In this document: one piece after another, positions 1 through 53,680 of the stretch
Position numbering within the stretch: the stretch's first letter is position 1
Layout: every line of letters starts with the position of its first letter
DNA from: Boseongicola sp.
GTDB taxonomy: Bacteria; Pseudomonadota; Alphaproteobacteria; Rhodobacterales; Rhodobacteraceae
NCBI GenBank assembly: GCA_028824715.1
Contig: JAPPCV010000171.1
Coordinates: forward strand, 1 to 53,680
Length of the DNA stretch: 53,680 nt
Direction of reading: 5' to 3'
Notes under the pieces: generated by a model
Database searches by the model: none
Told to the model about the DNA's origin: nothing
The model's input: only the letters and a program-made list of their open reading frames with translations
Translations under genes and position numbers: made by a program

Positions 1-919
1 TCAGGACCGAGAACAGCGTCTCGACGGGGTTCAGCTCCGGACTGCAGGGCGGCAGCCGGAGCAGGGAGACGTTGTTGGGGATCTCCAGTTCCCTGGACCG
101 GTGCCAGCCCGCTCCGTCGAGGACGACGAGAGCATGCTTGCCCGCGGGAACCTGCTCCCCGATCTCCCGGAGATGTCGGCTCATCTCAACGGTGTTTGCC
201 TTCGCGCAGACATGCCCGACCGCGGTCCCGGACTCCGGGCAAGCCGCGGAGAACAGGCAGGCGTATCCGCAGCGGTGGTCCCGCACGATGCGCGGGCGCG
301 TTCCGTTCCGTGCCCAGACCCTTGAGAGCATGCCCTTCTGGCCTATCCTGGCTTCGTCCTGGAAATAGACAAGCACGTCCTCCGTGGACACGCCGTCGGG
401 AACGGCCGCCTCCGCCAACTGCGCGAAACCGTTGCGGAATGCCTTCTGGGCCTCCGGATCCGCCTTGGGATGGATCGGGCGCGGGGATACGTGCCGGAAG
501 CCGACGCGCAGCATCAGCCGGCGGGCGCCTTCAAGCGTGTAGCGCACGCCGAAGCTGTCCATGATCCGCTCCCGGATGTCTGCCACCGTCCAGCGCGAAG
601 GCTCGCCCGCCTCCGGATCGGGCCCGGCCTCCAGCCACGACGCGACCGTCGCGGTCCGCGCCCCGTCCAGCATCGGCGGCCGCGCTTCGTCGCGGAGGCC
701 GTCGATGCCTCCGCCGTTGTACCGCTTCACCCAGTCGCACAGGGTCTGGGCATCGACGCCGGCGCCGTCGGCGATCCCGGCCCGGGACAGCTCGCCCTCG
801 ATCACCAGGGCGATGGCCCGCAGCCGGCGGCGGCAGTCGCGGAACTTGTTCTTCGACGCCAGTTCACGTAGGTCTGCCAGTGTGTGGTCGGTGCGCGAAA
901 CCAAGATTTTTGCGGGCAT
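1..919 (-). mobile_element. IS630-family transposase, cut by window edge
   Basis: Reading the minus strand from the ATG at 919 gives about 306 open codons up to the window edge, so the C-terminus lies outside. The N-terminus is a helix-turn-helix/winged-helix module (an AGIADGAGVDAQTLCDWVKR-like segment near residues 45-70). It is followed by the IS630 DDE region: VYFQDEARIG with the first Asp, LVVLDGAGWH with the second, and PPCSPELNPVE just before the edge. No internal stop or frameshift is visible, so this copy may be intact. It sits directly upstream of the DUF4393-like gene and may have clipped that gene's 5' end. The family assignment is secure. Activity cannot be judged without the missing end and the terminal repeats. 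Confidence 0.88.
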
Positions 920-1020
920 GCCGTCCTCCTTCTGCATTTTCGCAAACACAGAATACAGGACGGCTGCGCCGATCACGCGCAAGATCCCGGGGTGAACCGC
1001 AACATGTGCCAGATTTGTTC

Positions 1021-1046
1021 ACAGGCATCGTGCATGATGTGCCTGT
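1021..1046. other. Imperfect inverted repeat before DUF4393-like gene
   Basis: ACAGGCA at 1021-1027 and TGCCTGT at 1040-1046 are exact reverse complements around a 12-base centre, and a T-rich stretch follows. It lies about 20 bases before the start of the next gene and beyond the 5' end of the IS630 transposase. It could be an operator for the downstream gene, a weak terminator, or part of an IS end. Only the dyad itself is seen. Confidence 0.4.
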
Positions 1047-1066
1047 TTTGTTCATGAGTCTTTATT

Positions 1067-1888
1067 TTGTTGGATTGGTATTACTTGGCGAAAGATGGAG
1101 TTTCCAAGCTACTTGCTCCAACAGCTGAATACCTCGGGGACGGCCTCCGCAACCTAGCGCTGCGCCGCGTTGAGTGCATCGGCAGGATATTCTCGAACGC
1201 CTCCCAAAAACTCGGCGATCGCCTTGAAATGAGCGGTGAAGTTCCCCCGGCTGTCCTCAGGGCAGTTCTGAGCGAAGCCTCCTACCGTGAAGACCAACTG
1301 TCCGTGGAGTATTTCGGCGGCGTTCTAGCTTCGTCACGGACCGAGCACGGACGAGATGATCGCGGCAGCCGGATGATCAAGGTCGTCGACGGCCTCACTT
1401 CATATCAGATGAGGACCCACTATCTCGTTTACTCGAGCCTGTCGCGTCAATTCTCGGGTTCAGGCAAACGCTTCGAGACGGCGCAGGATCGATCGCAGAT
1501 GCGCATATTCCTGCCGGCCAAAGAATACGTCGATTCCATGGACTTCACTCACGACGAGTGGTTCAACCCTCAGATGCTGCACCACATCTGGCATGGCCTG
1601 AGTTCGGACGGCCTGATTGAAGGCGAGTGGCGTTTCGGTGGCGCGGAATTGCTCAGGTCCCTATTTCCCAGCGCACCTCATGACGGGTTCGTCTGTACCC
1701 CTTCGACGCTCGGCGCCGAGCTCTTCCTTTGGGCGTTCGGTCGCAGCGACTTGCCTCTAGAAGCACTATGCACCGCAGACATTGACACTGTGATCGACGG
1801 CATCCCAAGTGGCGTCTCGAACACAGTTGTATGCAACGATGCAGTCCAGCAGCGGAGAGTGCAGGGGTACGAGGGCGAAGGCAGTTGA
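1067..1888 (+). CDS. DUF4393 / Abi-alpha-like protein
   Basis: This encodes 273 residues. The central stretch (SGEVPPAVLRAVL, SYREDQLSVEYFGGVLASSRT, GRDDRG, then LTSYQMRTHYLVYSSL) matches my recollection of the DUF4393 (Abi-alpha) family. That family includes a protein linked to abortive phage infection, but most members are uncharacterised. The first residues (LAKDGVSKLLAPTAEYLGDGL) fit the usual amphipathic N-terminus. An in-frame TGA at 1055-1057 leaves only TTG or ATT starts (TTG at 1067 or 1070), so the 5' end may have been trimmed, possibly by the adjacent IS630. No partner toxin or antitoxin is adjacent. Family membership is recalled from motif shape, not searched; a defence role is inference. 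Confidence 0.6.
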   Translation: MLDWYYLAKDGVSKLLAPTAEYLGDGLRNLALRRVECIGRIFSNASQKLGDRLEMSGEVPPAVLRAVLSEASYREDQLSVEYFGGVLASSRTEHGRDDRGSRMIKVVDGLTSYQMRTHYLVYSSLSRQFSGSGKRFETAQDRSQMRIFLPAKEYVDSMDFTHDEWFNPQMLHHIWHGLSSDGLIEGEWRFGGAELLRSLFPSAPHDGFVCTPSTLGAELFLWAFGRSDLPLEALCTADIDTVIDGIPSGVSNTVVCNDAVQQRRVQGYEGEGS

Positions 1889-1940
1889 ACTTTGGGTTCG
1901 TTCCTTCAAGCATAGTGCAATGTGGGAGCGCCTTGGCTCG

Positions 1941-2849
1941 CTAAGCCCGGACAAGCTTGTCCATTTCGCGAAAACCTCGAACCAGCTGATCAAAGACGAT
2001 CCGAATGCGCCGACTTGTTTGCAGTTCCCGGTGTGTCACAAGCCAGATCGGGAACTGGAAAGGAGGCAGATCCGGCAAGACGCGTTCGAGGGTTGGTTCA
2101 GGGTCGCAAAGCGCCTCGGGCAGCACGGTGATGCCGAGCCCGGCGCACGCAAGTTCCCAAACCACGACGCCACTGTCACTAGACATGACAAAGTTCTCGG
2201 GTCGCAGAGGTATGCCGATGTTGTGCATGGGAGCGATCAGCCGTTCCGGGTCCGGGTTCCCGACAAAATCGTGGTCCGCAACGTCCCTCGGCGTTTGAGG
2301 CATGCCCTCGCGCGCAACATACGCCTTCGATGCGTAGAGCCCGGCGCGGAAATCGCCGACATGGCGCGCGATCAGTTCGGGTTGGTCGGGCCGTACGTGA
2401 CGGATCGCGATATCGGCTTCCCGAAGCAGGATGTTCTGCACATCGTTAGACGCGACGACATTGATCCGGACCCCTGGACTGCTTTCTCGCAAAGGTGCCA
2501 GCAGTCCAGGAAGCACTTGCGCCGACATGAGGTCCGTTGCGGTAACGGTGACCAGCCCTGAAACCTCTTCGGCATGGGCGGTCGCGGCCATGGAGACCAG
2601 TGTTGCCGCTTCTCCCATGGCACGCACGTGATCCAGCAGGTCATGTCCGGCATCGGTCAATCGTGGCCCACGGACGCTACGTTCGAACAACGTGACGCCG
2701 AGCCCCTCTTCCAGGTCGGAGACCTGGCGTCCGATCGTCGGCTGTGTGGTCTTCAGGGCGCGCGCCGCCGCGCTGAAAGAACCCTCTTCCGCGGTGGCCA
2801 GAAAGGCGCGCACCTGGTTCCAGTCAAACGATATCGCTGCCCAGTTCAT
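1941..2849 (-). CDS. LysR-family transcriptional regulator
   Basis: This 302-residue protein has normal LysR length. The N-terminal winged HTH spans roughly residues 8-67 (FLATAEEGSFSAAARALKT, QPTIGRQVSDLEEGLGV, LFERSVRGPRLTDAG). The rest is the substrate-binding-like effector domain, with the typical ITVLPEALC segment near the C-terminus. It is divergent from the methyltransferase gene, with about 90 bases between the starts, the classic arrangement for a LysR protein controlling its divergent neighbour. The likely target is therefore the methyltransferase/DUF2306 pair. The effector cannot be told from sequence. Confidence 0.92.
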   Translation of the reverse strand: MNWAAISFDWNQVRAFLATAEEGSFSAAARALKTTQPTIGRQVSDLEEGLGVTLFERSVRGPRLTDAGHDLLDHVRAMGEAATLVSMAATAHAEEVSGLVTVTATDLMSAQVLPGLLAPLRESSPGVRINVVASNDVQNILLREADIAIRHVRPDQPELIARHVGDFRAGLYASKAYVAREGMPQTPRDVADHDFVGNPDPERLIAPMHNIGIPLRPENFVMSSDSGVVVWELACAGLGITVLPEALCDPEPTLERVLPDLPPFQFPIWLVTHRELQTSRRIRIVFDQLVRGFREMDKLVRA

Positions 2850-2938
2850 TTGTTTGCGTATAGCAGATGTAAGGAAACTGGCAATTACTAGTTCGCTGCC
2901 GCATGTGTAGCCAGCCTCAACGCACCATGAGGAATGTC

Positions 2939-3697
2939 ATGCAACCCGCCGCCTTCAATCGCCCTGCCGCTCCTTTCTGGGACCGGATCGCGCCGAAATA
3001 TGCAAGGAAGCCCGTCGAGGACCCGTTGGCATATGCAGAAAAGCTTGACGCGGTTGAGGCGCTTCTGGAGCCCACGGACACGGTGCTGGAACTTGGCTGC
3101 GGAACTGGCAGCACCGCGATCTCGCTCGCACGAAGCGTGGCAGAATACACCGCGACCGATGTTTCGCCCGCCATGATTGGAATCGCGGAGGAGAAGGGAA
3201 GGGCAGCGGGTGCGAACAACCTACGATTCGCGGTTGGCGATGCGGCAGGCGCAGCCGCCAACGTACCGTTCGACGTCGTCCTGGCCTTCAGTCTGCTGCA
3301 TCTGGTCGAGGATGTTGCCGCGGTCCTGGCCTCAGTCAGCTCCCAGCTGAAACCCGGAGGGCTGTTTGTCTCCAAGACCGTTTGCATGGGCGAGGCCAAT
3401 CTCGCCATGCGAGGGCTGGTCCGGACGTTGGAGGCTTTCGGTCTCGCACCTCATGTCACCAGTCTGTGTCAGGTGCAGCTGGAAGCGCTGATCCAGGATG
3501 CCGGTTTCGAAATCGAAACGATCCGGCATTTCGGTTTTAACCGGTTCAACCCGTTCATTGTCGCGCGACGACCGGGCTGGCGCCGCACATCTGCCTCACC
3601 CTCGCCGCATTTCACGTCGCCATCTGGATCGATAGGTCCGGAGATGGAGAAGTCATGTCTTCAATCTCGCGATCGGGCTGGGCCTTTGTTGCCCTGA
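2939..3697 (+). CDS. Class I SAM-dependent methyltransferase
   Basis: The Rossmann-type SAM-binding motif I is clear (VLELGCGTGSTAISLA), followed by an acidic residue after strand 2 (YTATDVSPAMIGIAEEK) and a motif-IV-like segment (VPFDVVLAFSLLHLV). The core matches small-molecule methyltransferases of about 210 residues. Starts at 2903, 2927 and 2939 are in frame; I prefer 2939 because GAGG sits just before it. The last 40 or so residues (after FIVARRPGW) are low-complexity and overlap the next gene by 43 bases, so they may be a read-through extension after loss of the original stop. The gene is divergent from the LysR regulator and presumably controlled by it. The methyl acceptor is unknown. 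Confidence 0.85.
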   Translation: MQPAAFNRPAAPFWDRIAPKYARKPVEDPLAYAEKLDAVEALLEPTDTVLELGCGTGSTAISLARSVAEYTATDVSPAMIGIAEEKGRAAGANNLRFAVGDAAGAAANVPFDVVLAFSLLHLVEDVAAVLASVSSQLKPGGLFVSKTVCMGEANLAMRGLVRTLEAFGLAPHVTSLCQVQLEALIQDAGFEIETIRHFGFNRFNPFIVARRPGWRRTSASPSPHFTSPSGSIGPEMEKSCLQSRDRAGPLLP

Positions 3698-4356
3698 TCT
3701 TTGTCTATTCGTTCGTGCCTTCCATTGTTGGCTTGACCCGCGTCGTCGAGCTGTCGGGTGGCCCGGCCATCGCGCCGCCAAACCCAAGAGCGATGTCCGC
3801 GCCGACGCCAATTGTCATCCATATTCTGTCCAGTTCACTCTTTTGCCTCCTTGGCGCACTGCAATTCTTGCCGAGCCTCAGACACGCGCATCCCTTCTTT
3901 CACCGCCTTTCAGGGCGCCTCGTGGCTCTTGCTGGTGCCCTGAGCGCCCTGTCGGGACTTTGGATGACTTTCGCATATGCCTTCCCTTCACAGCTCCAGG
4001 GCCCCGCTCTCTTTTGGGCTCGGCTCTTGTTGAGTTCCGCGATGCTTGCTCTGATCGCCTGGGGCGTTGTCGCGATCCGAATGCGGAACTTTCACGCCCA
4101 CGGGGCGGCCATGATCCGGGCCTATGCGATTGGTCAGGGTGCGTCTACGCAAGCGGTTTTCGGCATTTTCTGGATGATCTTGTGGGGGGTCGAACTCATG
4201 GGCCCGGCAAGAGACATCATGATGCTCGCAGCATGGGGCGTGAACCTGATCGCGGCGGAAGTCGTCGTCACGGCGCGTTTTCGCGCCACGCGTCGAGGAC
4301 CTCGCACGTCCAGGCTCCCTTCGCAGACCAACCGGCGCCGTGCCAGTGCATCCTGA
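3655..4356 (+). CDS. DUF2306-type integral membrane protein
   Basis: This 233-residue protein has five to seven hydrophobic segments, including WAFVALIFVYSFVPSIVGL near the N-terminus, HILSSSLFCLLGALQFLPSL, LSGRLVALAGALSALSGLWM, LLLSSAMLALIAWGVVAI and IFWMILWGVEL. The HPFFHRLSGRLVALAG and NFHAHGAAMIRAYAIGQGA signatures are those of DUF2306 membrane proteins. GGAG precedes the ATG at 3655. The start lies inside the 3' end of the methyltransferase gene, so the two are probably translationally coupled. The basic C-terminal tail (after residue 205) looks like cytoplasmic overhang or frame wander. Function of the family is unknown. Confidence 0.82.
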   Translation: MSSISRSGWAFVALIFVYSFVPSIVGLTRVVELSGGPAIAPPNPRAMSAPTPIVIHILSSSLFCLLGALQFLPSLRHAHPFFHRLSGRLVALAGALSALSGLWMTFAYAFPSQLQGPALFWARLLLSSAMLALIAWGVVAIRMRNFHAHGAAMIRAYAIGQGASTQAVFGIFWMILWGVELMGPARDIMMLAAWGVNLIAAEVVVTARFRATRRGPRTSRLPSQTNRRRASAS

Positions 4357-4613
4357 CTGGAACGGCTGCGACTCGCGCAGAAGCGACCCGCACCCGCTGA
4401 ATGTTCCGGCCGGCAGCGGAGAGTTCCAGTTGAAGAGCCTCAGCCGAAGGACCCACTCCCATCCGCTCCATGTCGATCAGGAACGGCCAGATCGTGAACT
4501 TCGCGATGCGCTTGTCGATACCCATGTCCCGGACTTGGTTTGCGCAAAACGGCAGGTGCCCGCCATCCGGCACTCCAAGGGTATCACTCAACATGTCCGA
4601 AAACTGCCAGATG
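4357..4613. other. Unassigned segment between DUF2306 gene and Tn3 repeat
   Basis: A minus-strand frame is open from 4645 to 4268 and reads like protein in its middle (FSDMLSDTLGVPDGG, KFTIWPFLIDMERMG). It starts inside the Tn3-type terminal repeat and overlaps the 3' end of the DUF2306 gene, and I recognise no family. It may be the tail of a gene truncated by transposition. Confidence 0.3.
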
Positions 4614-4651
4614 GGGGTCGATTCCGGCTGGGGGCGAAATGACACTCTAAG
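4614..4651 (+). repeat. Tn3-family 38-bp terminal inverted repeat (older element, left end)
   Basis: The segment begins GGGGTCGATTCCGG and ends TCTAAG, and is exactly 38 bases long, the canonical length and ends (GGGG...TAAG) of Tn3-family repeats. By my hand alignment it matches 27 of 38 positions with the right-hand repeat at 5942-5979. It is oriented with its outer end to the left. The next coding trace to its right is a resolvase C-terminus (4729-4930), as expected for the interior of such a transposon. Confidence 0.75.
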
Positions 4652-4728
4652 CGATTTGCCTTCGCCTCACGTCGCGCTTACGGGCGATTGCCCGCACATT
4701 TGATGCCGGTCGCTGCGAGAATGCGCGT

Positions 4729-4930
4729 TTATCCGACCTGCCTGTGCCGTTTCACGATGTCGAGCACGGTGTTCTCGCTGATTCCGAGATCACGCGCGAT
4801 CCAGCGGTAGCTTCGTTCCTCGCTGACGGCCTAGAGGACCTTCGGCGCGAGCCTGTCCGACTTTGGCCGCTGTCCCGGCTGGCGGCTGAGCTTCTTGGCC
4901 CGTGCCTTCGCCGCGGCCAGCCCTGACTTC
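4729..4930 (-). pseudogene. Serine resolvase C-terminal fragment (Tn3-type tnpR remnant)
   Basis: The minus strand reads GLAAAKARAKKLSRQPGQRP, then KSDRLAPKVL, an in-frame TAG stop, AVSEERSYRWIARDLGISEN and TVLDIVKRHRQVG before TAA at 4729. This is the C-terminal arm and helix-turn-helix of a Tn3-type resolvase. The catalytic domain is missing: the sequence breaks off at 4930/4931, exactly where the terminal repeat of the next Tn3-like element begins. It is therefore a dead gene carrying both a nonsense codon and a truncation by a later insertion. The expected N-terminal half is not visible on the far side of the inserted element, so a deletion has also occurred or the insertion was one-ended. 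Confidence 0.75.
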
Positions 4931-4968
4931 CGGGTCTACTCCGGTAGAGGGCGAAAACGTACGTTAAG
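4931..4968 (+). repeat. Left terminal inverted repeat of the Tn3-derived element
   Basis: This is a 38-base Tn3-type end with a conserved interior block (AGGGCGAAAACGTACGTTAA). The stop codon of the resolvase gene (4964-4966) lies within it, so the repeat doubles as the 3' end of the coding sequence. Confidence 0.75.
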
Positions 4969-5581
4969 GGGCTTCTCGCCGTTGCAGCGTCCGGTAGACG
5001 GTCGGGCGTGACACCGAGAAGACCTCGGCGAGATCGCTGATCGTGTATTCCCCGGTTTCGTGCATCCGGCAGAGCTCTTTCCCTTGTTTTTCTGACAGTT
5101 TCGGCTTCTTCCCCCGCAGCTTTCCCTTGGCCCTGGCGATCGCCATGCCCTCGCGGTTGCGCATCCTGATGAGATCGGCCTCAAACTCCGCGAAGCTGGC
5201 GACGATGTTGAAGAACATCCGGCCCATCGGGTCGGAGGGGTCGTATGTCGCCGCGCCGAGGGCGAGCGTCACGCCCCTCCCCTCAAGCTCGTTGGCAATG
5301 TCGCGCGCATCCGGAACGGAGCGGGCCAGACGGTCCAGCTTCGCCAAGACCAGAGTGTCGCCCTCGCGAAGCGCGGCCAGCGCCTGGGCGAGGCCGGGCC
5401 TGTCCCGTCCGATTCCGGTCAGCCCGTGGTCCATGTAGATCCTGTCCTCGGCCACGCCCAGCCCGAGCAGGGCTTTCATCTGCGCCTCGAGGTCCTGGGC
5501 GTTTGTCGAGCAGCGGGCGTATCCGATCCTGATTGCCATGGCCGGACCGTACGGAAAGGGGGCCCTCATCGCGACATTCAT
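4964..5581 (-). CDS. tnpR: Serine resolvase of Tn3-derived element
   Basis: This 205-residue protein is a complete small serine recombinase that would resolve Tn3 cointegrates at a res site. The catalytic domain holds IGYARCSTNAQDLEAQ with the nucleophilic Ser, YMDHGLTGIGRDRPGL, LVLAKLDRLARSVPDA with the conserved Arg residues, and DPMGRMFFNIVASFAEFE. The C-terminal HTH is SDLAEVFSVSRPTVYRTLQR. Two starts are possible: 5581, with AGGA about seven bases upstream, and 5539 (MAIRIGYAR), which matches the usual family N-terminus but lacks a ribosome site. The region from 5582 to about 5690, between tnpR and the tnpA remnant, should hold the res site. The gene looks intact. Confidence 0.88.
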   Translation of the reverse strand: MNVAMRAPFPYGPAMAIRIGYARCSTNAQDLEAQMKALLGLGVAEDRIYMDHGLTGIGRDRPGLAQALAALREGDTLVLAKLDRLARSVPDARDIANELEGRGVTLALGAATYDPSDPMGRMFFNIVASFAEFEADLIRMRNREGMAIARAKGKLRGKKPKLSEKQGKELCRMHETGEYTISDLAEVFSVSRPTVYRTLQRREAP

Positions 5582-5692
5582 CGTACCATCCTATTGAGAC
5601 ACGTTCCGGCCTCGTTTCGCAGGGCGGGCGTTTCGGCCTGAAGCTGTCCGCTGAACGAACGGCTATCGGACACGTCGCAATACAAGGAGACA

Positions 5693-5935
5693 TCCAAGTC
5701 GCCAAGCCGCAGCATTCTGGCCGAACGCCAGTGCATCCGCACTTTCGACTTGCCTACGGACGAGACTTCCCTGCTGAAGCACTGCACTCTGGCGGAGAAT
5801 GACATTGGGGGCGTCCACGGGCGAAGACGGTCGGAGAAGCAGCCGGGCTTTTCGGTGCGGCTCGGCGCACTTTTCTGTCCGGCCGAGCTCGCATCCTTCT
5901 CACGAGGGAATGTCTGTGGCGGAGCGCGATGGCTT
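5693..5935 (+). pseudogene. tnpA: Tn3-family transposase 5' remnant (DUF4158 region)
   Basis: The plus strand encodes SRSILAERQCIRTF, DLPTDETSLLKHCTLAENDI, then a VHGRRRSEKQPGFSVRLGAL-like segment. This is the N-terminal DUF4158 domain of Tn3-type transposases, which run to about 950-1000 residues. Only about 80 codons remain before the frame runs into the terminal repeat, and no convincing ATG survives at the front, although AAGGAG is present at 5685-5690. It is divergent from the resolvase gene, the normal Tn3 arrangement. The gene is clearly dead, and an internal deletion removed over 90 percent of it. Confidence 0.68.
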
Positions 5936-5941
5936 CAAGGG

Positions 5942-5979
5942 CTAAACGTACGATTTCGCCCTGTGCCGGAATCTACCTC
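5942..5979 (-). repeat. Right terminal inverted repeat of the Tn3-derived element
   Basis: On the minus strand this begins GAGGTAGATTCCGG and contains AGGGCGAAATCGTACGTTTA. It shares the same blocks in the same order as the repeats at 4614 and 4931. It directly follows the truncated tnpA reading frame. Confidence 0.75.
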
Positions 5980-6183
5980 GCTCTGTCCGACTGATTCATC
6001 CCGCTTTCGCCTCCGGAAGCCGTTCTCCAGTCGCTTAATCCGAGGTGGAAGCCGAGGAGTCTCGCATGGATGCTATGATCAGGCCACATCACCCGGAGGA
6101 TGGCAGCGTCCACTGGGCGGGCAGGTCAGGTGGCCGCTCGCAATCGCTCCTTGGAATTCTCGGACAAGTCGGCACGATTTCGG

Positions 6184-6585
6184 TCAGGACTTGCCAGAAT
6201 ACTCTGCGTCGGTAACGTGTTCCATCCAAGTCACGGTGGAGCCGTCGAGCGCCTCCTGGATCGCGATGTGGGTCATTCCGGTGTCAGGTGCAGCGCCGTG
6301 CCAATGGCGCTCTTCGGGCGCGAACCAAACAACATCGCCAGAACGGATTTCGTGAATTTGGTCACCATATGTCTGCACGAGACCTTTGCCTGCGGTCACG
6401 ATCAGTACCTGGCCAAGAGGATGCGTGTGCCATGTAGTACGGGCACCAGGTTCAAAGGTCACAGTCAGCGCACGGACTCTGGAAGGGTCAGGTGCCATGA
6501 TCACCGGGTCAATCCGAACCCGGCCCGAAAACGAATCTTCCGGTCCGGTCCGGGACGGGCGTGATCCGGCCTGCAGAATCTCCAT
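6184..6585 (-). CDS. Cupin-domain protein
   Basis: This 133-residue protein is a single small beta-barrel cupin. Motif 1 is TWHTHPLGQVLIVTAGKG with two His ligands and motif 2 is GDVVWFAPEERHWHGAAP with the third. The MTHIAIQEALDG segment and overall length match cupins usually annotated as carboxymuconolactone-decarboxylase-associated or mandelonitrile-lyase-like. A strong AAAGGAG precedes the ATG at 6585. It is isolated between two mobile-element blocks, so it gives no operon clue. It is intact and probably a metal-binding enzyme or sensor; the substrate is unknown. Confidence 0.85.
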   Translation of the reverse strand: MEILQAGSRPSRTGPEDSFSGRVRIDPVIMAPDPSRVRALTVTFEPGARTTWHTHPLGQVLIVTAGKGLVQTYGDQIHEIRSGDVVWFAPEERHWHGAAPDTGMTHIAIQEALDGSTVTWMEHVTDAEYSGKS

Positions 6586-6719
6586 GTGTTCACTCCTTTC
6601 GACCGGGGCGTCGTCTCATTCGTTCGCCGCCGCCGGTGCTAAAACCACCTTCAGGCAGATCTACCACTTTAATCGGTTGGGCCAAACCCAACACAAGTGC
6701 CGAACCCGCCATAGGATTC

Positions 6720-7340
6720 TCATGCCTTTGGCTTCCTGCTCCCGTTCTTCTTCATCCAGTTCGCGAGGTTGCCGGGCGCCGTGTTGTAGCGCTGCGCGAT
6801 GAACTTCTGGGTCGAATCCTTCGCGAGCAGCATCTCGATCTCCGGACGATTCGGATCGAGCTTGCTCTTGCCTGGCCCTTTCGGTCGTCCGAGCGGCTTT
6901 CCAGAGGCCTTTCTCGCCCTGAGCGCTTCCTTGGTCGAGTGCAGGTCGCGCTCGATCTCAGCGGCAATTGCGAACGTCATGGCGATGATCCGGCTCTGGA
7001 TCGTTTCGTCGAGCCTCCAGGATCCCTTGATGGCGTAGACCCTGATGCCGGCGTCTGAGGCGATGGACAGGATTTCCATGCATTCGAGCATCGAGCGCCC
7101 GAGCCGGGAAAGCTCGCCGACGACCAAAATGTCGCCTTCGCGAAGTTCCTCCAGAGTGTCCGCGATCCTTCGCTTGCGCCACGCGATCCTGCTGGAAGCC
7201 TTCTCCTCGACGAACTCGACTCCGTCGAGGTCCTCCCTGTTGGCAAGGGCGAGGATTTCGGCCGGGTTCCTGTCCAGGTCCTGCACCTGTTTGGACACCC
7301 GGATAAATTCAACGGTTCTGGGCTGCCTTTCGGCCGCCAT
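6720..7340 (-). CDS. Serine-type DNA invertase/recombinase (Mpi-like)
   Basis: This 206-residue protein has the invertase-type catalytic domain (EFIRVSKQVQDLDRN with the Ser nucleophile, LVVGELSRLGRSMLECMEIL, IQSRIIAMTFAIAAEIERDL) and the basic linker KEALRARKASGKPLGRPKG typical of master invertases and IS607-like resolvases. The C-terminal HTH is less canonical (FIAQRYNTAPGNLANWMKK). It reads away from a transposase start at 7478, and the same arrangement is repeated near 39.5 kb, so this is the recombinase of a Tn3-like transposon rather than a phase-variation switch. No ribosome site is obvious at the ATG. It looks intact. Confidence 0.82.
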   Translation of the reverse strand: MAAERQPRTVEFIRVSKQVQDLDRNPAEILALANREDLDGVEFVEEKASSRIAWRKRRIADTLEELREGDILVVGELSRLGRSMLECMEILSIASDAGIRVYAIKGSWRLDETIQSRIIAMTFAIAAEIERDLHSTKEALRARKASGKPLGRPKGPGKSKLDPNRPEIEMLLAKDSTQKFIAQRYNTAPGNLANWMKKNGSRKPKA

Positions 7341-7590
7341 CGGTCAGAATTCGTAGAATGCGCAGTTCTTCGACATAAGGGACATCTCTTTCAGTGGTTT
7401 TATCAACGACATTCGTTGTACGAAACGCGCGGAGAAAACGAACGCTTTCTTCGAACTTCCCGGCAACGGAATCCCTCATGCCTCGAGTGCACATCCTGAG
7501 TTCGGCTGAACAGGCCCACCAGGACAACCCGTCGGCCTTCAGCAGCGCCGAACGCAAGCGGTTCTTCGACTTTTCCCATTCACTTGAGTA
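7337..7590. repeat. Recombinase/transposase start region, copy A
   Basis: About 250 bases covering the recombinase start, the intergenic region and the first transposase codons recur at 39533-39790. Long identical runs include CTTCGACATAAGGGACATCT and CTTCGAACTTCCCGGCAACG. The intergenic part is the likely recombination (res-like) site of the parent transposon. Confidence 0.7.
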
Positions 7591-7987
7591 CGCCTCCGAC
7601 GCCGTGAAGGCGATCCTCCCCGAAGGGGCGGAGCAGGACCGGTGGTTCGCGGAGGTCAAGGCGCACATCGAGGCGAGCCGTGCCGACAAGGTCGTCCGGG
7701 AACTGCAGCCCTTCATTGGTCGGCACAAGGATGTGGAGGACTGCTGCCGCCACTTCCAGAGCAACATCGAGCGGATGAGGCAGGACAGGTACCGTGACAA
7801 GGGCATGCAGGTCGGAAGCGGCGTCGTGGAGGCCGGATGCAGGCAGTTCGGACTGCGGCTGAAACGCTCCGGCACCCGCTGGTCAGAGAGGGGCGCCAAC
7901 GCGATGCTCGCGCTCAAGAGCTGCGCCATGAACCTCAGGGTGCCCGACTTCCTCGACTGGCGCGCGAATCAGGCCATCGTCACGTAA
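7478..7987 (+). pseudogene. Chimeric ORF: Tn3 TnpA N-terminus fused to ISKra4 C-terminus
   Basis: This is one uninterrupted frame of 169 codons. Residues 1-32 (MPRVHILSSAEQ...ERKRFFDF) are the start of a Tn3-type transposase (DUF4158). From about residue 37 (EYASDAVKAILPEG through YRDKGMQVGSGVVEAG, RLKRSGTRWSERGANAM, LALKSCAMNLRVPDFLDW) it is the C-terminal part of an ISKra4-family transposase. The two are joined in frame near 7575-7590, presumably by insertion or deletion. Neither catalytic core is complete, so no transposition activity is expected. An extended frame starts at 7394 but the TnpA-type ATG is at 7478. A fusion product could be made but is probably functionless. Confidence 0.7.
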
Positions 7988-9200
7988 CGTCAACAATTTG
8001 GGTTACACCCGCTTTTCCCACGACCGTGTTGACCGTGGATTCGACGAACGTGGTCGAGACCCGCTCCCCGTATCGATGGCACTCGGCGTGGCTTGCAACT
8101 GCAAGGGCGTTGTTGGCAATGCAGGTCTGGAACTCGCAGACACCTTTCCGGTACGCATCAATGTTCGGGCACCCGGTCTCGATGCATTCGTGGTCCATGG
8201 CAAGGTCGTCGATGCAGGGAAGGGCCGCGTGGATGTTGCCGTGCCACAGGAACCCCTTGATGCGCCTCAGCGCCCGGTCGATCTCTTCCGCTTTCCCCTG
8301 ATCGTGACGGCAGCCGGCGAGGCCCTTGGCATACTGCCTCAGCACCATGAAGCGCATGGTGAGATGGAACCAGTCGAGGACATGCTCCGCGCAGGGTGAC
8401 ATGGCCTCCGCCATGCCGCGGATGCCGTCCTCGCCGTCGTTCAGGAACGTGATCTCCTGGTTCATCTGCAGTCCCTGTTCCTTCAGCACCTCGTGCAGCC
8501 TTCGATTTGGCCTTGCGTCAAGGCTCCGGACAAGCCCGAAATGCCGGTTGTCCTGATCCTCGGCCATCGACTTGCGGGCCAGCACCTCGAAATTCTTCAG
8601 CCATCCGTCGTGGTCTCTCCCGCGGGAACGCATGTAGCCGCCGTCGATCCCGACGACGATCGGGCCTGCGGGAGGCGGCAGCGCGGCGTGGTCCCGTCGC
8701 GCGCCTTCGAGGAAACCGACCCGCTCGTCACCCAGTTCTTCTTCCATGCGGTTCGCGACCAGGTGGAGGTGGTCGCGCACCGTCTCGGCGCCGACCGGAA
8801 GCACGTCCTTCAGCAGGTCTGCCGTTGTCTCGAAGGAGACCAGGGAGGCCCGTTTCGTCTCAAGGCAGGGCAATTCCGGCGCGACATGCGAGCTGAACAG
8901 TTCCGACTGCGGGCTGCAGGTGCCGGATCCGGTGGCACCGCACCGAATGGCGTACTGAACAGGATGGCTGTCCGCCCCTTGCTCCAGAGCCGGCTGGAGC
9001 AGCAGCGGCTGTCCTCAGCGAACGCGGGCGGCCTGTCCCGCCACGACCCGTTCCTGGAGCCCGCCGAGACGCGCCTTGGCCTCGTCAAGCGAGAGCCCGA
9101 TCCGCTCAAGCGCGTCGTGCGGCTTGTCGAGTTCCAGCACTTCCTCGTCAATGACATTGCCCTCCCCGGCATTGATGCGCTGCCTCACCTCGCTCTTCAT
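7980..9200 (-). pseudogene. ISKra4-family transposase, frameshifted and truncated
   Basis: The gene begins at 9200 with GGAG before the ATG. Its N-terminus (GLSLDEAKARLGGLQERVVA) is typical of ISKra4 transposases. The frame then breaks at least twice between about 9017 and 8940 (a VLFSTLFG-like zinc-region segment appears in another frame). It resumes from about 8940 to 7980 with CLETKRASLVSF, ADLLKDVLPVGAETVRDH, IVVGIDGGYMRSRGRD, TFLNDGEDGIRGM, HVLDWFHLTMRFMVLRQYAK and TFVESTVNTVVGKAG. The frame ends soon after the VESTVN motif, so the last ~25-30 residues are gone. It lies tail-to-tail with the other ISKra4 fragment at 7586-7987. Dead copy. Confidence 0.8.
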
Positions 9201-9551
9201 GTCGCTCCTCCGCAGAGGACTTCCTGAATGCGCAGGGAGGAAAACCCGGGAAACGCAAACCCCTCCGCAACGCTGGATTCTGACGGCGGATCAGGGCAGG
9301 CCGCAACCCGGCCTGTTCTCCGCAATGCCGAGGGCGAATCCATGGACGGCTGCATCGAGGGCTGGTCCGGCGAAATCGCCGACATCAGCGCGACGCCCAT
9401 CCATGCCGAGACCAGAACGCCATGCCCCGACGCGCATTCGATCAGGCTGCGGACCCGGCCGGCCGCGGCCTTGTGGGTGCCGTCAGGCGGTGCCAGGGGG
9501 ATGTCGCCGGCGCGTTCGCGGCAGACCTCCTGTGCGCGGACCTGCGCGTTT

Positions 9552-9788
9552 TCACATGACTTGCCGGTGCATCCGCCGCCGGTGCCGGCCTGCGCGAAAC
9601 CGCTTGTTGACGGGTACGCGGAGAAACCCGTCCTCCATGATCCGGAGCCAGGCCCTGCATCGGTCCGCCGCCGCTTCGACGCGCAACGGTTCATCTTCGT
9701 CCTCAGGCCCGGACAGGTCTCGCTCGACCACGATCCGTTCGACGAGCCCGGCAACGCGGCCCAGATCCATCATGGCGTCAAGGCTCAT
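9552..9788 (-). CDS. Small hypothetical protein upstream of the ISKra4 remnant
   Basis: The ATG at 9788 follows GGGAGG at ideal spacing and opens a 78-codon frame with protein-like composition for about 64 residues (MSLDAMMDLGRVAGLVERIV, DLSGPEDEDEPLRVEAAADR, RAWLRIMEDGFLRVPVNKRF), then a basic run. I recognise no family. It points the same way as the ISKra4 gene and could be a passenger ORF of that element or a host gene fragment. The good ribosome site is the main support. Confidence 0.35.
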   Translation of the reverse strand: MSLDAMMDLGRVAGLVERIVVERDLSGPEDEDEPLRVEAAADRCRAWLRIMEDGFLRVPVNKRFRAGRHRRRMHRQVM

Positions 9789-10253
9789 GGCGTCCTCCCG
9801 CCGCGTGTGGCAACCGTCGGGACCGCCGCGTCCTCCGGGGGCAAGGCGCCGGAACCGCCGATGCACAGCGGATGCCGCCTGGCCGACATGGCGTCCGGAA
9901 CAGGAACGCGGCGCCAGATCATGGTGCTGAACCCCGGCAACCTGACATTCAACTGAAGAACCGGTCCCGTCTCCGGCGCCGTCCGGGCATCCGTCATGCA
10001 ACACGGTTACAGGAGATGCCGCAATGCCGGCGGCAGATTGGCCCCGGACATCCTGGTAATTCCCTTCAGCGGCGGGACTTGCCGGCGACGACGGGTCAGG
10101 GCGGGCGAAGGCCGGAATTGCTGGCCTCCGGCGGCAATGAACACCGGCAGCATCCTTGAGACCGCCGGAAGTTCGGCTGGCAGCGCCTTTCGCCAACAGG
10201 CATGAAAATGGGGGCTGGAACCTGATCCCCTATTGTCTCCGCTGAAGATGGGT
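9789..10253. other. Unassigned spacer
   Basis: Between the small ORF and the SDR gene I see only mutually overlapping low-complexity frames rich in Arg, Pro and Gly on both strands, with no domain, ribosome site or repeat that supports a gene. It is probably decayed mobile DNA. Confidence 0.4.
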
Positions 10254-11030
10254 TCAGAAGGTGGCCGTGACACCCCCGTCGACGGCAAGAATCTGGCCGG
10301 TGACATATGCGGCATCGGGCGACACCAGGAAGCAGGCCGCGCCGGCAATGTCCTCCGGCGTGCCTGGCCTGCCCAGCGGGATCTTCCGATACTTGAGATA
10401 GACGGTCCTGAAATACTCGGTCTCATGCTCATGGCTGCCATCGGCAAGGCGGGCCATCCGCGTATCGATGAAGCCGGGTGCGATACCGTTGACGGTGATG
10501 CCCCTCGGCGCAAGATCGCAGGCAAGTGCGCGTACCATGTTCACGATTCCGCCCTTCGCGCTCGAATAGGGAAGTGAATCGGGAGAGCCGAATTGACCCA
10601 TGATGCTGGCGGTCATCAGGATGCGCCCGCCAGCGGTCTCCATGAGCGGGACTGCGGAAAGCGTGCAGGCCAGTGCCCCGTCAAGGTTGACGCGCGTTAC
10701 CGCACGAAACCGTTCGAGCGTGAGATCCTCGTAGGGGCAGATGTCAAGGATCGCCGCGTTGTTGACAAGGATGTCGAGCCTCGAACGGCTGCGGGCGATC
10801 TCGGCCACAAGTTCCCTGCAGGCATCCATGTCGGCAATGTCGAGCGTGGCGGGAACAACGTTTCCCGGGCATGCGGGAAGGGACGTCACCCGGTCCAGTT
10901 CCTCTCCGTCAATGTCCGCAAGAAACGTCTCAGCGCCTTCCCGGGCAAGCCGCATCCCAATGGCGAGACCAATGCCCCGCGCGCCGCCGGTCACAAGGGC
11001 GGTCTGGCCCTTGAAGCGAAGTTCCTCCAT
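10254..11030 (-). CDS. SDR-family NAD(P)-dependent oxidoreductase
   Basis: This 258-residue classical short-chain dehydrogenase has the cofactor motif TGGARGIGLAIG, LVNNAAILDICPY, the catalytic Ser in MTASIMGQFG, YSSAKGG (YxxxK), PGFIDT and the C-terminal GQILAVDGG. The start at 11030 follows the permease stop with one base between (TGACATG) and has AGGA upstream. A longer in-frame extension to 11096 lies inside the permease gene and is not needed. As the last gene of an operon with an enolase-superfamily dehydratase and near an SMP-30 lactonase, it is probably the sugar (aldose) 1-dehydrogenase of an oxidative pathway. The exact sugar is unknown. Confidence 0.9.
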   Translation of the reverse strand: MEELRFKGQTALVTGGARGIGLAIGMRLAREGAETFLADIDGEELDRVTSLPACPGNVVPATLDIADMDACRELVAEIARSRSRLDILVNNAAILDICPYEDLTLERFRAVTRVNLDGALACTLSAVPLMETAGGRILMTASIMGQFGSPDSLPYSSAKGGIVNMVRALACDLAPRGITVNGIAPGFIDTRMARLADGSHEHETEYFRTVYLKYRKIPLGRPGTPEDIAGAACFLVSPDAAYVTGQILAVDGGVTATF

Positions 11031-11031
11031 G

Positions 11032-11847
11032 TCAAATCCTCGTGATCCTGTTGTTGTCGGTCCCGCCACTCCGTCGCCATGCGAACGCGAAGACAACCGT
11101 CAGGACGATCGAAAAACCGAGTATCAGGGTTATCAGTGCATTGATCTCGGGAGTGAACCCCACACGCATCATGGCATAGAGCCGCACAGGCAGCGTCCCG
11201 TCCGTTCCGGACAGGAAGAGCGTGATCATGGTTTCGTCGAACGACAGCGCAAATGCGAGGATGCCGGCCGTCAGAAGCGGCATGCGCAGGTTCGGCAGGA
11301 TGATGAACCGGAAGGTCTGCAGCCTGCTTGCCCCGAGATCCTGCGCCGCCTCGACGAGGCTGCGGCTGAGGGCATTGAGGCGCGTGAGGATGATCCGGTA
11401 GATGATCGCAAGCACGAACACGGCGTGGCCGACGATGATCGTTGCAAGTCCACGCGAGACGCCGATCTCCCGGAAGTAGATCAGCAGTGAAAGCCCGGTG
11501 ATGATCGGCGGCAGCAGGAACGGCAGGAAGATGACGTATTCGAGCATGCGGGCCGATCTCGATGACGGGCGGGCATTCACATGCAGCGCAGCGAGCGTTG
11601 CAATGACCGTCGCCGCGATAATCGCCGTGACCCCGACAATGATCGAGTTCAGGAGGGCTTCCCCGAGCGACTCGTTGGAAAACAGCCGTGCGTACCATTC
11701 GAACGAAAACGTGTCCCATCTCACCCGGCCGCGCCGCATGGAGAAAAACGACAGCACGAAGACCAGAAGGATGGGAAGGTAGAGCGCCAGGTAGACGAGA
11801 AACGACACCGAAGCGAGCGAAACATCAAGCAGGCGCAGCCTCTTCAT
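11032..11847 (-). CDS. ABC transporter permease (PotC-like)
   Basis: This 271-residue inner-membrane protein has six predicted membrane segments and the binding-protein-dependent transport signature (LVEAAQDLGASRLQTFRFII). It resembles the PotC branch of the spermidine/putrescine/iron-type transporters. I start it at the ATG at 11847, which overlaps the stop of the preceding permease as ATGA; an in-frame GTG lies three codons earlier. It pairs with the permease at 11844-12698, the ATPase at 12695 and the binding protein at 15076 to form a complete importer. Transported solute is inferred from the enzymes in the operon, not from this sequence. Confidence 0.9.
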   Translation of the reverse strand: MKRLRLLDVSLASVSFLVYLALYLPILLVFVLSFFSMRRGRVRWDTFSFEWYARLFSNESLGEALLNSIIVGVTAIIAATVIATLAALHVNARPSSRSARMLEYVIFLPFLLPPIITGLSLLIYFREIGVSRGLATIIVGHAVFVLAIIYRIILTRLNALSRSLVEAAQDLGASRLQTFRFIILPNLRMPLLTAGILAFALSFDETMITLFLSGTDGTLPVRLYAMMRVGFTPEINALITLILGFSIVLTVVFAFAWRRSGGTDNNRITRI

Positions 11848-12698
11848 CGTTGCCACCTGGGATTGCCAAGCCGGCGCGCAATGTAGATGACCGCGAGGGC
11901 CACGATCATCAGCAGGATCGAGAGCGCTGCGCCGAGAGGCCAGTTGAAAGCGAGGCCGAACTGGCTGAAGATCAGGCGCCCGTAGGTGAATCCCTCGATC
12001 CCGCCGACCAGTTCCGGAGCCAGAAAGTCGCCGGAGGCCAGCACGAAAGTGAACATGGCACCGACGATTCCGCCCGGCAGGCTCAACGGCAGTACGACCC
12101 TGGCGAAGGTCTGCAGTTCCCCTGCGCCCAAATCGGCAGCAGCATTCAGGACCGAGTTCGGAATCCGTTCGAGCGAGATGTAGATGGGAAGCACCATGAA
12201 CGGCAGCAGCACGACCGACAGGGTGATGCGGACCGCGGTGAGGTTGAAGAGGAGCGCGCTGACGGGTTCGTCGACGATCCCGAGTGCCAGCAAGACGCTG
12301 TTGAGCAGGCCGTTCGTTCCGAGAACCCCGCGCATGGCGTAGATCTTGATGATGTAGCTCATGAGCAGCGGAACCGCGAGGGCGATGACCAGGAAATTGC
12401 GCCAGGCCGGCGGACGCAGCCAGATGAAATACGCGGTCGCGTAGCCCAGCACCAGGTTGATTGCCGACACCTCCAGGGCCATCCGCAGGGTCTTGAAGAA
12501 GGTGGTGCGATAGGAATCGTTTGACAGTATCTCCACAAAGTTTGCCAGTGTCGGTCGATAGACGACTGAATTGTCCACGACGAAAAAGAACCCGTAGACC
12601 AGGAAGCTTGCCAGCGGAACGAGAATGAACAGGGCCGCGAAGCCCCAGAGCACGCAGTCTTCCGCGAGCAATCGGAACCTCCTGCCCGACGTGCTCAC
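11844..12698 (-). CDS. ABC transporter permease (PotB-like)
   Basis: This 284-residue permease has a cytoplasmic N-terminus, a first membrane span (CVLWGFAALFILVPLASFLV), five further spans, and the EAA-type loop LNAAADLGAGELQTFARVVL followed by PLSLPGG. The best start is the GTG at 12698, which overlaps the ATPase stop as GTGA and has GGAGA nine bases upstream; an ATG at 12725 would extend it nine codons into the ATPase gene. The 4-base overlaps on both sides indicate tight translational coupling. It is the partner of the PotC-like permease. Confidence 0.9.
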   Translation of the reverse strand: MSTSGRRFRLLAEDCVLWGFAALFILVPLASFLVYGFFFVVDNSVVYRPTLANFVEILSNDSYRTTFFKTLRMALEVSAINLVLGYATAYFIWLRPPAWRNFLVIALAVPLLMSYIIKIYAMRGVLGTNGLLNSVLLALGIVDEPVSALLFNLTAVRITLSVVLLPFMVLPIYISLERIPNSVLNAAADLGAGELQTFARVVLPLSLPGGIVGAMFTFVLASGDFLAPELVGGIEGFTYGRLIFSQFGLAFNWPLGAALSILLMIVALAVIYIARRLGNPRWQR

Positions 12699-13813
12699 CC
12701 TCTGTCTCCGCTGACCAATGCGCATTCGGCCGGGTCGAATCCGACGGTCAGCACGGATCCCGGCGCCGGGGGACTTGCCGCGGGATCGCTCCTTGTCTTC
12801 ATCTTGAATTCCAGCGACGCATCCCGATGCCTGAGCTCGGTGATCGTCTCCGAGCCGATGAAGGACACGGAAACGACAGTGAGCTCGACTTGGTTGACAG
12901 GCTTGCCGTTGCCGATCCCGAACGCCTCGGGGCGGACAGCCAGAGCGAGGCCGGACCCGCCCTCAGGTGCAGGTCCGGCCACGGCGAAAGTCCCGACCGC
13001 CGTCCTGACCGACGTGACGTCATTCCGGGCATCAATGACCTCGCACGGCTCGATGATGTTGCTGGCGCCGAAGAACGATGCGACGAACTTGCTCTTCGGC
13101 CGGTAGTAGAGATCACGTGGCGTCCCGATCTGCTCGATGCTGCCGGAGCGCATCACGCAGATGCGGTCCGACATGGTGGTTGCCTCGGATTGGTCATGTG
13201 TCACGAAGAGGAAGGTTATCCCGCTTTGGCGTTGCACCGATTTCAGGAAGTTCTGCATCTGCCGCCTGAGCGCGGCATCGAGCGCGGCGAGCGGCTCGTC
13301 CAGGAGAATCAGCCGCGGCTCACAGATCATGGCGCGCGCAAGGGCGGTCCGCTGCTGCTGCCCGCCGCTCAGTTGGGACGGGTATCTCGCGCCGAGTTCC
13401 TCGAGGCCGACAATGCCGAGTGCGGAATCAACCCGGTCGTTCAGCCGCTTACGACCGGTTCCGCGGACGCGGAGTCCGAAACTGACATTCTCGCGAACCG
13501 TCATGTGCGGGAAGAGCGCGTAGTCCTGGAACACGGTATTGAAGGGTCGCCGGTTGATTGGCATGTCGGCAATGTCCCGCCCGTCAAACTCGATTCCTCC
13601 TTCGCTGGGCGCCTGAAACCCGGCAATTGCGCGCAGGAGGGTCGTCTTTCCGGAACCGGAAGGGCCGAGAATCGTCAGGAACTCGCCGTCCCGGACATCG
13701 AGATCAAGCGGGTTGATGGCATTGAACGTCCCGAAACGGACACCAAGTCCGCGGATTCGCAGCAGGGGCAGATCCTGGTTGGCCGCCAGGCCGCCGGTTT
13801 CATGGTTGGCCAT
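12695..13813 (-). CDS. ABC transporter ATP-binding protein (PotA-like)
   Basis: This 372-residue importer ATPase has Walker A GPSGSGKTTLLR, Q-loop VFQDYALFPHMTV, signature LSGGQQQRTALARAM, Walker B LILLDEPLAALD and switch His in VTHDQSEA. The C-terminal third is a TOBE-type regulatory domain, giving the PotA-like layout. The ATG at 13813 overlaps the 3' end of the dehydratase gene by 14 bases; longer in-frame extensions toward 14110 lie wholly inside that gene and are rejected. It energises the importer encoded next to it. Confidence 0.92.
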   Translation of the reverse strand: MANHETGGLAANQDLPLLRIRGLGVRFGTFNAINPLDLDVRDGEFLTILGPSGSGKTTLLRAIAGFQAPSEGGIEFDGRDIADMPINRRPFNTVFQDYALFPHMTVRENVSFGLRVRGTGRKRLNDRVDSALGIVGLEELGARYPSQLSGGQQQRTALARAMICEPRLILLDEPLAALDAALRRQMQNFLKSVQRQSGITFLFVTHDQSEATTMSDRICVMRSGSIEQIGTPRDLYYRPKSKFVASFFGASNIIEPCEVIDARNDVTSVRTAVGTFAVAGPAPEGGSGLALAVRPEAFGIGNGKPVNQVELTVVSVSFIGSETITELRHRDASLEFKMKTRSDPAASPPAPGSVLTVGFDPAECALVSGDRG

Positions 13814-14969
13814 ATGCCTTGACAGCGTCCCAGTTGATTTCGACACCGAGGCCCGGCCTGGTCGGCGCATGGATTTCGCCGTTCTCGAACACAAGGTCCT
13901 CGGTTGCCAGCTCCCGCCTGAGCTTCTCGATGCACAGTTGGGGCGGAAGGTACTCGATGAAGCTGATGCCGGGCGTGGCGAAGGCGAGGTGGGCTGTCGC
14001 TGACAGCGACACGCCGGTCTTCCAGCAGTGCGGCACCACGGGAAGGTCCCTTTCGGCGGCCATCCCGCAGACGGCCCGTGCTTCGCCGATGCCTCCCACG
14101 CGTCCGACATCGGGCTGGACGACCCCTATGCCCCCTCGTTCGATCAGATCGACAAACTCCCATTTCGTGGACAGCCACTCGCCGGAAGCGATCGGGAAGG
14201 GGACGAGCTTCGCAAGTTTCGCGTGCTCATCGAGGAAATCGGGCCAGATCGGCGTTTCAAGGAAGTAGATGTCGAATTCACCCCAGTCGCGAACGGTGGC
14301 ATAGGCGGTTTCCGCGTCGCGCCAGACGTATTGAACGTCCACGAGCAGTGCAATCTCCGGACCGAGCGTCTCACGGACCGCAGCAACGAGATCAGTGTGC
14401 CGTTCATGGCTTTCGTTCATCCCGTCATGGGCGTACGGGCCGGCCATGGTGCATTCCGCCTTGACGGCACGGAATCCGAGCTGCCTTGCCTTTTCCGCCG
14501 ACAGGCACAACGCGTCGCGATAGGCCTCGAACGTCTTTCCGGCGGGCTGAAGGGATGCGTAGGGCACGACAGGCGTGTCGCGCCTGCTGCCGAGCAACTG
14601 CCAGACAGGTTTCCCGGCAGCCTTGCCCGCAATGTCCCAGAGCGCCATCTCTACCGCGCCGAGAGCATGAATCACCGCGCCCCGGCGACCATTCATTGCC
14701 GTATACGTGTAGATGTCGTTCCAGACCGACTGGATGTCGAGCGGATCCCTTCCGATCAGCAGTTCGCGCATTCCAAGGCCCATTGTGTGGGTTCCAGGCG
14801 CCTCGATGCACGCACGTCCGATCCAGGGATTGAGGTCGCTCTCCCCGTAGCCCTCGATGCCCTCATCGGTCGTCACGACGACCAGGAGGCTGTCCTGGGC
14901 CGAGGAGGTCAGGCCGGGGTCAAAGTCATCGGCGACCAGGACATGACATTTGACGTCGGATATCTTCAC
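13800..14969 (-). CDS. Mandelate racemase / muconate lactonizing enzyme family (sugar-acid dehydratase-like)
   Basis: This is an enolase-superfamily protein of 389 residues from the GTG at 14969 (KISDVKCHVLVADD...), which has AGGG a few bases upstream. An ATG at 15005 would add 12 residues but its purine run abuts the codon. The N-terminal capping domain is followed by a TIM barrel. Visible active-site elements are FRAVKAECT (Lys on strand 2, as KxE), LLVDVQYVW and FLETP and IASGEW (metal Asp/Glu/Glu), QPDVGRVGG and VVPHCWKTGVS (Asp-His dyad candidates). This layout fits acid-sugar dehydratases. Together with the SDR and SMP-30 lactonase it would dehydrate an aldonate to a 2-keto-3-deoxy acid. 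Substrate unassigned. Confidence 0.88.
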   Translation of the reverse strand: MKISDVKCHVLVADDFDPGLTSSAQDSLLVVVTTDEGIEGYGESDLNPWIGRACIEAPGTHTMGLGMRELLIGRDPLDIQSVWNDIYTYTAMNGRRGAVIHALGAVEMALWDIAGKAAGKPVWQLLGSRRDTPVVPYASLQPAGKTFEAYRDALCLSAEKARQLGFRAVKAECTMAGPYAHDGMNESHERHTDLVAAVRETLGPEIALLVDVQYVWRDAETAYATVRDWGEFDIYFLETPIWPDFLDEHAKLAKLVPFPIASGEWLSTKWEFVDLIERGGIGVVQPDVGRVGGIGEARAVCGMAAERDLPVVPHCWKTGVSLSATAHLAFATPGISFIEYLPPQLCIEKLRRELATEDLVFENGEIHAPTRPGLGVEINWDAVKAYGQP

Positions 14970-15075
14970 GCTGCCCTGCCAAGGTTGAATTGCGGAAGGA
15001 GACATACCCCGATACGCGTGCATCGGGAACCCAAAATGGAGTGCGGGGCATCCTGGGATGCCCCGCACGCGGTTT

Positions 15076-16080
15076 CTATTGAGCTGCCTTGACCTCGTTC
15101 CAGACCTGGACGCGGCGGTCGAAGTCCTCAACCGGACGCAGCCAGATCAGCTTGTCCGCGTAGTCAAGCCCCGGGCTCTCGTCGGTCGTGTTTCCGTAGC
15201 CCTTGAGTTCGGTCATGATCGGTCCGGTGTCGCCGTTCAGGTAGTGGTTCGCCCACTTGTGCGCGCACTCGGCATCCTGAACCCCCTTGGAAAGGGCCCA
15301 GGTGTCCAGCCAGCCGATGCCTCCCTCCTCGGGAATGGAATAGACAACGTCATACCCGCGGTTCGCCAGTTCGACGGCCTGGAATTCACCCATGGAGAAC
15401 ATCAGGCTCGCTTCGCTCGTATCCCAGATGTTCACGCCTTCCTCGAAGCCCGCATAGTAGCTGATCAGGTATTGCTTCTGATCGATGAGCTTCTGTTTCA
15501 CGGCATCGAAGTCCTCGTCGGAAAGGTTGAAGGGATCATCGATGCCGAGAACGATGGCGGCATTGGTGACATTGTTGTTGGCATCGTCGAGGGCAAGAAC
15601 GTGTCCTGCATTCGCGGGATCCCAGAGAGCCTCCCAGCTGTCCACGCCGTCCGGAAACGCTTCCGTGTCGTAGATCAGTCCGAGCGAGCCCCAAGCCATC
15701 GGAACACCGTAGGTTTCGCCGCCGCTCATCACCTCGGCCACGTTGGTGAATGACTCCAGCAGATTGGCCGTGTTGGGCACCATGGACATGTCGAACGGAA
15801 TGATGAGCCCGTTGTCCACGTATCTCTGGATGATCGAGGTGTCGATCGAGATCAGGTCATAGTCGGCGCCATCGCTTCCGGCCATCTTGGCAAACATCTC
15901 GTCCACTGAACCGGTATAGGCGGCGCTGACGCTGCAGCCTGTCTCCGCTTCGAACGATTCGACCCATTCAGGTTCGGCATAGCCTTCGAAGCTGAACAGG
16001 CGGACCTCCTGTGCCGACGCAATGCCGGCGGCGAACAGTACGGCGGAAGCACTCAGGAAACAGCTTTGAAATCGAAGCAT
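15076..16080 (-). CDS. Extracellular solute-binding protein (PotD-like)
   Basis: This 334-residue protein has a clear signal peptide (MLRFQSCFLSASAVLFAAG, cleavage near SAQ-EV) and a periplasmic binding-protein fold of the PotD/spermidine-iron type (VRLFSFEGYAEPEWVESFE, DYDLISIDTSIIQRYVDNG, GVPMAWGSLGLIYDTEAF). It starts 12 bases after the GntR stop and is followed by the dehydratase gene. Although the fold is the polyamine/iron type, every enzyme in the operon points to a sugar or sugar acid ligand, so the ligand should not be called a polyamine. It is intact. Confidence 0.9.
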   Translation of the reverse strand: MLRFQSCFLSASAVLFAAGIASAQEVRLFSFEGYAEPEWVESFEAETGCSVSAAYTGSVDEMFAKMAGSDGADYDLISIDTSIIQRYVDNGLIIPFDMSMVPNTANLLESFTNVAEVMSGGETYGVPMAWGSLGLIYDTEAFPDGVDSWEALWDPANAGHVLALDDANNNVTNAAIVLGIDDPFNLSDEDFDAVKQKLIDQKQYLISYYAGFEEGVNIWDTSEASLMFSMGEFQAVELANRGYDVVYSIPEEGGIGWLDTWALSKGVQDAECAHKWANHYLNGDTGPIMTELKGYGNTTDESPGLDYADKLIWLRPVEDFDRRVQVWNEVKAAQ

Positions 16081-16092
16081 CTGTCTTCTCCT

Positions 16093-16794
16093 CTATTCTG
16101 GTTGGTTCGTAGGGTCCGGAGGCAATCCGGACTGCAGGGTTCGGCCGGTGATGTGCTCCTTCAGAACCGTCCCGAGTTCCGAGGGATCGCCTTCCGCAAG
16201 AAAACTTCGCAGGACCCTGTGCTGTTCAACAACCGCGGGAAAGTCCGGACTTCTGTGGATCTCGAGGCCGAAGATGATCATGACCTGCCGCGAAATGCCT
16301 TCCCATATGCGCAGGCCCAGCGAGTTTCCGGCGACCGAAATGGCCGACCTGTGAAAGTCCACATCCGCCCGGCGAAGGCCTTCGACATCGCGTTCCGCCG
16401 CCGCCCGTTTCATGGCATCGATTGCCGCGTCGAGCGGTGCGAAGTTCGATTGATCCGCCCGGAATCCCGCGATCGCCTCGGAGAGCAGCATCGTCTCCAT
16501 CGCAATGCGCACGGAGCATATTTCCCGGATCTGCCTGTCGTCGAATGGCGCAACCCGCCAGCCCCGCCCAGGCGCGGCGCAGAGAATTCCCTGCAGCGAC
16601 AGTTCCCGGATCGCCTCGCGCACCGGAACGCGGCTGACGCCGAGTTCGGAAGCCAGTTCATCCTCGACCAGCCGGTATCCCGGCGGAAATGAACCGGTCG
16701 CGATGGCAGGAATGAGGCGTTCGATGATCAGCTCGGTAACCAGCCTTTTGCGGACCGGCTCGATCCTGGCGGTCGCGTTGACTGAACTCTGCAT
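16093..16794 (-). CDS. GntR-family regulator, FCD subfamily
   Basis: This 233-residue protein has an N-terminal winged HTH (PPGYRLVEDELASELGVSRV, PVREAIRELSLQGIL) and a C-terminal all-helical FCD effector domain with likely metal ligands (VDFHRSAISVAGN, QHRVLRSFL, LKEHITGR). It is the first gene of the minus-strand operon and is divergent from the SMP-30 gene, with 40 bases between starts. A perfect 8-9-8 dyad lies in that gap, three bases from this gene's start codon, so autoregulation and control of both directions are likely. FCD regulators usually sense small carboxylic acids, consistent with a sugar-acid inducer. Confidence 0.92.
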   Translation of the reverse strand: MQSSVNATARIEPVRKRLVTELIIERLIPAIATGSFPPGYRLVEDELASELGVSRVPVREAIRELSLQGILCAAPGRGWRVAPFDDRQIREICSVRIAMETMLLSEAIAGFRADQSNFAPLDAAIDAMKRAAAERDVEGLRRADVDFHRSAISVAGNSLGLRIWEGISRQVMIIFGLEIHRSPDFPAVVEQHRVLRSFLAEGDPSELGTVLKEHITGRTLQSGLPPDPTNQPE

Positions 16795-16796
16795 GG

Positions 16797-16821
16797 TCGT
16801 ATACTATTATTCCGTATACGA
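16797..16821. promoter_or_regulatory. Perfect dyad, probable GntR operator
   Basis: TCGTATAC and GTATACGA are perfect reverse complements separated by nine AT-rich bases (TATTATTCC). The dyad occupies the 40-base gap between the divergent gntR and SMP-30 starts, and its GTATAC half-sites resemble the GT-(N)-AC half-sites of FCD-type GntR operators. It overlaps the space where promoters or ribosome sites for both genes must lie, so binding would repress both directions. Confidence 0.8.
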
Positions 16822-16834
16822 TATGTAAAGTTCA

Positions 16835-17743
16835 ATGTGGGCAACTGGATCGGTGGCCGCGGTGGCTTCAGGTTTTGAGCAGGTTGACCGGGTGCCCGTA
16901 AGGGCCGAGCTGGGCGAGTCCCCCGTCTGGCTGCCCGAGGCCGGCGAGTTTCTCTGGCTGGACCTGCTCGGGCGGCGGGTTCACGGCTATGATCCTTCCC
17001 GGCGGAGGCACAGGATCGTCGCAGAGGGCTTCCGTGAGAACCTGGCCTGCCTCGTGCAACTCCGGGATGGCTGCGTCCTTCTGACAACTGCGACCGGGTT
17101 CCTGCGGCTGGACCCGGCAAGCGGTTCGACGCAGCCTGTCGCCCTGCCGCTCGCTCCGGGCAGGGGCACCTGCTTCAACGACGGGAAGGTGGCACCGGAC
17201 GGCTCGTTCTGGCTCGGAACGTCGGACGTCGATGAAAGCAAGCCGATCGGGGTCCTCAGCCGCATCACCGGCAATGGCGTCGAAGAGGTCGACCGCGGGT
17301 TTGTCGTCTCGAACGGCCCGGCATTCTCGCCCTGCGGCCGCAAGGCCTACTTCTCGGATTCCGTCGGCGGGAGGATCCTGCAATACAGCCTGGGCGAATC
17401 CGGCAAGCCGCTGGAACGAAGCCTGTTTGCAACCGTTCCCGAGGAGGACGGGTTGCCGGATGGCCTGACGGTGGATTCCGGCGGGCAGGTCCTCAGCGCC
17501 CACTGGCAGGGCAGGCGCGTAACCGTCTACGGCCCGGACGGTCGGATCAGGCGCATGATTCCGGTTCCGGCGCTGAACGTCACATCCTGTGCATTCGGTG
17601 GACGGAATCACTCGGCACTGCTTGTCACGTCGGCGGCGACCGATGCCGGCGGCGGTCCCGGGAGCACGGAAGGCGATGCCTTCCTGTTTGACTGCGACAC
17701 CGGGGGCGTGGGCGAACCGGCTTTCGACATGCCGGCATGCTGA
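16835..17743 (+). CDS. SMP-30/gluconolactonase family protein
   Basis: This 302-residue six-bladed beta-propeller lactonase has all four expected metal positions: the Glu in ELGESPVWLP, the Asn in GTCFNDGKVAPDGSFWLGT, the Asn in VVSNGPAFSPCG and the Asp in GLPDGLTVDSGGQV. It would hydrolyse the aldonolactone produced by a sugar dehydrogenase. It is divergent from the gntR-led operon and shares its control region. With the SDR (dehydrogenase) and the enolase-superfamily protein (dehydratase) it completes the first three steps of a non-phosphorylative sugar oxidation route. It is intact and at normal length. Confidence 0.9.
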   Translation: MWATGSVAAVASGFEQVDRVPVRAELGESPVWLPEAGEFLWLDLLGRRVHGYDPSRRRHRIVAEGFRENLACLVQLRDGCVLLTTATGFLRLDPASGSTQPVALPLAPGRGTCFNDGKVAPDGSFWLGTSDVDESKPIGVLSRITGNGVEEVDRGFVVSNGPAFSPCGRKAYFSDSVGGRILQYSLGESGKPLERSLFATVPEEDGLPDGLTVDSGGQVLSAHWQGRRVTVYGPDGRIRRMIPVPALNVTSCAFGGRNHSALLVTSAATDAGGGPGSTEGDAFLFDCDTGGVGEPAFDMPAC

Positions 17744-17785
17744 GAATGGCTGACGGCGCGAGGTTTCGGCCGGGCCGTGTACATT

Positions 17786-17829
17786 GGAGAGTGGCGCCTG
17801 TCTCGTGCACGAGACAGGCGCCACTCTCC
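17786..17829. repeat. Perfect 44-bp palindrome without a loop
   Basis: Bases 17786-17807 are the exact reverse complement of 17808-17829 (arms GGAGAGTGGCGCCTGTCTCG plus TG, and the mirror). There is no spacer. It lies 43 bases after the SMP-30 stop. No T-run follows, so it is not a textbook intrinsic terminator, though the transcript would fold into a very stable hairpin that could protect or end the SMP-30 mRNA. Confidence 0.85.
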
Positions 17830-17919
17830 TGGATGGAACCGTTCGAGGCATCTTGACAGGCTTTCCAGGCTGACTGCTGTCGGCTGCATGCAGCCATTTC
17901 ATCGCAACAGAAGGGAGAA

Positions 17920-17948
17920 CCCCGTCCTTCCCGCCCGGAAGGACGGGG
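17920..17948. repeat. 12-bp stem hairpin resembling an IS200/IS605 end
   Basis: CCCCGTCCTTCC (17920-17931) pairs exactly with GGAAGGACGGGG (17937-17948) around a five-base loop. Sequences of the type CCCCGTCC...GGACGGGG commonly mark the right end of TnpB-bearing IS200/IS605 elements, and a related one follows the TnpB tail at 33.5 kb. No TnpB tail is visible here. A terminator role is possible but there is no U-tract. Confidence 0.6.
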
Positions 17949-18003
17949 CTTCTGGCGCGAAAACCGGATGACTGGCTGACGGCGATTTCGAGAAATTTTC
18001 CTG

Positions 18004-18521
18004 ATGCAATTCGGGAACAGGACGATCAACGGGCGTCTTTACGATTTGTCCCAGTTCGATCCCATCCTGATTTCCGTGACCCACGGGCAGATCGCCCGCA
18101 TCGTCCGGGTCACGTTCGATGATCACGTGTTCACCGTGGCGCATGATCCAGGCGCACACGCACCGGACCCGATCTCCAGCCGTCGTCCTGGCGATTGGCG
18201 CGCCTTCAACGTGCGCCGGTGGGAGCTTCTCATGATCTACCGGAACTTTTCCGGGCCCTGGGAGGTCAAAGCGTCTACCGGTCCAAGGGAAGGAATTTCT
18301 TCTTCCTTCACGGCGTCGGCCAAGCGCCGTGCGTCGTGTTCTTCCTGGCCCGTCGGCCCAGCCAAGAGGATGCCGATGTCCATGCCATCGTGCGATCGGC
18401 ATGCGAGAAGGCATCCATGACAAGGTGGGCAAGCCCTGTCAGCATTCCAAGACTCGTTGACGCTGTCGCACGCGGAGACGATCCGCCGGTGGGTCCGTCT
18501 GCGCGGATCAAGCGACCTTAG
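18004..18521 (+). pseudogene. Uncharacterised conserved gene broken by a frameshift
   Basis: The ATG at 18004 opens a protein-like frame (MQFGNRTINGRLYDLSQFDP, VTFDDHVFTVAHDP, WRAFNVRRWELLMIY) that turns to noise near 18238. From that point the adjacent frame continues naturally (ELFRALGGQSVYRSKGRNFF, FLHGVGQAPCVVFFLARRPS, RLVDAVARGDDPPVGP) to a stop at 18521. Joined, they make one protein of about 172 residues, so a single-base indel has split the gene. I recall similar small proteins in alphaproteobacteria without a known function. It stands alone between palindromes and an IS630 fragment. Confidence 0.6.
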
Positions 18522-19066
18522 GACAGTACGGATGCGATACAGGCCCCGCGGGGCCTGCATCGGGAACTTGCGCTCCGGTCGGGATCCTCTTTCACCCCAC
18601 TGGGAACCGGCCGGAGCCGGCAGGCCGCCGTATCGCCCGAAGGCTCACCCGATCATAGGCGACACAATTGATATATCCGGCAGGAAAATGGACTTCAATT
18701 GATGTTGTCATCCTTGCACTCCGCAGAAACCCCGTCCTGAAGCATTCCAGCGAACTTGGCCAGTGCCTTCGTCCCCGGCCCAGGCAGCCTGAGCGGTGTC
18801 TTCCGCCTTCCTTCATGACAGTTCCGAACTGATCAGGAAGACGTAATCCGCAATGAAAAGCGCGTTGAGGCTGTTCTGCAGCGACGAATAGTCGGCCAGG
18901 CCGTGCGTGACCGCATGATGCGTGGGAACCGGACTCAGCCTCGCGTGTTCGAGATGCGCCTTGTTGACGTGGACAAACAGTCCCGGCCGGAAGCCGGGGG
19001 CAGGGCGCTTGGAGCGACTGACAGGCGTGCGGGGGCCTCGCGTGCCTTCCGTCAGGTGCCTGAACA
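18522..19066. other. Unassigned, decayed DNA next to IS630 fragment
   Basis: Minus-strand frames contain short plausible stretches (VNKAHLEHARLSPVPTHHAV and SLQNSLNALFIADYVFLIS, 18813-18970) but no recognisable domain. CCCCGTCCTGAAGCATTCC at 18734-18752 again resembles an IS200/IS605 end. Probably the remains of one or more insertions. Confidence 0.4.
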
Positions 19067-19663
19067 TCACCATGCAATGAATGCCTGGATCTGCGACTTC
19101 TCGTCCACGCAAAGGACGACCGCGCGGTCCGGCGGGGCCATGCAGAGCCCATCGATGTCCTGCACCTTGTCGACGAACAGCGGGTCCGTCGACAGCTTGC
19201 ACGTCTCGCTCCGGTGCGGCTTCAGGCTGAACGCCGACCAGGTCCGGTGCACCGTCGTGCGCGGCACGTCCGTCCGCTCGGCCATGCTCCGGACCGAACA
19301 GTGCGTCGCGTCCTTCGGCATCGTGTTCAGCGTCCGCCCGACCACCTTGTCATCCGTCACGGTCCGGGGCCGGCCGGGGTGATGCTCGTCCGAGAGGTCC
19401 TCGATGCGCTTCTCGGCGAACCGCCTGCGCCACTTTCCGACCGTGTGCTCGTGCACCCCGGTCCGCTTCGCGACCTCCCTGCTTCGAAGCCCTTCGGCGC
19501 AGAGCGGGACGATCCTGCAGCGGCCGGACAGCGACCTCGGCGCCTTGTGCCTGCGGACATGCGCCTCGAGGAACTCGCGCTCCTCGTCGCTCAGCACCAC
19601 TTGCACCGCCTTGCCTCTCGTCGAGCCGCCTCCTGCTGATGTCGCCCGACGCTTTGACGGCAA
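19067..19663 (-). pseudogene. IS630-family transposase, N-terminal half only
   Basis: The 198-codon frame from the ATG at 19663 has the helix-turn-helix (GLRSREVAKRTGVHEHTVGK), HHPGRPRTVTDD, the second HTH (HCSVRSMAERTDVPRTTVHR) and the first catalytic Asp in AVVLCVDEKSQIQA. It then leaves the family sequence and stops at 19067. The second Asp, the Glu and the C-terminus are missing. The ATG lies 14 bases beyond the stop of the phosphatase-family gene, so this fragment abuts the end of the catabolic cluster. It is a different IS630 subgroup from the copy at 1-919. Inactive. Confidence 0.82.
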
Positions 19664-19679
19664 CTGCTGTTACAGAAGA

Positions 19680-20450
19680 CTAGCTCAAGAGTTCCAAGCT
19701 GGCCTCAAGCGCCACATGATCTGACACGAAATCGCCATTCTTGCCGTCCAGTGCCAGCCCGAGCAGTTGCACTTCGAACCGGTCCGTGGCGAAGATGAAA
19801 TCGATCCACCGGACTGACGTCGCGTCGCCGACAAAATGAGGGCTGTCGTCGGGAAAGGTATTGCGGTTGCGGCGCAGATCAGTGCCCGAGAACAAGTCGC
19901 GCAGCCCAAGTCCACAGTCCGTGATGCCGGAAATCGGCGGAGACTTGGGCGTCGCATTGAAGTCGCCGACCAGGAGGATTGCATCGGTCTGCCAGTGCGC
20001 GGCCGCAGCAGTCAGATGACCGATGATCGTTCTGCACTGGGCAAATCGTTCGCGATGTTGCTCGTGGCGAAATGCGAGGTGCGTGTTGGCGACCAGCATC
20101 CTTTGCCCGTGATAGTCCAATACGGTGATCTGCAGCCTTCTTAGCCCGTCGCCTTCGGCCGGCGGCAACATGAAGCTATCGAATGACAGCAAGGGCAGGC
20201 GCGACAGCGTGGCAAGCCCTTCTTCCCTGTCCTCCCACTGGTATTGCGAGGAATAGAGGCGCGTCATGCCCGGTACCTGCGTGCACACAAGATCCGATTG
20301 CGGGCGACCGGCGGGCGTGACTGGAGATACCTCCTGAAGGCACACGATTTCCGGCTGGGCATGGTTCAAGTATCTGTCCAGGCGCCGCATTCGGTCGCGG
20401 AAGTCACAGTTGAGATTCCACAGGTTCAGTGAGAAGATGTTGAATGCCAT
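19680..20450 (-). CDS. Endonuclease/exonuclease/phosphatase-family hydrolase
   Basis: This 256-residue protein has the DNase I-like phosphoesterase fold with its motifs in order: FSLNLWNLN (metal Asn), EIVCLQEV (metal Glu), ANTHLAFRHEQHRERFAQ (His), LVGDFNATPKS (Asp/Asn), RWIDFIF and VSDHVALEA (catalytic Asp-His). No signal peptide is seen, so it is probably cytoplasmic. The family includes sphingomyelinases, inositol phosphatases and other phosphodiesterases as well as nucleases. As the last gene of the catabolic cluster, 58 bases after the second PHP gene, a small-molecule phosphodiester is more likely than DNA. The specific substrate is unknown. Confidence 0.88.
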   Translation of the reverse strand: MAFNIFSLNLWNLNCDFRDRMRRLDRYLNHAQPEIVCLQEVSPVTPAGRPQSDLVCTQVPGMTRLYSSQYQWEDREEGLATLSRLPLLSFDSFMLPPAEGDGLRRLQITVLDYHGQRMLVANTHLAFRHEQHRERFAQCRTIIGHLTAAAAHWQTDAILLVGDFNATPKSPPISGITDCGLGLRDLFSGTDLRRNRNTFPDDSPHFVGDATSVRWIDFIFATDRFEVQLLGLALDGKNGDFVSDHVALEASLELLS

Positions 20451-20508
20451 GCTGCCTTGATCCTTGCCTCTTTCCCGTTGGGCTTGAGGCTGCGCGCCGG
20501 GGCCCGGT

Positions 20509-22023
20509 TCATTTCGGCGCCTCGAAATAGACCGGGTTTGACAACGTGCGTCGAATGGGAGGCGCGGCCGTCAGCGATTGTTGGGCACGGGGAAGTTCGG
20601 TCCCTTTTGCACACCAGTCCCTCAGGTCCTTGATTGCCCTCGCCCGGCTCGCGTCAGCGAGGATCTCGGCACGCAGGAACCTGCCGGGCATCGGCAGGCG
20701 TATGGTCTCGTTCCAGGCATCGTCTGGAATGAGCATCTCGGAAACCGGTCCTTCCTCGCCGACCCAGACCAGACGATCGCCGGACGCGCCCCTCACCTCG
20801 ACCTCGAGCGTGATGTCATCGCTGCCCGTCACCGTGCTCCCCATCGGCTGGCCATCCGCGGTGAAGGCAAGATGCGGCCCGGTCGGAGACTCGGTGACAT
20901 ATCCATGACCGTTTCCTAGCGCTTCGACGACCGCACAGGCGTCCAGGCGAGGCAGCCAAAGCACGGTCGTCGGCTTGCCCAGCCCGACGGGACCTGGACG
21001 TTCCTGTTCTGCCGGCTGGTGGTAGTCGCTGCCTCCGATCAGGGATATCCGTCGACCATCAGCCAGGAACCGATCATACTTGGCCAAGACGCCGTCGTTG
21101 CTGGTTAGCCAGTGGCCATGAAACACCTCCATGCAATCCATGTCGGGGTAGTCGAAGTCCCAGGGGAGCGGTTCCTTGTCGTGGTTTATCGAAAGAATGG
21201 CGCCCTGCCGCCTCACTTCGCGCACCAGGGCGTCCAGATCGGTGCTGTTGGCAAGGCGGAAGTCGATCCATTCGTTGAGGCCGAAGACATTTGCGTGGCC
21301 GCGGTAGGTGGTGACCTCCATACCCGGTATGAAGACCAGGTCTTCAGAACTCCGGGGACCGAAATACCGCCATTGCGACGTCGTGTTGTGGTCGGTGACC
21401 GCAAGGAAATCGAGACCCGCAAGCCGCGCGCTTTCGGCCAGCAATTCCGGCCCGCCGCGGGCGTCGCTGTGATGTGTGTGACAATGCAGGTCACCGCGAT
21501 ACCAACCCGGGCGTTCACCCCGTGGTGTGGCCGGTTTCGGCGCGGCAGCCACCTCGCGCGGGGCTGCGTCGGCCATCAGCGTCAGGCGCACCGCCACGCC
21601 ACGGTCGGGCACGCGGTACATCCCTAGCAACAGCTTCCAGCGTCCCGCGGGCATCAATCCTGCGTAATACCCGGGCGTTGCCGCATCGGTGGCGACAAAG
21701 AACTCGTTGCGGGCGCTGCCGCTCCAGCCGCGAAATCCGGATCTGGTCGGATAGTCCGTGGCCCGGCTGTCCATGATCCCGATGTCGAGGGCGCAATCTT
21801 CGGCCTTTGCATATTCGAAACCGACATCGAGCCGCGTCACGCCCGAGGGAAGCTGAAACGGGATTTCCAGGAATGGCGTTCGGGCCTTGTCCGCCGGAGT
21901 GACGGTCAAGTTGATCTCGGAGACTTGCCCTGGTGCAAGGACGGGTGAGACCATGATCCTAGCCCGCTCCACGTCTGGTCGCGAAACGGTCAGTGGCGCG
22001 CCACACTCGTCCCATCCCTCCAA
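20509..22023 (-). CDS. CehA/McbA-family PHP metallohydrolase (first)
   Basis: This protein has up to 504 residues: an N-terminal beta-rich domain (about 1-170) followed by a PHP domain. Metal motifs are DLHCHTHHSD, LAVTDHNTTS, SINHDKEPLPWD, EVFHGHW and LIGGSDYHQP, and a C-terminal beta-rich region follows. The TTG at 22023 lies three bases after the preceding stop. An ATG at 21954, with GGAGCGG about ten bases upstream, is an attractive alternative that would remove 23 residues. The family includes carbaryl hydrolases, but most members are probably phosphoesterases or amidohydrolases of unknown substrate. No signal peptide is evident. Tandem with a paralogue immediately upstream. Confidence 0.88.
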   Translation of the reverse strand: MEGWDECGAPLTVSRPDVERARIMVSPVLAPGQVSEINLTVTPADKARTPFLEIPFQLPSGVTRLDVGFEYAKAEDCALDIGIMDSRATDYPTRSGFRGWSGSARNEFFVATDAATPGYYAGLMPAGRWKLLLGMYRVPDRGVAVRLTLMADAAPREVAAAPKPATPRGERPGWYRGDLHCHTHHSDARGGPELLAESARLAGLDFLAVTDHNTTSQWRYFGPRSSEDLVFIPGMEVTTYRGHANVFGLNEWIDFRLANSTDLDALVREVRRQGAILSINHDKEPLPWDFDYPDMDCMEVFHGHWLTSNDGVLAKYDRFLADGRRISLIGGSDYHQPAEQERPGPVGLGKPTTVLWLPRLDACAVVEALGNGHGYVTESPTGPHLAFTADGQPMGSTVTGSDDITLEVEVRGASGDRLVWVGEEGPVSEMLIPDDAWNETIRLPMPGRFLRAEILADASRARAIKDLRDWCAKGTELPRAQQSLTAAPPIRRTLSNPVYFEAPK

Positions 22024-22026
22024 TGA

Positions 22027-23418
22027 TCAGTGCCAGGGTTCGCCCTCCTTTCCCACGAAGACAGGGTTCGTCATGCCGTGGAGCCCTTCGGCTCGGTCGC
22101 GCAGCTCCAAGGCAAACCAGCTTCCCGGCTCCGCCTCTGTATCAACGGTTGTTTCCAGGCCTTGTCCTGCATGCCAGCGCTGGACCTCCTTGCCCCGCCG
22201 GATCAACCTCAGGCTGAGGCTTGTCAGATCCTGGCCGGCTTTGCCACCCTGACAGCCACAGGTCAGTCGCACCGGCCCTTGTGCAACAAGATCGCCCATT
22301 TCCGCTGTGTCACCGCCAACGGTCGTCGCGCGCAACGTCAGGTCCGGACCGCTGGTGACATAGCTCCGACCGCGCCTCAGGGCGGTCAATATCGCTTCGG
22401 GCGCATTGTCATCGGCTAGGACCCTGTTTGCGGCAAGCCGGTGATTCGCAGGGGCTGGCCGATGGGTGTCGGTGCCTGCAGTCGCCACCATCCTGTAGCC
22501 GGCGTTCAGCCAATGATAGAACACCTGAACCGCGCCTTCGTTTTGGCTTCGCTCCGCCCAAGCCCGGTTCCAGACTTCGACATGGCGCGCAGGTCCCGGG
22601 AGCATGTCCGAAAACGCCCAGCGGCAGCCTGTGCAAAACGGATGCCCCTCGCTTCTTGGATGAGCAATCACGAACAGGCCGCCACGGTCCAGCACGGCCC
22701 GGGCGACATCGCTCATCGTGGTGCCGTCCTTGACCCGCCAGTCGATCCAGCCTTCAAGACCCAGCACCAAAGCGTGACCGTTGAATGTGGTGAGTTCCAC
22801 GCCATCGATCACGGTGATCCCGTTCCCGGCCAGGCGCCGGACATGCGGCACGGCCGAAACCGTGTTGTGATCGGTCAAGGCCACGAAATCGTACCCGCGC
22901 CGGCAAGCGATCTCGAGGTAGTCCGCCGGACTGAATTCGCCGTCGGAATGAAATGTATGACCGTGCAGATCACCCGTATACCAACCGGCACCCTTCCGTT
23001 TCGGCGCACACGGCGTGTGCGGCATCGGGTCAGCTGGTGGCGCCTTGCACTCTTCGGCATCGCAAGCAATCTCGATCCGGTAGGTGACATTGCCCGGTGG
23101 CAGGATGCGGTGTACGTCGACTTCCACGATCCATTCACCAGCCTCGATCTCGCCGGGCAGATATCCAGGAGAGGCCCAGCTTCGTGAAATCACCGGGCTC
23201 TGGTCGGCGTTGTTGTGCCGAGTTCCCCGAGCACCATCGGGTCCATAGACCGAGATGCTGAGCTGATGCGCAATGTCGCCGACGCCGGGATGCCGGGGCG
23301 AAAAGGAAAAATCCAGTCGCAGCGTGCCGGTGTTTTCGGGCACGTCAAAGCTGTGCGGCACATGGCACGCCATGTGGTCAAGCGAAAGTCGTCCTTCAAT
23401 TACCTGGTGCATGCGCAT
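22027..23418 (-). CDS. CehA/McbA-family PHP metallohydrolase (second)
   Basis: This 463-residue protein has the same architecture as the downstream neighbour: an N-terminal beta domain (RLDFSFSPRHPGVGDIAHQL), then PHP motifs DLHGHTFHSDGEFSP, VALTDHNTVSA, VIAHPRSEG, VEVWNRAW and AGTDTHRPAP. The two paralogues share motifs but little else by eye, so they have diverged toward different substrates or steps. The stop is three bases from the next gene's TTG start, indicating one transcript. Upstream lies a degraded ABC-ATPase fragment, then the intact transporter ATPase. Confidence 0.88.
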   Translation of the reverse strand: MRMHQVIEGRLSLDHMACHVPHSFDVPENTGTLRLDFSFSPRHPGVGDIAHQLSISVYGPDGARGTRHNNADQSPVISRSWASPGYLPGEIEAGEWIVEVDVHRILPPGNVTYRIEIACDAEECKAPPADPMPHTPCAPKRKGAGWYTGDLHGHTFHSDGEFSPADYLEIACRRGYDFVALTDHNTVSAVPHVRRLAGNGITVIDGVELTTFNGHALVLGLEGWIDWRVKDGTTMSDVARAVLDRGGLFVIAHPRSEGHPFCTGCRWAFSDMLPGPARHVEVWNRAWAERSQNEGAVQVFYHWLNAGYRMVATAGTDTHRPAPANHRLAANRVLADDNAPEAILTALRRGRSYVTSGPDLTLRATTVGGDTAEMGDLVAQGPVRLTCGCQGGKAGQDLTSLSLRLIRRGKEVQRWHAGQGLETTVDTEAEPGSWFALELRDRAEGLHGMTNPVFVGKEGEPWH

Positions 23419-24068
23419 TCACTTTGTCTTGCTGCCTGCTCTTGGCACGCAGCCTTGCCATGCGCCCGAATTCCCGCCAAGGCGATTCCGTCCCTTCGGT
23501 GACAGTCGGTCAGGCGACCGTCCGCGTCGGGCTGGCATGACGGAATCGCGCGCTGGCACCAATCGGTCCCAAACGCGCGACGGTCTGGAGACGCGCAACC
23601 GGGCGCCAGGTCCGCGGAATTGGCCGTCAGTGCCTGCAGGGCCTCGCGCGACGCCATTGGCGCGTGCAGGGCCGGCATCACTGCCGCTTCCAACCGAACC
23701 GGTGAAACGGGATGCCGGGGCGGAGGATGAATCCGACTGGTCCCTGCCACCTCGACGATGCGGCCGGCGCACATCACTGCCACGCGGTCCCGGATCCTCG
23801 ATGCCACGTTCAGGCCGTCGGTCACGAACGGGCAGGCAATGCCCCGCTGCTGCTGAAGATCCTGGAACAGGTCCGGGGGCTGCGCCTGAACCGAGACGTC
23901 CAGTGTCGAGACAGGCCTGCCGGAAACAAGGATACGTGGCCCAGGCGCCCGGGATTGCGCAATCCCGATCCCTTCGCGCTGACCCCCGAAGCCCGTCCCG
24001 CGTGGGACGGGCACCGGCCCGTGGATCGAACACTCCGGAATCGACCAGGCTGTCCGCGTTCCTGTCAT
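23419..24068 (-). pseudogene. Decayed ABC-transporter ATPase, C-terminal half (OppF/DppF type)
   Basis: One minus-strand frame still reads ILVSGRPVSTLDVSVQAQPP, DLFQDLQQQRGIACPFVTDG, LNVASRIRDRVAVMCAGRIV and DGRLTDCHRRDGIAL. These align with the Walker B to C-terminal region of oligopeptide-type ATPases, including that of the intact neighbour (IIADEPVSALDVSVQAQVLN). Key residues are lost: the Walker B DEP is GRP and the switch His is Gly. Walker A and the signature motif are absent. It is a fragment of a formerly separate ATPase gene or an old partial duplication, lying between the transporter ATPase and the PHP genes without obviously interrupting the direction of transcription. Confidence 0.72.
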
Positions 24069-24184
24069 GCGTCAATTCGACGTCCGACCGCGCCAGGTCG
24101 CAGGGGAACTCGTCCGGGGCATGTGGATAGTGACTCTCCCCGGACATCGGAGGGCGCCCCACAATGGCCAGGGGAGAAGGGCGA

Positions 24185-26272
24185 CTATGAGTTGGGCCCG
24201 GGGCGGCTCTCAGGAAGGTTCTCATTGCGTAGTCCGTGCAGGACAAGGGCTTCGGCGTGATGGCAGGCCACCAAATGCCCTCTCAGGTTGCGCATTTCAG
24301 GCACTTCATGCGTGCAAGCGTCGGTCGCGTAAGCGCAGCGTTCCGCAAAGACGCAGCCCCGTGGAAGGCTCGAGGGATCCGGCGGATCGCCGGGCAAACG
24401 CAAGTGACTGTCCTGATCGGCTCGACCTGGCGTCAGCACTGCGCTCAGGAGCGCCTCGGAGTAGGGGTGTCGAGGGCAGTCCAGAATCTCGTCCGTATCC
24501 GCCAGTTCGACAATCCGGCCAGCATACATCACCGCTACCCTGTGAGCGAGGCTCGCCACCACGTTCAAGTCATGCGAGATGAAGATGTAGCTCAACCCGA
24601 GACTGGACTGAAGGTCGCGCAACAGGTTCAGCACTTGCGCCTGTACCGACACGTCAAGCGCGGAAACCGGCTCATCCGCAATGATGACCTTCGGGTCGGG
24701 GGCAAGTGCTCGCGCCACGCCAATCCGCTGACGCTGCCCTCCCGAAAACGCATGGGGGTAACGGCCTGACATCTCCGGGTCCAGCCCCACCAGGCGGAAC
24801 AGTTCGTGCACCTTCGTCACCAGGTCCGGTTCGGGAGGTGGTCCGCCCGGGCGTTGACGTAACGGCTCGGCCACAATGTCGAAGGCGGTCATGCGCGGGT
24901 TCAACGAGGAGAACGGATCCTGAAACACCATCCGGATCGATTGTCGAACATTGCGCCATTCAGCGGCAGAAAGATCGGTGATGTCCCTGTCCAGCCCATC
25001 GGTCGCGAACATCACCTGGCCGTGCGTTGCCTCATGGAGGCCGACAATGGTCTGTCCCAAGGTGGTCTTTCCGGAGCCGGATTCGCCGACGATCGCCAGG
25101 GTTTCGCCCTGCCGCAGTTCAAGGGAGATGTCCTGCACTGCCTTGATCTCGCGCACCCGTTGCCCGAACAGTCCTTCCCGCTTCTCGAATGTCTTGCTGA
25201 CAGAACGCAGGTCCAGAATCCTCTCGCCGAATCGCTGCGACTCTCTCGTCTTGGTCCTTTCGGGCCGCTCCGGTTGCAATGACAGGTCGAACATGGACGC
25301 GGCGTCTCCGAAGGCATGGCAGCGAACATGCGCTCCACCGGAACGCACAAGCTCGGGTCTTTGCACGTCACAGAGACCGGGCCTGGCAAATGCGCAGCGT
25401 GGTGCAAAGGCGCACCCTGCCGGACGCTCTTCCAAGGTAGGTACCGTTCCCTGGATCGTCGCCTGGCGGTATTGGCCGCGCCCTGGCAGTGACGCCAGGA
25501 GCGCCCGGGTGTAGGGGTGCCTCGGTGTCGTCAGCACGTCCGCCTTTGTACCGTGCTCGACGACCTCGCCCAGATACATCACCACCACCTCATCGGCCAT
25601 GCGGGACACGACCCCTAAGTCATGTGTAATGAACAGGATCGACATGCCCTGGCTTTGTTGCAGTTCCTGCAGGAGATCGAGGATCACGGCCTGGGTCGTG
25701 ACATCAAGCGCCGTCGTCGGTTCGTCGGCGATCAGAAGCGATGGGTGCGGACCCAGGGCCATTGCGATCATCACGCGCTGCTGCTGCCCGCCTGACAGTT
25801 CGAACGTGTACGCATCAAGGCGTTGCGCCGGATTGGGCATGCCGACGGCATGCAGGAGGTCGAGCGCGCGCTCGCGCGCCTGTTTCCTTGTCACGTCCTG
25901 GTGTCGGCGGACCGCTTCCATTATCTGGTTGCCGACCGTGTAGAAGCTTGACAACGCGGTGAGGGGTTCCTGGTAGATCAACCCTATGCGTCCACCCCGA
26001 ATGTCGCGCAGGACGGGACTCTTCTCGGACGTTCCTGCCAGGTTCACGCCCTCGAACAGGACTTGTCCGCTGTCGATGGTCGCGTTCGTGTCGAGAATGC
26101 GCAGAATGCTGCGCGCGGTCAGAGACTTGCCGCAACCCGACTCTCCTACGATTGCGACCGTCTTTGCATGCGGCAGATCGAATCCGACATCCCGGAGCGC
26201 TATGCTTCGGCGACGCCTGTCCCTGAATGAGACGGTCAGCCCCTGCAGCGAAAGGAGTGCGTCAGTTCGCAT
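24185..26272 (-). CDS. Fused double ABC ATP-binding protein (OppD-OppF type)
   Basis: This 695-residue protein carries two complete ATPase domains. The N-terminal half has GESGCGKS, LIYQEPLTALSSF, LSGGQQQRVMIAMAL, LLIADEPTTALD and ITHDLGVV. The C-terminal half has GESGSGKTTLGQ, VFQDPFSSLNPRM, FSGGQRQRIGVARAL, VIIADEPVSALD and ISHDLNVV. Each is followed by the Cys-containing oligopeptide-ABC tail (GCAFAPRCAFARPGLC, GCVFAERCAYATDAC). The ATG at 26272 overlaps the upstream permease stop by 11 bases. This GsiA-like fusion powers the importer formed with the two permeases and the binding protein upstream. It is intact. Confidence 0.92.
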   Translation of the reverse strand: MRTDALLSLQGLTVSFRDRRRRSIALRDVGFDLPHAKTVAIVGESGCGKSLTARSILRILDTNATIDSGQVLFEGVNLAGTSEKSPVLRDIRGGRIGLIYQEPLTALSSFYTVGNQIMEAVRRHQDVTRKQARERALDLLHAVGMPNPAQRLDAYTFELSGGQQQRVMIAMALGPHPSLLIADEPTTALDVTTQAVILDLLQELQQSQGMSILFITHDLGVVSRMADEVVVMYLGEVVEHGTKADVLTTPRHPYTRALLASLPGRGQYRQATIQGTVPTLEERPAGCAFAPRCAFARPGLCDVQRPELVRSGGAHVRCHAFGDAASMFDLSLQPERPERTKTRESQRFGERILDLRSVSKTFEKREGLFGQRVREIKAVQDISLELRQGETLAIVGESGSGKTTLGQTIVGLHEATHGQVMFATDGLDRDITDLSAAEWRNVRQSIRMVFQDPFSSLNPRMTAFDIVAEPLRQRPGGPPPEPDLVTKVHELFRLVGLDPEMSGRYPHAFSGGQRQRIGVARALAPDPKVIIADEPVSALDVSVQAQVLNLLRDLQSSLGLSYIFISHDLNVVASLAHRVAVMYAGRIVELADTDEILDCPRHPYSEALLSAVLTPGRADQDSHLRLPGDPPDPSSLPRGCVFAERCAYATDACTHEVPEMRNLRGHLVACHHAEALVLHGLRNENLPESRPGPNS

Positions 26273-27356
26273 AAGGGTCCGCCGCGTCTCGAAGCCCGTC
26301 GCCAAGGAAATTGAGCGACAGGACGGCCACAACGACCGCGGCACCCGGCAGGAACAGCCACGGAGCGGTGGCTATCGATCTCAGGTTCTGCGCTTCCTGC
26401 AGCAGCACGCCCCAGCTGACAACCGGCGGCCGCAGTCCGATTCCCAGGAAACTCAGCGACGTTTCCGCTATGATCATTCCCGGAATTGCCAGCGTTACCA
26501 CGGCAATGATGTGCGACAGGAAGTTGGGCACCATGTGCCGCCGGATGATCCGTACCGGCCGGTTGCCGTCGAGGAGCGCCGCCTTGACGAAGTTCTCGTC
26601 CTTCAGCGCCATGAATCGCCCGCGCACCACCCGCGCGAGCCCGGTCCAGCCGATGATCGAAAGGATCGCCGTGATGAAGAAATAGGTCCTGATCGGTGGC
26701 GTGGTGGGCGGGATGGCGGCGGCAAGCCCGATCCAGAGCGGGATGGAAGGCAGGGACTGCAGAAACTCGATCAACCGCTGGATCGCCAGATCGACGATGC
26801 CGCCGAAATAGCCCGAGACGCCACCTATCGCAATGCCGAGAACGAGGCTGATTCCGACACCCACCAGTCCAATCGTCATCGAGACACGCGTCGCGTGGAT
26901 CGTGCGGCTGAGAACGTCGCGTCCCAACCGGTCCGCCCCAAGGAAATACACCCGTTCGCCGGGGTCCTTCGGGCCGACGAAATGAAGGTTCGCCGGGACG
27001 AGTCCCCAGAACCTGTAGCTGTCGCCGCGCACCAGGAAACCGAGCTCGATCACTCTTTCAGGGTCTTCCTCGAAGACTCGCTGGCCCGTGTTGTAGTCCG
27101 TCGTGGAGCGCAGGCCGAAAACATGAGGCTGAATCCGTCGGCCGTCCGGGCCATCGAGAATCCAACGCACGTTCTGGGGCGGCGCATAAACGTCCCTGGC
27201 CTGGTAAGTGTTCGGAGCATGCGGTGCGAGGAATTCCACGAAAGCGGCCACCAGATAGATCAGGAGCGTCATGACGCCGCCGAAGATTCCCAGGCGATGG
27301 CGCAGGAATCGGCGGATCACGAGCTGGGAGTGACTCAGGTGCGCGGCGTATGTCAT
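26262..27356 (-). CDS. ABC transporter permease (OppC/DppC type)
   Basis: This is a permease of about 364 residues with an N-terminal span (LGIFGGVMTLLIYLVAAFVE), a long periplasmic insert (about residues 50-140) typical of the YejE-like group, then five spans and the EAA loop FVKAALLDGNRPVRIIRRHM. It starts at the ATG at 27356, which overlaps the preceding stop by one base (TGATG) and has AGGAG eight bases upstream; a GTG one codon earlier is also in frame. It is co-translated with the OppB-like permease. The long insert suits large or unusual substrates rather than dipeptides. Confidence 0.92.
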   Translation of the reverse strand: MTYAAHLSHSQLVIRRFLRHRLGIFGGVMTLLIYLVAAFVEFLAPHAPNTYQARDVYAPPQNVRWILDGPDGRRIQPHVFGLRSTTDYNTGQRVFEEDPERVIELGFLVRGDSYRFWGLVPANLHFVGPKDPGERVYFLGADRLGRDVLSRTIHATRVSMTIGLVGVGISLVLGIAIGGVSGYFGGIVDLAIQRLIEFLQSLPSIPLWIGLAAAIPPTTPPIRTYFFITAILSIIGWTGLARVVRGRFMALKDENFVKAALLDGNRPVRIIRRHMVPNFLSHIIAVVTLAIPGMIIAETSLSFLGIGLRPPVVSWGVLLQEAQNLRSIATAPWLFLPGAAVVVAVLSLNFLGDGLRDAADPYAN

Positions 27357-28363
27357 CACATCATCTCCTGGCTTGCCGCTTGGCGCCGGATCTTCGGATC
27401 AAGCAGCATCAGGAGCAGGTCCGAAACGAGCGTTCCAAGTACCGCCAGGAAGCTCAGGAACATGATCAGAGTCGATGCCAGGTAGAGGTCTTCTTCCTTC
27501 AGTGCTTCAAGCAGCAAGGGGCCCGTTGTCTGAAGGCCGAGCACAACGGCCACAATGGTCTCGCCGGAGACGATCTTGACGAACAAGTCGTTCAATTCCG
27601 ACACGAACGGGTTCAGCGAATGGCGCACCGGATACTTGAGCAACAGGTGAGTCTCGCCAAGGCCCTTGGCGCGGGCCGTCAGGACGTACGGGCGATGCAG
27701 CTCGTCGAGCAGGTTGGCGCGGATCTTGCGGATGATTTCGGCGGTTCCTGCGGTGCCCAGCACGATCACCGGGATCCAAAGATGCGAAAGCAGGTCCGCG
27801 AACCGGGCCAATGTCCATGGCGCATTCACGTATTCCGGCGAGAACAGGCCGCCAACGCTCTGTCCGAAATAGCGGAACGAAATGTAAAGCAGAACCAGCG
27901 CCAGCAGGAAATTCGGAATGGCCAGGCCGATGAAGCCCAGGAAAGTGAAGACATAGTCGCCCAGCGAATACTTTCGCACCGCCGCATAGATTCCGACCGG
28001 GATTGCCACGATCCAGACAAAGAGCAACGTGACGACCGACAGGAGAGCCGTCAGGCCCAGACGCTGGCCGATCAGTTCGGAGACGGGCAGGTCCCAGCCG
28101 AACGAGTAGCCGAAGTCCCCGCGAAGCAGGATGTTGCGGACCCATACGAAATACTGCTCTACGGCGCTTCGGTCCAATCCGTAGTTGCGGCGCAGGTCCT
28201 CGATTTCATGAGGCTCCAGGTTTTCGCCGTACTGGTTGGCCTCCTGCACCAGCCTGTCGACGAAATCTCCCGGCGGCAGGATGATGATGAAGAATGAAAT
28301 GACGGAAATCGCAACGACGGTAAGCAGCATCAGGACAAGACGGCGAGCTAGGAAGCGGGCCAC
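27356..28363 (-). CDS. ABC transporter permease (OppB/DppB type)
   Basis: From the GTG at 28363 this encodes 335 residues (MARFLARRLVLMLLTVVAIS...). The GTG has GAGGAG eight bases upstream, a better start than the in-frame upstream ATG at 28414. It has six spans, the PPGDFVDRL segment following the first span as in OppB proteins, and the loop YVLTARAKGLGETHLLLKYP. It forms the heterodimeric channel with the adjacent OppC-type permease. It follows the binding-protein gene by 65 bases. Confidence 0.92.
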   Translation of the reverse strand: MARFLARRLVLMLLTVVAISVISFFIIILPPGDFVDRLVQEANQYGENLEPHEIEDLRRNYGLDRSAVEQYFVWVRNILLRGDFGYSFGWDLPVSELIGQRLGLTALLSVVTLLFVWIVAIPVGIYAAVRKYSLGDYVFTFLGFIGLAIPNFLLALVLLYISFRYFGQSVGGLFSPEYVNAPWTLARFADLLSHLWIPVIVLGTAGTAEIIRKIRANLLDELHRPYVLTARAKGLGETHLLLKYPVRHSLNPFVSELNDLFVKIVSGETIVAVVLGLQTTGPLLLEALKEEDLYLASTLIMFLSFLAVLGTLVSDLLLMLLDPKIRRQAASQEMM

Positions 28364-28428
28364 GTTCTGTCTCCTCGGCTGCTTTGCGGAAAGGGCGCGT
28401 GCGCCCTTTCCCAAGTCTTGCTTGCAGC

Positions 28429-30360
28429 TTACTGGCTCGACGGCTCAATGTAGAAGGTCGAGAAGTTGGCTGGTGAAATGCCCGGGTAGAGCCATCCTTC
28501 CAGCAGTGGCTCCGGGACATTGCGCAGGCGATTGTTGACGGCGCGGTAGTTGCCCATCGGCAGCGTGATGCCAATCTGCACGAACTCGTCGGCGGCAATT
28601 TGCACCAACTCGTTCCACGCCTCCATTTGTGCGTCGCCAAAGAACGTCGGGATCGCGTCCTGAAGTTCCCATGCACGCACGTAGTTCGCCGGCGGTTCCA
28701 CGCCTTCCGATCCGCCTGAATCGTACCACTTTTCCCATGCCTCGGTCCAGGTCTTCTCGCGAGGCATCATCTCGCGAGCGGCCAGCATGGGCAGGCGACC
28801 GGAGCCGTTCTCGGCCAGCCACAGGAAGATGTCACGATCAGGATCGTTGCGTCGGGCAATCGAAACTGCATCGGAGACAAAGTTGAGAACGACGTCCACG
28901 CCAACCGCTTCCCAGTAACCCTCGATCAGTTCCATCATGTCGCCCCAGTCCGACTTGAACTCGGTATTGACGTCAACGACCACGGTGAACCGTTCGCCGT
29001 TGTCCGGACGCAGGCGAAATCCGTCGTCGTCCTTGTTCGGCAGCACCATGTCCAGGTGCGAATTGGCCAGGTCAGCATCATGTTCGGTATACTGGGTTGC
29101 CAGCTGCTCGTTGTAGAGCGGAGACTCCGGGCGCGGCGCGATCTGGTGGGGTATGCCTTGACCCAGGAAGATCACGTCGATCAGCTCCTGGCGATTGATC
29201 GCGTGCGACAGGCCGATGCGGAAGTTCTTGTCGGAATAGATCTCTTCCTTCACCGGGTCCGACGGATAATGCAGCGGGAAGCGGAGGTCAGCCACGTTCA
29301 TGTCCGCGGAATTTGCCGTCACGAAGCGGTAGTTGCCCTGTTCCATGTTCTGGAACATCACGCCCCTGTTGGCCGGAGTGGAGATGTTCACGCGCGAGAT
29401 GTCGACCTCGCCCGAGAGCGTCTTGGCAAGTTGAACCTCAGGATCCGAAACCAGCACCCAGGCGCGTTCGTCGATATAGGGCAGCTGGTTGCAGGCCGTG
29501 TCGACCTTGAAGTAGTACGGGTTGCGCTGGAAGGTGAAGCGCTCCTTGCCAAGGAACGGCTCGGTCGGGACCCATGCCTGGACGAACGGCCGTGCCGGGT
29601 TGTTGTATTCCGACTGCTTGCCGTATGACCCCACGTTTGCGGCCCACCACTGGGTGTAGTCGTCGGCGTTGGCGGCCGCCATGAGTTCGGCGACGCCGTC
29701 TGGATTCAGCGACTTGATGAACTGCCGGTGGTGGTGTTCGGCGAACTGAACGACGCGCACGCCATACGAGGTCGACAGGTTCTCAAGAAAGAGGCCGTTC
29801 GGCTTCGACCATTTGAACTCGACGGCGTAGTCGTCAATCTTCGTCACGGTCGCCGGCTCGCCGTCGACGATGAAGAAGCCGCGCGGGCTCGACTGGATGT
29901 CGGTGTTGGTTTCGACATGCTCCCACCAGAAGACGATGTCGTCGGCAGTGAAGTCTTCGCCATCCGACCATTTCATGCCTTCACGCAGATGGAAGGTGTA
30001 GGCGGTCGCGTCGTCAGAGACATCCCAGCCCTTTGCGACGTTCGGCAGCACTTCGCCGCCGTCCACCGACCACCGCACGAGCGACTCGTAGCCGAAGTGA
30101 CGAAACTCGGCCAGGCGGTTGCCACCTGTGGTGTCGACCATTGTGCCGCCATAGATGCCGATCTGCTCGGCCGGTTCGACAATCAATGGTTCGGCCGGCA
30201 GACGTTCGCTGACGGGAGGAAGACCACCGGCCGCAACGATTTCTGCCAGCATTGGCGATTCGCCGTATTCGGAGCAGGTCTGGGCAATCGCGGCGGACGT
30301 CAGGCCGAAGCCAATGGCGGCACAGCCTGCTGCCGTGCGGAATAGGCGCTTTTTCATCAT
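28429..30360 (-). CDS. ABC transporter substrate-binding protein, family 5
   Basis: This 643-residue periplasmic binding protein has a signal peptide (MMKKRLFRTAAGCAAIGFGL, cleavage near AIAQ-TC). Family hallmarks include YTFHLREGMKWSDGEDFTAD, FQRNPYYFKVD and LSHAINRQELIDVIFLGQG. It is about 100 residues longer than classical OppA/DppA, as seen in binding proteins for opines, oligosaccharides and other non-peptide ligands. AGAGGGG precedes the ATG at 30360. It heads the transporter operon, and a 16-bp dyad lies about 50 bases upstream. Ligand unknown; the neighbours suggest a glycan or phosphodiester conjugate rather than a peptide. Confidence 0.92.
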   Translation of the reverse strand: MMKKRLFRTAAGCAAIGFGLTSAAIAQTCSEYGESPMLAEIVAAGGLPPVSERLPAEPLIVEPAEQIGIYGGTMVDTTGGNRLAEFRHFGYESLVRWSVDGGEVLPNVAKGWDVSDDATAYTFHLREGMKWSDGEDFTADDIVFWWEHVETNTDIQSSPRGFFIVDGEPATVTKIDDYAVEFKWSKPNGLFLENLSTSYGVRVVQFAEHHHRQFIKSLNPDGVAELMAAANADDYTQWWAANVGSYGKQSEYNNPARPFVQAWVPTEPFLGKERFTFQRNPYYFKVDTACNQLPYIDERAWVLVSDPEVQLAKTLSGEVDISRVNISTPANRGVMFQNMEQGNYRFVTANSADMNVADLRFPLHYPSDPVKEEIYSDKNFRIGLSHAINRQELIDVIFLGQGIPHQIAPRPESPLYNEQLATQYTEHDADLANSHLDMVLPNKDDDGFRLRPDNGERFTVVVDVNTEFKSDWGDMMELIEGYWEAVGVDVVLNFVSDAVSIARRNDPDRDIFLWLAENGSGRLPMLAAREMMPREKTWTEAWEKWYDSGGSEGVEPPANYVRAWELQDAIPTFFGDAQMEAWNELVQIAADEFVQIGITLPMGNYRAVNNRLRNVPEPLLEGWLYPGISPANFSTFYIEPSSQ

Positions 30361-30409
30361 TTGGATCCCCTCTGTTTTTTGGTCTTCGAAAGATGCAACT
30401 CCGGCAAGT

Positions 30410-30425
30410 CTACACGCGCGTGCAG
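30410..30425. promoter_or_regulatory. Candidate LacI-family operator (site 1)
   Basis: CTACACGCGCGTGCAG pairs with itself except at one position in each arm. A closely related 16-mer occurs at 32777-32792. This one lies between the binding-protein gene and the LacI gene, the natural position for transporter control by that regulator. Confidence 0.55.
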
Positions 30426-30503
30426 AACAGGTCAACTCTGGTGACACGGCGCTGCAAACGCGGGGCGAATTGGTGGCGGACGCCAGGCAGCGTGCCGATC
30501 GGT

Positions 30504-31553
30504 CTATGTTTCGCGGCGGCCTATTGTTCCGCGCAAGACCAGCTCCGCCACCATTGTTCGTGGCTCGAACTTCCTGTTTTGCGGGTCCAGCCGCCTCTCG
30601 AGAATCGCGGTGACCTCCGCGGCCATGCTGTCGATGTCCTGGCGGATGGTTGACAGGTTGTAGATCGGCCAGCTTGCCATGAATACGTCGTCGAACCCGG
30701 CAATTGACACATCCTCAGGGACGCGGTGCCGGGTCTTGAGCCGAAGGTAGTCCATGACGGCAAAGGCCATCACGTCATTGGCGCAGAAGATCGCGTCAGG
30801 CAGGTTCTCGCCTGCCACAAGGGCAGGGGCCGCCTTGAAGGCCTGATCGTAGGAGAATTCGCCACTCGCCTCGACGGCAAGGTGCATTCCCCTGCGCGCG
30901 ATCTCCAGGGCAAGCGCATCCCGGCGAATCTTCGAAGAGACTGACGACGATCGACCGGCCATGAATCCGATCGAGCGATGCCCGGTTTCCCAAAGGTATT
31001 TCACCAGCTCCGCAATGCCCGCTGCGTCATTTGCTGCAATGCTGTCAACATCAGCACGTGTTCGTTCGAAATTGAGCATGATCGGACGCACGTACGGCAC
31101 CGCGTGCCGGGCAACGTCGACCGACACCGAATCCGACATGACGATCAATCCCTCGACAGGGAATGTCAGATGTCTCTTCAGCGAGAATGCGCCATCATCC
31201 GTTGGAGACAGGTTCAGCACCACGGGAAGGCGTCCGGATTCCTGAAGCGACCGGACAAGTGCTGAGTGGAAGCTCGGTCCCCTGATCGCATCGACCTGAT
31301 TGAGGACGAGAACGACTATGTTGGATCTGCCCTTGGCCAAGCCGCTTGCCAGGCTGTCGGGGCTGTAGTTCAATTCGGCAGCCGCCTTCATGACCTTGGC
31401 CTTCGTTTCGGCAGCGATGTAGGCGGTCTGCGAGAACGCGCGTGACACCGCCGAGCGCGACACGCCGGCCAGCTCCGCCACATCGCTCGCACGGGCACGC
31501 TTTCCCGTAACCGATCCTGATTCTCCCGTTGCCGATCTCAATGACGTTGACAT
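30504..31553 (-). CDS. LacI-family transcriptional regulator
   Basis: This is 349 residues from the ATG at 31553, which has GAGG about eight bases upstream. The N-terminal HTH is ARASDVAELAGVSRSAVSRA with the hinge helix YSPDSLASGLAKGRSNIV; the periplasmic-binding-like sensor domain ends with PEDVSIAGFDDV and STIRQDIDSMA. It lies between the PhyH gene and the transporter genes and is the only regulator in the catabolic cluster, so it is the likely pathway repressor. Longer in-frame extension to 31688 overlaps the PhyH gene and is not needed. Two matching dyads nearby are its candidate operators. Confidence 0.93.
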   Translation of the reverse strand: MSTSLRSATGESGSVTGKRARASDVAELAGVSRSAVSRAFSQTAYIAAETKAKVMKAAAELNYSPDSLASGLAKGRSNIVVLVLNQVDAIRGPSFHSALVRSLQESGRLPVVLNLSPTDDGAFSLKRHLTFPVEGLIVMSDSVSVDVARHAVPYVRPIMLNFERTRADVDSIAANDAAGIAELVKYLWETGHRSIGFMAGRSSSVSSKIRRDALALEIARRGMHLAVEASGEFSYDQAFKAAPALVAGENLPDAIFCANDVMAFAVMDYLRLKTRHRVPEDVSIAGFDDVFMASWPIYNLSTIRQDIDSMAAEVTAILERRLDPQNRKFEPRTMVAELVLRGTIGRRET

Positions 31554-31612
31554 TCGCACTACCTCAATCAAGCCGTTCCCAAACCGCCGCGTGTGCGGTT
31601 GCCGAACCTTGT

Positions 31613-32482
31613 TCAAGCCGGCTCGTTTTCCAGTCGGGACAGGAAATGGTGAACCGAGAATTCCTCGTCTCCGCTCAACAGCCTCCAAAGCCGGGTCCGC
31701 TGGATGACGTCAAGATGTGCGCTCCGGATGTCTGCCCAAGGATGAAAGAACGACAGCTGCCCCTGAACGTCGTGCTTGCACGTCGCCGGCGAATGCAGCG
31801 GCTTTGGCGCGCGGGCCCTGGCAGCGTCGTAGCCTGACATGTCCCAATGGCCGGTCTGCGACCCGGTCGGATTCAGGCGCAGCTTGTACATGGCGCGCAC
31901 GCTGTCGCTCGCGTTGCGCCGTCCGGCATGCCAGAGATTGTGATGCAGGATCAGGACGGTTCCGGCAGGACCGGTCAACTGAACCTGGCCCGCCAGGTTC
32001 TGATACCGGGCAATGCTGGTCTCCCCGACCTTGCGCGTGTGGCTTCCGGGGATGACCAGCGTTCCGCCCATCTCCCGCGTCACGTTCTGCGGATAGATCA
32101 TGACCTGGATGTCGAATGCGGCGTCCCGGGCATCAATCATTGCATCGCAATGCAGGTGTTGAGAAGCTGCCTGATCGGGCCCGCGGATATGCATGACATG
32201 GTGATCGACCTTGCATCCTGGCCCGAGAAGCGAGTGGATCGCCCCGGCGAGTTCCGGAAGGGAGACAACGCGGGAAAGGACATCGTTGTCGTCAAATGCA
32301 TCGGTGAGCGGAGTGCCCCACGGCACGACAGGCAACCGCGCCCGGCCGCATCTGTCGTCCGGGCAGTCCGCCACGTAGGCGGCAAGAAAGGCGTCGCAAA
32401 GATCCTCGGGCAACAGGCCTTCCAGCTTGAGAAACCCGTCCCGCACGAATCGAATCATTTCGCCGACGCCAAGTCGCTTCAT
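31613..32482 (-). CDS. Phytanoyl-CoA dioxygenase (PhyH) family protein
   Basis: This 289-residue Fe(II)/2-oxoglutarate oxygenase has the facial triad HLHCDAM (HxD) near residue 110 and the distal His in ILHHNLWHAGRRN. YPQNVTREMGGTLVIPGSHT and the DSVRAMYKLRLNP segment (2-oxoglutarate-binding Arg candidates) are typical. The ATG overlaps the stop of the upstream 90-residue gene as ATGA. In the cluster it could hydroxylate or oxidatively trim a substrate-derived moiety. Substrates of bacterial PhyH proteins are diverse and cannot be read from sequence. Confidence 0.9.
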   Translation of the reverse strand: MKRLGVGEMIRFVRDGFLKLEGLLPEDLCDAFLAAYVADCPDDRCGRARLPVVPWGTPLTDAFDDNDVLSRVVSLPELAGAIHSLLGPGCKVDHHVMHIRGPDQAASQHLHCDAMIDARDAAFDIQVMIYPQNVTREMGGTLVIPGSHTRKVGETSIARYQNLAGQVQLTGPAGTVLILHHNLWHAGRRNASDSVRAMYKLRLNPTGSQTGHWDMSGYDAARARAPKPLHSPATCKHDVQGQLSFFHPWADIRSAHLDVIQRTRLWRLLSGDEEFSVHHFLSRLENEPA

Positions 32483-32751
32483 CTCGGAGCCTCCACGATT
32501 TTCTCCATGATGACTTCGAAGGATTGCCAGCCGGGCTGGTAGCTCAGTTCGCCAGGTCGCGGCTCGAGAGCGGAGAACTGGATCGTGCGCCAGCCGTCGC
32601 GCAATGCATCCAGACCCGTGGCGTAGGGCGGCTCGTCCTCGTCACCAGAAACAGGCGGTGCGGTCGTGTCGCCGTCATATCGCGTCCAACCGACAACGCG
32701 GGAATCGAGCGCGGAGTTCTGGAGATACAGGATGAGCAGTTTCTGACGCAA
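32479..32751 (-). CDS. Conserved 90-residue hypothetical protein
   Basis: A TTG at 32751 follows AAGGAGG at five bases, a near-perfect ribosome site that fixes the start. The protein (MRQKLLILYLQNSALDSRVV, then WTRYDGDT, DEDEPPYATGLDALRDGWRT, QFSALEPRPG, FEVIMEKIVE) is small, acidic and aromatic-rich, and its last codons overlap the PhyH start as ATGA. I recall similar small proteins with a DEPPYATG-ALRDGW core in bacterial carbohydrate operons, but no function is known to me. It lies just downstream of candidate LacI operator 2, so it and PhyH probably form a regulated transcript. Confidence 0.78.
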   Translation of the reverse strand: MRQKLLILYLQNSALDSRVVGWTRYDGDTTAPPVSGDEDEPPYATGLDALRDGWRTIQFSALEPRPGELSYQPGWQSFEVIMEKIVEAPR

Positions 32752-32776
32752 TTGGACCTCCTTGATCACGTAGAAT

Positions 32777-32792
32777 CTGCAAGCGTGTGCAG
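32777..32792. promoter_or_regulatory. Candidate LacI-family operator (site 2)
   Basis: CTGCAAGCGTGTGCAG has the outer dyad CTGCA...TGCAG and shares the consensus CTRCANGCGNGTGCAG with site 1 at 30410. It lies 26 bases upstream of the TTG start of the 90-residue protein. Confidence 0.55.
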
Positions 32793-33421
32793 AGCAAGTA
32801 CACCACGAGATTGCGCATTGCAAGAGCAAGTGTCCAAAGTACGGCGCGGGTCTCGGATGTGAACCGGTCCAATGGCGCGACAGTCTGGATGAGACTTCTG
32901 TAATCGAGACTGTCGCGCCTATGGCGAGGCTTGGGAAGAGGCGCGCCACGACCCCGTTGGCCCGGTGCCTTGACATGGTGCTTCCCGGGATGTGGCTGGA
33001 CGGGACGGGGCGCCGGCGCGCCCGCGAGCACAGCCGACGCCGCCAGATCCGGCTTGAGCCTGGTTGCAACGGATCCGCAGTCCGTGACGAAGGTGGAAGG
33101 AGCGGGCATTGCTTCCTGAAAGGCGGTCCCGTCACGGACGTCCCTTCGCATGCTCAGCGGGTCAGAAGTCATCGAGCGAGGTGGCCGTGGGCAAGTAGGG
33201 CGCGGATTCCTGTCGCGTGCCTGCCGTCGGCTCCGTGGCCATTCCCGTGCAGGGACCGCCGTCGCCAGGCCCCGACTCCTGGCGGCGGACGTGACGTGGG
33301 CCTTTCCGGGAACATCGATGCGAAACCTTGACCCGTCTTCGAACGCGCGATTTGCGAGACCTGCTCGTTTCAAGGGCTTGCCGGGCATGAATGAAGCCTT
33401 GTCACTGCACTTGGGCGGCAA
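32793..33421. other. Unassigned, probably decayed IS200/IS605 interior
   Basis: No frame on either strand shows a recognisable domain. Because a TnpB-type C-terminal tail and end hairpin follow at 33422-33540 on the plus strand, this stretch is plausibly the eroded body of that element. Confidence 0.4.
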
Positions 33422-33540
33422 GGCATCCTGGCCCTGAAGGCGGAAGGGCTGTCCGTCTCTGGCCGTGGAGGCTTGCGTCAGACGGGCACATCGCCCGTGG
33501 CAGCCTGAAGCGTGAAGCCCCGTCCTCCAGGGCGGGGAGC
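33422..33540 (+). mobile_element. TnpB-type C-terminal tail with IS200/IS605 end hairpin
   Basis: The plus strand reads GILALKAEGLSVSGRGGLRQ followed by TGTSPVAA and a TGA at 33506. This resembles the variable C-terminal tail of alphaproteobacterial TnpB proteins as I recall them. Nine bases later comes CCCCGTCCTCCAGGGCGGGG (33518-33537), the stem typical of the right end and guide-RNA region of such elements. The catalytic domain is not recognisable. It sits between two genes of the catabolic cluster and directly precedes the 3' end of the IolG-like gene. A dead remnant. Confidence 0.5.
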
Positions 33541-33542
33541 GG

Positions 33543-34574
33543 TCACGCGAACGCGCCCTCATGAACCTTGCAGGAAACGAGCGAGCCCGCATCCCGGGAC
33601 TCGCTGGCTCGTTGCGCAATGAATGAAGCCATGTAGCCGTCAACTAGATTCGGCCTGACCGCATCGCCATTGCTGACGGCATCGAGAAATGCGGTATCCT
33701 GAATGAAATAGGCCTCGGGATAGCGGGCAAACCAGTCGGGCGAGATCGGACCGCGATGCAGGCCGCCAGCGTCTTCGTGGAACACCAATGGCTCGGCGGG
33801 ATTGGGAACTGACAGACGACCGCCGGCGCCAAAGGCCTCGACGCGCTGGTCATAGCCGTAACTCGTACGCCAACTGTTCTGGATGACAACCTGCTGGCCG
33901 CGCGTGCCACGCATTACCGTCGTCGCAGTGTCGATATGACCCACACTTGCATAGCGTGGATCGATCAGGGCGCCGCCCAGGCACAAGAGCTCGCAAATCT
34001 CGTCATCGAGCAACCAGCGTGTCAAGTCAAAGTCGTGGATGGCTGTCTCGAACAGCAACCCCGCCGACATTTCGAGCGACTCCACGGATGGAGCGGAAAA
34101 GTCCCGGCTGACGATTCGCAATTGTTCAATTTCGCCGATGTCGTTTGCCAAGATGCGTCGTTTCAGAGCCGCCATGCGCGGGTCAAAGCGGCGGTTGAAG
34201 CCCACTTGTATTCGATCCGCGAAGGGTGTGAGTGCCGGCATGGCCGCGTCGATGGACGCCATGTCGCTTCCCAAGGGCTTCTCGCAGAGCACATAGGCTC
34301 CGTTTGGAACGATCTGAACCAACTGTTCCACATGTGCTGCCGCCGGCGTGACAACAAAATATGCGTCGAACGTGTTCGAGGACAACGCCTCGGCCAGCGG
34401 CAGCCATTCGGCCCCGAGTTCGCCGGCCAGTTTCTGGGCGCGCAAGGGGTCTGCATCGCAAAGGCTGAGGCCAGACAGGTTGGAATGCCTGAGGATGTAC
34501 TCGCCGTGAAGCCTTCCCATGCCGCCGCACCCCACAAGGCATACATTGAGCCCGCGTTTCTCAACCGCGGTCAT
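33543..34574 (-). CDS. Gfo/Idh/MocA-family oxidoreductase (IolG-like)
   Basis: This 343-residue protein has an N-terminal Rossmann domain (VCLVGCGGMGRLHGEYILR), the EKP motif in VLCEKPLGSD, VGFNRRFDPRMAALKRRI and the catalytic AIHDFDLTRWLL segment. IGEIEQLRIVSRDFSAPSVE and the DFD motif are close to inositol 2-dehydrogenases. The ATG at 34574 overlaps the iolE stop by 14 bases. Next to IolE it probably oxidises an inositol or related cyclitol to the inosose, or acts on a glycosylated derivative. Confidence 0.88.
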   Translation of the reverse strand: MTAVEKRGLNVCLVGCGGMGRLHGEYILRHSNLSGLSLCDADPLRAQKLAGELGAEWLPLAEALSSNTFDAYFVVTPAAAHVEQLVQIVPNGAYVLCEKPLGSDMASIDAAMPALTPFADRIQVGFNRRFDPRMAALKRRILANDIGEIEQLRIVSRDFSAPSVESLEMSAGLLFETAIHDFDLTRWLLDDEICELLCLGGALIDPRYASVGHIDTATTVMRGTRGQQVVIQNSWRTSYGYDQRVEAFGAGGRLSVPNPAEPLVFHEDAGGLHRGPISPDWFARYPEAYFIQDTAFLDAVSNGDAVRPNLVDGYMASFIAQRASESRDAGSLVSCKVHEGAFA

Positions 34575-35484
34575 GATTCGGGTTCCTGTCAAACGGGATG
34601 GCGTGCCGTTCAAGCAATTCGGAAACATGCGAGAACCCGGTTTTCGCCATGGCGAGCGGTGGAGCCTTCAATGGGTCTTGCTCCGCTTCGACCACGAGCC
34701 AGCCATCGTAGCCGTGCGCGGCAATTCTCCGGATCAGCGGGCCGTAGTCGAGGTCACCGTCACCCGGTACCGTGAAGACGCCCTCATGCACTGCCTCATC
34801 AAGCGTCTGCCCGTGCGGGTCGAGAGTGTCACGGACAGATCTGCGAATGTCCTTCAGGTGAATGTGGGCTATCCGGCTCCACCATCTTTCCATTACGACC
34901 CTGTAGTCGCCGCCTGCCATTGCCACGTGACCAGTGTCGAGAAGAAGGCGAAGCGGTTCACCTGCAGCGGACATGAATCGATCAATCTCGTCCACGGTTT
35001 CAACCGGCATCATTACATGGGGATGATAGACCAGTTGCAGACCGGATTCACTTGCACGGCTTGCAAAGTCCGTCACGCGCCGAGCGTAAGCTTGCAGGTC
35101 AAGATCATCCAGGGGTGGCGTCTGCGCAAGGACAGCCGTGGAACCTCCCGCCGGTCCGGCCGCGCACTCCCCGTAGACCATTACGCGGCACCCAAGCGCC
35201 GCGAGATGCCTTATCATTGGCAACGCTTCCGGCCATTCATCCTCGACAGACCGCTCAGCAAGGAATCCGGAATACCAGGACGTGACTGGCTCAAGTCCGA
35301 AACTTGCAAGGGTTGCAATGACAGTTTCAGGCTGCTTCGGGAATTTTCGGCCCAGTTCGATGCCGGTGAACCCGGCCCGTGCCGCTTCGGCAATGCAAGT
35401 TTCGTAACTGATGTCGTCGCCGAGTTCCAATATCGCTTCGTTGGTCCAGCTCAAGGGACTGACACCAAGTTGCACTTTGTTCAT
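34561..35484 (-). CDS. iolE: Myo-inosose-2 dehydratase-like protein
   Basis: This 307-residue TIM-barrel isomerase/dehydratase carries the IolE signatures LGVSPLSWTNEAI, GIELGRKFP, VTSWYSGFL, RVMVYGECA, LVYHPHV...VETVDEIDRF, LLLDTGHVAMAGGD, HIHLKDIR, VFTVPGDGDLDY and WLVVEAEQDP. In the inositol pathway this enzyme dehydrates 2-keto-myo-inositol. It is co-transcribed with the IolG-like gene. The remaining iol genes (B, C, D) are not in the window, so either they are elsewhere or these enzymes act on a modified inositol or another keto-sugar, as many IolE/IolG paralogues do. Confidence 0.82.
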   Translation of the reverse strand: MNKVQLGVSPLSWTNEAILELGDDISYETCIAEAARAGFTGIELGRKFPKQPETVIATLASFGLEPVTSWYSGFLAERSVEDEWPEALPMIRHLAALGCRVMVYGECAAGPAGGSTAVLAQTPPLDDLDLQAYARRVTDFASRASESGLQLVYHPHVMMPVETVDEIDRFMSAAGEPLRLLLDTGHVAMAGGDYRVVMERWWSRIAHIHLKDIRRSVRDTLDPHGQTLDEAVHEGVFTVPGDGDLDYGPLIRRIAAHGYDGWLVVEAEQDPLKAPPLAMAKTGFSHVSELLERHAIPFDRNPNHDRG

Positions 35485-36274
35485 GGCGGAATCTGCCCCT
35501 GTCGTGATGTGTGGTTGTATGTGCCTGGTACCATACAGACACTATTGGTAGGTGTTCGCTGGTGCAGCCGCAAGACATCATCCACATCATCCGGGTTCGG
35601 GTTGGCGTGCCAGCCGGATCCAGGCGAAATGCCCCGAACTGGGCGACGTCTCGCCGGGGGTCGGTGCTGCTGGTGGCCAGCCTCGACAAATGACTGAACC
35701 GCAGCAGCTACGGCCCGTCCAGACACCAGGTCGCCTGGGACGGCCATGCGCGCATGTCGCCAGGCGCGCGGACGATGGAGAGGATCGTCAAGCATGGCGC
35801 GTCCGGCGCGCTGCAAGAGTCAATGCTCGGACCGGCAATGACCAACGGGCAGGCCGCGTCGTCGGACCCGGTTCAGACTGAACGCGAAGCCGTGCGCGGA
35901 GAATGCGTCCCTGGTCTTCGGCAAGCGAATATCGACCAAGCCCCAGGTCCGGCCTGCCCCTGGCCTGACGGCGCCGAGCTTGAGCGGCAGCTGGCCCCCG
36001 TCGTTGCGCTGGCCCAGCAGCTCGCCCAGCCGCAGATGCCATGAGCCCTTTCGGGACTGGCCCCAGCGGATCGCACGGTCCTCGGGAGTGTGCAGGCATC
36101 AATGCATGGTGGCACGGGCTCGCAATCACGGGGACCGACAATCGCTGTCGGTCTCGATCTGAACCGTATCAAGCTGATGGCTTTGCGAGACAGGCCATGT
36201 CGGAAACATTGTTTGACACGCGAAGCCGGGTGTTGCGCATTGGCCGCGTGAAGCGACATCCCTCGCGAAATCGA
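35485..36274. other. Unassigned stretch upstream of iolE
   Basis: About 790 bases hold no supportable gene. Minus-strand frames show a protein-like stretch (SWHLRLGELLGQRNDGGQLP, then TWGLVDIRLPKTRDAFSA, about 35880-36040) broken by shifts and unknown to me. The promoter of the iolE-iolG pair should lie near 35490-35600, where an AT-richer segment (around 35525-35560) stands out, but I find no copy of the candidate LacI dyad there. Confidence 0.4.
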
Positions 36275-36700
36275 GTCACGTCCACGCTTCCCCGGCAAGC
36301 GCGACGTCAATTGTGCACCCCGGCGCGAAAACGCGCCGTGGATCAACTTGATGCCCCGCGTCTCCCGAGACTCGTCGACTGGCATGAAGTCCCGGCCGGA
36401 CGGGACCAGCACGGAAATGTCGTGGTAGTCCGCCCAAGCAAGGCTGATCATGTCGGTTGCAATGCGACCATCGACACCGTTCCCTTCCGTCCCCCACGTG
36501 TTCGCACCTCAAGCCAGGCGCTCGGCGGCCGCGCCTTGGCAGGTGGGACGCACGGGTGGCGAGCGCCACCGCTGGCGTGGCACGATCGAAACACTCACGC
36601 CGGGATGCGTGTCCGCCACGGCCACCACGGTCGTCGCCCATCGGTGAAGCGGCTGATCAGCTTCGCGAGCCGGGTCATGCGAGCCATGGAGGATCAGCTC
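36275..36700 (-). pseudogene. NYN-domain protein remnant
   Basis: Two minus-strand frames carry consecutive parts of one NYN (PIN-like nuclease) protein: ELILHGSHDP...PLHRWATTVV and THPGVSVSIVPRQR in one frame, then GRIATDMISLAWADYHDISV, LVPSGRDFMPVDESRETRGI and KLIHGAFSRRGAQL in another. The switch near 36500-36460 marks a frameshift with loss of the zinc-ribbon-like linker. The usual acidic residue in VSSDRDF is changed (VPSGRDF). The N-terminal part is unrecognisable. The gene lies between the DUF5054 gene and iolE and is clearly dead. Confidence 0.62.
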
Positions 36701-36929
36701 TTGATGCTCACTCGCGGCTCCGACATCGATGACCACGAATGCCGCGAGCGTGAACGGTGGCCCGGGCCATTCCAGGGGCCTGCGTGCTGCAGGCGGAAGA
36801 TTCCCGACTTGTGGTTCCGGCCAGCGCCGCACGCAGGCCAGCACTGCAGATCGCCCGGAATGCCGGGCCAACGGCAGGCGCATGGGCCAAGTGAACGTTC
36901 GCGACGCGAATTTCCCGCGGTGTCAAGAA

Positions 36930-38888
36930 CTACCGGGTGCAAGACAGCGACACGTGAAAGCGGAACGCGAGATTTCCCTCGCACCACATCGGGAAATTCG
37001 TGCCCCACTTGTTGTTGTGCAGGCAAAACCTGACGCCCTGCCGCATCGCGATGTCGCCGCGATAGAATGGCAGGAATGGCGTCTCGGCAGGCCCGGCCAG
37101 CGGGCAATCCAGCGGTACGATCTGCAGATGCTGGTTGCCTGATGTCATGCAGCTTACCGATTGGACGGCATGCAGCTGTCTGTTTCCATTCTTGACTACC
37201 GCCCTGGGATCCACATCGTAGTCAAGCTTGCGAAAGCGCCAACTTCCTGGATGCACCGTCGGCGCAAAGGTCACAAACGATGCCTCCGGCATCCGGTTCG
37301 CCGGTTTGTCGAACAAACAGACCGTGACTTCCAGCGTGTCGCGATCAACGAACCGGTAGCGGAGTTCCGGCGCGCCCGGAGCGCCCAGATCATCCGCTGC
37401 GGTTCCTGGGAACTGGAATTTTCCGATTGCCTGGCTGCCTCCTTCCTTTGCCACGCCCATCCATTTCGGCTCGAAGATGCCCGAACGGGCGGTGCGCGAA
37501 AGTTCCAACCCGGGTTTCCCGTGATCCTGCACGCTCCAGTGGGCGAATTGGGTCAAGTAACTGTCTGCATAGTCTTGGTAGTCCTGTGCATCGTAGCTCT
37601 CATAGGTGAGTGCGGCCAGCTGCCCCTTGGCGCTCGCCAGGTCGCAGCCATTGGGAAAGCGCACACGGAAGAGCCCGCCCGTCGCCTTGTCGAAGTCCAG
37701 TTTGCCATCGCCGAGGGTCAGCGATCCTCGCTTTCGAACCGCGGTGGCGGATGGCTGCAGGGACAAGGGAGTGGCGGCACTTTCGGCTTCTTCCCGATCC
37801 TCGGGGGGCAAGACCGAAACCGCGTCATCGATCAATGCCTCCTGCTCGTGCCAGGAACGCTCAGTCAGGGCGAACCTGGAGTCGAATTGTCTGGCGGTCT
37901 CGAAGTCCTGTCGGTCCCAAGCCGCTTCGTCGCGAAGAAAGGTCTTTATGTCGACGCCCCAGGTGTGCTCGGCAACCATGCACAATCGGCGGCCCATTGC
38001 TTCGCGCTGCGGAGTCAATCCCTCGCGCGCCCAATTGCCGTAGAGTCGCCTCAGCGCCATGTATCTTGACATTTTGGTCGGTGCCGTCCCGACCCCATGG
38101 ATCCAGCTGTCGGCAATCTCGTCGGCAACAACCGGAAACCTCTCGCGTTGTTTCCACAGCAGGTCACCAAACTCATTGAGTGTCGAAGCCGCAATGATCG
38201 TGCCGGGATTGTCACGCGCCATCAGCCGATGGGTTTCAATGACCTGAGCGATGCTCGGCGGTCCCATGTTGTCCGCAGCATGCCCGAATCCAATCCCTTC
38301 ATCCATTTCGCCGGGAAAATGCGTTGCGCCGTATTCGCCTTGATACATGACGACAAGTTCTTCCCCTCCGGCTGCCCGCCAACGGAATACCGGCGGCACG
38401 TCCGGAGGAGTGCTGGCGGAATTGACCCCGATGTGAAGGAAGCGGATGCCGCCCGCAGCCATCAGCGGCACAATGCCCAGCGTGTGGCCAGGGACATCCG
38501 TCAGCTTGGCCCCCGTCGTCAGGCGACCGAACCGGCGATCCAGATCCCGGCTGAAACCCAGTCCGGCCCTGAACAATTCCGCGGAAAGCAACTCCGTATG
38601 TGTCGTGTATGGCAACGCATGCCAGGTGATAGTCCCATTCTCGATCGCGTCCTCAAGTTTCCGCCGGCCCTCTGACGTTGCCTGTTCAAGGTGTTCGTGG
38701 ATCAGCCAGGCGCCGGCTGTCCAAATGAACTTCGGACTGTCGGGGTTTTCGCGCCAAAAGTGCTTGGCGGTCCGGATCGCCATTGGGACGAAGTGGTCGT
38801 GATACTGTTGGCGCACGCTGACGGCGTAATCAGTGAACCCGACATCAAGATGGGTCTTGAAGACCAGGTGGATTTTTCTCCTCGCCAT
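36930..38888 (-). CDS. DUF5054-domain, GH38-like glycosidase candidate
   Basis: This protein has 652 residues from the ATG at 38888, with GGAG nine bases upstream; in-frame ATGs at 38903 and 38930 are less well placed. The N-terminus KIHLVFKTHLDVGFTDYAVS has the HxD-type metal site of the GH38/57 clan, and KLTDVPGHTLGIVPLMAAGG supplies an Asp and His where GH38 mannosidases keep the nucleophile and a metal ligand. VAEHTWGVDIKTFL is a third conserved block. The C-terminal 300 residues are beta-rich. No signal peptide is seen, so it acts on imported material. I call it DUF5054 from motif recall; activity on alpha-mannosides is an inference. It heads the catabolic cluster. Confidence 0.85.
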   Translation of the reverse strand: MARRKIHLVFKTHLDVGFTDYAVSVRQQYHDHFVPMAIRTAKHFWRENPDSPKFIWTAGAWLIHEHLEQATSEGRRKLEDAIENGTITWHALPYTTHTELLSAELFRAGLGFSRDLDRRFGRLTTGAKLTDVPGHTLGIVPLMAAGGIRFLHIGVNSASTPPDVPPVFRWRAAGGEELVVMYQGEYGATHFPGEMDEGIGFGHAADNMGPPSIAQVIETHRLMARDNPGTIIAASTLNEFGDLLWKQRERFPVVADEIADSWIHGVGTAPTKMSRYMALRRLYGNWAREGLTPQREAMGRRLCMVAEHTWGVDIKTFLRDEAAWDRQDFETARQFDSRFALTERSWHEQEALIDDAVSVLPPEDREEAESAATPLSLQPSATAVRKRGSLTLGDGKLDFDKATGGLFRVRFPNGCDLASAKGQLAALTYESYDAQDYQDYADSYLTQFAHWSVQDHGKPGLELSRTARSGIFEPKWMGVAKEGGSQAIGKFQFPGTAADDLGAPGAPELRYRFVDRDTLEVTVCLFDKPANRMPEASFVTFAPTVHPGSWRFRKLDYDVDPRAVVKNGNRQLHAVQSVSCMTSGNQHLQIVPLDCPLAGPAETPFLPFYRGDIAMRQGVRFCLHNNKWGTNFPMWCEGNLAFRFHVSLSCTR

Positions 38889-39410
38889 GGTCGGCCACTC
38901 CATTGATGCTTGCTCAGGCAACGGTTCCATGAACGATCAGTTTGGCTTCGATCCGCTCACGCAACGATGGCGCTGCCGGGCATTCCAGCCGGTCCCGAAT
39001 GAGCCGGCCAACGCCCGCACTCGCTCGTCGATATCAAGTCCGACAGTCGCAAGGCAATGGCTCGTGACTGCCAGAAAACCCTCTCGTGCGGCGATTGCGG
39101 TCCCGGATTTCGCCTGCGCCTGGGCGTCGGTTTCCTGAGCGTGCGGCCTCGGACCTGGGTTGATTGCGCCAACTGGCAGGAGGGCCGCGCCTTCGGGGCT
39201 TGCTGCCCCGCCCCTCGGTGACGTCTGCACACGGGCCGCCGTTCCCGCGCCCTGCGACGCAATGACGGCACATGCCACGCGGAGCTCGATTTCCTTGGGT
39301 CCGGAATTCTCGCAGTGCAGGCAGCGCGCCCCCTGCGCGACGTCGGACTGGTAGGCGTCAATTTCGGCCTGCGTGACAAAATCCGGGTTCCCCTCGAATT
39401 GCGTCCGATC
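38889..39410. other. Unassigned segment upstream of DUF5054 gene
   Basis: The minus strand is open here as part of a long frame containing stretches such as FVTQAEIDAYQSDVAQGARC and REGFLAVTSHCLATVGLDID, but it is continuous with the degraded recombinase start and has no recognisable domain. It is probably decayed DNA that still happens to be open. The DUF5054 promoter must lie near 38890-38960. Confidence 0.35.
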
Positions 39411-39536
39411 TCGAAGGCTTGGCCCGCGCCCATTCCGAACGCGTACTTGTCTTTCCTGGCTTCGGGGACGAGTCCGCTGCCGATGCCCGGACACCCGAAG
39501 ACATCCTGTTGTCCTGGGCTGTCTTTCGGTTTCCAT
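39411..39536 (-). pseudogene. Serine recombinase N-terminal remnant
   Basis: The ATG at 39536 starts METERQPRTTGCLRVSGHRQ, matching the start of the intact recombinase at 6720-7340 (MAAERQPRTVEFIRVSKQVQ), including the catalytic Ser. Similarity ends within about 40 codons. It is the dead counterpart of that gene, in the same divergent relation to a TnpA start. Confidence 0.62.
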
Positions 39537-39790
39537 CGGACAGAATTCGAAGAAAGCGCCGTTCTTCGACATAAGGGACATCTCTTTCGGTGGCTTGATC
39601 AACGACGTTCGTTGTACGGAACGCGCGGAGTCAACGAACGTCTTCTTCGAACTTCCCGGCAACGGAATCCCCCATGCCCCGAATGGGATTCCCCCCATGC
39701 CCCGAATTCGCATCCTGAATGCGGCCGAACAGGCCCATTGCGACAGCCCGCCGGCCTTCGGCAACGCGGAACGCACGCGGCGCTTCCCAT
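39533..39790. repeat. Recombinase/transposase start region, copy B
   Basis: This is about 85 percent identical by eye to 7337-7590 over the shared intergenic and 5' coding parts. It contains a tandem duplication of about 23 bases (two copies of CCCATGCCCCGAAT at 39671 and 39694) at the transposase start that copy A lacks. Confidence 0.7.
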
Positions 39791-39831
39791 ATATGCGGCT
39801 TCGGTTCGCCTGGAATACTGGGAGGTCTTGA
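39697..39831 (+). pseudogene. Tn3-type transposase N-terminal remnant (DUF4158 start)
   Basis: MPRIRILNAAEQAHCDSPPA and FGNAERTRRF match the first 30 residues of the TnpA part of the chimeric ORF at 7478. The frame then drifts and stops at 39831. The ATG is duplicated 23 bases upstream (39674) out of frame. Confidence 0.6.
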
Positions 39832-39904
39832 TCAAATTGCCGAAAACCCGCTTAACGGAGAGGCAGGTCAGGCGTTCGCGCCCGTCAAAAAGGAAAGGAG
39901 CCCG

Positions 39905-40372
39905 ATGGACAGTTCCACCTTCTTCGCGGCCGACTGGCTGAACACCGGGCATCCTTTGACGCTGGATCAATTCAGGGGCCGGGTCCTGGCGGTCGAGGTG
40001 TTTCAGATGCTGTGTCCCGGCTGTGTCCTCACCGGCCTGCCCCAGGCGCAGCGCCTCGCTCAAAGCTTCGAGGAGAGGGACCTGGTGGTCATCGGCCTGC
40101 ACAGCGTCTTCGAACATCACGATGGCAACAGCCGCGAAAGCCTTGCCGCCTTCCTGCACGAGTGGCGGATCCCCTTCCCCGTCGCGATTGATGCGCATGG
40201 CGACGGCCCGATGCCGCGAACGATGGAGGCTTGGCAACTGCAGGGCACGCCCAGCCTCGTACTGTTCGATCGAAAGGGCGAAATGCGTGCGCGCCACTTC
40301 GGGCAGGTATCCGATCTCGCGCTTGGGGCTCAGGTGATGCGGCTGGTATGCGAGGACGCGGATCATGCATGA
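39905..40372 (+). CDS. TlpA/redoxin-like thiol-disulfide protein
   Basis: This 155-residue thioredoxin-fold protein has the CPGC active site in VFQMLCPGCVLTGLPQ, then FEERDLVVIGLHSVFEHHD, the IPFPVAIDAHGDGPMPRTM loop and the cis-Pro region LQGTPSLVLFDRKGE. GGAAAGGAG precedes the ATG. No signal peptide is present, unlike classical TlpA, so it is probably cytoplasmic. Longer frames reaching 39719 run through transposon debris and are rejected. It stands alone; its role (peroxide or disulfide reduction) is unknown. Confidence 0.87.
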   Translation: MDSSTFFAADWLNTGHPLTLDQFRGRVLAVEVFQMLCPGCVLTGLPQAQRLAQSFEERDLVVIGLHSVFEHHDGNSRESLAAFLHEWRIPFPVAIDAHGDGPMPRTMEAWQLQGTPSLVLFDRKGEMRARHFGQVSDLALGAQVMRLVCEDADHA

Positions 40373-40869
40373 TTGCGTCCGTCCAACAAAGGAACGTGAA
40401 GCGACATTTGCGAACAGGAACCCGCACCTTCAAACATTGGCGTTGTCAAAGAGGGGCGTTCGAAAAGGAATGCGTGTCCAAAACCGGATTTTCCTGCTTC
40501 TGGACGCCTGTGACCGCCCTGTCCGCAATGGACCCTCTTCGGCCACACGGTCCTTGAGGTCATCATGCCGCGAAGGGGCCCTCTGGGTTCCCTCCCTGAA
40601 GTCAGTCACATGGTCCAGTGCCCGAATCGCGGCACGACAGTGAGATGACTCCCTGGCAAATCGGACGAATTCTCACATCCGTGTGTTGGCATGTGTGCCA
40701 TCGTCGGGACGAACCCGGCGTTCGTCGTGGCGCAACCCGACAGCGGTCGACACCTCTGCCAACGTCCGTTCATCGGCCACCGATGACGGACGGATGCCGC
40801 AAGACTGCTTGGCGCAGCTTCTGTCCAAGACCTGGCAGGTGGGTTGCCCCGCCGCCCGGGACGCACGTT
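40373..40869. other. Unassigned intergenic DNA
   Basis: There is no supportable gene. A segment at about 40636-40735 is a diverged copy of one at 43450-43540 (shared words include GAGATGAC, ATCCGTGT and CGGG). The open frames seen here are antisense to, or run into, the lipoprotein gene. Confidence 0.45.
40636..40735 (+). repeat. Diverged ~90-bp repeat, copy 1
   Basis: This aligns by eye with 43450-43540 through GAGATGACNCCC, TCANATCCGTGT, TGGC and CGGGNCGAANCC. The parent element is unidentified. Confidence 0.45.
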
Positions 40870-41838
40870 TCAGGATCCCGGACGAGGCTCATCCAGAGGA
40901 GGTTGCGGCAACAGGGTCGGGTGCAGGACGGTGAAGATCGAATCGAAGCTGCCCTCGCCGCCGTCGGCCTCGGAGAAGGCGGCGCCGGCGTGGCCTGCGG
41001 CGAGCCTTGGGGTTCCGTCCCTGGCGGGGCGATTGGAGAATCGGCCGGACCAGGACCCGTCCGACCCGACGATGGCGCGGTCCGGGTGGGTCACTGCCAC
41101 GGAGGCGCCTTCGAACCCGCCGGTCGCGCCGACCGCGACCGGCGCGAAACGGATCTCGTAGCCGGTGGGCGGGTGCCCGGCAGCCGCATCGCTGCGCCGC
41201 CAGCCGAGCAACGCATAGAGGTGTTCGCGCTCGAGCGCGATGTCGCCGACGCAGCCGATGCAGCCGGCGACGGTGCCGGCGGAGAAGTCCGCCTGCAGCG
41301 TGATTGTCGCCGTGAACTCCTCGGCCAGCGGCTCCGCGCCGGGCAGGCGGTAGCGGTAGACCCCGCCGGCGCTGCCGGCATAGGCAGCCGTGCCCGAGAC
41401 CGGGAGTGCCGGCGGGAGGCGCGCATCGAGCTCCGGCCCGTCAATGAAGGGGACGATCTCGGCGTCCGCCGGGTTGAGGCGCCGCGTCGTCCTGGCGCCG
41501 TCGAAGCGCATCCAGAACCCGGCCGACAGGTAGTCGGTCGGGTCATCGTTGTCCCAGCTCACGAGGGCGTAGGCGAGCGAGACGCCGTCCCGGTCGGTCT
41601 TGCCCATGGTCCAGCGCCGGCCCGAGTGGTTGGGCATGAATGGGAACCAGGACCACGAGTGCCATTCGTCGCGGAGGCTCGAGAAGCTCTCCGTGCGACC
41701 GTCCGCGCGCAAGACCGCAATGCGCAGCACCTCGCCGTCGAAGCTCGTCGGACGGGCGGAGGCTCGCTCTTCGCCGCTGGAGCAGGCGCCGAGCGCGAGC
41801 ACGAGGGCGAGGCAGGCGGGACGGGCAGCGATATCCAT
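40870..41838 (-). CDS. Lipoprotein with TbpB-like barrel domain
   Basis: This 322-residue protein has a lipoprotein signal peptide (MDIAARPACLALVLALGACS, lipobox LGAC) and GAGGAG ten bases before the ATG at 41838. The body is Gly/Ala/Thr-rich and beta-patterned. The C-terminal half (FTATITLQADFSAGTVAGCI near residue 180, then repeated Gly-Phe-Glu-Gly patterns and GRFSNRPARDGTP) resembles the small eight-stranded barrel of transferrin-binding-protein-B-like lipoproteins. A Cys pair (GCIGCVG) is present. It is probably anchored in the outer membrane. Not part of an evident operon; ligand unknown. Confidence 0.75.
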   Translation of the reverse strand: MDIAARPACLALVLALGACSSGEERASARPTSFDGEVLRIAVLRADGRTESFSSLRDEWHSWSWFPFMPNHSGRRWTMGKTDRDGVSLAYALVSWDNDDPTDYLSAGFWMRFDGARTTRRLNPADAEIVPFIDGPELDARLPPALPVSGTAAYAGSAGGVYRYRLPGAEPLAEEFTATITLQADFSAGTVAGCIGCVGDIALEREHLYALLGWRRSDAAAGHPPTGYEIRFAPVAVGATGGFEGASVAVTHPDRAIVGSDGSWSGRFSNRPARDGTPRLAAGHAGAAFSEADGGEGSFDSIFTVLHPTLLPQPPLDEPRPGS

Positions 41839-42235
41839 GAAATCCAGTCTCCTCAATCGAATTCGCGCGACGGGCAATCGCCCGTCGGGACCTGCGCCAT
41901 GCCGGTTCGTCCGGATCCCGGCGGCCCTTCGTTCGGCTCTTGCAAGACCTGCCAGGCATGCGCGCAAGCCGATGCATCTCTTCGAGTCTTCCAGGAAGGC
42001 AACCGCGCGGGCCATTCTACGGAAGTCGGGGCCGGTCTCAAGCCATCTCTGCGGTCTTGCCACGAACCCGATCTGCATGGCGGCCATGGGGTTGCATCCC
42101 ATCGACTCCAGACAGGTTGAGATGCGGCACCAAGCCGCGGCTTGTTCCGGTGACCGGATGCAGCATGAGATCTTCTGCGTGACCTTGGCCGTTCGACTGT
42201 CGCGCTCACTTTCACTACGCCCAACATTCTCAGGA
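41839..42235. other. Unassigned spacer upstream of lipoprotein
   Basis: The lipoprotein promoter should lie here. Both strands are open in places but show no domain; the right part borders an IS630 remnant and may be part of its eroded body. Confidence 0.35.
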
Positions 42236-42470
42236 CGATCTGCGCCGCCAGTGCGCACGTGCTCTTCCTGCCGGCATGATTTCCCGACCTGGGCCCGATC
42301 GATCGAGGCGTTCGCAAGGATCAAGCAATGGCTCGGGAATGTCGCCGCCCGATCCGGGGAAACGCTCTGGCGCCGTCGACGAGGTCCTCGACGACATCGA
42401 GCCGCAGGAGTGCGCGAACCTCCTCAGGCACGCCGGATTTGTCTCCAACCAGCCCGGGCACGCCCAAATG
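42236..42470 (+). pseudogene. IS630-family transposase C-terminal remnant
   Basis: The plus strand reads IEAFARIKQWLGNVAARSGE then TLWR, and after a one-base shift AVDEVLDDIEPQECANLLRH and AGF. This is the conserved C-terminal tail of IS630 transposases (the NPIE-K-K to ECANYF-AGY region). The upstream DDE core is absent or unrecognisable. It is frameshifted and dead, and lies on the strand opposite to the N-terminal IS630 fragment at 19.1-19.7 kb. Confidence 0.65.
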
Positions 42471-42866
42471 AATATACGGCGTGATTGTTGTACGTCAGGT
42501 CCGTCATGAAAAATGGCGCGGAGCGTGACCCTTGCCGGGGCCGACTCCGGCAAGCGACGGAACGACAGTCCAGGCGCCAAGAGCCTGAATCATGCGTCTT
42601 TGACTTGGCTTTGTCACTTGCCTTCATGGCGTTAGCCCCCACGTCACCCGCCGCATCAGGAACCGGCAGGCCGGGAGTTGCGCCCGAGGTTCCATGCAGT
42701 CTTGCGAATCGCCGGAAATTTCGGAACAGGAATGGAACAATATCCAGAAACGGCAATCACTTGACAGTATGTGTCACATTTTTCAGGCAATCATTGCACT
42801 TGTGTTGCCTGTTTGTTTCATATATGTTCGCATTCTTTCCATCAAGTTCGTGCAAGGAGCGCAAGC

Positions 42867-43388
42867 ATGGCCAATTTCGAATTGCCACCCTTCAAGCCGC
42901 GACTGGCGCAGGGCATTGTCGTGTCCGGCCTGGCGCTGATCGCGGCGCTGACCCCCGCGGCGGCCGATGAAAGAACCGCATCTCAGTCCGCGGTTCTTGC
43001 CGCGGAGCTGAAGGTCGGTCTTGCGGCCGCAGAAGCCCGCATCGAGGCGCTCAAGAACGAGCTGGTCACGGCCACGAACCAGATCCGGGAACTGAACGCC
43101 GGCCTCGCTGCGAGCCAGAACCGCATCGAGCGGCTCCATGATGGCATGAACGAGGCCTGGGCGCGGATCCTGAGGCTTGAGGCCGGAAACCCGGCTTGGC
43201 TCGAGAGGGTCGAGGCCGCCGAACGCAAACACAGTCGGGAAATCCAGGAGACTCTCGAACGGCTGCGGAACGCTCCGCGTGGGAAGACGCTGAACGAGCT
43301 CTTCCGGGTGGGGGAGCGGCGGCGCGCACGGCCAGAGGTCGGCTATGACGAGGTGCCCCTTCCGGACATCGCGACCGGCGGCCCATGA
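42867..43388 (+). CDS. Exported coiled-coil protein
   Basis: This 173-residue protein starts at the ATG at 42867 with AAGGAG upstream. The N-terminus has a signal-peptide-like hydrophobic core (RLAQGIVVSGLALIAALTPA, cleavage near AAA-DE). Residues 40-135 form a long heptad-rich helix (AAELKVGLAAAEARIEALKN, ELVTATNQIRELNAGLAASQ, then RIERLHD and RVEAAERKHSREIQETLERL). The C-terminal 35 residues are basic then acidic. No family is recognised. It is probably a periplasmic oligomeric coiled coil. A longer frame from 42771 lacks a ribosome site. Confidence 0.7.
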   Translation: MANFELPPFKPRLAQGIVVSGLALIAALTPAAADERTASQSAVLAAELKVGLAAAEARIEALKNELVTATNQIRELNAGLAASQNRIERLHDGMNEAWARILRLEAGNPAWLERVEAAERKHSREIQETLERLRNAPRGKTLNELFRVGERRRARPEVGYDEVPLPDIATGGP

Positions 43389-43449
43389 ACGGATCCCGCG
43401 TCTCTCCGAAATCCTCGCCTTTCCTGCGACGCCGCATGCAACTGATGGC

Positions 43450-43540
43450 GAGATGACACCCTTGCAAGACGGGAAAACGCTCAAATCCGTGTCGTGGCTG
43501 ATGCACGTCCGCCGGGGCGAAACCGACATTGCACATCCTG
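43450..43540 (+). repeat. Diverged ~90-bp repeat, copy 2
   Basis: Partner of 40636-40735. It lies 3' of the coiled-coil gene, outside any supportable coding sequence. Confidence 0.45.
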
Positions 43541-43620
43541 CGTGCTGAATTGATTTCGTATCCGTGGAGGTCCAGGATCTTGAAGCAACGTAACGTCTGG
43601 CGTTACGTAGGCTCGCAACA

Positions 43621-43915
43621 ATGAGTCTTGCCAGCAAAGGCGTCGCGGCCATCATTGCACGCCATGCCGTTCGCGGTCTGCCCACGCAGATCCAGAACAG
43701 GGCCCGGGCAAAGCTGGTTGCAGTCAACGCTGCCGGCCGTCTTGAGGATCCGGCAATCCCGCCCCGGAAACTGGCTGGAGGCACTTTGAGGCGATCGAGC
43801 CGGGCGGCACGGCATTCGCGTCAATGATCAATGGCGGACCCGCTTCGTCTGGCGTGACGGCGATGCCTGGGACGTCGAGATCGTGGACTATCATCAGGAG
43901 ATGCATCGAACATGA
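43621..43915 (+). pseudogene. higB: HigB-type toxin, inactivated
   Basis: The first frame reads SLASKGVAAIIARHAVRGLP, then RARAKLVAVNAAGRLEDPAI. The family sequence then continues in another frame as GNWLEAL, a TGA stop, GDRAGRHGIRVNDQWRTRFV and WRDGDAWDVEIVDYHQEMH up to TGA at 43915. The PPG-RLEAL-GDRAG-S-RINDQWR-F motif is diagnostic for HigB/RelE-like toxins. A frameshift near 43755 plus an in-frame TGA kill the toxin. Its end overlaps the ATG of the antitoxin gene (ATGA). Confidence 0.75.
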
Positions 43916-44285
43916 CCATTGCCCGAGAAGAACCGGACCGGATGGGCGTCGACTTTGCGGGCGTCGCTTCAGTTCGGCGATTACCCCTTGTGAATCCCGG
44001 CTACCCCCTGTGAATCCCGGCCAGATCCTGCGCGACGAGTTCCTGGCACCGATGGACCTCAGCGTCTATCGGCTGGTCCGAGACATCAAGGCGCCACGCC
44101 CGCGACTGAACGACGTTGTGCTTGGAAGTCGCGCCGTCACGGTCGACACCGCGCTGCGGCTGGCACGCTGCTTCGGAACGACTCCGGAGTTCCGGATGAA
44201 TCTGCAGACCAGTCACGACCTGGACGTGGCCGAACTGAAGGTGCGACCAAGAATCGATCGGGAAGTCGCGCCACGTGCGGCATGA
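43912..44285 (+). pseudogene. higA: HigA-type antitoxin, 5' end shifted by a 20-bp duplication
   Basis: The original ATG at 43912 overlaps the toxin stop. The frame runs MTIAREEPDRMGVDF... to PLVNPGYPL and then a TGA, because a 20-base segment (43981-44000) is repeated directly at 44001-44020 with two differences. After the duplication the antitoxin resumes: NPGQILRDEFLAPMDLSVYR, LNDVVLGSRAVTVDTALRLA, RCFGTTPEFRMNLQ. A GTG at 44010 could restart translation and give a 91-residue protein with the whole HTH_3-like domain, but no ribosome site is clear. The toxin is dead, so retention is not required. Confidence 0.75.
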
Positions 44286-44916
44286 TCGGAGAATTCGTGC
44301 GGGTGCATCCGCACGGTGCATCCTCCAGTTCGCCCGCGATCATCTCGACGGCTTCTGAACCCCTTGATGTGCGGCGAAGTCCGTCCTCAGGTCCCCTGTA
44401 GTCAATCAGCTGTTGCATGACGCCAACCAACGGTCCAGGTAAGTTGGGCAGCTCCGAAACGCGCTCGAGGCCTGCACGGATGGCGCGTGCCTCAAGACGG
44501 AACTCTCGTTCACGCGATGGCCGCACGATGCCGCTTGTCGCGACCGGCAGGCAATACGCAACGCCAAGGCCTACTCCAACGACATTTGGAACCGTCAAGA
44601 ACTGGGGCGTCACGAGACTGACCGGTCTTGTCTCCGCTCTGCATGGTTCACCCAGGATAGATGCAATCGAACCGGGTTTCGGGACGTTCATGTCAATTGG
44701 ACCCGGAGACATTGGCGTTTCCCCAACCGGAGGGCGAATCAAGCCGCCACCTGAGAAACCAGCCTGGATTATGCCCCCGGACAGACCTGCAAATCGTCGA
44801 GCGCACAGAACAGTGGCGCAACAACAGTCCTGAAGTGGACGTTCTTTACATGGCATGCGTTACGCGCCCAACGGCTGCAGTCCTGGCTTCCGGCACCGGA
44901 ACCTTGAGACGCAACA
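44286..44916. other. Unassigned region, possible degraded minus-strand gene
   Basis: The minus strand is open from 44856 through this region and reads partly like protein (REREFRLEARAIRAGLERVS, ELPNLPGPLVGVMQQLIDYR), but the frame continues antisense into higA and no family is recognised. The plus strand is also open (44417-44833) with low-complexity content. I do not call a gene. Confidence 0.35.
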
Positions 44917-45624
44917 TCAGTTGGATAACGCCGCTTCAAGCGCGATAAGGACCATGTCGCCAAAGGACGTCTCGCGGCTCTCCGAGTCCAGCGCCTCGCC
45001 TGTCTGCAGGTGATCCGAAACGGTCAGGACTGCAAGCGCCCGCGCCCCGTGGCGCGCGGCGACGGTGTAGAGTTCCGCAGCTTCCATCTCGACGGCCAGC
45101 ATGCCGTGGCGGGTCATCTGCTCGTTGAGGTCGGGACGTTCGTCGTAGAACGTGTTTGACGAGTAGATGCCGCCGACATGCGTTGTCGTCCCCGTCCACT
45201 CGGCGGCCTCAACGGCTGCACGGAGAAGCGTCCAGTCGGCGCAAGGCGCAAAATTCAGCTCGCGAAACATCCCCTTCGACGGCGTCTCCATCGAGGACGC
45301 GGTCATCGCGATGACGATGTCGCGGAGCTTCACGTCCGCCTGCATGCTGCCGCAGGAGCCGATGCGGACAAGCGTCTTGGCGCCGTAGTCGCGGATGAGC
45401 TCGTTGGCGTAGATTGACAAGGACGGCATTCCCATTCCCGAGCCGTGGATCGTGACCGGATGCCCGTTCCACGTGCCCGTGTAACCCAGCATGCCGCGCA
45501 CCTCGTTGACCAGCCTCGGTCCGTCGAGAAACTCTTCCGCCGCCCACTCGGCGCGCAAGGGGTCGCCCGGCAGGAGAACGGTTTCGGCGATGTCGCCGGG
45601 CTTGGCGTCGATATGGATGGTCAT
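44917..45624 (-). CDS. deoD: Purine nucleoside phosphorylase, DeoD type
   Basis: This 235-residue protein has the bacterial hexameric PNP length. Signatures are [80 protein letters not shown] and [13 protein letters not shown]. It splits purine (deoxy)nucleosides with phosphate into base and (deoxy)ribose 1-phosphate in salvage. The ATG at 45624 has AGGAG upstream; longer frames to 45990 run through non-coding sequence. It follows the ecm gene by about 190 bases on the same strand. Intact. Confidence 0.94.
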
Positions 45625-45812
45625 GTCGCGGGCTCCTGTCTGCTGCTGTCCAGATGACAGGTTCCGCCAAATCGCGAACGCGTGCAATCGCTCTCGTGGG
45701 GCCAATTTCACCGAACGCGGCGGTTCATGCCGGACGCATGCAGCTTGGTCGGCAAAGTCCGGACCGGCTCCGCCACGACGAATCGTCAGGCGGGGAGCAG
45801 GGAGGGTTGCGC

Positions 45813-47771
45813 CTACTCGGCCGCGACCTGCTGCCTGTCGGCGAGCTGCACGATGTCGAGCATGATCCGGTTCAACTCGAAATCCCGTGGCGTGTAGACC
45901 TGCGCAACGCCCATGGCGCGAAGCCGCGCCGCGTCGCTGTCGGGAATGATGCCGCCCACGACCACCGGCACGTCGCCGAGACCTGCGCACCGCATCTCCA
46001 CCAGCGTCTCCCTGATCAGCTGCAGGTGGGATCCGGACAGGATTGACAGCCCAATGACATGCGCGCCGGAGTCCCCGGCGGCGGAAACGATTTCCGACGG
46101 CGTGAAGCGGATGCCTTCGTAGGTTATGTGCATGCCGACGTCCCGGGCGCGGACGGCGATCTGTTCGGCCCCGTTCGAATGACCGTCGAGGCCCGGCTTC
46201 GCGATCAGGAACTTCATGCGCTCGCCGAGCCTTGCGGACACCGCGTCGACGGCCTCCCTAACGTCGTCAAGCCCGTCGGTCCGGTTGGAAGGCGACATCG
46301 AGACGCCGGTCGGGGCGCGGTACTGGCCGAAGGCCGAGCGGACGACGTCTCCCCACTCGCCCGTCGTGGCGCCCGCCTTGGCGGCCTTGATGGAAGGGGG
46401 CATGACGTTCTTGTCCGACTCGCACGCCGCGCGCAGCTCCTCGAGCGCCTCCGCCACGGCCGCGTCGTCACGATCGTTACGCCAGGCCTCGAGGCGCGCC
46501 GTCTGCTCCGCTTCGGCGCTTTGGTCGATCTCGACAATGGCCTCGGCTCCGGACGGCAGGGGCGACTCCTCGCCGTTCTCGTACCTGTTAACGCCCACGA
46601 CGACCGTTTCGCCGGACTCGACCCTGGCAATCCGTTCCGAGTTCGAACTTACCAATCGGGACTTCATGTACTCTATCGCTTCGACGGCGCCGCCCGCGGC
46701 GTCGATGTGGGCAAGCTTGTTCCGGGCGCAGTCCTTAAGCTCCTCGACCTTCGCCTCGACGACCGGATTGCCGTCGAACAGGTCGCCGAACTCCAGGAGG
46801 TCCGTCTCGTATGCCAGGATCTGCTGCATGCGCAGCGACCATTGCTGGTCCCAAGGACGCGGCAGTCCGAGCGCCTCGTTCCAGGCCGGCAGCTGCACCG
46901 CCCGGGCGCGGGCGTTCCGCGACAGCGTGACCGCAAGCATTTCCAGCAGGATGCGATAGACGTTGTTTTCGGGCTGCTGTTCGGTCAGGCCGAGCGAGTT
47001 GACCTGGACGCCGTAGCGAAAGCGCCGGTACTTGGGGTTCTCCACCCCGTAGCGTTCGCGGCAGATCTCGTCCCAGAGCTCCGAGAAGGCCCGCATCTTG
47101 CACATCTCGGTCACGAAGCGAATGCCGGCATTCACGAAGAAGGAGATGCGTCCGACCATGGCCGGGAAACTCTCCGCCGGCACCTTGGCCCTGAGGTCGT
47201 CGAGCACGGCCTGTGCCGTCGCCAGCGCGTAGGCAAGTTCCAGCTCCGGCGTCGCACCGGCTTCCTGCAGGTGATAGGAACAGACGTTCACCGGGTTCCA
47301 GCCGGGCATGTGGTTGCCCGTGTAGGCCGCGACATCGGTGACCATGCGCAGGCTGGGTCCGGGAGGGCATATGTAGGTGCCGCGGGACAGGTATTCCTTG
47401 ATGACGTCGTTCTGGACCGTGCCCTTGAGATTCGCGATTTCCGCTCCCTGCTCCTCGGCGGCGGCGATGTAGAGGGCGAGCAGCCACGGCGCCGTGGCGT
47501 TGATCGTCATCGACGTGTTCATCCCCTCCAGCGGGATCTGGTCGAACAGAAGCCGCATGTCGCCGAGGTGCGAGATCGGCACCCCGACCTTTCCCACTTC
47601 GCCCTGCGCCAGCTCGTGGTCGCTGTCATAGCCCGTCTGCGTCGGCAGGTCGAAGGCGACCGAAAGGCCGGTCTGGCCCCTGGAGAGGTTTTCGCGGAAG
47701 AGCGCGTTCGATGCCCGGGCCGTCGAATGCCCGGCATATGTCCTGAAGAGCCAGGGTCTGTCTGCGGTCAT
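45813..47771 (-). CDS. ecm: Ethylmalonyl-CoA mutase
   Basis: This 652-residue coenzyme-B12-dependent mutase has the substrate domain at the N-terminus ([39 protein letters not shown]) and the cobalamin-binding domain at the C-terminus ([20 protein letters not shown] with DxHxx[25 protein letters not shown]). Its single-chain layout of about 650 residues, and divergence from crotonyl-CoA carboxylase/reductase, point to ethylmalonyl-CoA mutase rather than methylmalonyl-CoA mutase (over 700 residues). It converts (2R)-ethylmalonyl-CoA to methylsuccinyl-CoA in acetyl-CoA assimilation. GGAGG precedes the ATG at 47771. Intact. Confidence 0.93.
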
Positions 47772-48076
47772 GGGCGCCTCCGAAGAGCAACAAAGTTGCG
47801 GCACATGGAAATAAAGCGTAACAAACTGTCCCTGTCAATACGCCGCGTTGCAGCGTATCCAGGATGCAGCGGCGGCATTCCAGGCATTGGGGTCACCCGC
47901 CGTGCAACCGTTCCTGCGCGCGAAACCATCCCGAATCTGGCACTTCAGCATTAGTTTGGGTAACATAGTTTCAAATCTGTGGCCAAAATATGTTGAAAGT
48001 TGCGTGTCTGAATGATTGACTTGGGGTCGAATCTGTGATTCTGCATTGCGGCGTCACATGGAAAGGGCAACGCGGG
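47772..48076. promoter_or_regulatory. Divergent promoter region between ecm and ccr
   Basis: This 305-base gap must drive both pathway genes. It is AT-richer than its flanks on the ccr side (47950-48010). ATACGC (47838-47843) and GCGTAT (47853-47858) form an exact inverted repeat near the ecm side. TTTCAAATC and TTGAAAGTTGCG lie near the ccr side and could be activator half-sites. No specific regulator site can be assigned by eye. Confidence 0.5.
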
Positions 48077-49366
48077 ATGGCTTTGGACAAGATGAGCGCG
48101 GAAACGGCATCAGGAACGGGCAGGGATCTCTACGAGCTGGGAGAGATTCCGCCCATGGGCCACGTGCCCGCAAGGATGCATGCATGGGCGATTCGCCGCG
48201 AGCGGCATGGCGAGCCGGACCAGTCGTTCCAGCTGGAAGTGGTCGATGTCCGCAAGCCCGGCAGCAGCGAGGTCGTCGTGCTCGTGATGGCGGCCGGCGT
48301 CAACTACAACGGCGTCTGGGCCGGCCTCGGCATTCCGATCAGCCCCTTCGACGTGCACGGGGCCGACTACCACATCGCCGGCTCCGACGCCTCCGGCATC
48401 GTCTGGGCCGTCGGGGATCGCGTCAGGAACTGGAAGGTCGGTGACGAGGTCGTCATCCACTGCAACCAGGACGACGGCGACGACGAGCACTGCAACGGCG
48501 GCGACCCGATGTACTCCCCGAGCCAGAGGATCTGGGGATACGAGACCCCGGACGGCTCGTTCGCCCAGTTCACGACAGTCCAGGCGCAGCAGCTGATGCC
48601 GCGTCCGAAGCACCTGACCTGGGAAGAAAGCGCGTGCTACACGCTGACGCTGGCCACGGCCTACAGGATGCTTTTCGGCCACCACCCGCACGAGTTGAAG
48701 CCCGGGCAGAACGTGCTGGTCTGGGGCGCCAGCGGAGGGCTCGGATCCTACGCGATCCAGCTCGTCAACACCGCGGGCGGCAACGCGATCGGCGTGATCA
48801 GCGACGAGGAGAAGCGCGAGTTCGTCATGAGCCTTGGCGCGAAGGGCGTGATCAACCGCAGCGAGTTCGCGTGCTGGGGGCAGCTGCCGACGGTCAACTC
48901 GCCGGAATACGCGGAGTGGTTCAAGGAGGTCCGCCGGTTCGGCAAGGCCATCTGGGACATCACCGGCAAGGGCGTGAACGTCGACATCGTCTTCGAGCAT
49001 CCTGGAGAGGCCACGTTCCCGGTCTCGACCTTCGTGGTCAAGAAGGGCGGCATGGTCGTCATCTGCGCGGGAACCACGGGTTACAACCTGACGATGGACG
49101 CGCGTTACGTCTGGATGCACCAGAAGCGCATCCAGGGCAGCCATTTCGCCCACTTGCAGCAGGCGTCGGCCGCCAACAAGCTGATGGTCGACCGCCGCCT
49201 CGACCCCTGCATGTCGGAGGTCTTCCCGTGGAGCGACATCCCGGCCGCCCACGTGAAGATGCGCAGGAACGAGCACAAGCCCGGCAACATGGCCGTCCTG
49301 GTCCAGGCGCCGCGGACAGGGTTGCGCACGCTCGATGACGCGCGGGAGGCGGGCAGGCAGGCGTAG
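48077..49366 (+). CDS. ccr: Crotonyl-CoA carboxylase/reductase
   Basis: This 429-residue medium-chain reductase superfamily member has the usual Ccr length. Signatures are YELGEIPPMGHVPARMHAWA, MAAGVNYNGVWAGLGIPISP, HCNQDDGDDEHCNGGDPMYS, the NADPH site VLVWGASGGLGSYAIQLVNT and VVKKGGMVVICAGTTGYNLT. It reductively carboxylates crotonyl-CoA to ethylmalonyl-CoA, the committed step of the ethylmalonyl-CoA pathway. It is divergent from ecm. The ATG at 48077 (MALDKMSAETA) is preferred; upstream in-frame codons back to 48035 have no ribosome site. Intact. Confidence 0.95.
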   Translation: MALDKMSAETASGTGRDLYELGEIPPMGHVPARMHAWAIRRERHGEPDQSFQLEVVDVRKPGSSEVVVLVMAAGVNYNGVWAGLGIPISPFDVHGADYHIAGSDASGIVWAVGDRVRNWKVGDEVVIHCNQDDGDDEHCNGGDPMYSPSQRIWGYETPDGSFAQFTTVQAQQLMPRPKHLTWEESACYTLTLATAYRMLFGHHPHELKPGQNVLVWGASGGLGSYAIQLVNTAGGNAIGVISDEEKREFVMSLGAKGVINRSEFACWGQLPTVNSPEYAEWFKEVRRFGKAIWDITGKGVNVDIVFEHPGEATFPVSTFVVKKGGMVVICAGTTGYNLTMDARYVWMHQKRIQGSHFAHLQQASAANKLMVDRRLDPCMSEVFPWSDIPAAHVKMRRNEHKPGNMAVLVQAPRTGLRTLDDAREAGRQA

Positions 49367-49419
49367 CAACCGCCCCGTCGGCCAGGCAGCAGCCGGGACA
49401 GGGCCGATCCCGCCCGCGC

Positions 49420-49560
49420 CTTGCCATGCGCAAGGGCGGATCGTGCTGAACGGCGTCGCCCAGGTTCGGCACCGCTCGCCAGCGGATTTCGCAAGGGCGG
49501 CCCACGCTCGTCAGCCGTAACTGCAATCTTCGAGTCGGTCGTGCGCCCGGCGTGGTCGCT
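49420..49560 (-). pseudogene. Possible IS5-family transposase fragment
   Basis: Minus-strand frames read GRTTDSKIAVTADERGPPLR followed in a shifted frame by LGDAVQHDPPLRMARRGRD. This recalls the TKIH-VTDERGRPL-ALTPGN-SD segment of IS5-type transposases. The stretch is short, frameshifted and without the catalytic triad, so the call is tentative. The rest of 49367-49814 shows nothing supportable. Confidence 0.35.
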
Positions 49561-49814
49561 GGCAGCAGTCGGCGCGAAGGCCCTGGCACTGCAAGGCGGA
49601 TCCTGCGTTGGTCCAACGGCCCCGGCCGAACCGCTTGGCAGGTCCAGGTCGCGAAGGTCCTGCACGGGGTGCAAGCTGCGAAGACTCCGCGCGAGGCGCC
49701 GGCCGCAGGAGCCCTGCGACAGGCACGGGACAAGGCCCGCGACCGTTTCGGGCCGGGCGCATACCGGGAAATTCCGGTGAGAAGGGGCGCCGGCACTGCC
49801 CGGCAATTCGTTGT

Positions 49815-50999
49815 TCAGATGCCTTCGCGCGTGTCCGCGATGCCCTGGTCGACGACCTTGCGGAGCGCCTCCGCGTCGCTGTCTCCCTCCACGCGTCGCA
49901 GGCGGAAGAGATCGACCTGCCGGTCGGCGGAAGTGCCTTCGCGCACGATGTCGAGCGCGCGGCGTATCTCCACCTCGCAGCGCAGCGCCCGGGCGTCATC
50001 CGCCAGGTCCTCGACAAGCTCGGTGACAAGGTCCTCGATGTCCGTGCGACCGCTCAGTCGCCGGGAGTCGCCGAAATTCGCCAGCACGCCGTAGCGCTGC
50101 GCGACCCAGCGGTTCTCGGCAATGATGTCGGTGTGGTCCTCGAGCGGCAGCCTGCCCTCCCTGTCGAGGCGCATAAGCATCCGGACAAGGGACGCGTACA
50201 GCGCCGCGATGCAGACCGCGTCCTCGATGCGGGTGCAGATGTCGCATATCCGCAGCTCGACGGTCGGAAAGGCATGGGAGGGGCGGATGTCCCACCACAG
50301 CTCGCTGCCGTCCTCGATGAACTTCATGCGCTGGTACTCGCCGAGCAGGTCCTCGTACTCGTCCCAGGAGTGCAGCGGCCCTGGTATTCCGGTACGGGGA
50401 AGACCGCCCATCAGTGTCAGCCGCCAGGACTTGAAGCCGGTCAGCCGTCCCTGGCTGAACGGTGAGGAGGTCGACAGGGCATGCAGGAGGGGCAGGTAGT
50501 TGCGGAGCACGGTCATGATCCGGATCCGGGAATCCGCGTCCCCGAAGCCTGCGTGGACATGCATGCCACCGACCACGAACTGGCGCACGTTCTCCTGGAA
50601 CCTGCTGGCGAAGTTGTCGTAGCGCTTCTTCGGCGTTGTCATCTGTTCCGTCTGCGACGCGAATGGATGCGTGGAAGCGGCGAGCACAGCCGCGCCGTGC
50701 TGCTCGGCAGCCTCGATGATCGTGCCGCGGGTCTCGCGCAGGGCCTGTCGCAGCGTGGCAACGGAACTGCAGACCCGCGTGTTGGATTCGATCTGGGCGC
50801 GCAGGAACTCGCGGACGATCTTGTGGGCGCCGCTGGCCTGCTCGCTGGCCTCGAAGATCGCGACATCCGGATCGGCAATCAGGTCGCGCGTCCTGGGATC
50901 GACGAGGAAGAACTCCTCCTCGATTCCGAGGGTGACCGCGAATTCGTCATCGTCTGGATGGAGGGTCCCGGCGTCGGCTTCGATTTCGTTCACTGGCAT
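49815..50999 (-). CDS. Carboxylate-amine ligase, YbdK/GCS2 family
   Basis: This 394-residue protein has the glutamate-cysteine ligase type 2 fold. Motifs are VTLGIEEEFFLVDPRTRDLI (metal/ATP-binding acidic cluster), AAVLAASTHPFASQ, FVVGGMHVHAGFGDADSRIR, WDIRPSHAFPTVELRICDIC and RWVAQRYGV. GGGGGA precedes the ATG at 50999; an in-frame extension to 51311 has no coding character. YbdK-type enzymes have weak glutamate-cysteine ligase activity and their true substrate is usually unknown, so a glutathione role should not be assumed. It is transcribed alone. Confidence 0.9.
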   Translation of the reverse strand: MPVNEIEADAGTLHPDDDEFAVTLGIEEEFFLVDPRTRDLIADPDVAIFEASEQASGAHKIVREFLRAQIESNTRVCSSVATLRQALRETRGTIIEAAEQHGAAVLAASTHPFASQTEQMTTPKKRYDNFASRFQENVRQFVVGGMHVHAGFGDADSRIRIMTVLRNYLPLLHALSTSSPFSQGRLTGFKSWRLTLMGGLPRTGIPGPLHSWDEYEDLLGEYQRMKFIEDGSELWWDIRPSHAFPTVELRICDICTRIEDAVCIAALYASLVRMLMRLDREGRLPLEDHTDIIAENRWVAQRYGVLANFGDSRRLSGRTDIEDLVTELVEDLADDARALRCEVEIRRALDIVREGTSADRQVDLFRLRRVEGDSDAEALRKVVDQGIADTREGI

Positions 51000-51315
51000 T
51001 CCCCCACGTTTTCTCAGGGCCCGTCGCGGCCGCTTGAATGTTCCGCTGCCGCAGGGCGGCAGGCGTTGCCCGGAACGCATGCTCTCCCGGACAAGCGCGT
51101 TGCTTGCCTGTGGTGCACCCCCCAAGGTCGGCCTTCCATTAGCGCGGCACGTCCGTGACGTCAAAGGCCGGCTGCCCTTGGTCCGGTTTCTGGCGCTCAT
51201 CGTCCAGGAGTCCCGCTCCGTCTGTTCGTGACCGGCCCAGGCCCGGCCTCGATCCTCCCGGGGCGTGCAGCGTCCGCCATCGGACGGGACCAGCGCATAT
51301 GCCGTCTTCAAGGAT

Positions 51316-52652
51316 TCAGTCTACGGGCAGGCCGCTCGGCACATTTTCCGGACGACCGAGCGGCCGCAGGCCTGCAGTCTCGCCGGTGAGCGCATTCAGG
51401 AAGGCCACGAGCTCCTGCACGTCCTCGTTCGTGAGTGGAGGCAGCGCGATGTCCAGCGCCCGCTCCTGGCGCGCCATTTCCAGTACGTCCGACTGGATCA
51501 CGAAATCGATGTCCGCAAGCCATGGCGCCGGCGGCAGGGCCGCCGCCGCCGGCATCCACCTGGCGCGGCTTGCCGCCGGGTCGAGATGGTGGCGAACCAT
51601 CTCCTCAAGCGTCGGCATCGCGCCGTTGTGGCCGTAGGGCGCCGTAAGCGCGACGTTGCGCAGGAACGGCGTGCGGAACCGGTAGGCATCCCTCAACTCG
51701 TCGCTCTCGCCCATCCGGCCAACGTCGCGCGGCATCGGATCCCACATGCGCTTGCGACCGGGGCCGAAGGCCGGAAGGCCGAGCGCATGGAAGGACTGGT
51801 CCGACAGCAGCGGCCCCGAATGGCAGCCCGAACAGCCGGCCTCGCCGAAGAACAGCTCCATGCCGCGCCTCTCTGCAGGTTCGAGCGCTGTCGCGTCGCC
51901 CGCAAGATGGCGGTCGAAGGGACTGTCGTGATTGCGGAACTCCGTGCCGATGAAGGCGGCGATCGCGTCGGCGATCTCGACGACGGTTACGTCCTCCGGG
52001 CGTGCGACGTGATCGAAGGCGGCGACGAACTTCTCTCCGTATTCCGGAATCGTGCGCACACGCTTGGCAAGGATGGGCCAGCCCTTGTCGATCCGGTCAA
52101 TGACGGCGCCCGCGACCTCGTTCTCGCCGGGGTCGCCCGCCATTTCCGCGGGAGAGGCCAGCGGCAGCAGGACTTGCGCAGCCAGCAGCGAATTCAGTCC
52201 CTGCGGCAGCCATTCCTCGGCGGGCGAGTTGAAGCCGTTGCCATAGAGCGGTGACGGGCTCAGCCGGCCGTCATGGAACAGGACCTTGATGTCCTTGTGG
52301 CCAAGGTTCCAGAGCCCGGGAGAGTTCCTGGCGATCCGCCGCTTGATGCGGTCGCGGCCTTCCCCGGCGGTGCGCAGCGGCCCGACGCCGTTTCCGCCCT
52401 CGCCGATCCCGAGGCTCAGCCCGTCCGAGGACGCGTGGTCATGGTGATGGCAGGTGCCGCAGGAGATGTTCTGGTTGCCGGACAGGATCTTGTCATAGAA
52501 TAGGAGCTGGCCGAGCGCGGCCTGTTCGGAATCGAACGCGATGAAGTCGCCTTCCGCAAGGGGCGCGGGCAGGTCGGGTGCGGCGGCCGCCCCGCCAAGC
52601 GGGGCGAAGCCAAGGATGAAGGCGAGGACGACGGCATGGAAGCGAGACGCAT
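51316..52652 (-). CDS. Di-heme cytochrome c peroxidase / MauG-like protein (start region shifted)
   Basis: About 440 residues carry two CxxCH heme sites, ISCGTCHHHDHAS near the N-terminus and AGCSGCHSGPLLS in the middle, and the family motifs FHDGRLSPSP, RTPFLRNVALTAPYGHNGAM and LTNEDVQELVAFLNALTG. A hydrophobic export signal (VVLAFILGFAPLGGAAAA) is in the main frame, but that frame has no ATG, GTG or TTG near its front. The ATG at 52652 (MRLASMPS) is in a different frame, so a one-base indel or sequencing error separates start and body. Periplasmic peroxide reduction or a MauG-like oxidation is expected. Confidence 0.82.
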
Positions 52653-53148
52653 GATTGCAGGGGGTCGAGGCCGGATCGGCATCGCGGCGACGCTGGTCTG
52701 GCTCGGGTTCGGAATTCCGGCGGCGGCGGAGCTGGAGGGGGCGCGTGACCTGATGGAAGCCGGCCGCTTCGAGGAGGCGCGCGCGGCGCTTTGGCCTGCC
52801 GCGCGATCCGGCAATGCCGAGGCAGAGGAGTTGATCGGTGTCATGTACGCCTTGGGGCTCGGTGTCGAGAAGGACGAGGTCAGGGCCTTCGAATGGTACC
52901 TGCGCGCGGCGATGAAGGGTCACGCCGGTGCCCAGTCGGGCGTTGGCTGGTACTACGAGCTCGGGACAGGCCTCACCGCGCCGGATCTCGTGCGTGCCTA
53001 CATGTGGTACGTCCTGAGCGCGATCGGGGGCGATCCCGACGCCGCGATCAGCCTTGAAGAGGTCCGGAAGAAGATGACGCCAGAGCAGATCGAGCACGCC
53101 CATGCGCTCGTGGACGACTATCGGGTCTGGCTCTATCCGCTCCGCTGA
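52651..53148 (+). CDS. Sel1-repeat protein
   Basis: This is 165 residues from the ATG at 52651 (an ATG at 52636 adds five). It has an export signal (IGIAATLVWLGFGIPAAAEL) followed by Sel1-like helical repeats: ARDLMEAGRFEEARAALWPA, AEAEELIGVMYALGLGVEKD, RAFEWYLRAAMKGHAGAQSG, VGWYYELGTGLTAPDLVRAY and MWYVLSAIGGDPDA. Sel1 proteins act as periplasmic scaffolds or inhibitors. Its start codon overlaps the reverse-strand ATG of the peroxidase gene, so the two are divergent with no spacer. Confidence 0.85.
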   Translation: MIAGGRGRIGIAATLVWLGFGIPAAAELEGARDLMEAGRFEEARAALWPAARSGNAEAEELIGVMYALGLGVEKDEVRAFEWYLRAAMKGHAGAQSGVGWYYELGTGLTAPDLVRAYMWYVLSAIGGDPDAAISLEEVRKKMTPEQIEHAHALVDDYRVWLYPLR

Positions 53149-53281
53149 ACTGCCTTGGGCAAATGGCACGCCTTGGCCAGGGCCTTGCGCGGAAAGGCCA
53201 CCAAACGCACCTTGGGTCCGAAAGCCGGATCTCCCCACTGAGTCCGGATGCTGCCGCATGCGGCTGTCGGAACGGAAGCGG

Positions 53282-53680
53282 TCAGGCGGCACGCCTGACG
53301 GGCTTGGCGAAGCGCTTGAGATCACCGGACTCCGGGTTGCGGATCGGTTCCACCGAATACTGCGCGATATAGGCACGGCGAGGCCTGTCAGTGCTGTTTG
53401 GACCTGAGCGGTGGAGGGTTCTGCTTGAGAACGCGACAACGGTGCCTGCCGGGCAGACCATGGGCCGGCCTGGATCGTCGCCGAAATAACCGTTCAGTTC
53501 CTTCGAGTCCTCCTGCCATTCATGCTCGTCGATGCCCGGATCCGTCTCCAGGTTGCGGGGGAGGAGATAGACGCAGCCGTTCTCTTCCGTCGTGTCGTCA
53601 AGCGCAATCCAGACCGTGAGGTAGGGCTTGTGGTCGAACCCTACATAGGCGGAGTCCTGGTGCCAGGCGAAGCTCGCGCC
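53282..53680 (-). CDS. Phytanoyl-CoA dioxygenase (PhyH) family protein, C-terminal part
   Basis: The minus strand is open from the window edge to TGA at 53282, giving 132 residues with the N-terminus outside. It contains the iron-binding FAWHQDSAYVGFDHKPYLTV (HxD), WIALDDTTEENGCVYLLPRN, the distal His in VAFSSRTLHRSGPNSTDRPR and the 2-oxoglutarate Arg in RRAYIAQYSVEP. It is a second PhyH protein of a different subtype from the one at 31.6 kb. The frame is clean. Substrate unknown. Confidence 0.9.
   Translation of the reverse strand, partial: GASFAWHQDSAYVGFDHKPYLTVWIALDDTTEENGCVYLLPRNLETDPGIDEHEWQEDSKELNGYFGDDPGRPMVCPAGTVVAFSSRTLHRSGPNSTDRPRRAYIAQYSVEPIRNPESGDLKRFAKPVRRAA

Follow-up and report, generated by a model that had tools for sequence, protein, structure and literature searches.

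Thirteen genes, all on the minus strand, occupy positions 19680 to 38930 of the window (the whole analyzed stretch of 53,680 nt), and the best explanation of this cluster, to which we assign a probability of about one half, is catabolism of a water-soluble, sugar-bearing inositol phosphodiester, for example a glycosyl-phosphoinositol head group freed of its acyl chains, such as a glycerophosphoinositol glycoside or a similar compound. The genes encode a DUF5054 protein, an IolE-type inosose dehydratase, an IolG-like inositol dehydrogenase, a 96-aa protein, a PhyH-family dioxygenase, a LacI-family regulator, a four-gene oligopeptide-type importer, two PHP hydrolases and an EEP-fold phosphoesterase. 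All genes named in the initial annotation, which had been made from the sequence alone, were found on the minus strand by Pfam and NCBIfam profile scores. No match was observed on the plus strand inside this stretch (one ORF scanned), and the scanned ORFs outside both cluster ends belong to unrelated families or have no match.

Conservation and gene order of the cluster

All 13 genes are present in identical order in three other Silicimonas genomes (G751, G752 and G753, the genomes behind loci L033-L035, picked via the DUF5054 search, so that they do not sample the genus at random), and thus the gene set is not due to chance. In correction of the initial annotation, comparison with relatives resolves the region into three conserved blocks (DUF5054; IolE-IolG; the 96-aa protein through EEP), separated by non-conserved stretches of approximately 1.4 and 0.8 kb. 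No operator shared by the three blocks was seen in upstream alignments of the DUF5054, IolE and binding-protein genes. Moreover, the segment 23419..24184 (minus strand) is not a gene but a decayed stretch, which retains remnants of an ATPase 3' end and of what looks by eye like the N-terminus of a PHP protein.

It is quite unlikely that the three blocks are separate modules, adjacent by chance or through linkage within the genus. The unlike spacers agree with this explanation, and so do two genomes, G302 and G308, in which the importer and the PHP pair are retained but DUF5054 is absent: in G302 IolE-IolG lie downstream rather than upstream, with DUF5054 not matched, and in G308 none of IolE, IolG, PhyH and DUF5054 is found beside the importer-PHP block. 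However, the order is preserved in the window and the three other Silicimonas genomes, and DUF5054 is accompanied by comparable functions in other families, where different genes provide them.

Inositol enzymes, putative glycosidase and importer

The IolE protein (34561..35484, minus strand) scores 311 bits against TIGR04379, above the cut-off of 290. Its neighbor (33543..34574, minus strand) scores 254 bits against TIGR04380, short of the cut-off of 355, and therefore is named IolG-like only; its best solved relatives are inositol dehydrogenases. The identity of this protein is 85-88% in L024/L025 and L033-L035, and in the window's IolG and its four orthologues Glu replaces the Asp found four residues before His in the three best solved relatives. 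Another contig of the same genome (C127) contains IolE-like, Gfo/Idh, iolD, iolC-like and iolB-like genes. The iolD score is 772 bits (cut-off 715), this profile giving weaker matches in all 14 control genomes and exceeding the cut-off in three of them; the adjacent iolC-like and iolB-like genes score 298.8 bits (cut-off 300) and 150 bits (cut-off 205), respectively.

The PhyH gene (31613..32482, minus strand; E 5.6e-16) encodes an Fe(II)/2-oxoglutarate dioxygenase with HCD and WHAGRR motifs and has a 4-bp overlap with the gene of the 96-aa conserved protein (32479..32769, minus strand). The latter, initially described as a conserved protein of 90 residues, is indeed a conserved gene, though its product has 96 aa; four relatives share 89-92% identity with it and two distant ones 47-48%, and it adjoins PhyH in all seven loci (7/7). 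A Streptomyces iol cluster contains PhyH, the 96-aa protein and a phospholipase C family protein, the Streptomyces PHP protein being under the Pfam cut-off and unmatched by PHP1 (see below). The surroundings of the PhyH/96-aa pair in G562 include a carotenoid oxygenase and give no iol match.

The DUF5054 protein (36930..38888, minus strand, about 652 aa; E 1.7e-41) has no signal peptide by eye and is likely a glycosidase, weakly similar to GH38. Residues H27, D29, D145 and H322 (numbered in the longer ORF starting at 38930), which may correspond to the metal ligands and nucleophile of GH38, do not vary in any of the 28 aligned rows (the window and 27 of the 80 DUF5054 loci considered below), and matches to the GH38 N-terminal domain are seen in 21 of these rows (E up to 1, best 4e-7). 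The N-terminus, weakly like that of GH38 alpha-mannosidases, has HxD and D-x-x-G-H motifs that may correspond in role to the GH38 ones, whereas the DUF5054 domain at residues 280-529 and the lack of a GH38 match at E 1 in the window's own protein set it apart from them. The profile search of solved structures yielded no relative, only two chance-level matches, and the literature search on DUF5054 found nothing.

The importer consists of an SBP_bac_5 solute-binding protein (28429..30360; signal peptide by eye), OppB-type (27356..28414) and OppC-type (26262..27356) permeases, and a fused OppD/OppF-type ATPase (24185..26272), all on the minus strand. The LacI-family regulator is encoded at 30504..31553 (minus strand). 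Upstream of the binding-protein gene, the near-palindrome CTACACGCGCGTGCAG at 30410..30425, flanked by TTGACC and TAGACT, is a possible LacI operator, as suggested by its conservation and position; four relatives conserve this stretch, with the palindrome itself altered in places, and the pattern is as frequent as in shuffled sequence (14 found, 14.4 expected).

Among solved structures, the pectin-binding protein SPH1118 is the best relative of the binding protein; its oligogalacturonide binding and ligand residues are described in PMC9314435. If the importer and degradation genes served an acidic oligosaccharide such as an oligogalacturonide, the inositol genes would be unrelated neighbors. 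Of 11 SPH1118 ligand residues named there, four, including Arg57 and Trp594, are identical in the window protein, but six differ and one is a conservative change (by eye); moreover, the Pfam matches of the scanned ORFs include neither a pectate lyase nor a uronate isomerase family, and in G302 and G308 the importer block is accompanied by PHP genes. An oligogalacturonide-type substrate thus appears very improbable.

Putative phosphoesterases and their genomic neighborhoods

Both CehA/McbA-type metallohydrolases, PHP2 (20509..21954) and PHP1 (22027..23418), on the minus strand, retain PHP-type motifs and score 246.6 and 241.9 bits, respectively, against NF038032 (cut-off 80); with the Pfam PHP profile, PHP2, the first of the pair, is under the cut-off. 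They resemble the carbamate hydrolase CehA in these features, but their neighborhoods point to phosphate esters rather than carbamate pesticides. In the phylogenetic tree PHP1 and PHP2 fall into separate, well supported groups, PHP1 with relatives having a glycerophosphodiester phosphodiesterase (GDPD) gene nearby, and PHP2 with PHP proteins accompanying DUF5054. The tree retains 37 of 43 places, after removal of six short or over-long reads (three Silicimonas PHP2, L072, L061 and L117). Matches below 110 bits had been excluded beforehand, and thus Deinococcus is absent and five of the six GDPD-side loci are included. Likewise near DUF5054, but unlabeled in the tree, are the two PHP proteins of Rudaea and that of L031; Rudaea sits on a long branch, and the tree tool warns of long branches.

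Outside the genus, GDPD is found near six of the eight examined PHP1 relatives (at least 35% identity across most of the protein). Four of the eight come from 149 genomes of the family (G302, G308, G405 and G310), two from 390 genomes of the order (G1058 and G726), and two from plasmids (Roseinatronobacter and Deinococcus aetherius pDAETH-2); G302 and G308 have no GDPD on the stretches examined. Other plasmid matches, e.g. in Deinococcus deserti, a second D. aetherius plasmid and Nonomuraea, lie outside this set, as does a 32% relative from Haladaptatus, with no GDPD annotated in its vicinity. A sample of 385 genomes of the class contains no PHP1 relatives besides the genome itself.

The EEP-fold (Exo_endo_phos) protein (19680..20450, minus strand; E 7.3e-18) has LQE, NTHL, GDFN and SDH motifs and no signal peptide by eye; its relatives on plasmids comprise eight records with 26.6-30% identity. 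AccF, the phosphodiesterase of the agrocinopine operon of Agrobacterium, is a GDPD, and no AccF-type GDPD has a Pfam match among the 20 ORFs scanned in or next to the cluster. The EEP protein is a possible phosphodiesterase standing in for GDPD.

Nine genomes of the family have DUF5054; G000 and G1210 belong to the same genus as the window (the place in G1210 agrees with L035), and G1301 was left out. In four of the remaining six (G306, G1190, G1312 and G782) DUF5054 adjoins genes for an importer, GDPD, LacI and inositol monophosphatase, with no PHP on the G1312 stretch examined; the G726 contig ends beside the DUF5054 gene, and G394 has no GDPD match in the 33 kb examined. The same neighbors (Pfam GDPD and Inositol_P, importer, LacI) accompany DUF5054 in Yoonia, whose genome matches neither PHP1 nor EEP.

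A wider set of DUF5054 loci comprises the best 80 of 296 relatives, is of unequal length (5-22 kb), and was scored by bit-score thresholds of our own choice, so that absences are lower bounds. IolE-like genes occur in 33 of them and Gfo/IolG-like genes in 32, the combination of DUF5054 with IolG/IolE-like genes being seen in Devosia, some Rhizobiaceae and Rudaea; iolD and iolB are also present in three loci (two from Rudaea, one from a Proteobacteria MAG). GDPD and inositol monophosphatase are each found in only four of the 80. PHP is unmatched in 27, including L033-L035, which have PHP past the locus edge, and 16 show none of the 14 scored partner classes.

These neighborhoods bear on the possibility of a modified inositol or inositol glycoside with no phosphodiester (e.g. 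methylated inositol or a galactinol-like compound), in which case esters or carbamates would be the targets of PHP and EEP, while demethylation would fall to PhyH. A clear IolE, the Glu-for-Asp change in IolG and its four orthologues, hinting at an unusual inositol, the PhyH/96-aa pair in the Streptomyces iol cluster, and 23 of the 80 loci with Gfo, IolE-like, PHP, importer ATPase and LacI genes, but no GDPD match, all suit such a substrate. Nevertheless, we consider it unlikely, as a substrate lacking a phosphate ester hardly accounts for GDPD and inositol monophosphatase adjacent to DUF5054, together with GDPD near PHP1 relatives.

Proposed pathway and relation to known systems

Under the inositol phosphodiester reading, the substrate would be taken in whole by the binding protein and the Opp-type importer, and in the cytoplasm DUF5054 would take off a sugar. 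EEP with PHP1 and PHP2 would hydrolyze the phosphodiester and then the remaining phosphate ester; the freed inositol would be oxidized by IolG and the inosose dehydrated by IolE, with the iolD-, iolC- and iolB-like products of the other contig continuing the pathway. PhyH and the 96-aa protein probably oxidize or remove a decoration, and LacI may control at least the importer. We infer that a single molecule may unite the inositol, phosphodiester and glycosidase parts. The initial annotation had proposed such a glycosylated inositol phosphodiester; its inositol and phosphodiester parts each gain support from independent neighborhoods in other genomes, and its glycosidase part, more weakly, from the GH38-like N-terminus with invariant catalytic-type residues, but it leaves PhyH and the small protein unexplained, and G302 and G308 keep the importer and PHP without DUF5054.

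The claim that no described system has this gene set agrees with our literature search, in which no matching system was listed for the gene set itself, for glycerophosphoinositol catabolism or inositol lipids, for glycosyl inositol phosphorylceramide in combination with GH38, or for CehA. The closest analogue is the acc operon of the Agrobacterium Ti plasmid, in which the sugar phosphodiester agrocinopine is imported whole by a cluster C binding protein and an ABC importer and is cleaved in the cytoplasm by AccF, AccG being a putative phosphatase (PMC4526662). The window cluster may work in a similar way, a likeness of working and not of membership: no IolE/IolG, DUF5054, PHP or PhyH is named for acc in the passages of that source considered here, and neither AccA nor agrocinopine appears in the molecule names listed for 60 of the 69 solved structures related to the binding protein of the window. 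The cluster also shares IolE and an IolG-like protein with the iol pathway, whose iolD-, iolC- and iolB-like genes lie elsewhere in the genome, but here IolE and IolG are present as a further pair, the second, and are linked with genes of phosphoesterase and glycosidase-like proteins.

More tentatively, the cluster may represent a pathway, not described so far, by which Alphaproteobacteria and certain Gammaproteobacteria break down glycosylated (glycero)phosphoinositols. The hallmark of this pathway would be DUF5054 as glycosidase, with CehA-type PHP proteins serving as phosphoesterases and a new oxidative step contributed by PhyH and the 96-aa protein; several variants would exist, of the EEP type, the GDPD and inositol monophosphatase type, and the PHP and IolG/IolE type. 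Head groups of inositol phospholipids and glycolipids form a large pool of carbon and phosphorus in algae, plants, fungi and actinobacteria, and we know of no defined bacterial route for the glycosylated ones. If the proposed function is correct, it would give DUF5054 its first role, provide a natural role for branches of the CehA-type PHP hydrolases, a group familiar from the degradation of pesticides, and suggest a testable substrate class for the gene sets of Devosia, Rhizobium, Ensifer and Agrobacterium.

Composition and conservation of the cluster

The window is one complete contig (the assembly is 5.24 Mb in 181 contigs) and is near Silicimonas, with DUF5054 being 85-87% identical to the copies in Silicimonas MAGs. 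The single-strand cluster proposed in the initial annotation is confirmed, as all Pfam- or NCBIfam-supported ORFs within 19680-38930 are directed leftward, and the sole plus-strand ORF scanned there had no match. In the order of transcription, the genes encode DUF5054, IolE, an IolG-like dehydrogenase, a 96-aa protein with no family match, PhyH, LacI, a family 5 binding protein, two permeases, a fused OppD/OppF ATPase, the CehA/McbA-type metallohydrolases PHP1 (22027-23418) and PHP2 (20509-21954), and an EEP-fold phosphoesterase (19680-20450). This agrees with the gene set annotated initially, except that the small protein had been given 90 residues. EEP, PHP1, PHP2 and PhyH contain motifs that we take to be of catalytic type.

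The cluster is flanked on the left by an HTH fragment of transposase type and by a separate GntR/enolase-superfamily/importer set, and on the right by a redoxin-like gene, with a gene of the methylmalonyl-CoA mutase family farther out. Fragments of transposase-type HTH and DDE_3 are found at 19067-19663 and 2-982, and the stretches 4964-5581 and 6720-7340 each hold a resolvase-type gene. The separate catabolic set (GntR regulator, SBP_bac_8/6 importer, enolase-superfamily enzyme) occupies 11032-16794.

The search for the same gene set elsewhere, proposed initially, yielded all 13 genes in identical order in three further Silicimonas genomes, located via their DUF5054. Loci L033-L035 cover the stretch from DUF5054 to the importer, and the respective genomes (G751-G753) cover the ATPase, PHP1, PHP2 and EEP, the last three being 84-90% identical. 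The arrangement is more than chance. The DNA alignment has three conserved blocks (DUF5054; IolE-IolG; the small protein onward) separated by non-conserved spacers. A genome from another genus, G302, has a block of the small protein, PhyH, LacI, importer, PHP2 and PHP1, followed by IolE-IolG, and a search of this genome gave no match to DUF5054; of the cluster's genes, only importer-PHP2-PHP1 were found in G308.

DUF5054 is present in 9 of 394 family genomes and in 1 of 289 class genomes (its own). Counting the own genome in each case, the small protein occurs in 2 of 349 sampled Pseudomonadota genomes; for PHP1, searched at E 1e-60, there are 3 genomes among 390 of the order and 1 among 385 of the class.

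The gap between the ATPase and PHP1 genes (23419-24184) is decayed: one reading frame retains traces of an ATPase 3'-end, and a second frame, as judged by eye, those of a PHP N-terminus. Its counterpart in locus L153 is also degraded (75% DNA identity). Since in G302 a PHP2-type gene directly follows the ATPase, this stretch looks like the scar of a rearrangement.

Association with inositol and sugar enzymes

IolE scores above its NCBIfam cut-off; the IolG-like protein is below the cut-off, its best solved relatives being inositol dehydrogenases. Asp of the three best solved relatives, presumably catalytic, is replaced by Glu here, in L033-L035 and in G302. A second locus of the same genome, on contig C127, contains IolE-like and Gfo/Idh genes together with iolD, which exceeds its cut-off, and with iolC-like and iolB-like genes, which do not, and thus the products of IolE and IolG would have a pathway to enter.

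Among 80 DUF5054 loci (the best 80 of 296 relatives), 33 have an IolE-like gene, 32 a Gfo/IolG-like gene, and three (two Rudaea, one Proteobacteria MAG) additionally iolD and iolB. For the Devosia TIM-barrel protein, IolE is the only NCBIfam family found (139.6 bits), and IolG is the best family for its Gfo partner (101 bits), both below the cut-offs. In a Devosia MAG, the DUF5054 cassette is directly followed by an importer of the Opp type (L061:14376-20400) that shares 38-56% identity with the one in the window.

The 96-aa protein (window 32479-32769; L116:12010-12273; L135:14277-14537) adjoins PhyH in 7 of 7 loci. On a Streptomyces plasmid, the pair is inside an iolD-iolB-iolC cluster that also encodes a member of the phospholipase C family (PF04185 plus PLipase_C_C); a PHP-like protein encoded there is below the Pfam cut-off and unmatched by PHP1. 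The tie of this pair to inositol is loose, as in G562 it is near a carotenoid oxygenase gene with no iol match there.

The N-terminus of DUF5054 is weakly GH38-like: with a threshold of E 1, Pfam GH38N hits 21 of 28 relatives (best E 4e-7) and misses the window's own protein. Residues H27, D29, D145 and H322 do not vary among the 28 aligned rows and may correspond to the zinc ligands and nucleophile of GH38. A search for solved relatives of DUF5054 found none.

Probable association with phosphodiester cleavage

The surroundings of eight PHP1 relatives outside the genus (at least 35% identity) were fetched, and six of them (Roseinatronobacter, G405, G310, G1058, G726, Deinococcus aetherius) have a glycerophosphodiester phosphodiesterase (GDPD) gene within about 6 kb; none was found on the fetched stretches of G302 and G308. 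For comparison, GDPD matches occur in 4 of the 80 DUF5054 loci (best 80 of 296). Near the weaker relative from Haladaptatus (32%) no GDPD is annotated. On a plasmid of the archaeon Haladaptatus salinisoli (L118), a CehA/McbA-type PHP gene is beside GH76, sugar importer and Gfo/Idh genes.

In the maximum-likelihood tree of 37 PHP proteins, PHP1 (with G302 and G308) groups with GDPD-linked rows and PHP2 with DUF5054-linked rows, so the window joins both lineages; each label needs one change, subject to long-branch warnings.

Six of seven DUF5054 genomes of the family sample outside the own genus were examined. In G306, G1190, G1312 and G782, DUF5054 is adjoined by importer, GDPD, LacI and inositol monophosphatase genes (the last read for G1190 in L169 of G756, which has a contig of identical number and length), and in all of these except G1312 also by a PHP gene. 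G394 differs, having Gfo, IolE-like, PHP and iolB genes, and in G726 the locus is cut by the contig end. The nearest DUF5054 outside the genus (67%), from Yoonia sediminilitoris, is in an importer/GDPD/LacI/inositol monophosphatase operon with a calcineurin-type phosphoesterase; searches of this genome with PHP1 and EEP gave no match. In five genomes, the inositol monophosphatase family has from three to six matches each, so that their placement beside DUF5054 is unlikely to be due to chance. In three family members, a small nucleotidyltransferase-like gene is close to the DUF5054 cluster (L101:12032-12538, L169:5854-6369, L188:847-1362); the Yoonia one matches Pfam Aminoglyc_resit, and the other two are alike by eye.

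No GDPD was found among the ORFs scanned in the window cluster, where EEP may take its part. The counter-evidence is that, among the best 80 of 296 DUF5054 loci, 16 have none of the partner classes scored and 27 no PHP match (in three of the latter because the locus ends too early); moreover, CehA is reportedly a carbamate hydrolase.

Import and the likely substrate

By eye, a signal peptide is seen in the binding protein and in none of the enzymes, so the substrate would enter whole, via the binding protein and importer. The best solved relative of the binding protein is SPH1118. Of its 11 ligand residues given in the available part of PMC9314435, Arg57, Arg294, Glu505 and Trp594 are identical by eye, Arg438 is replaced by Lys, and six differ. 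Since Arg57 and Arg294 contact MES sulfonates in that structure (PMC9314435, same part), an anionic, sugar-like ligand other than that of SPH1118 is plausible. Upstream of the binding-protein gene, a near-palindrome, not rare as a sequence, is located between promoter-like hexamers, in a stretch conserved, with changes, in four relatives.

The open-access literature searched yielded no paper on such a system. According to the available part of PMC4526662, the acc operon imports the sugar phosphodiester agrocinopine via a binding protein of cluster C and cleaves it by means of a phosphodiesterase, next to which a putative phosphatase is encoded. The window cluster would work like acc as described there; membership is not claimed, because it lacks a detected GDPD. 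The best explanation is the substrate class suggested initially, of the glycosylated inositol phosphodiester type, to which we assign a probability of about one half.
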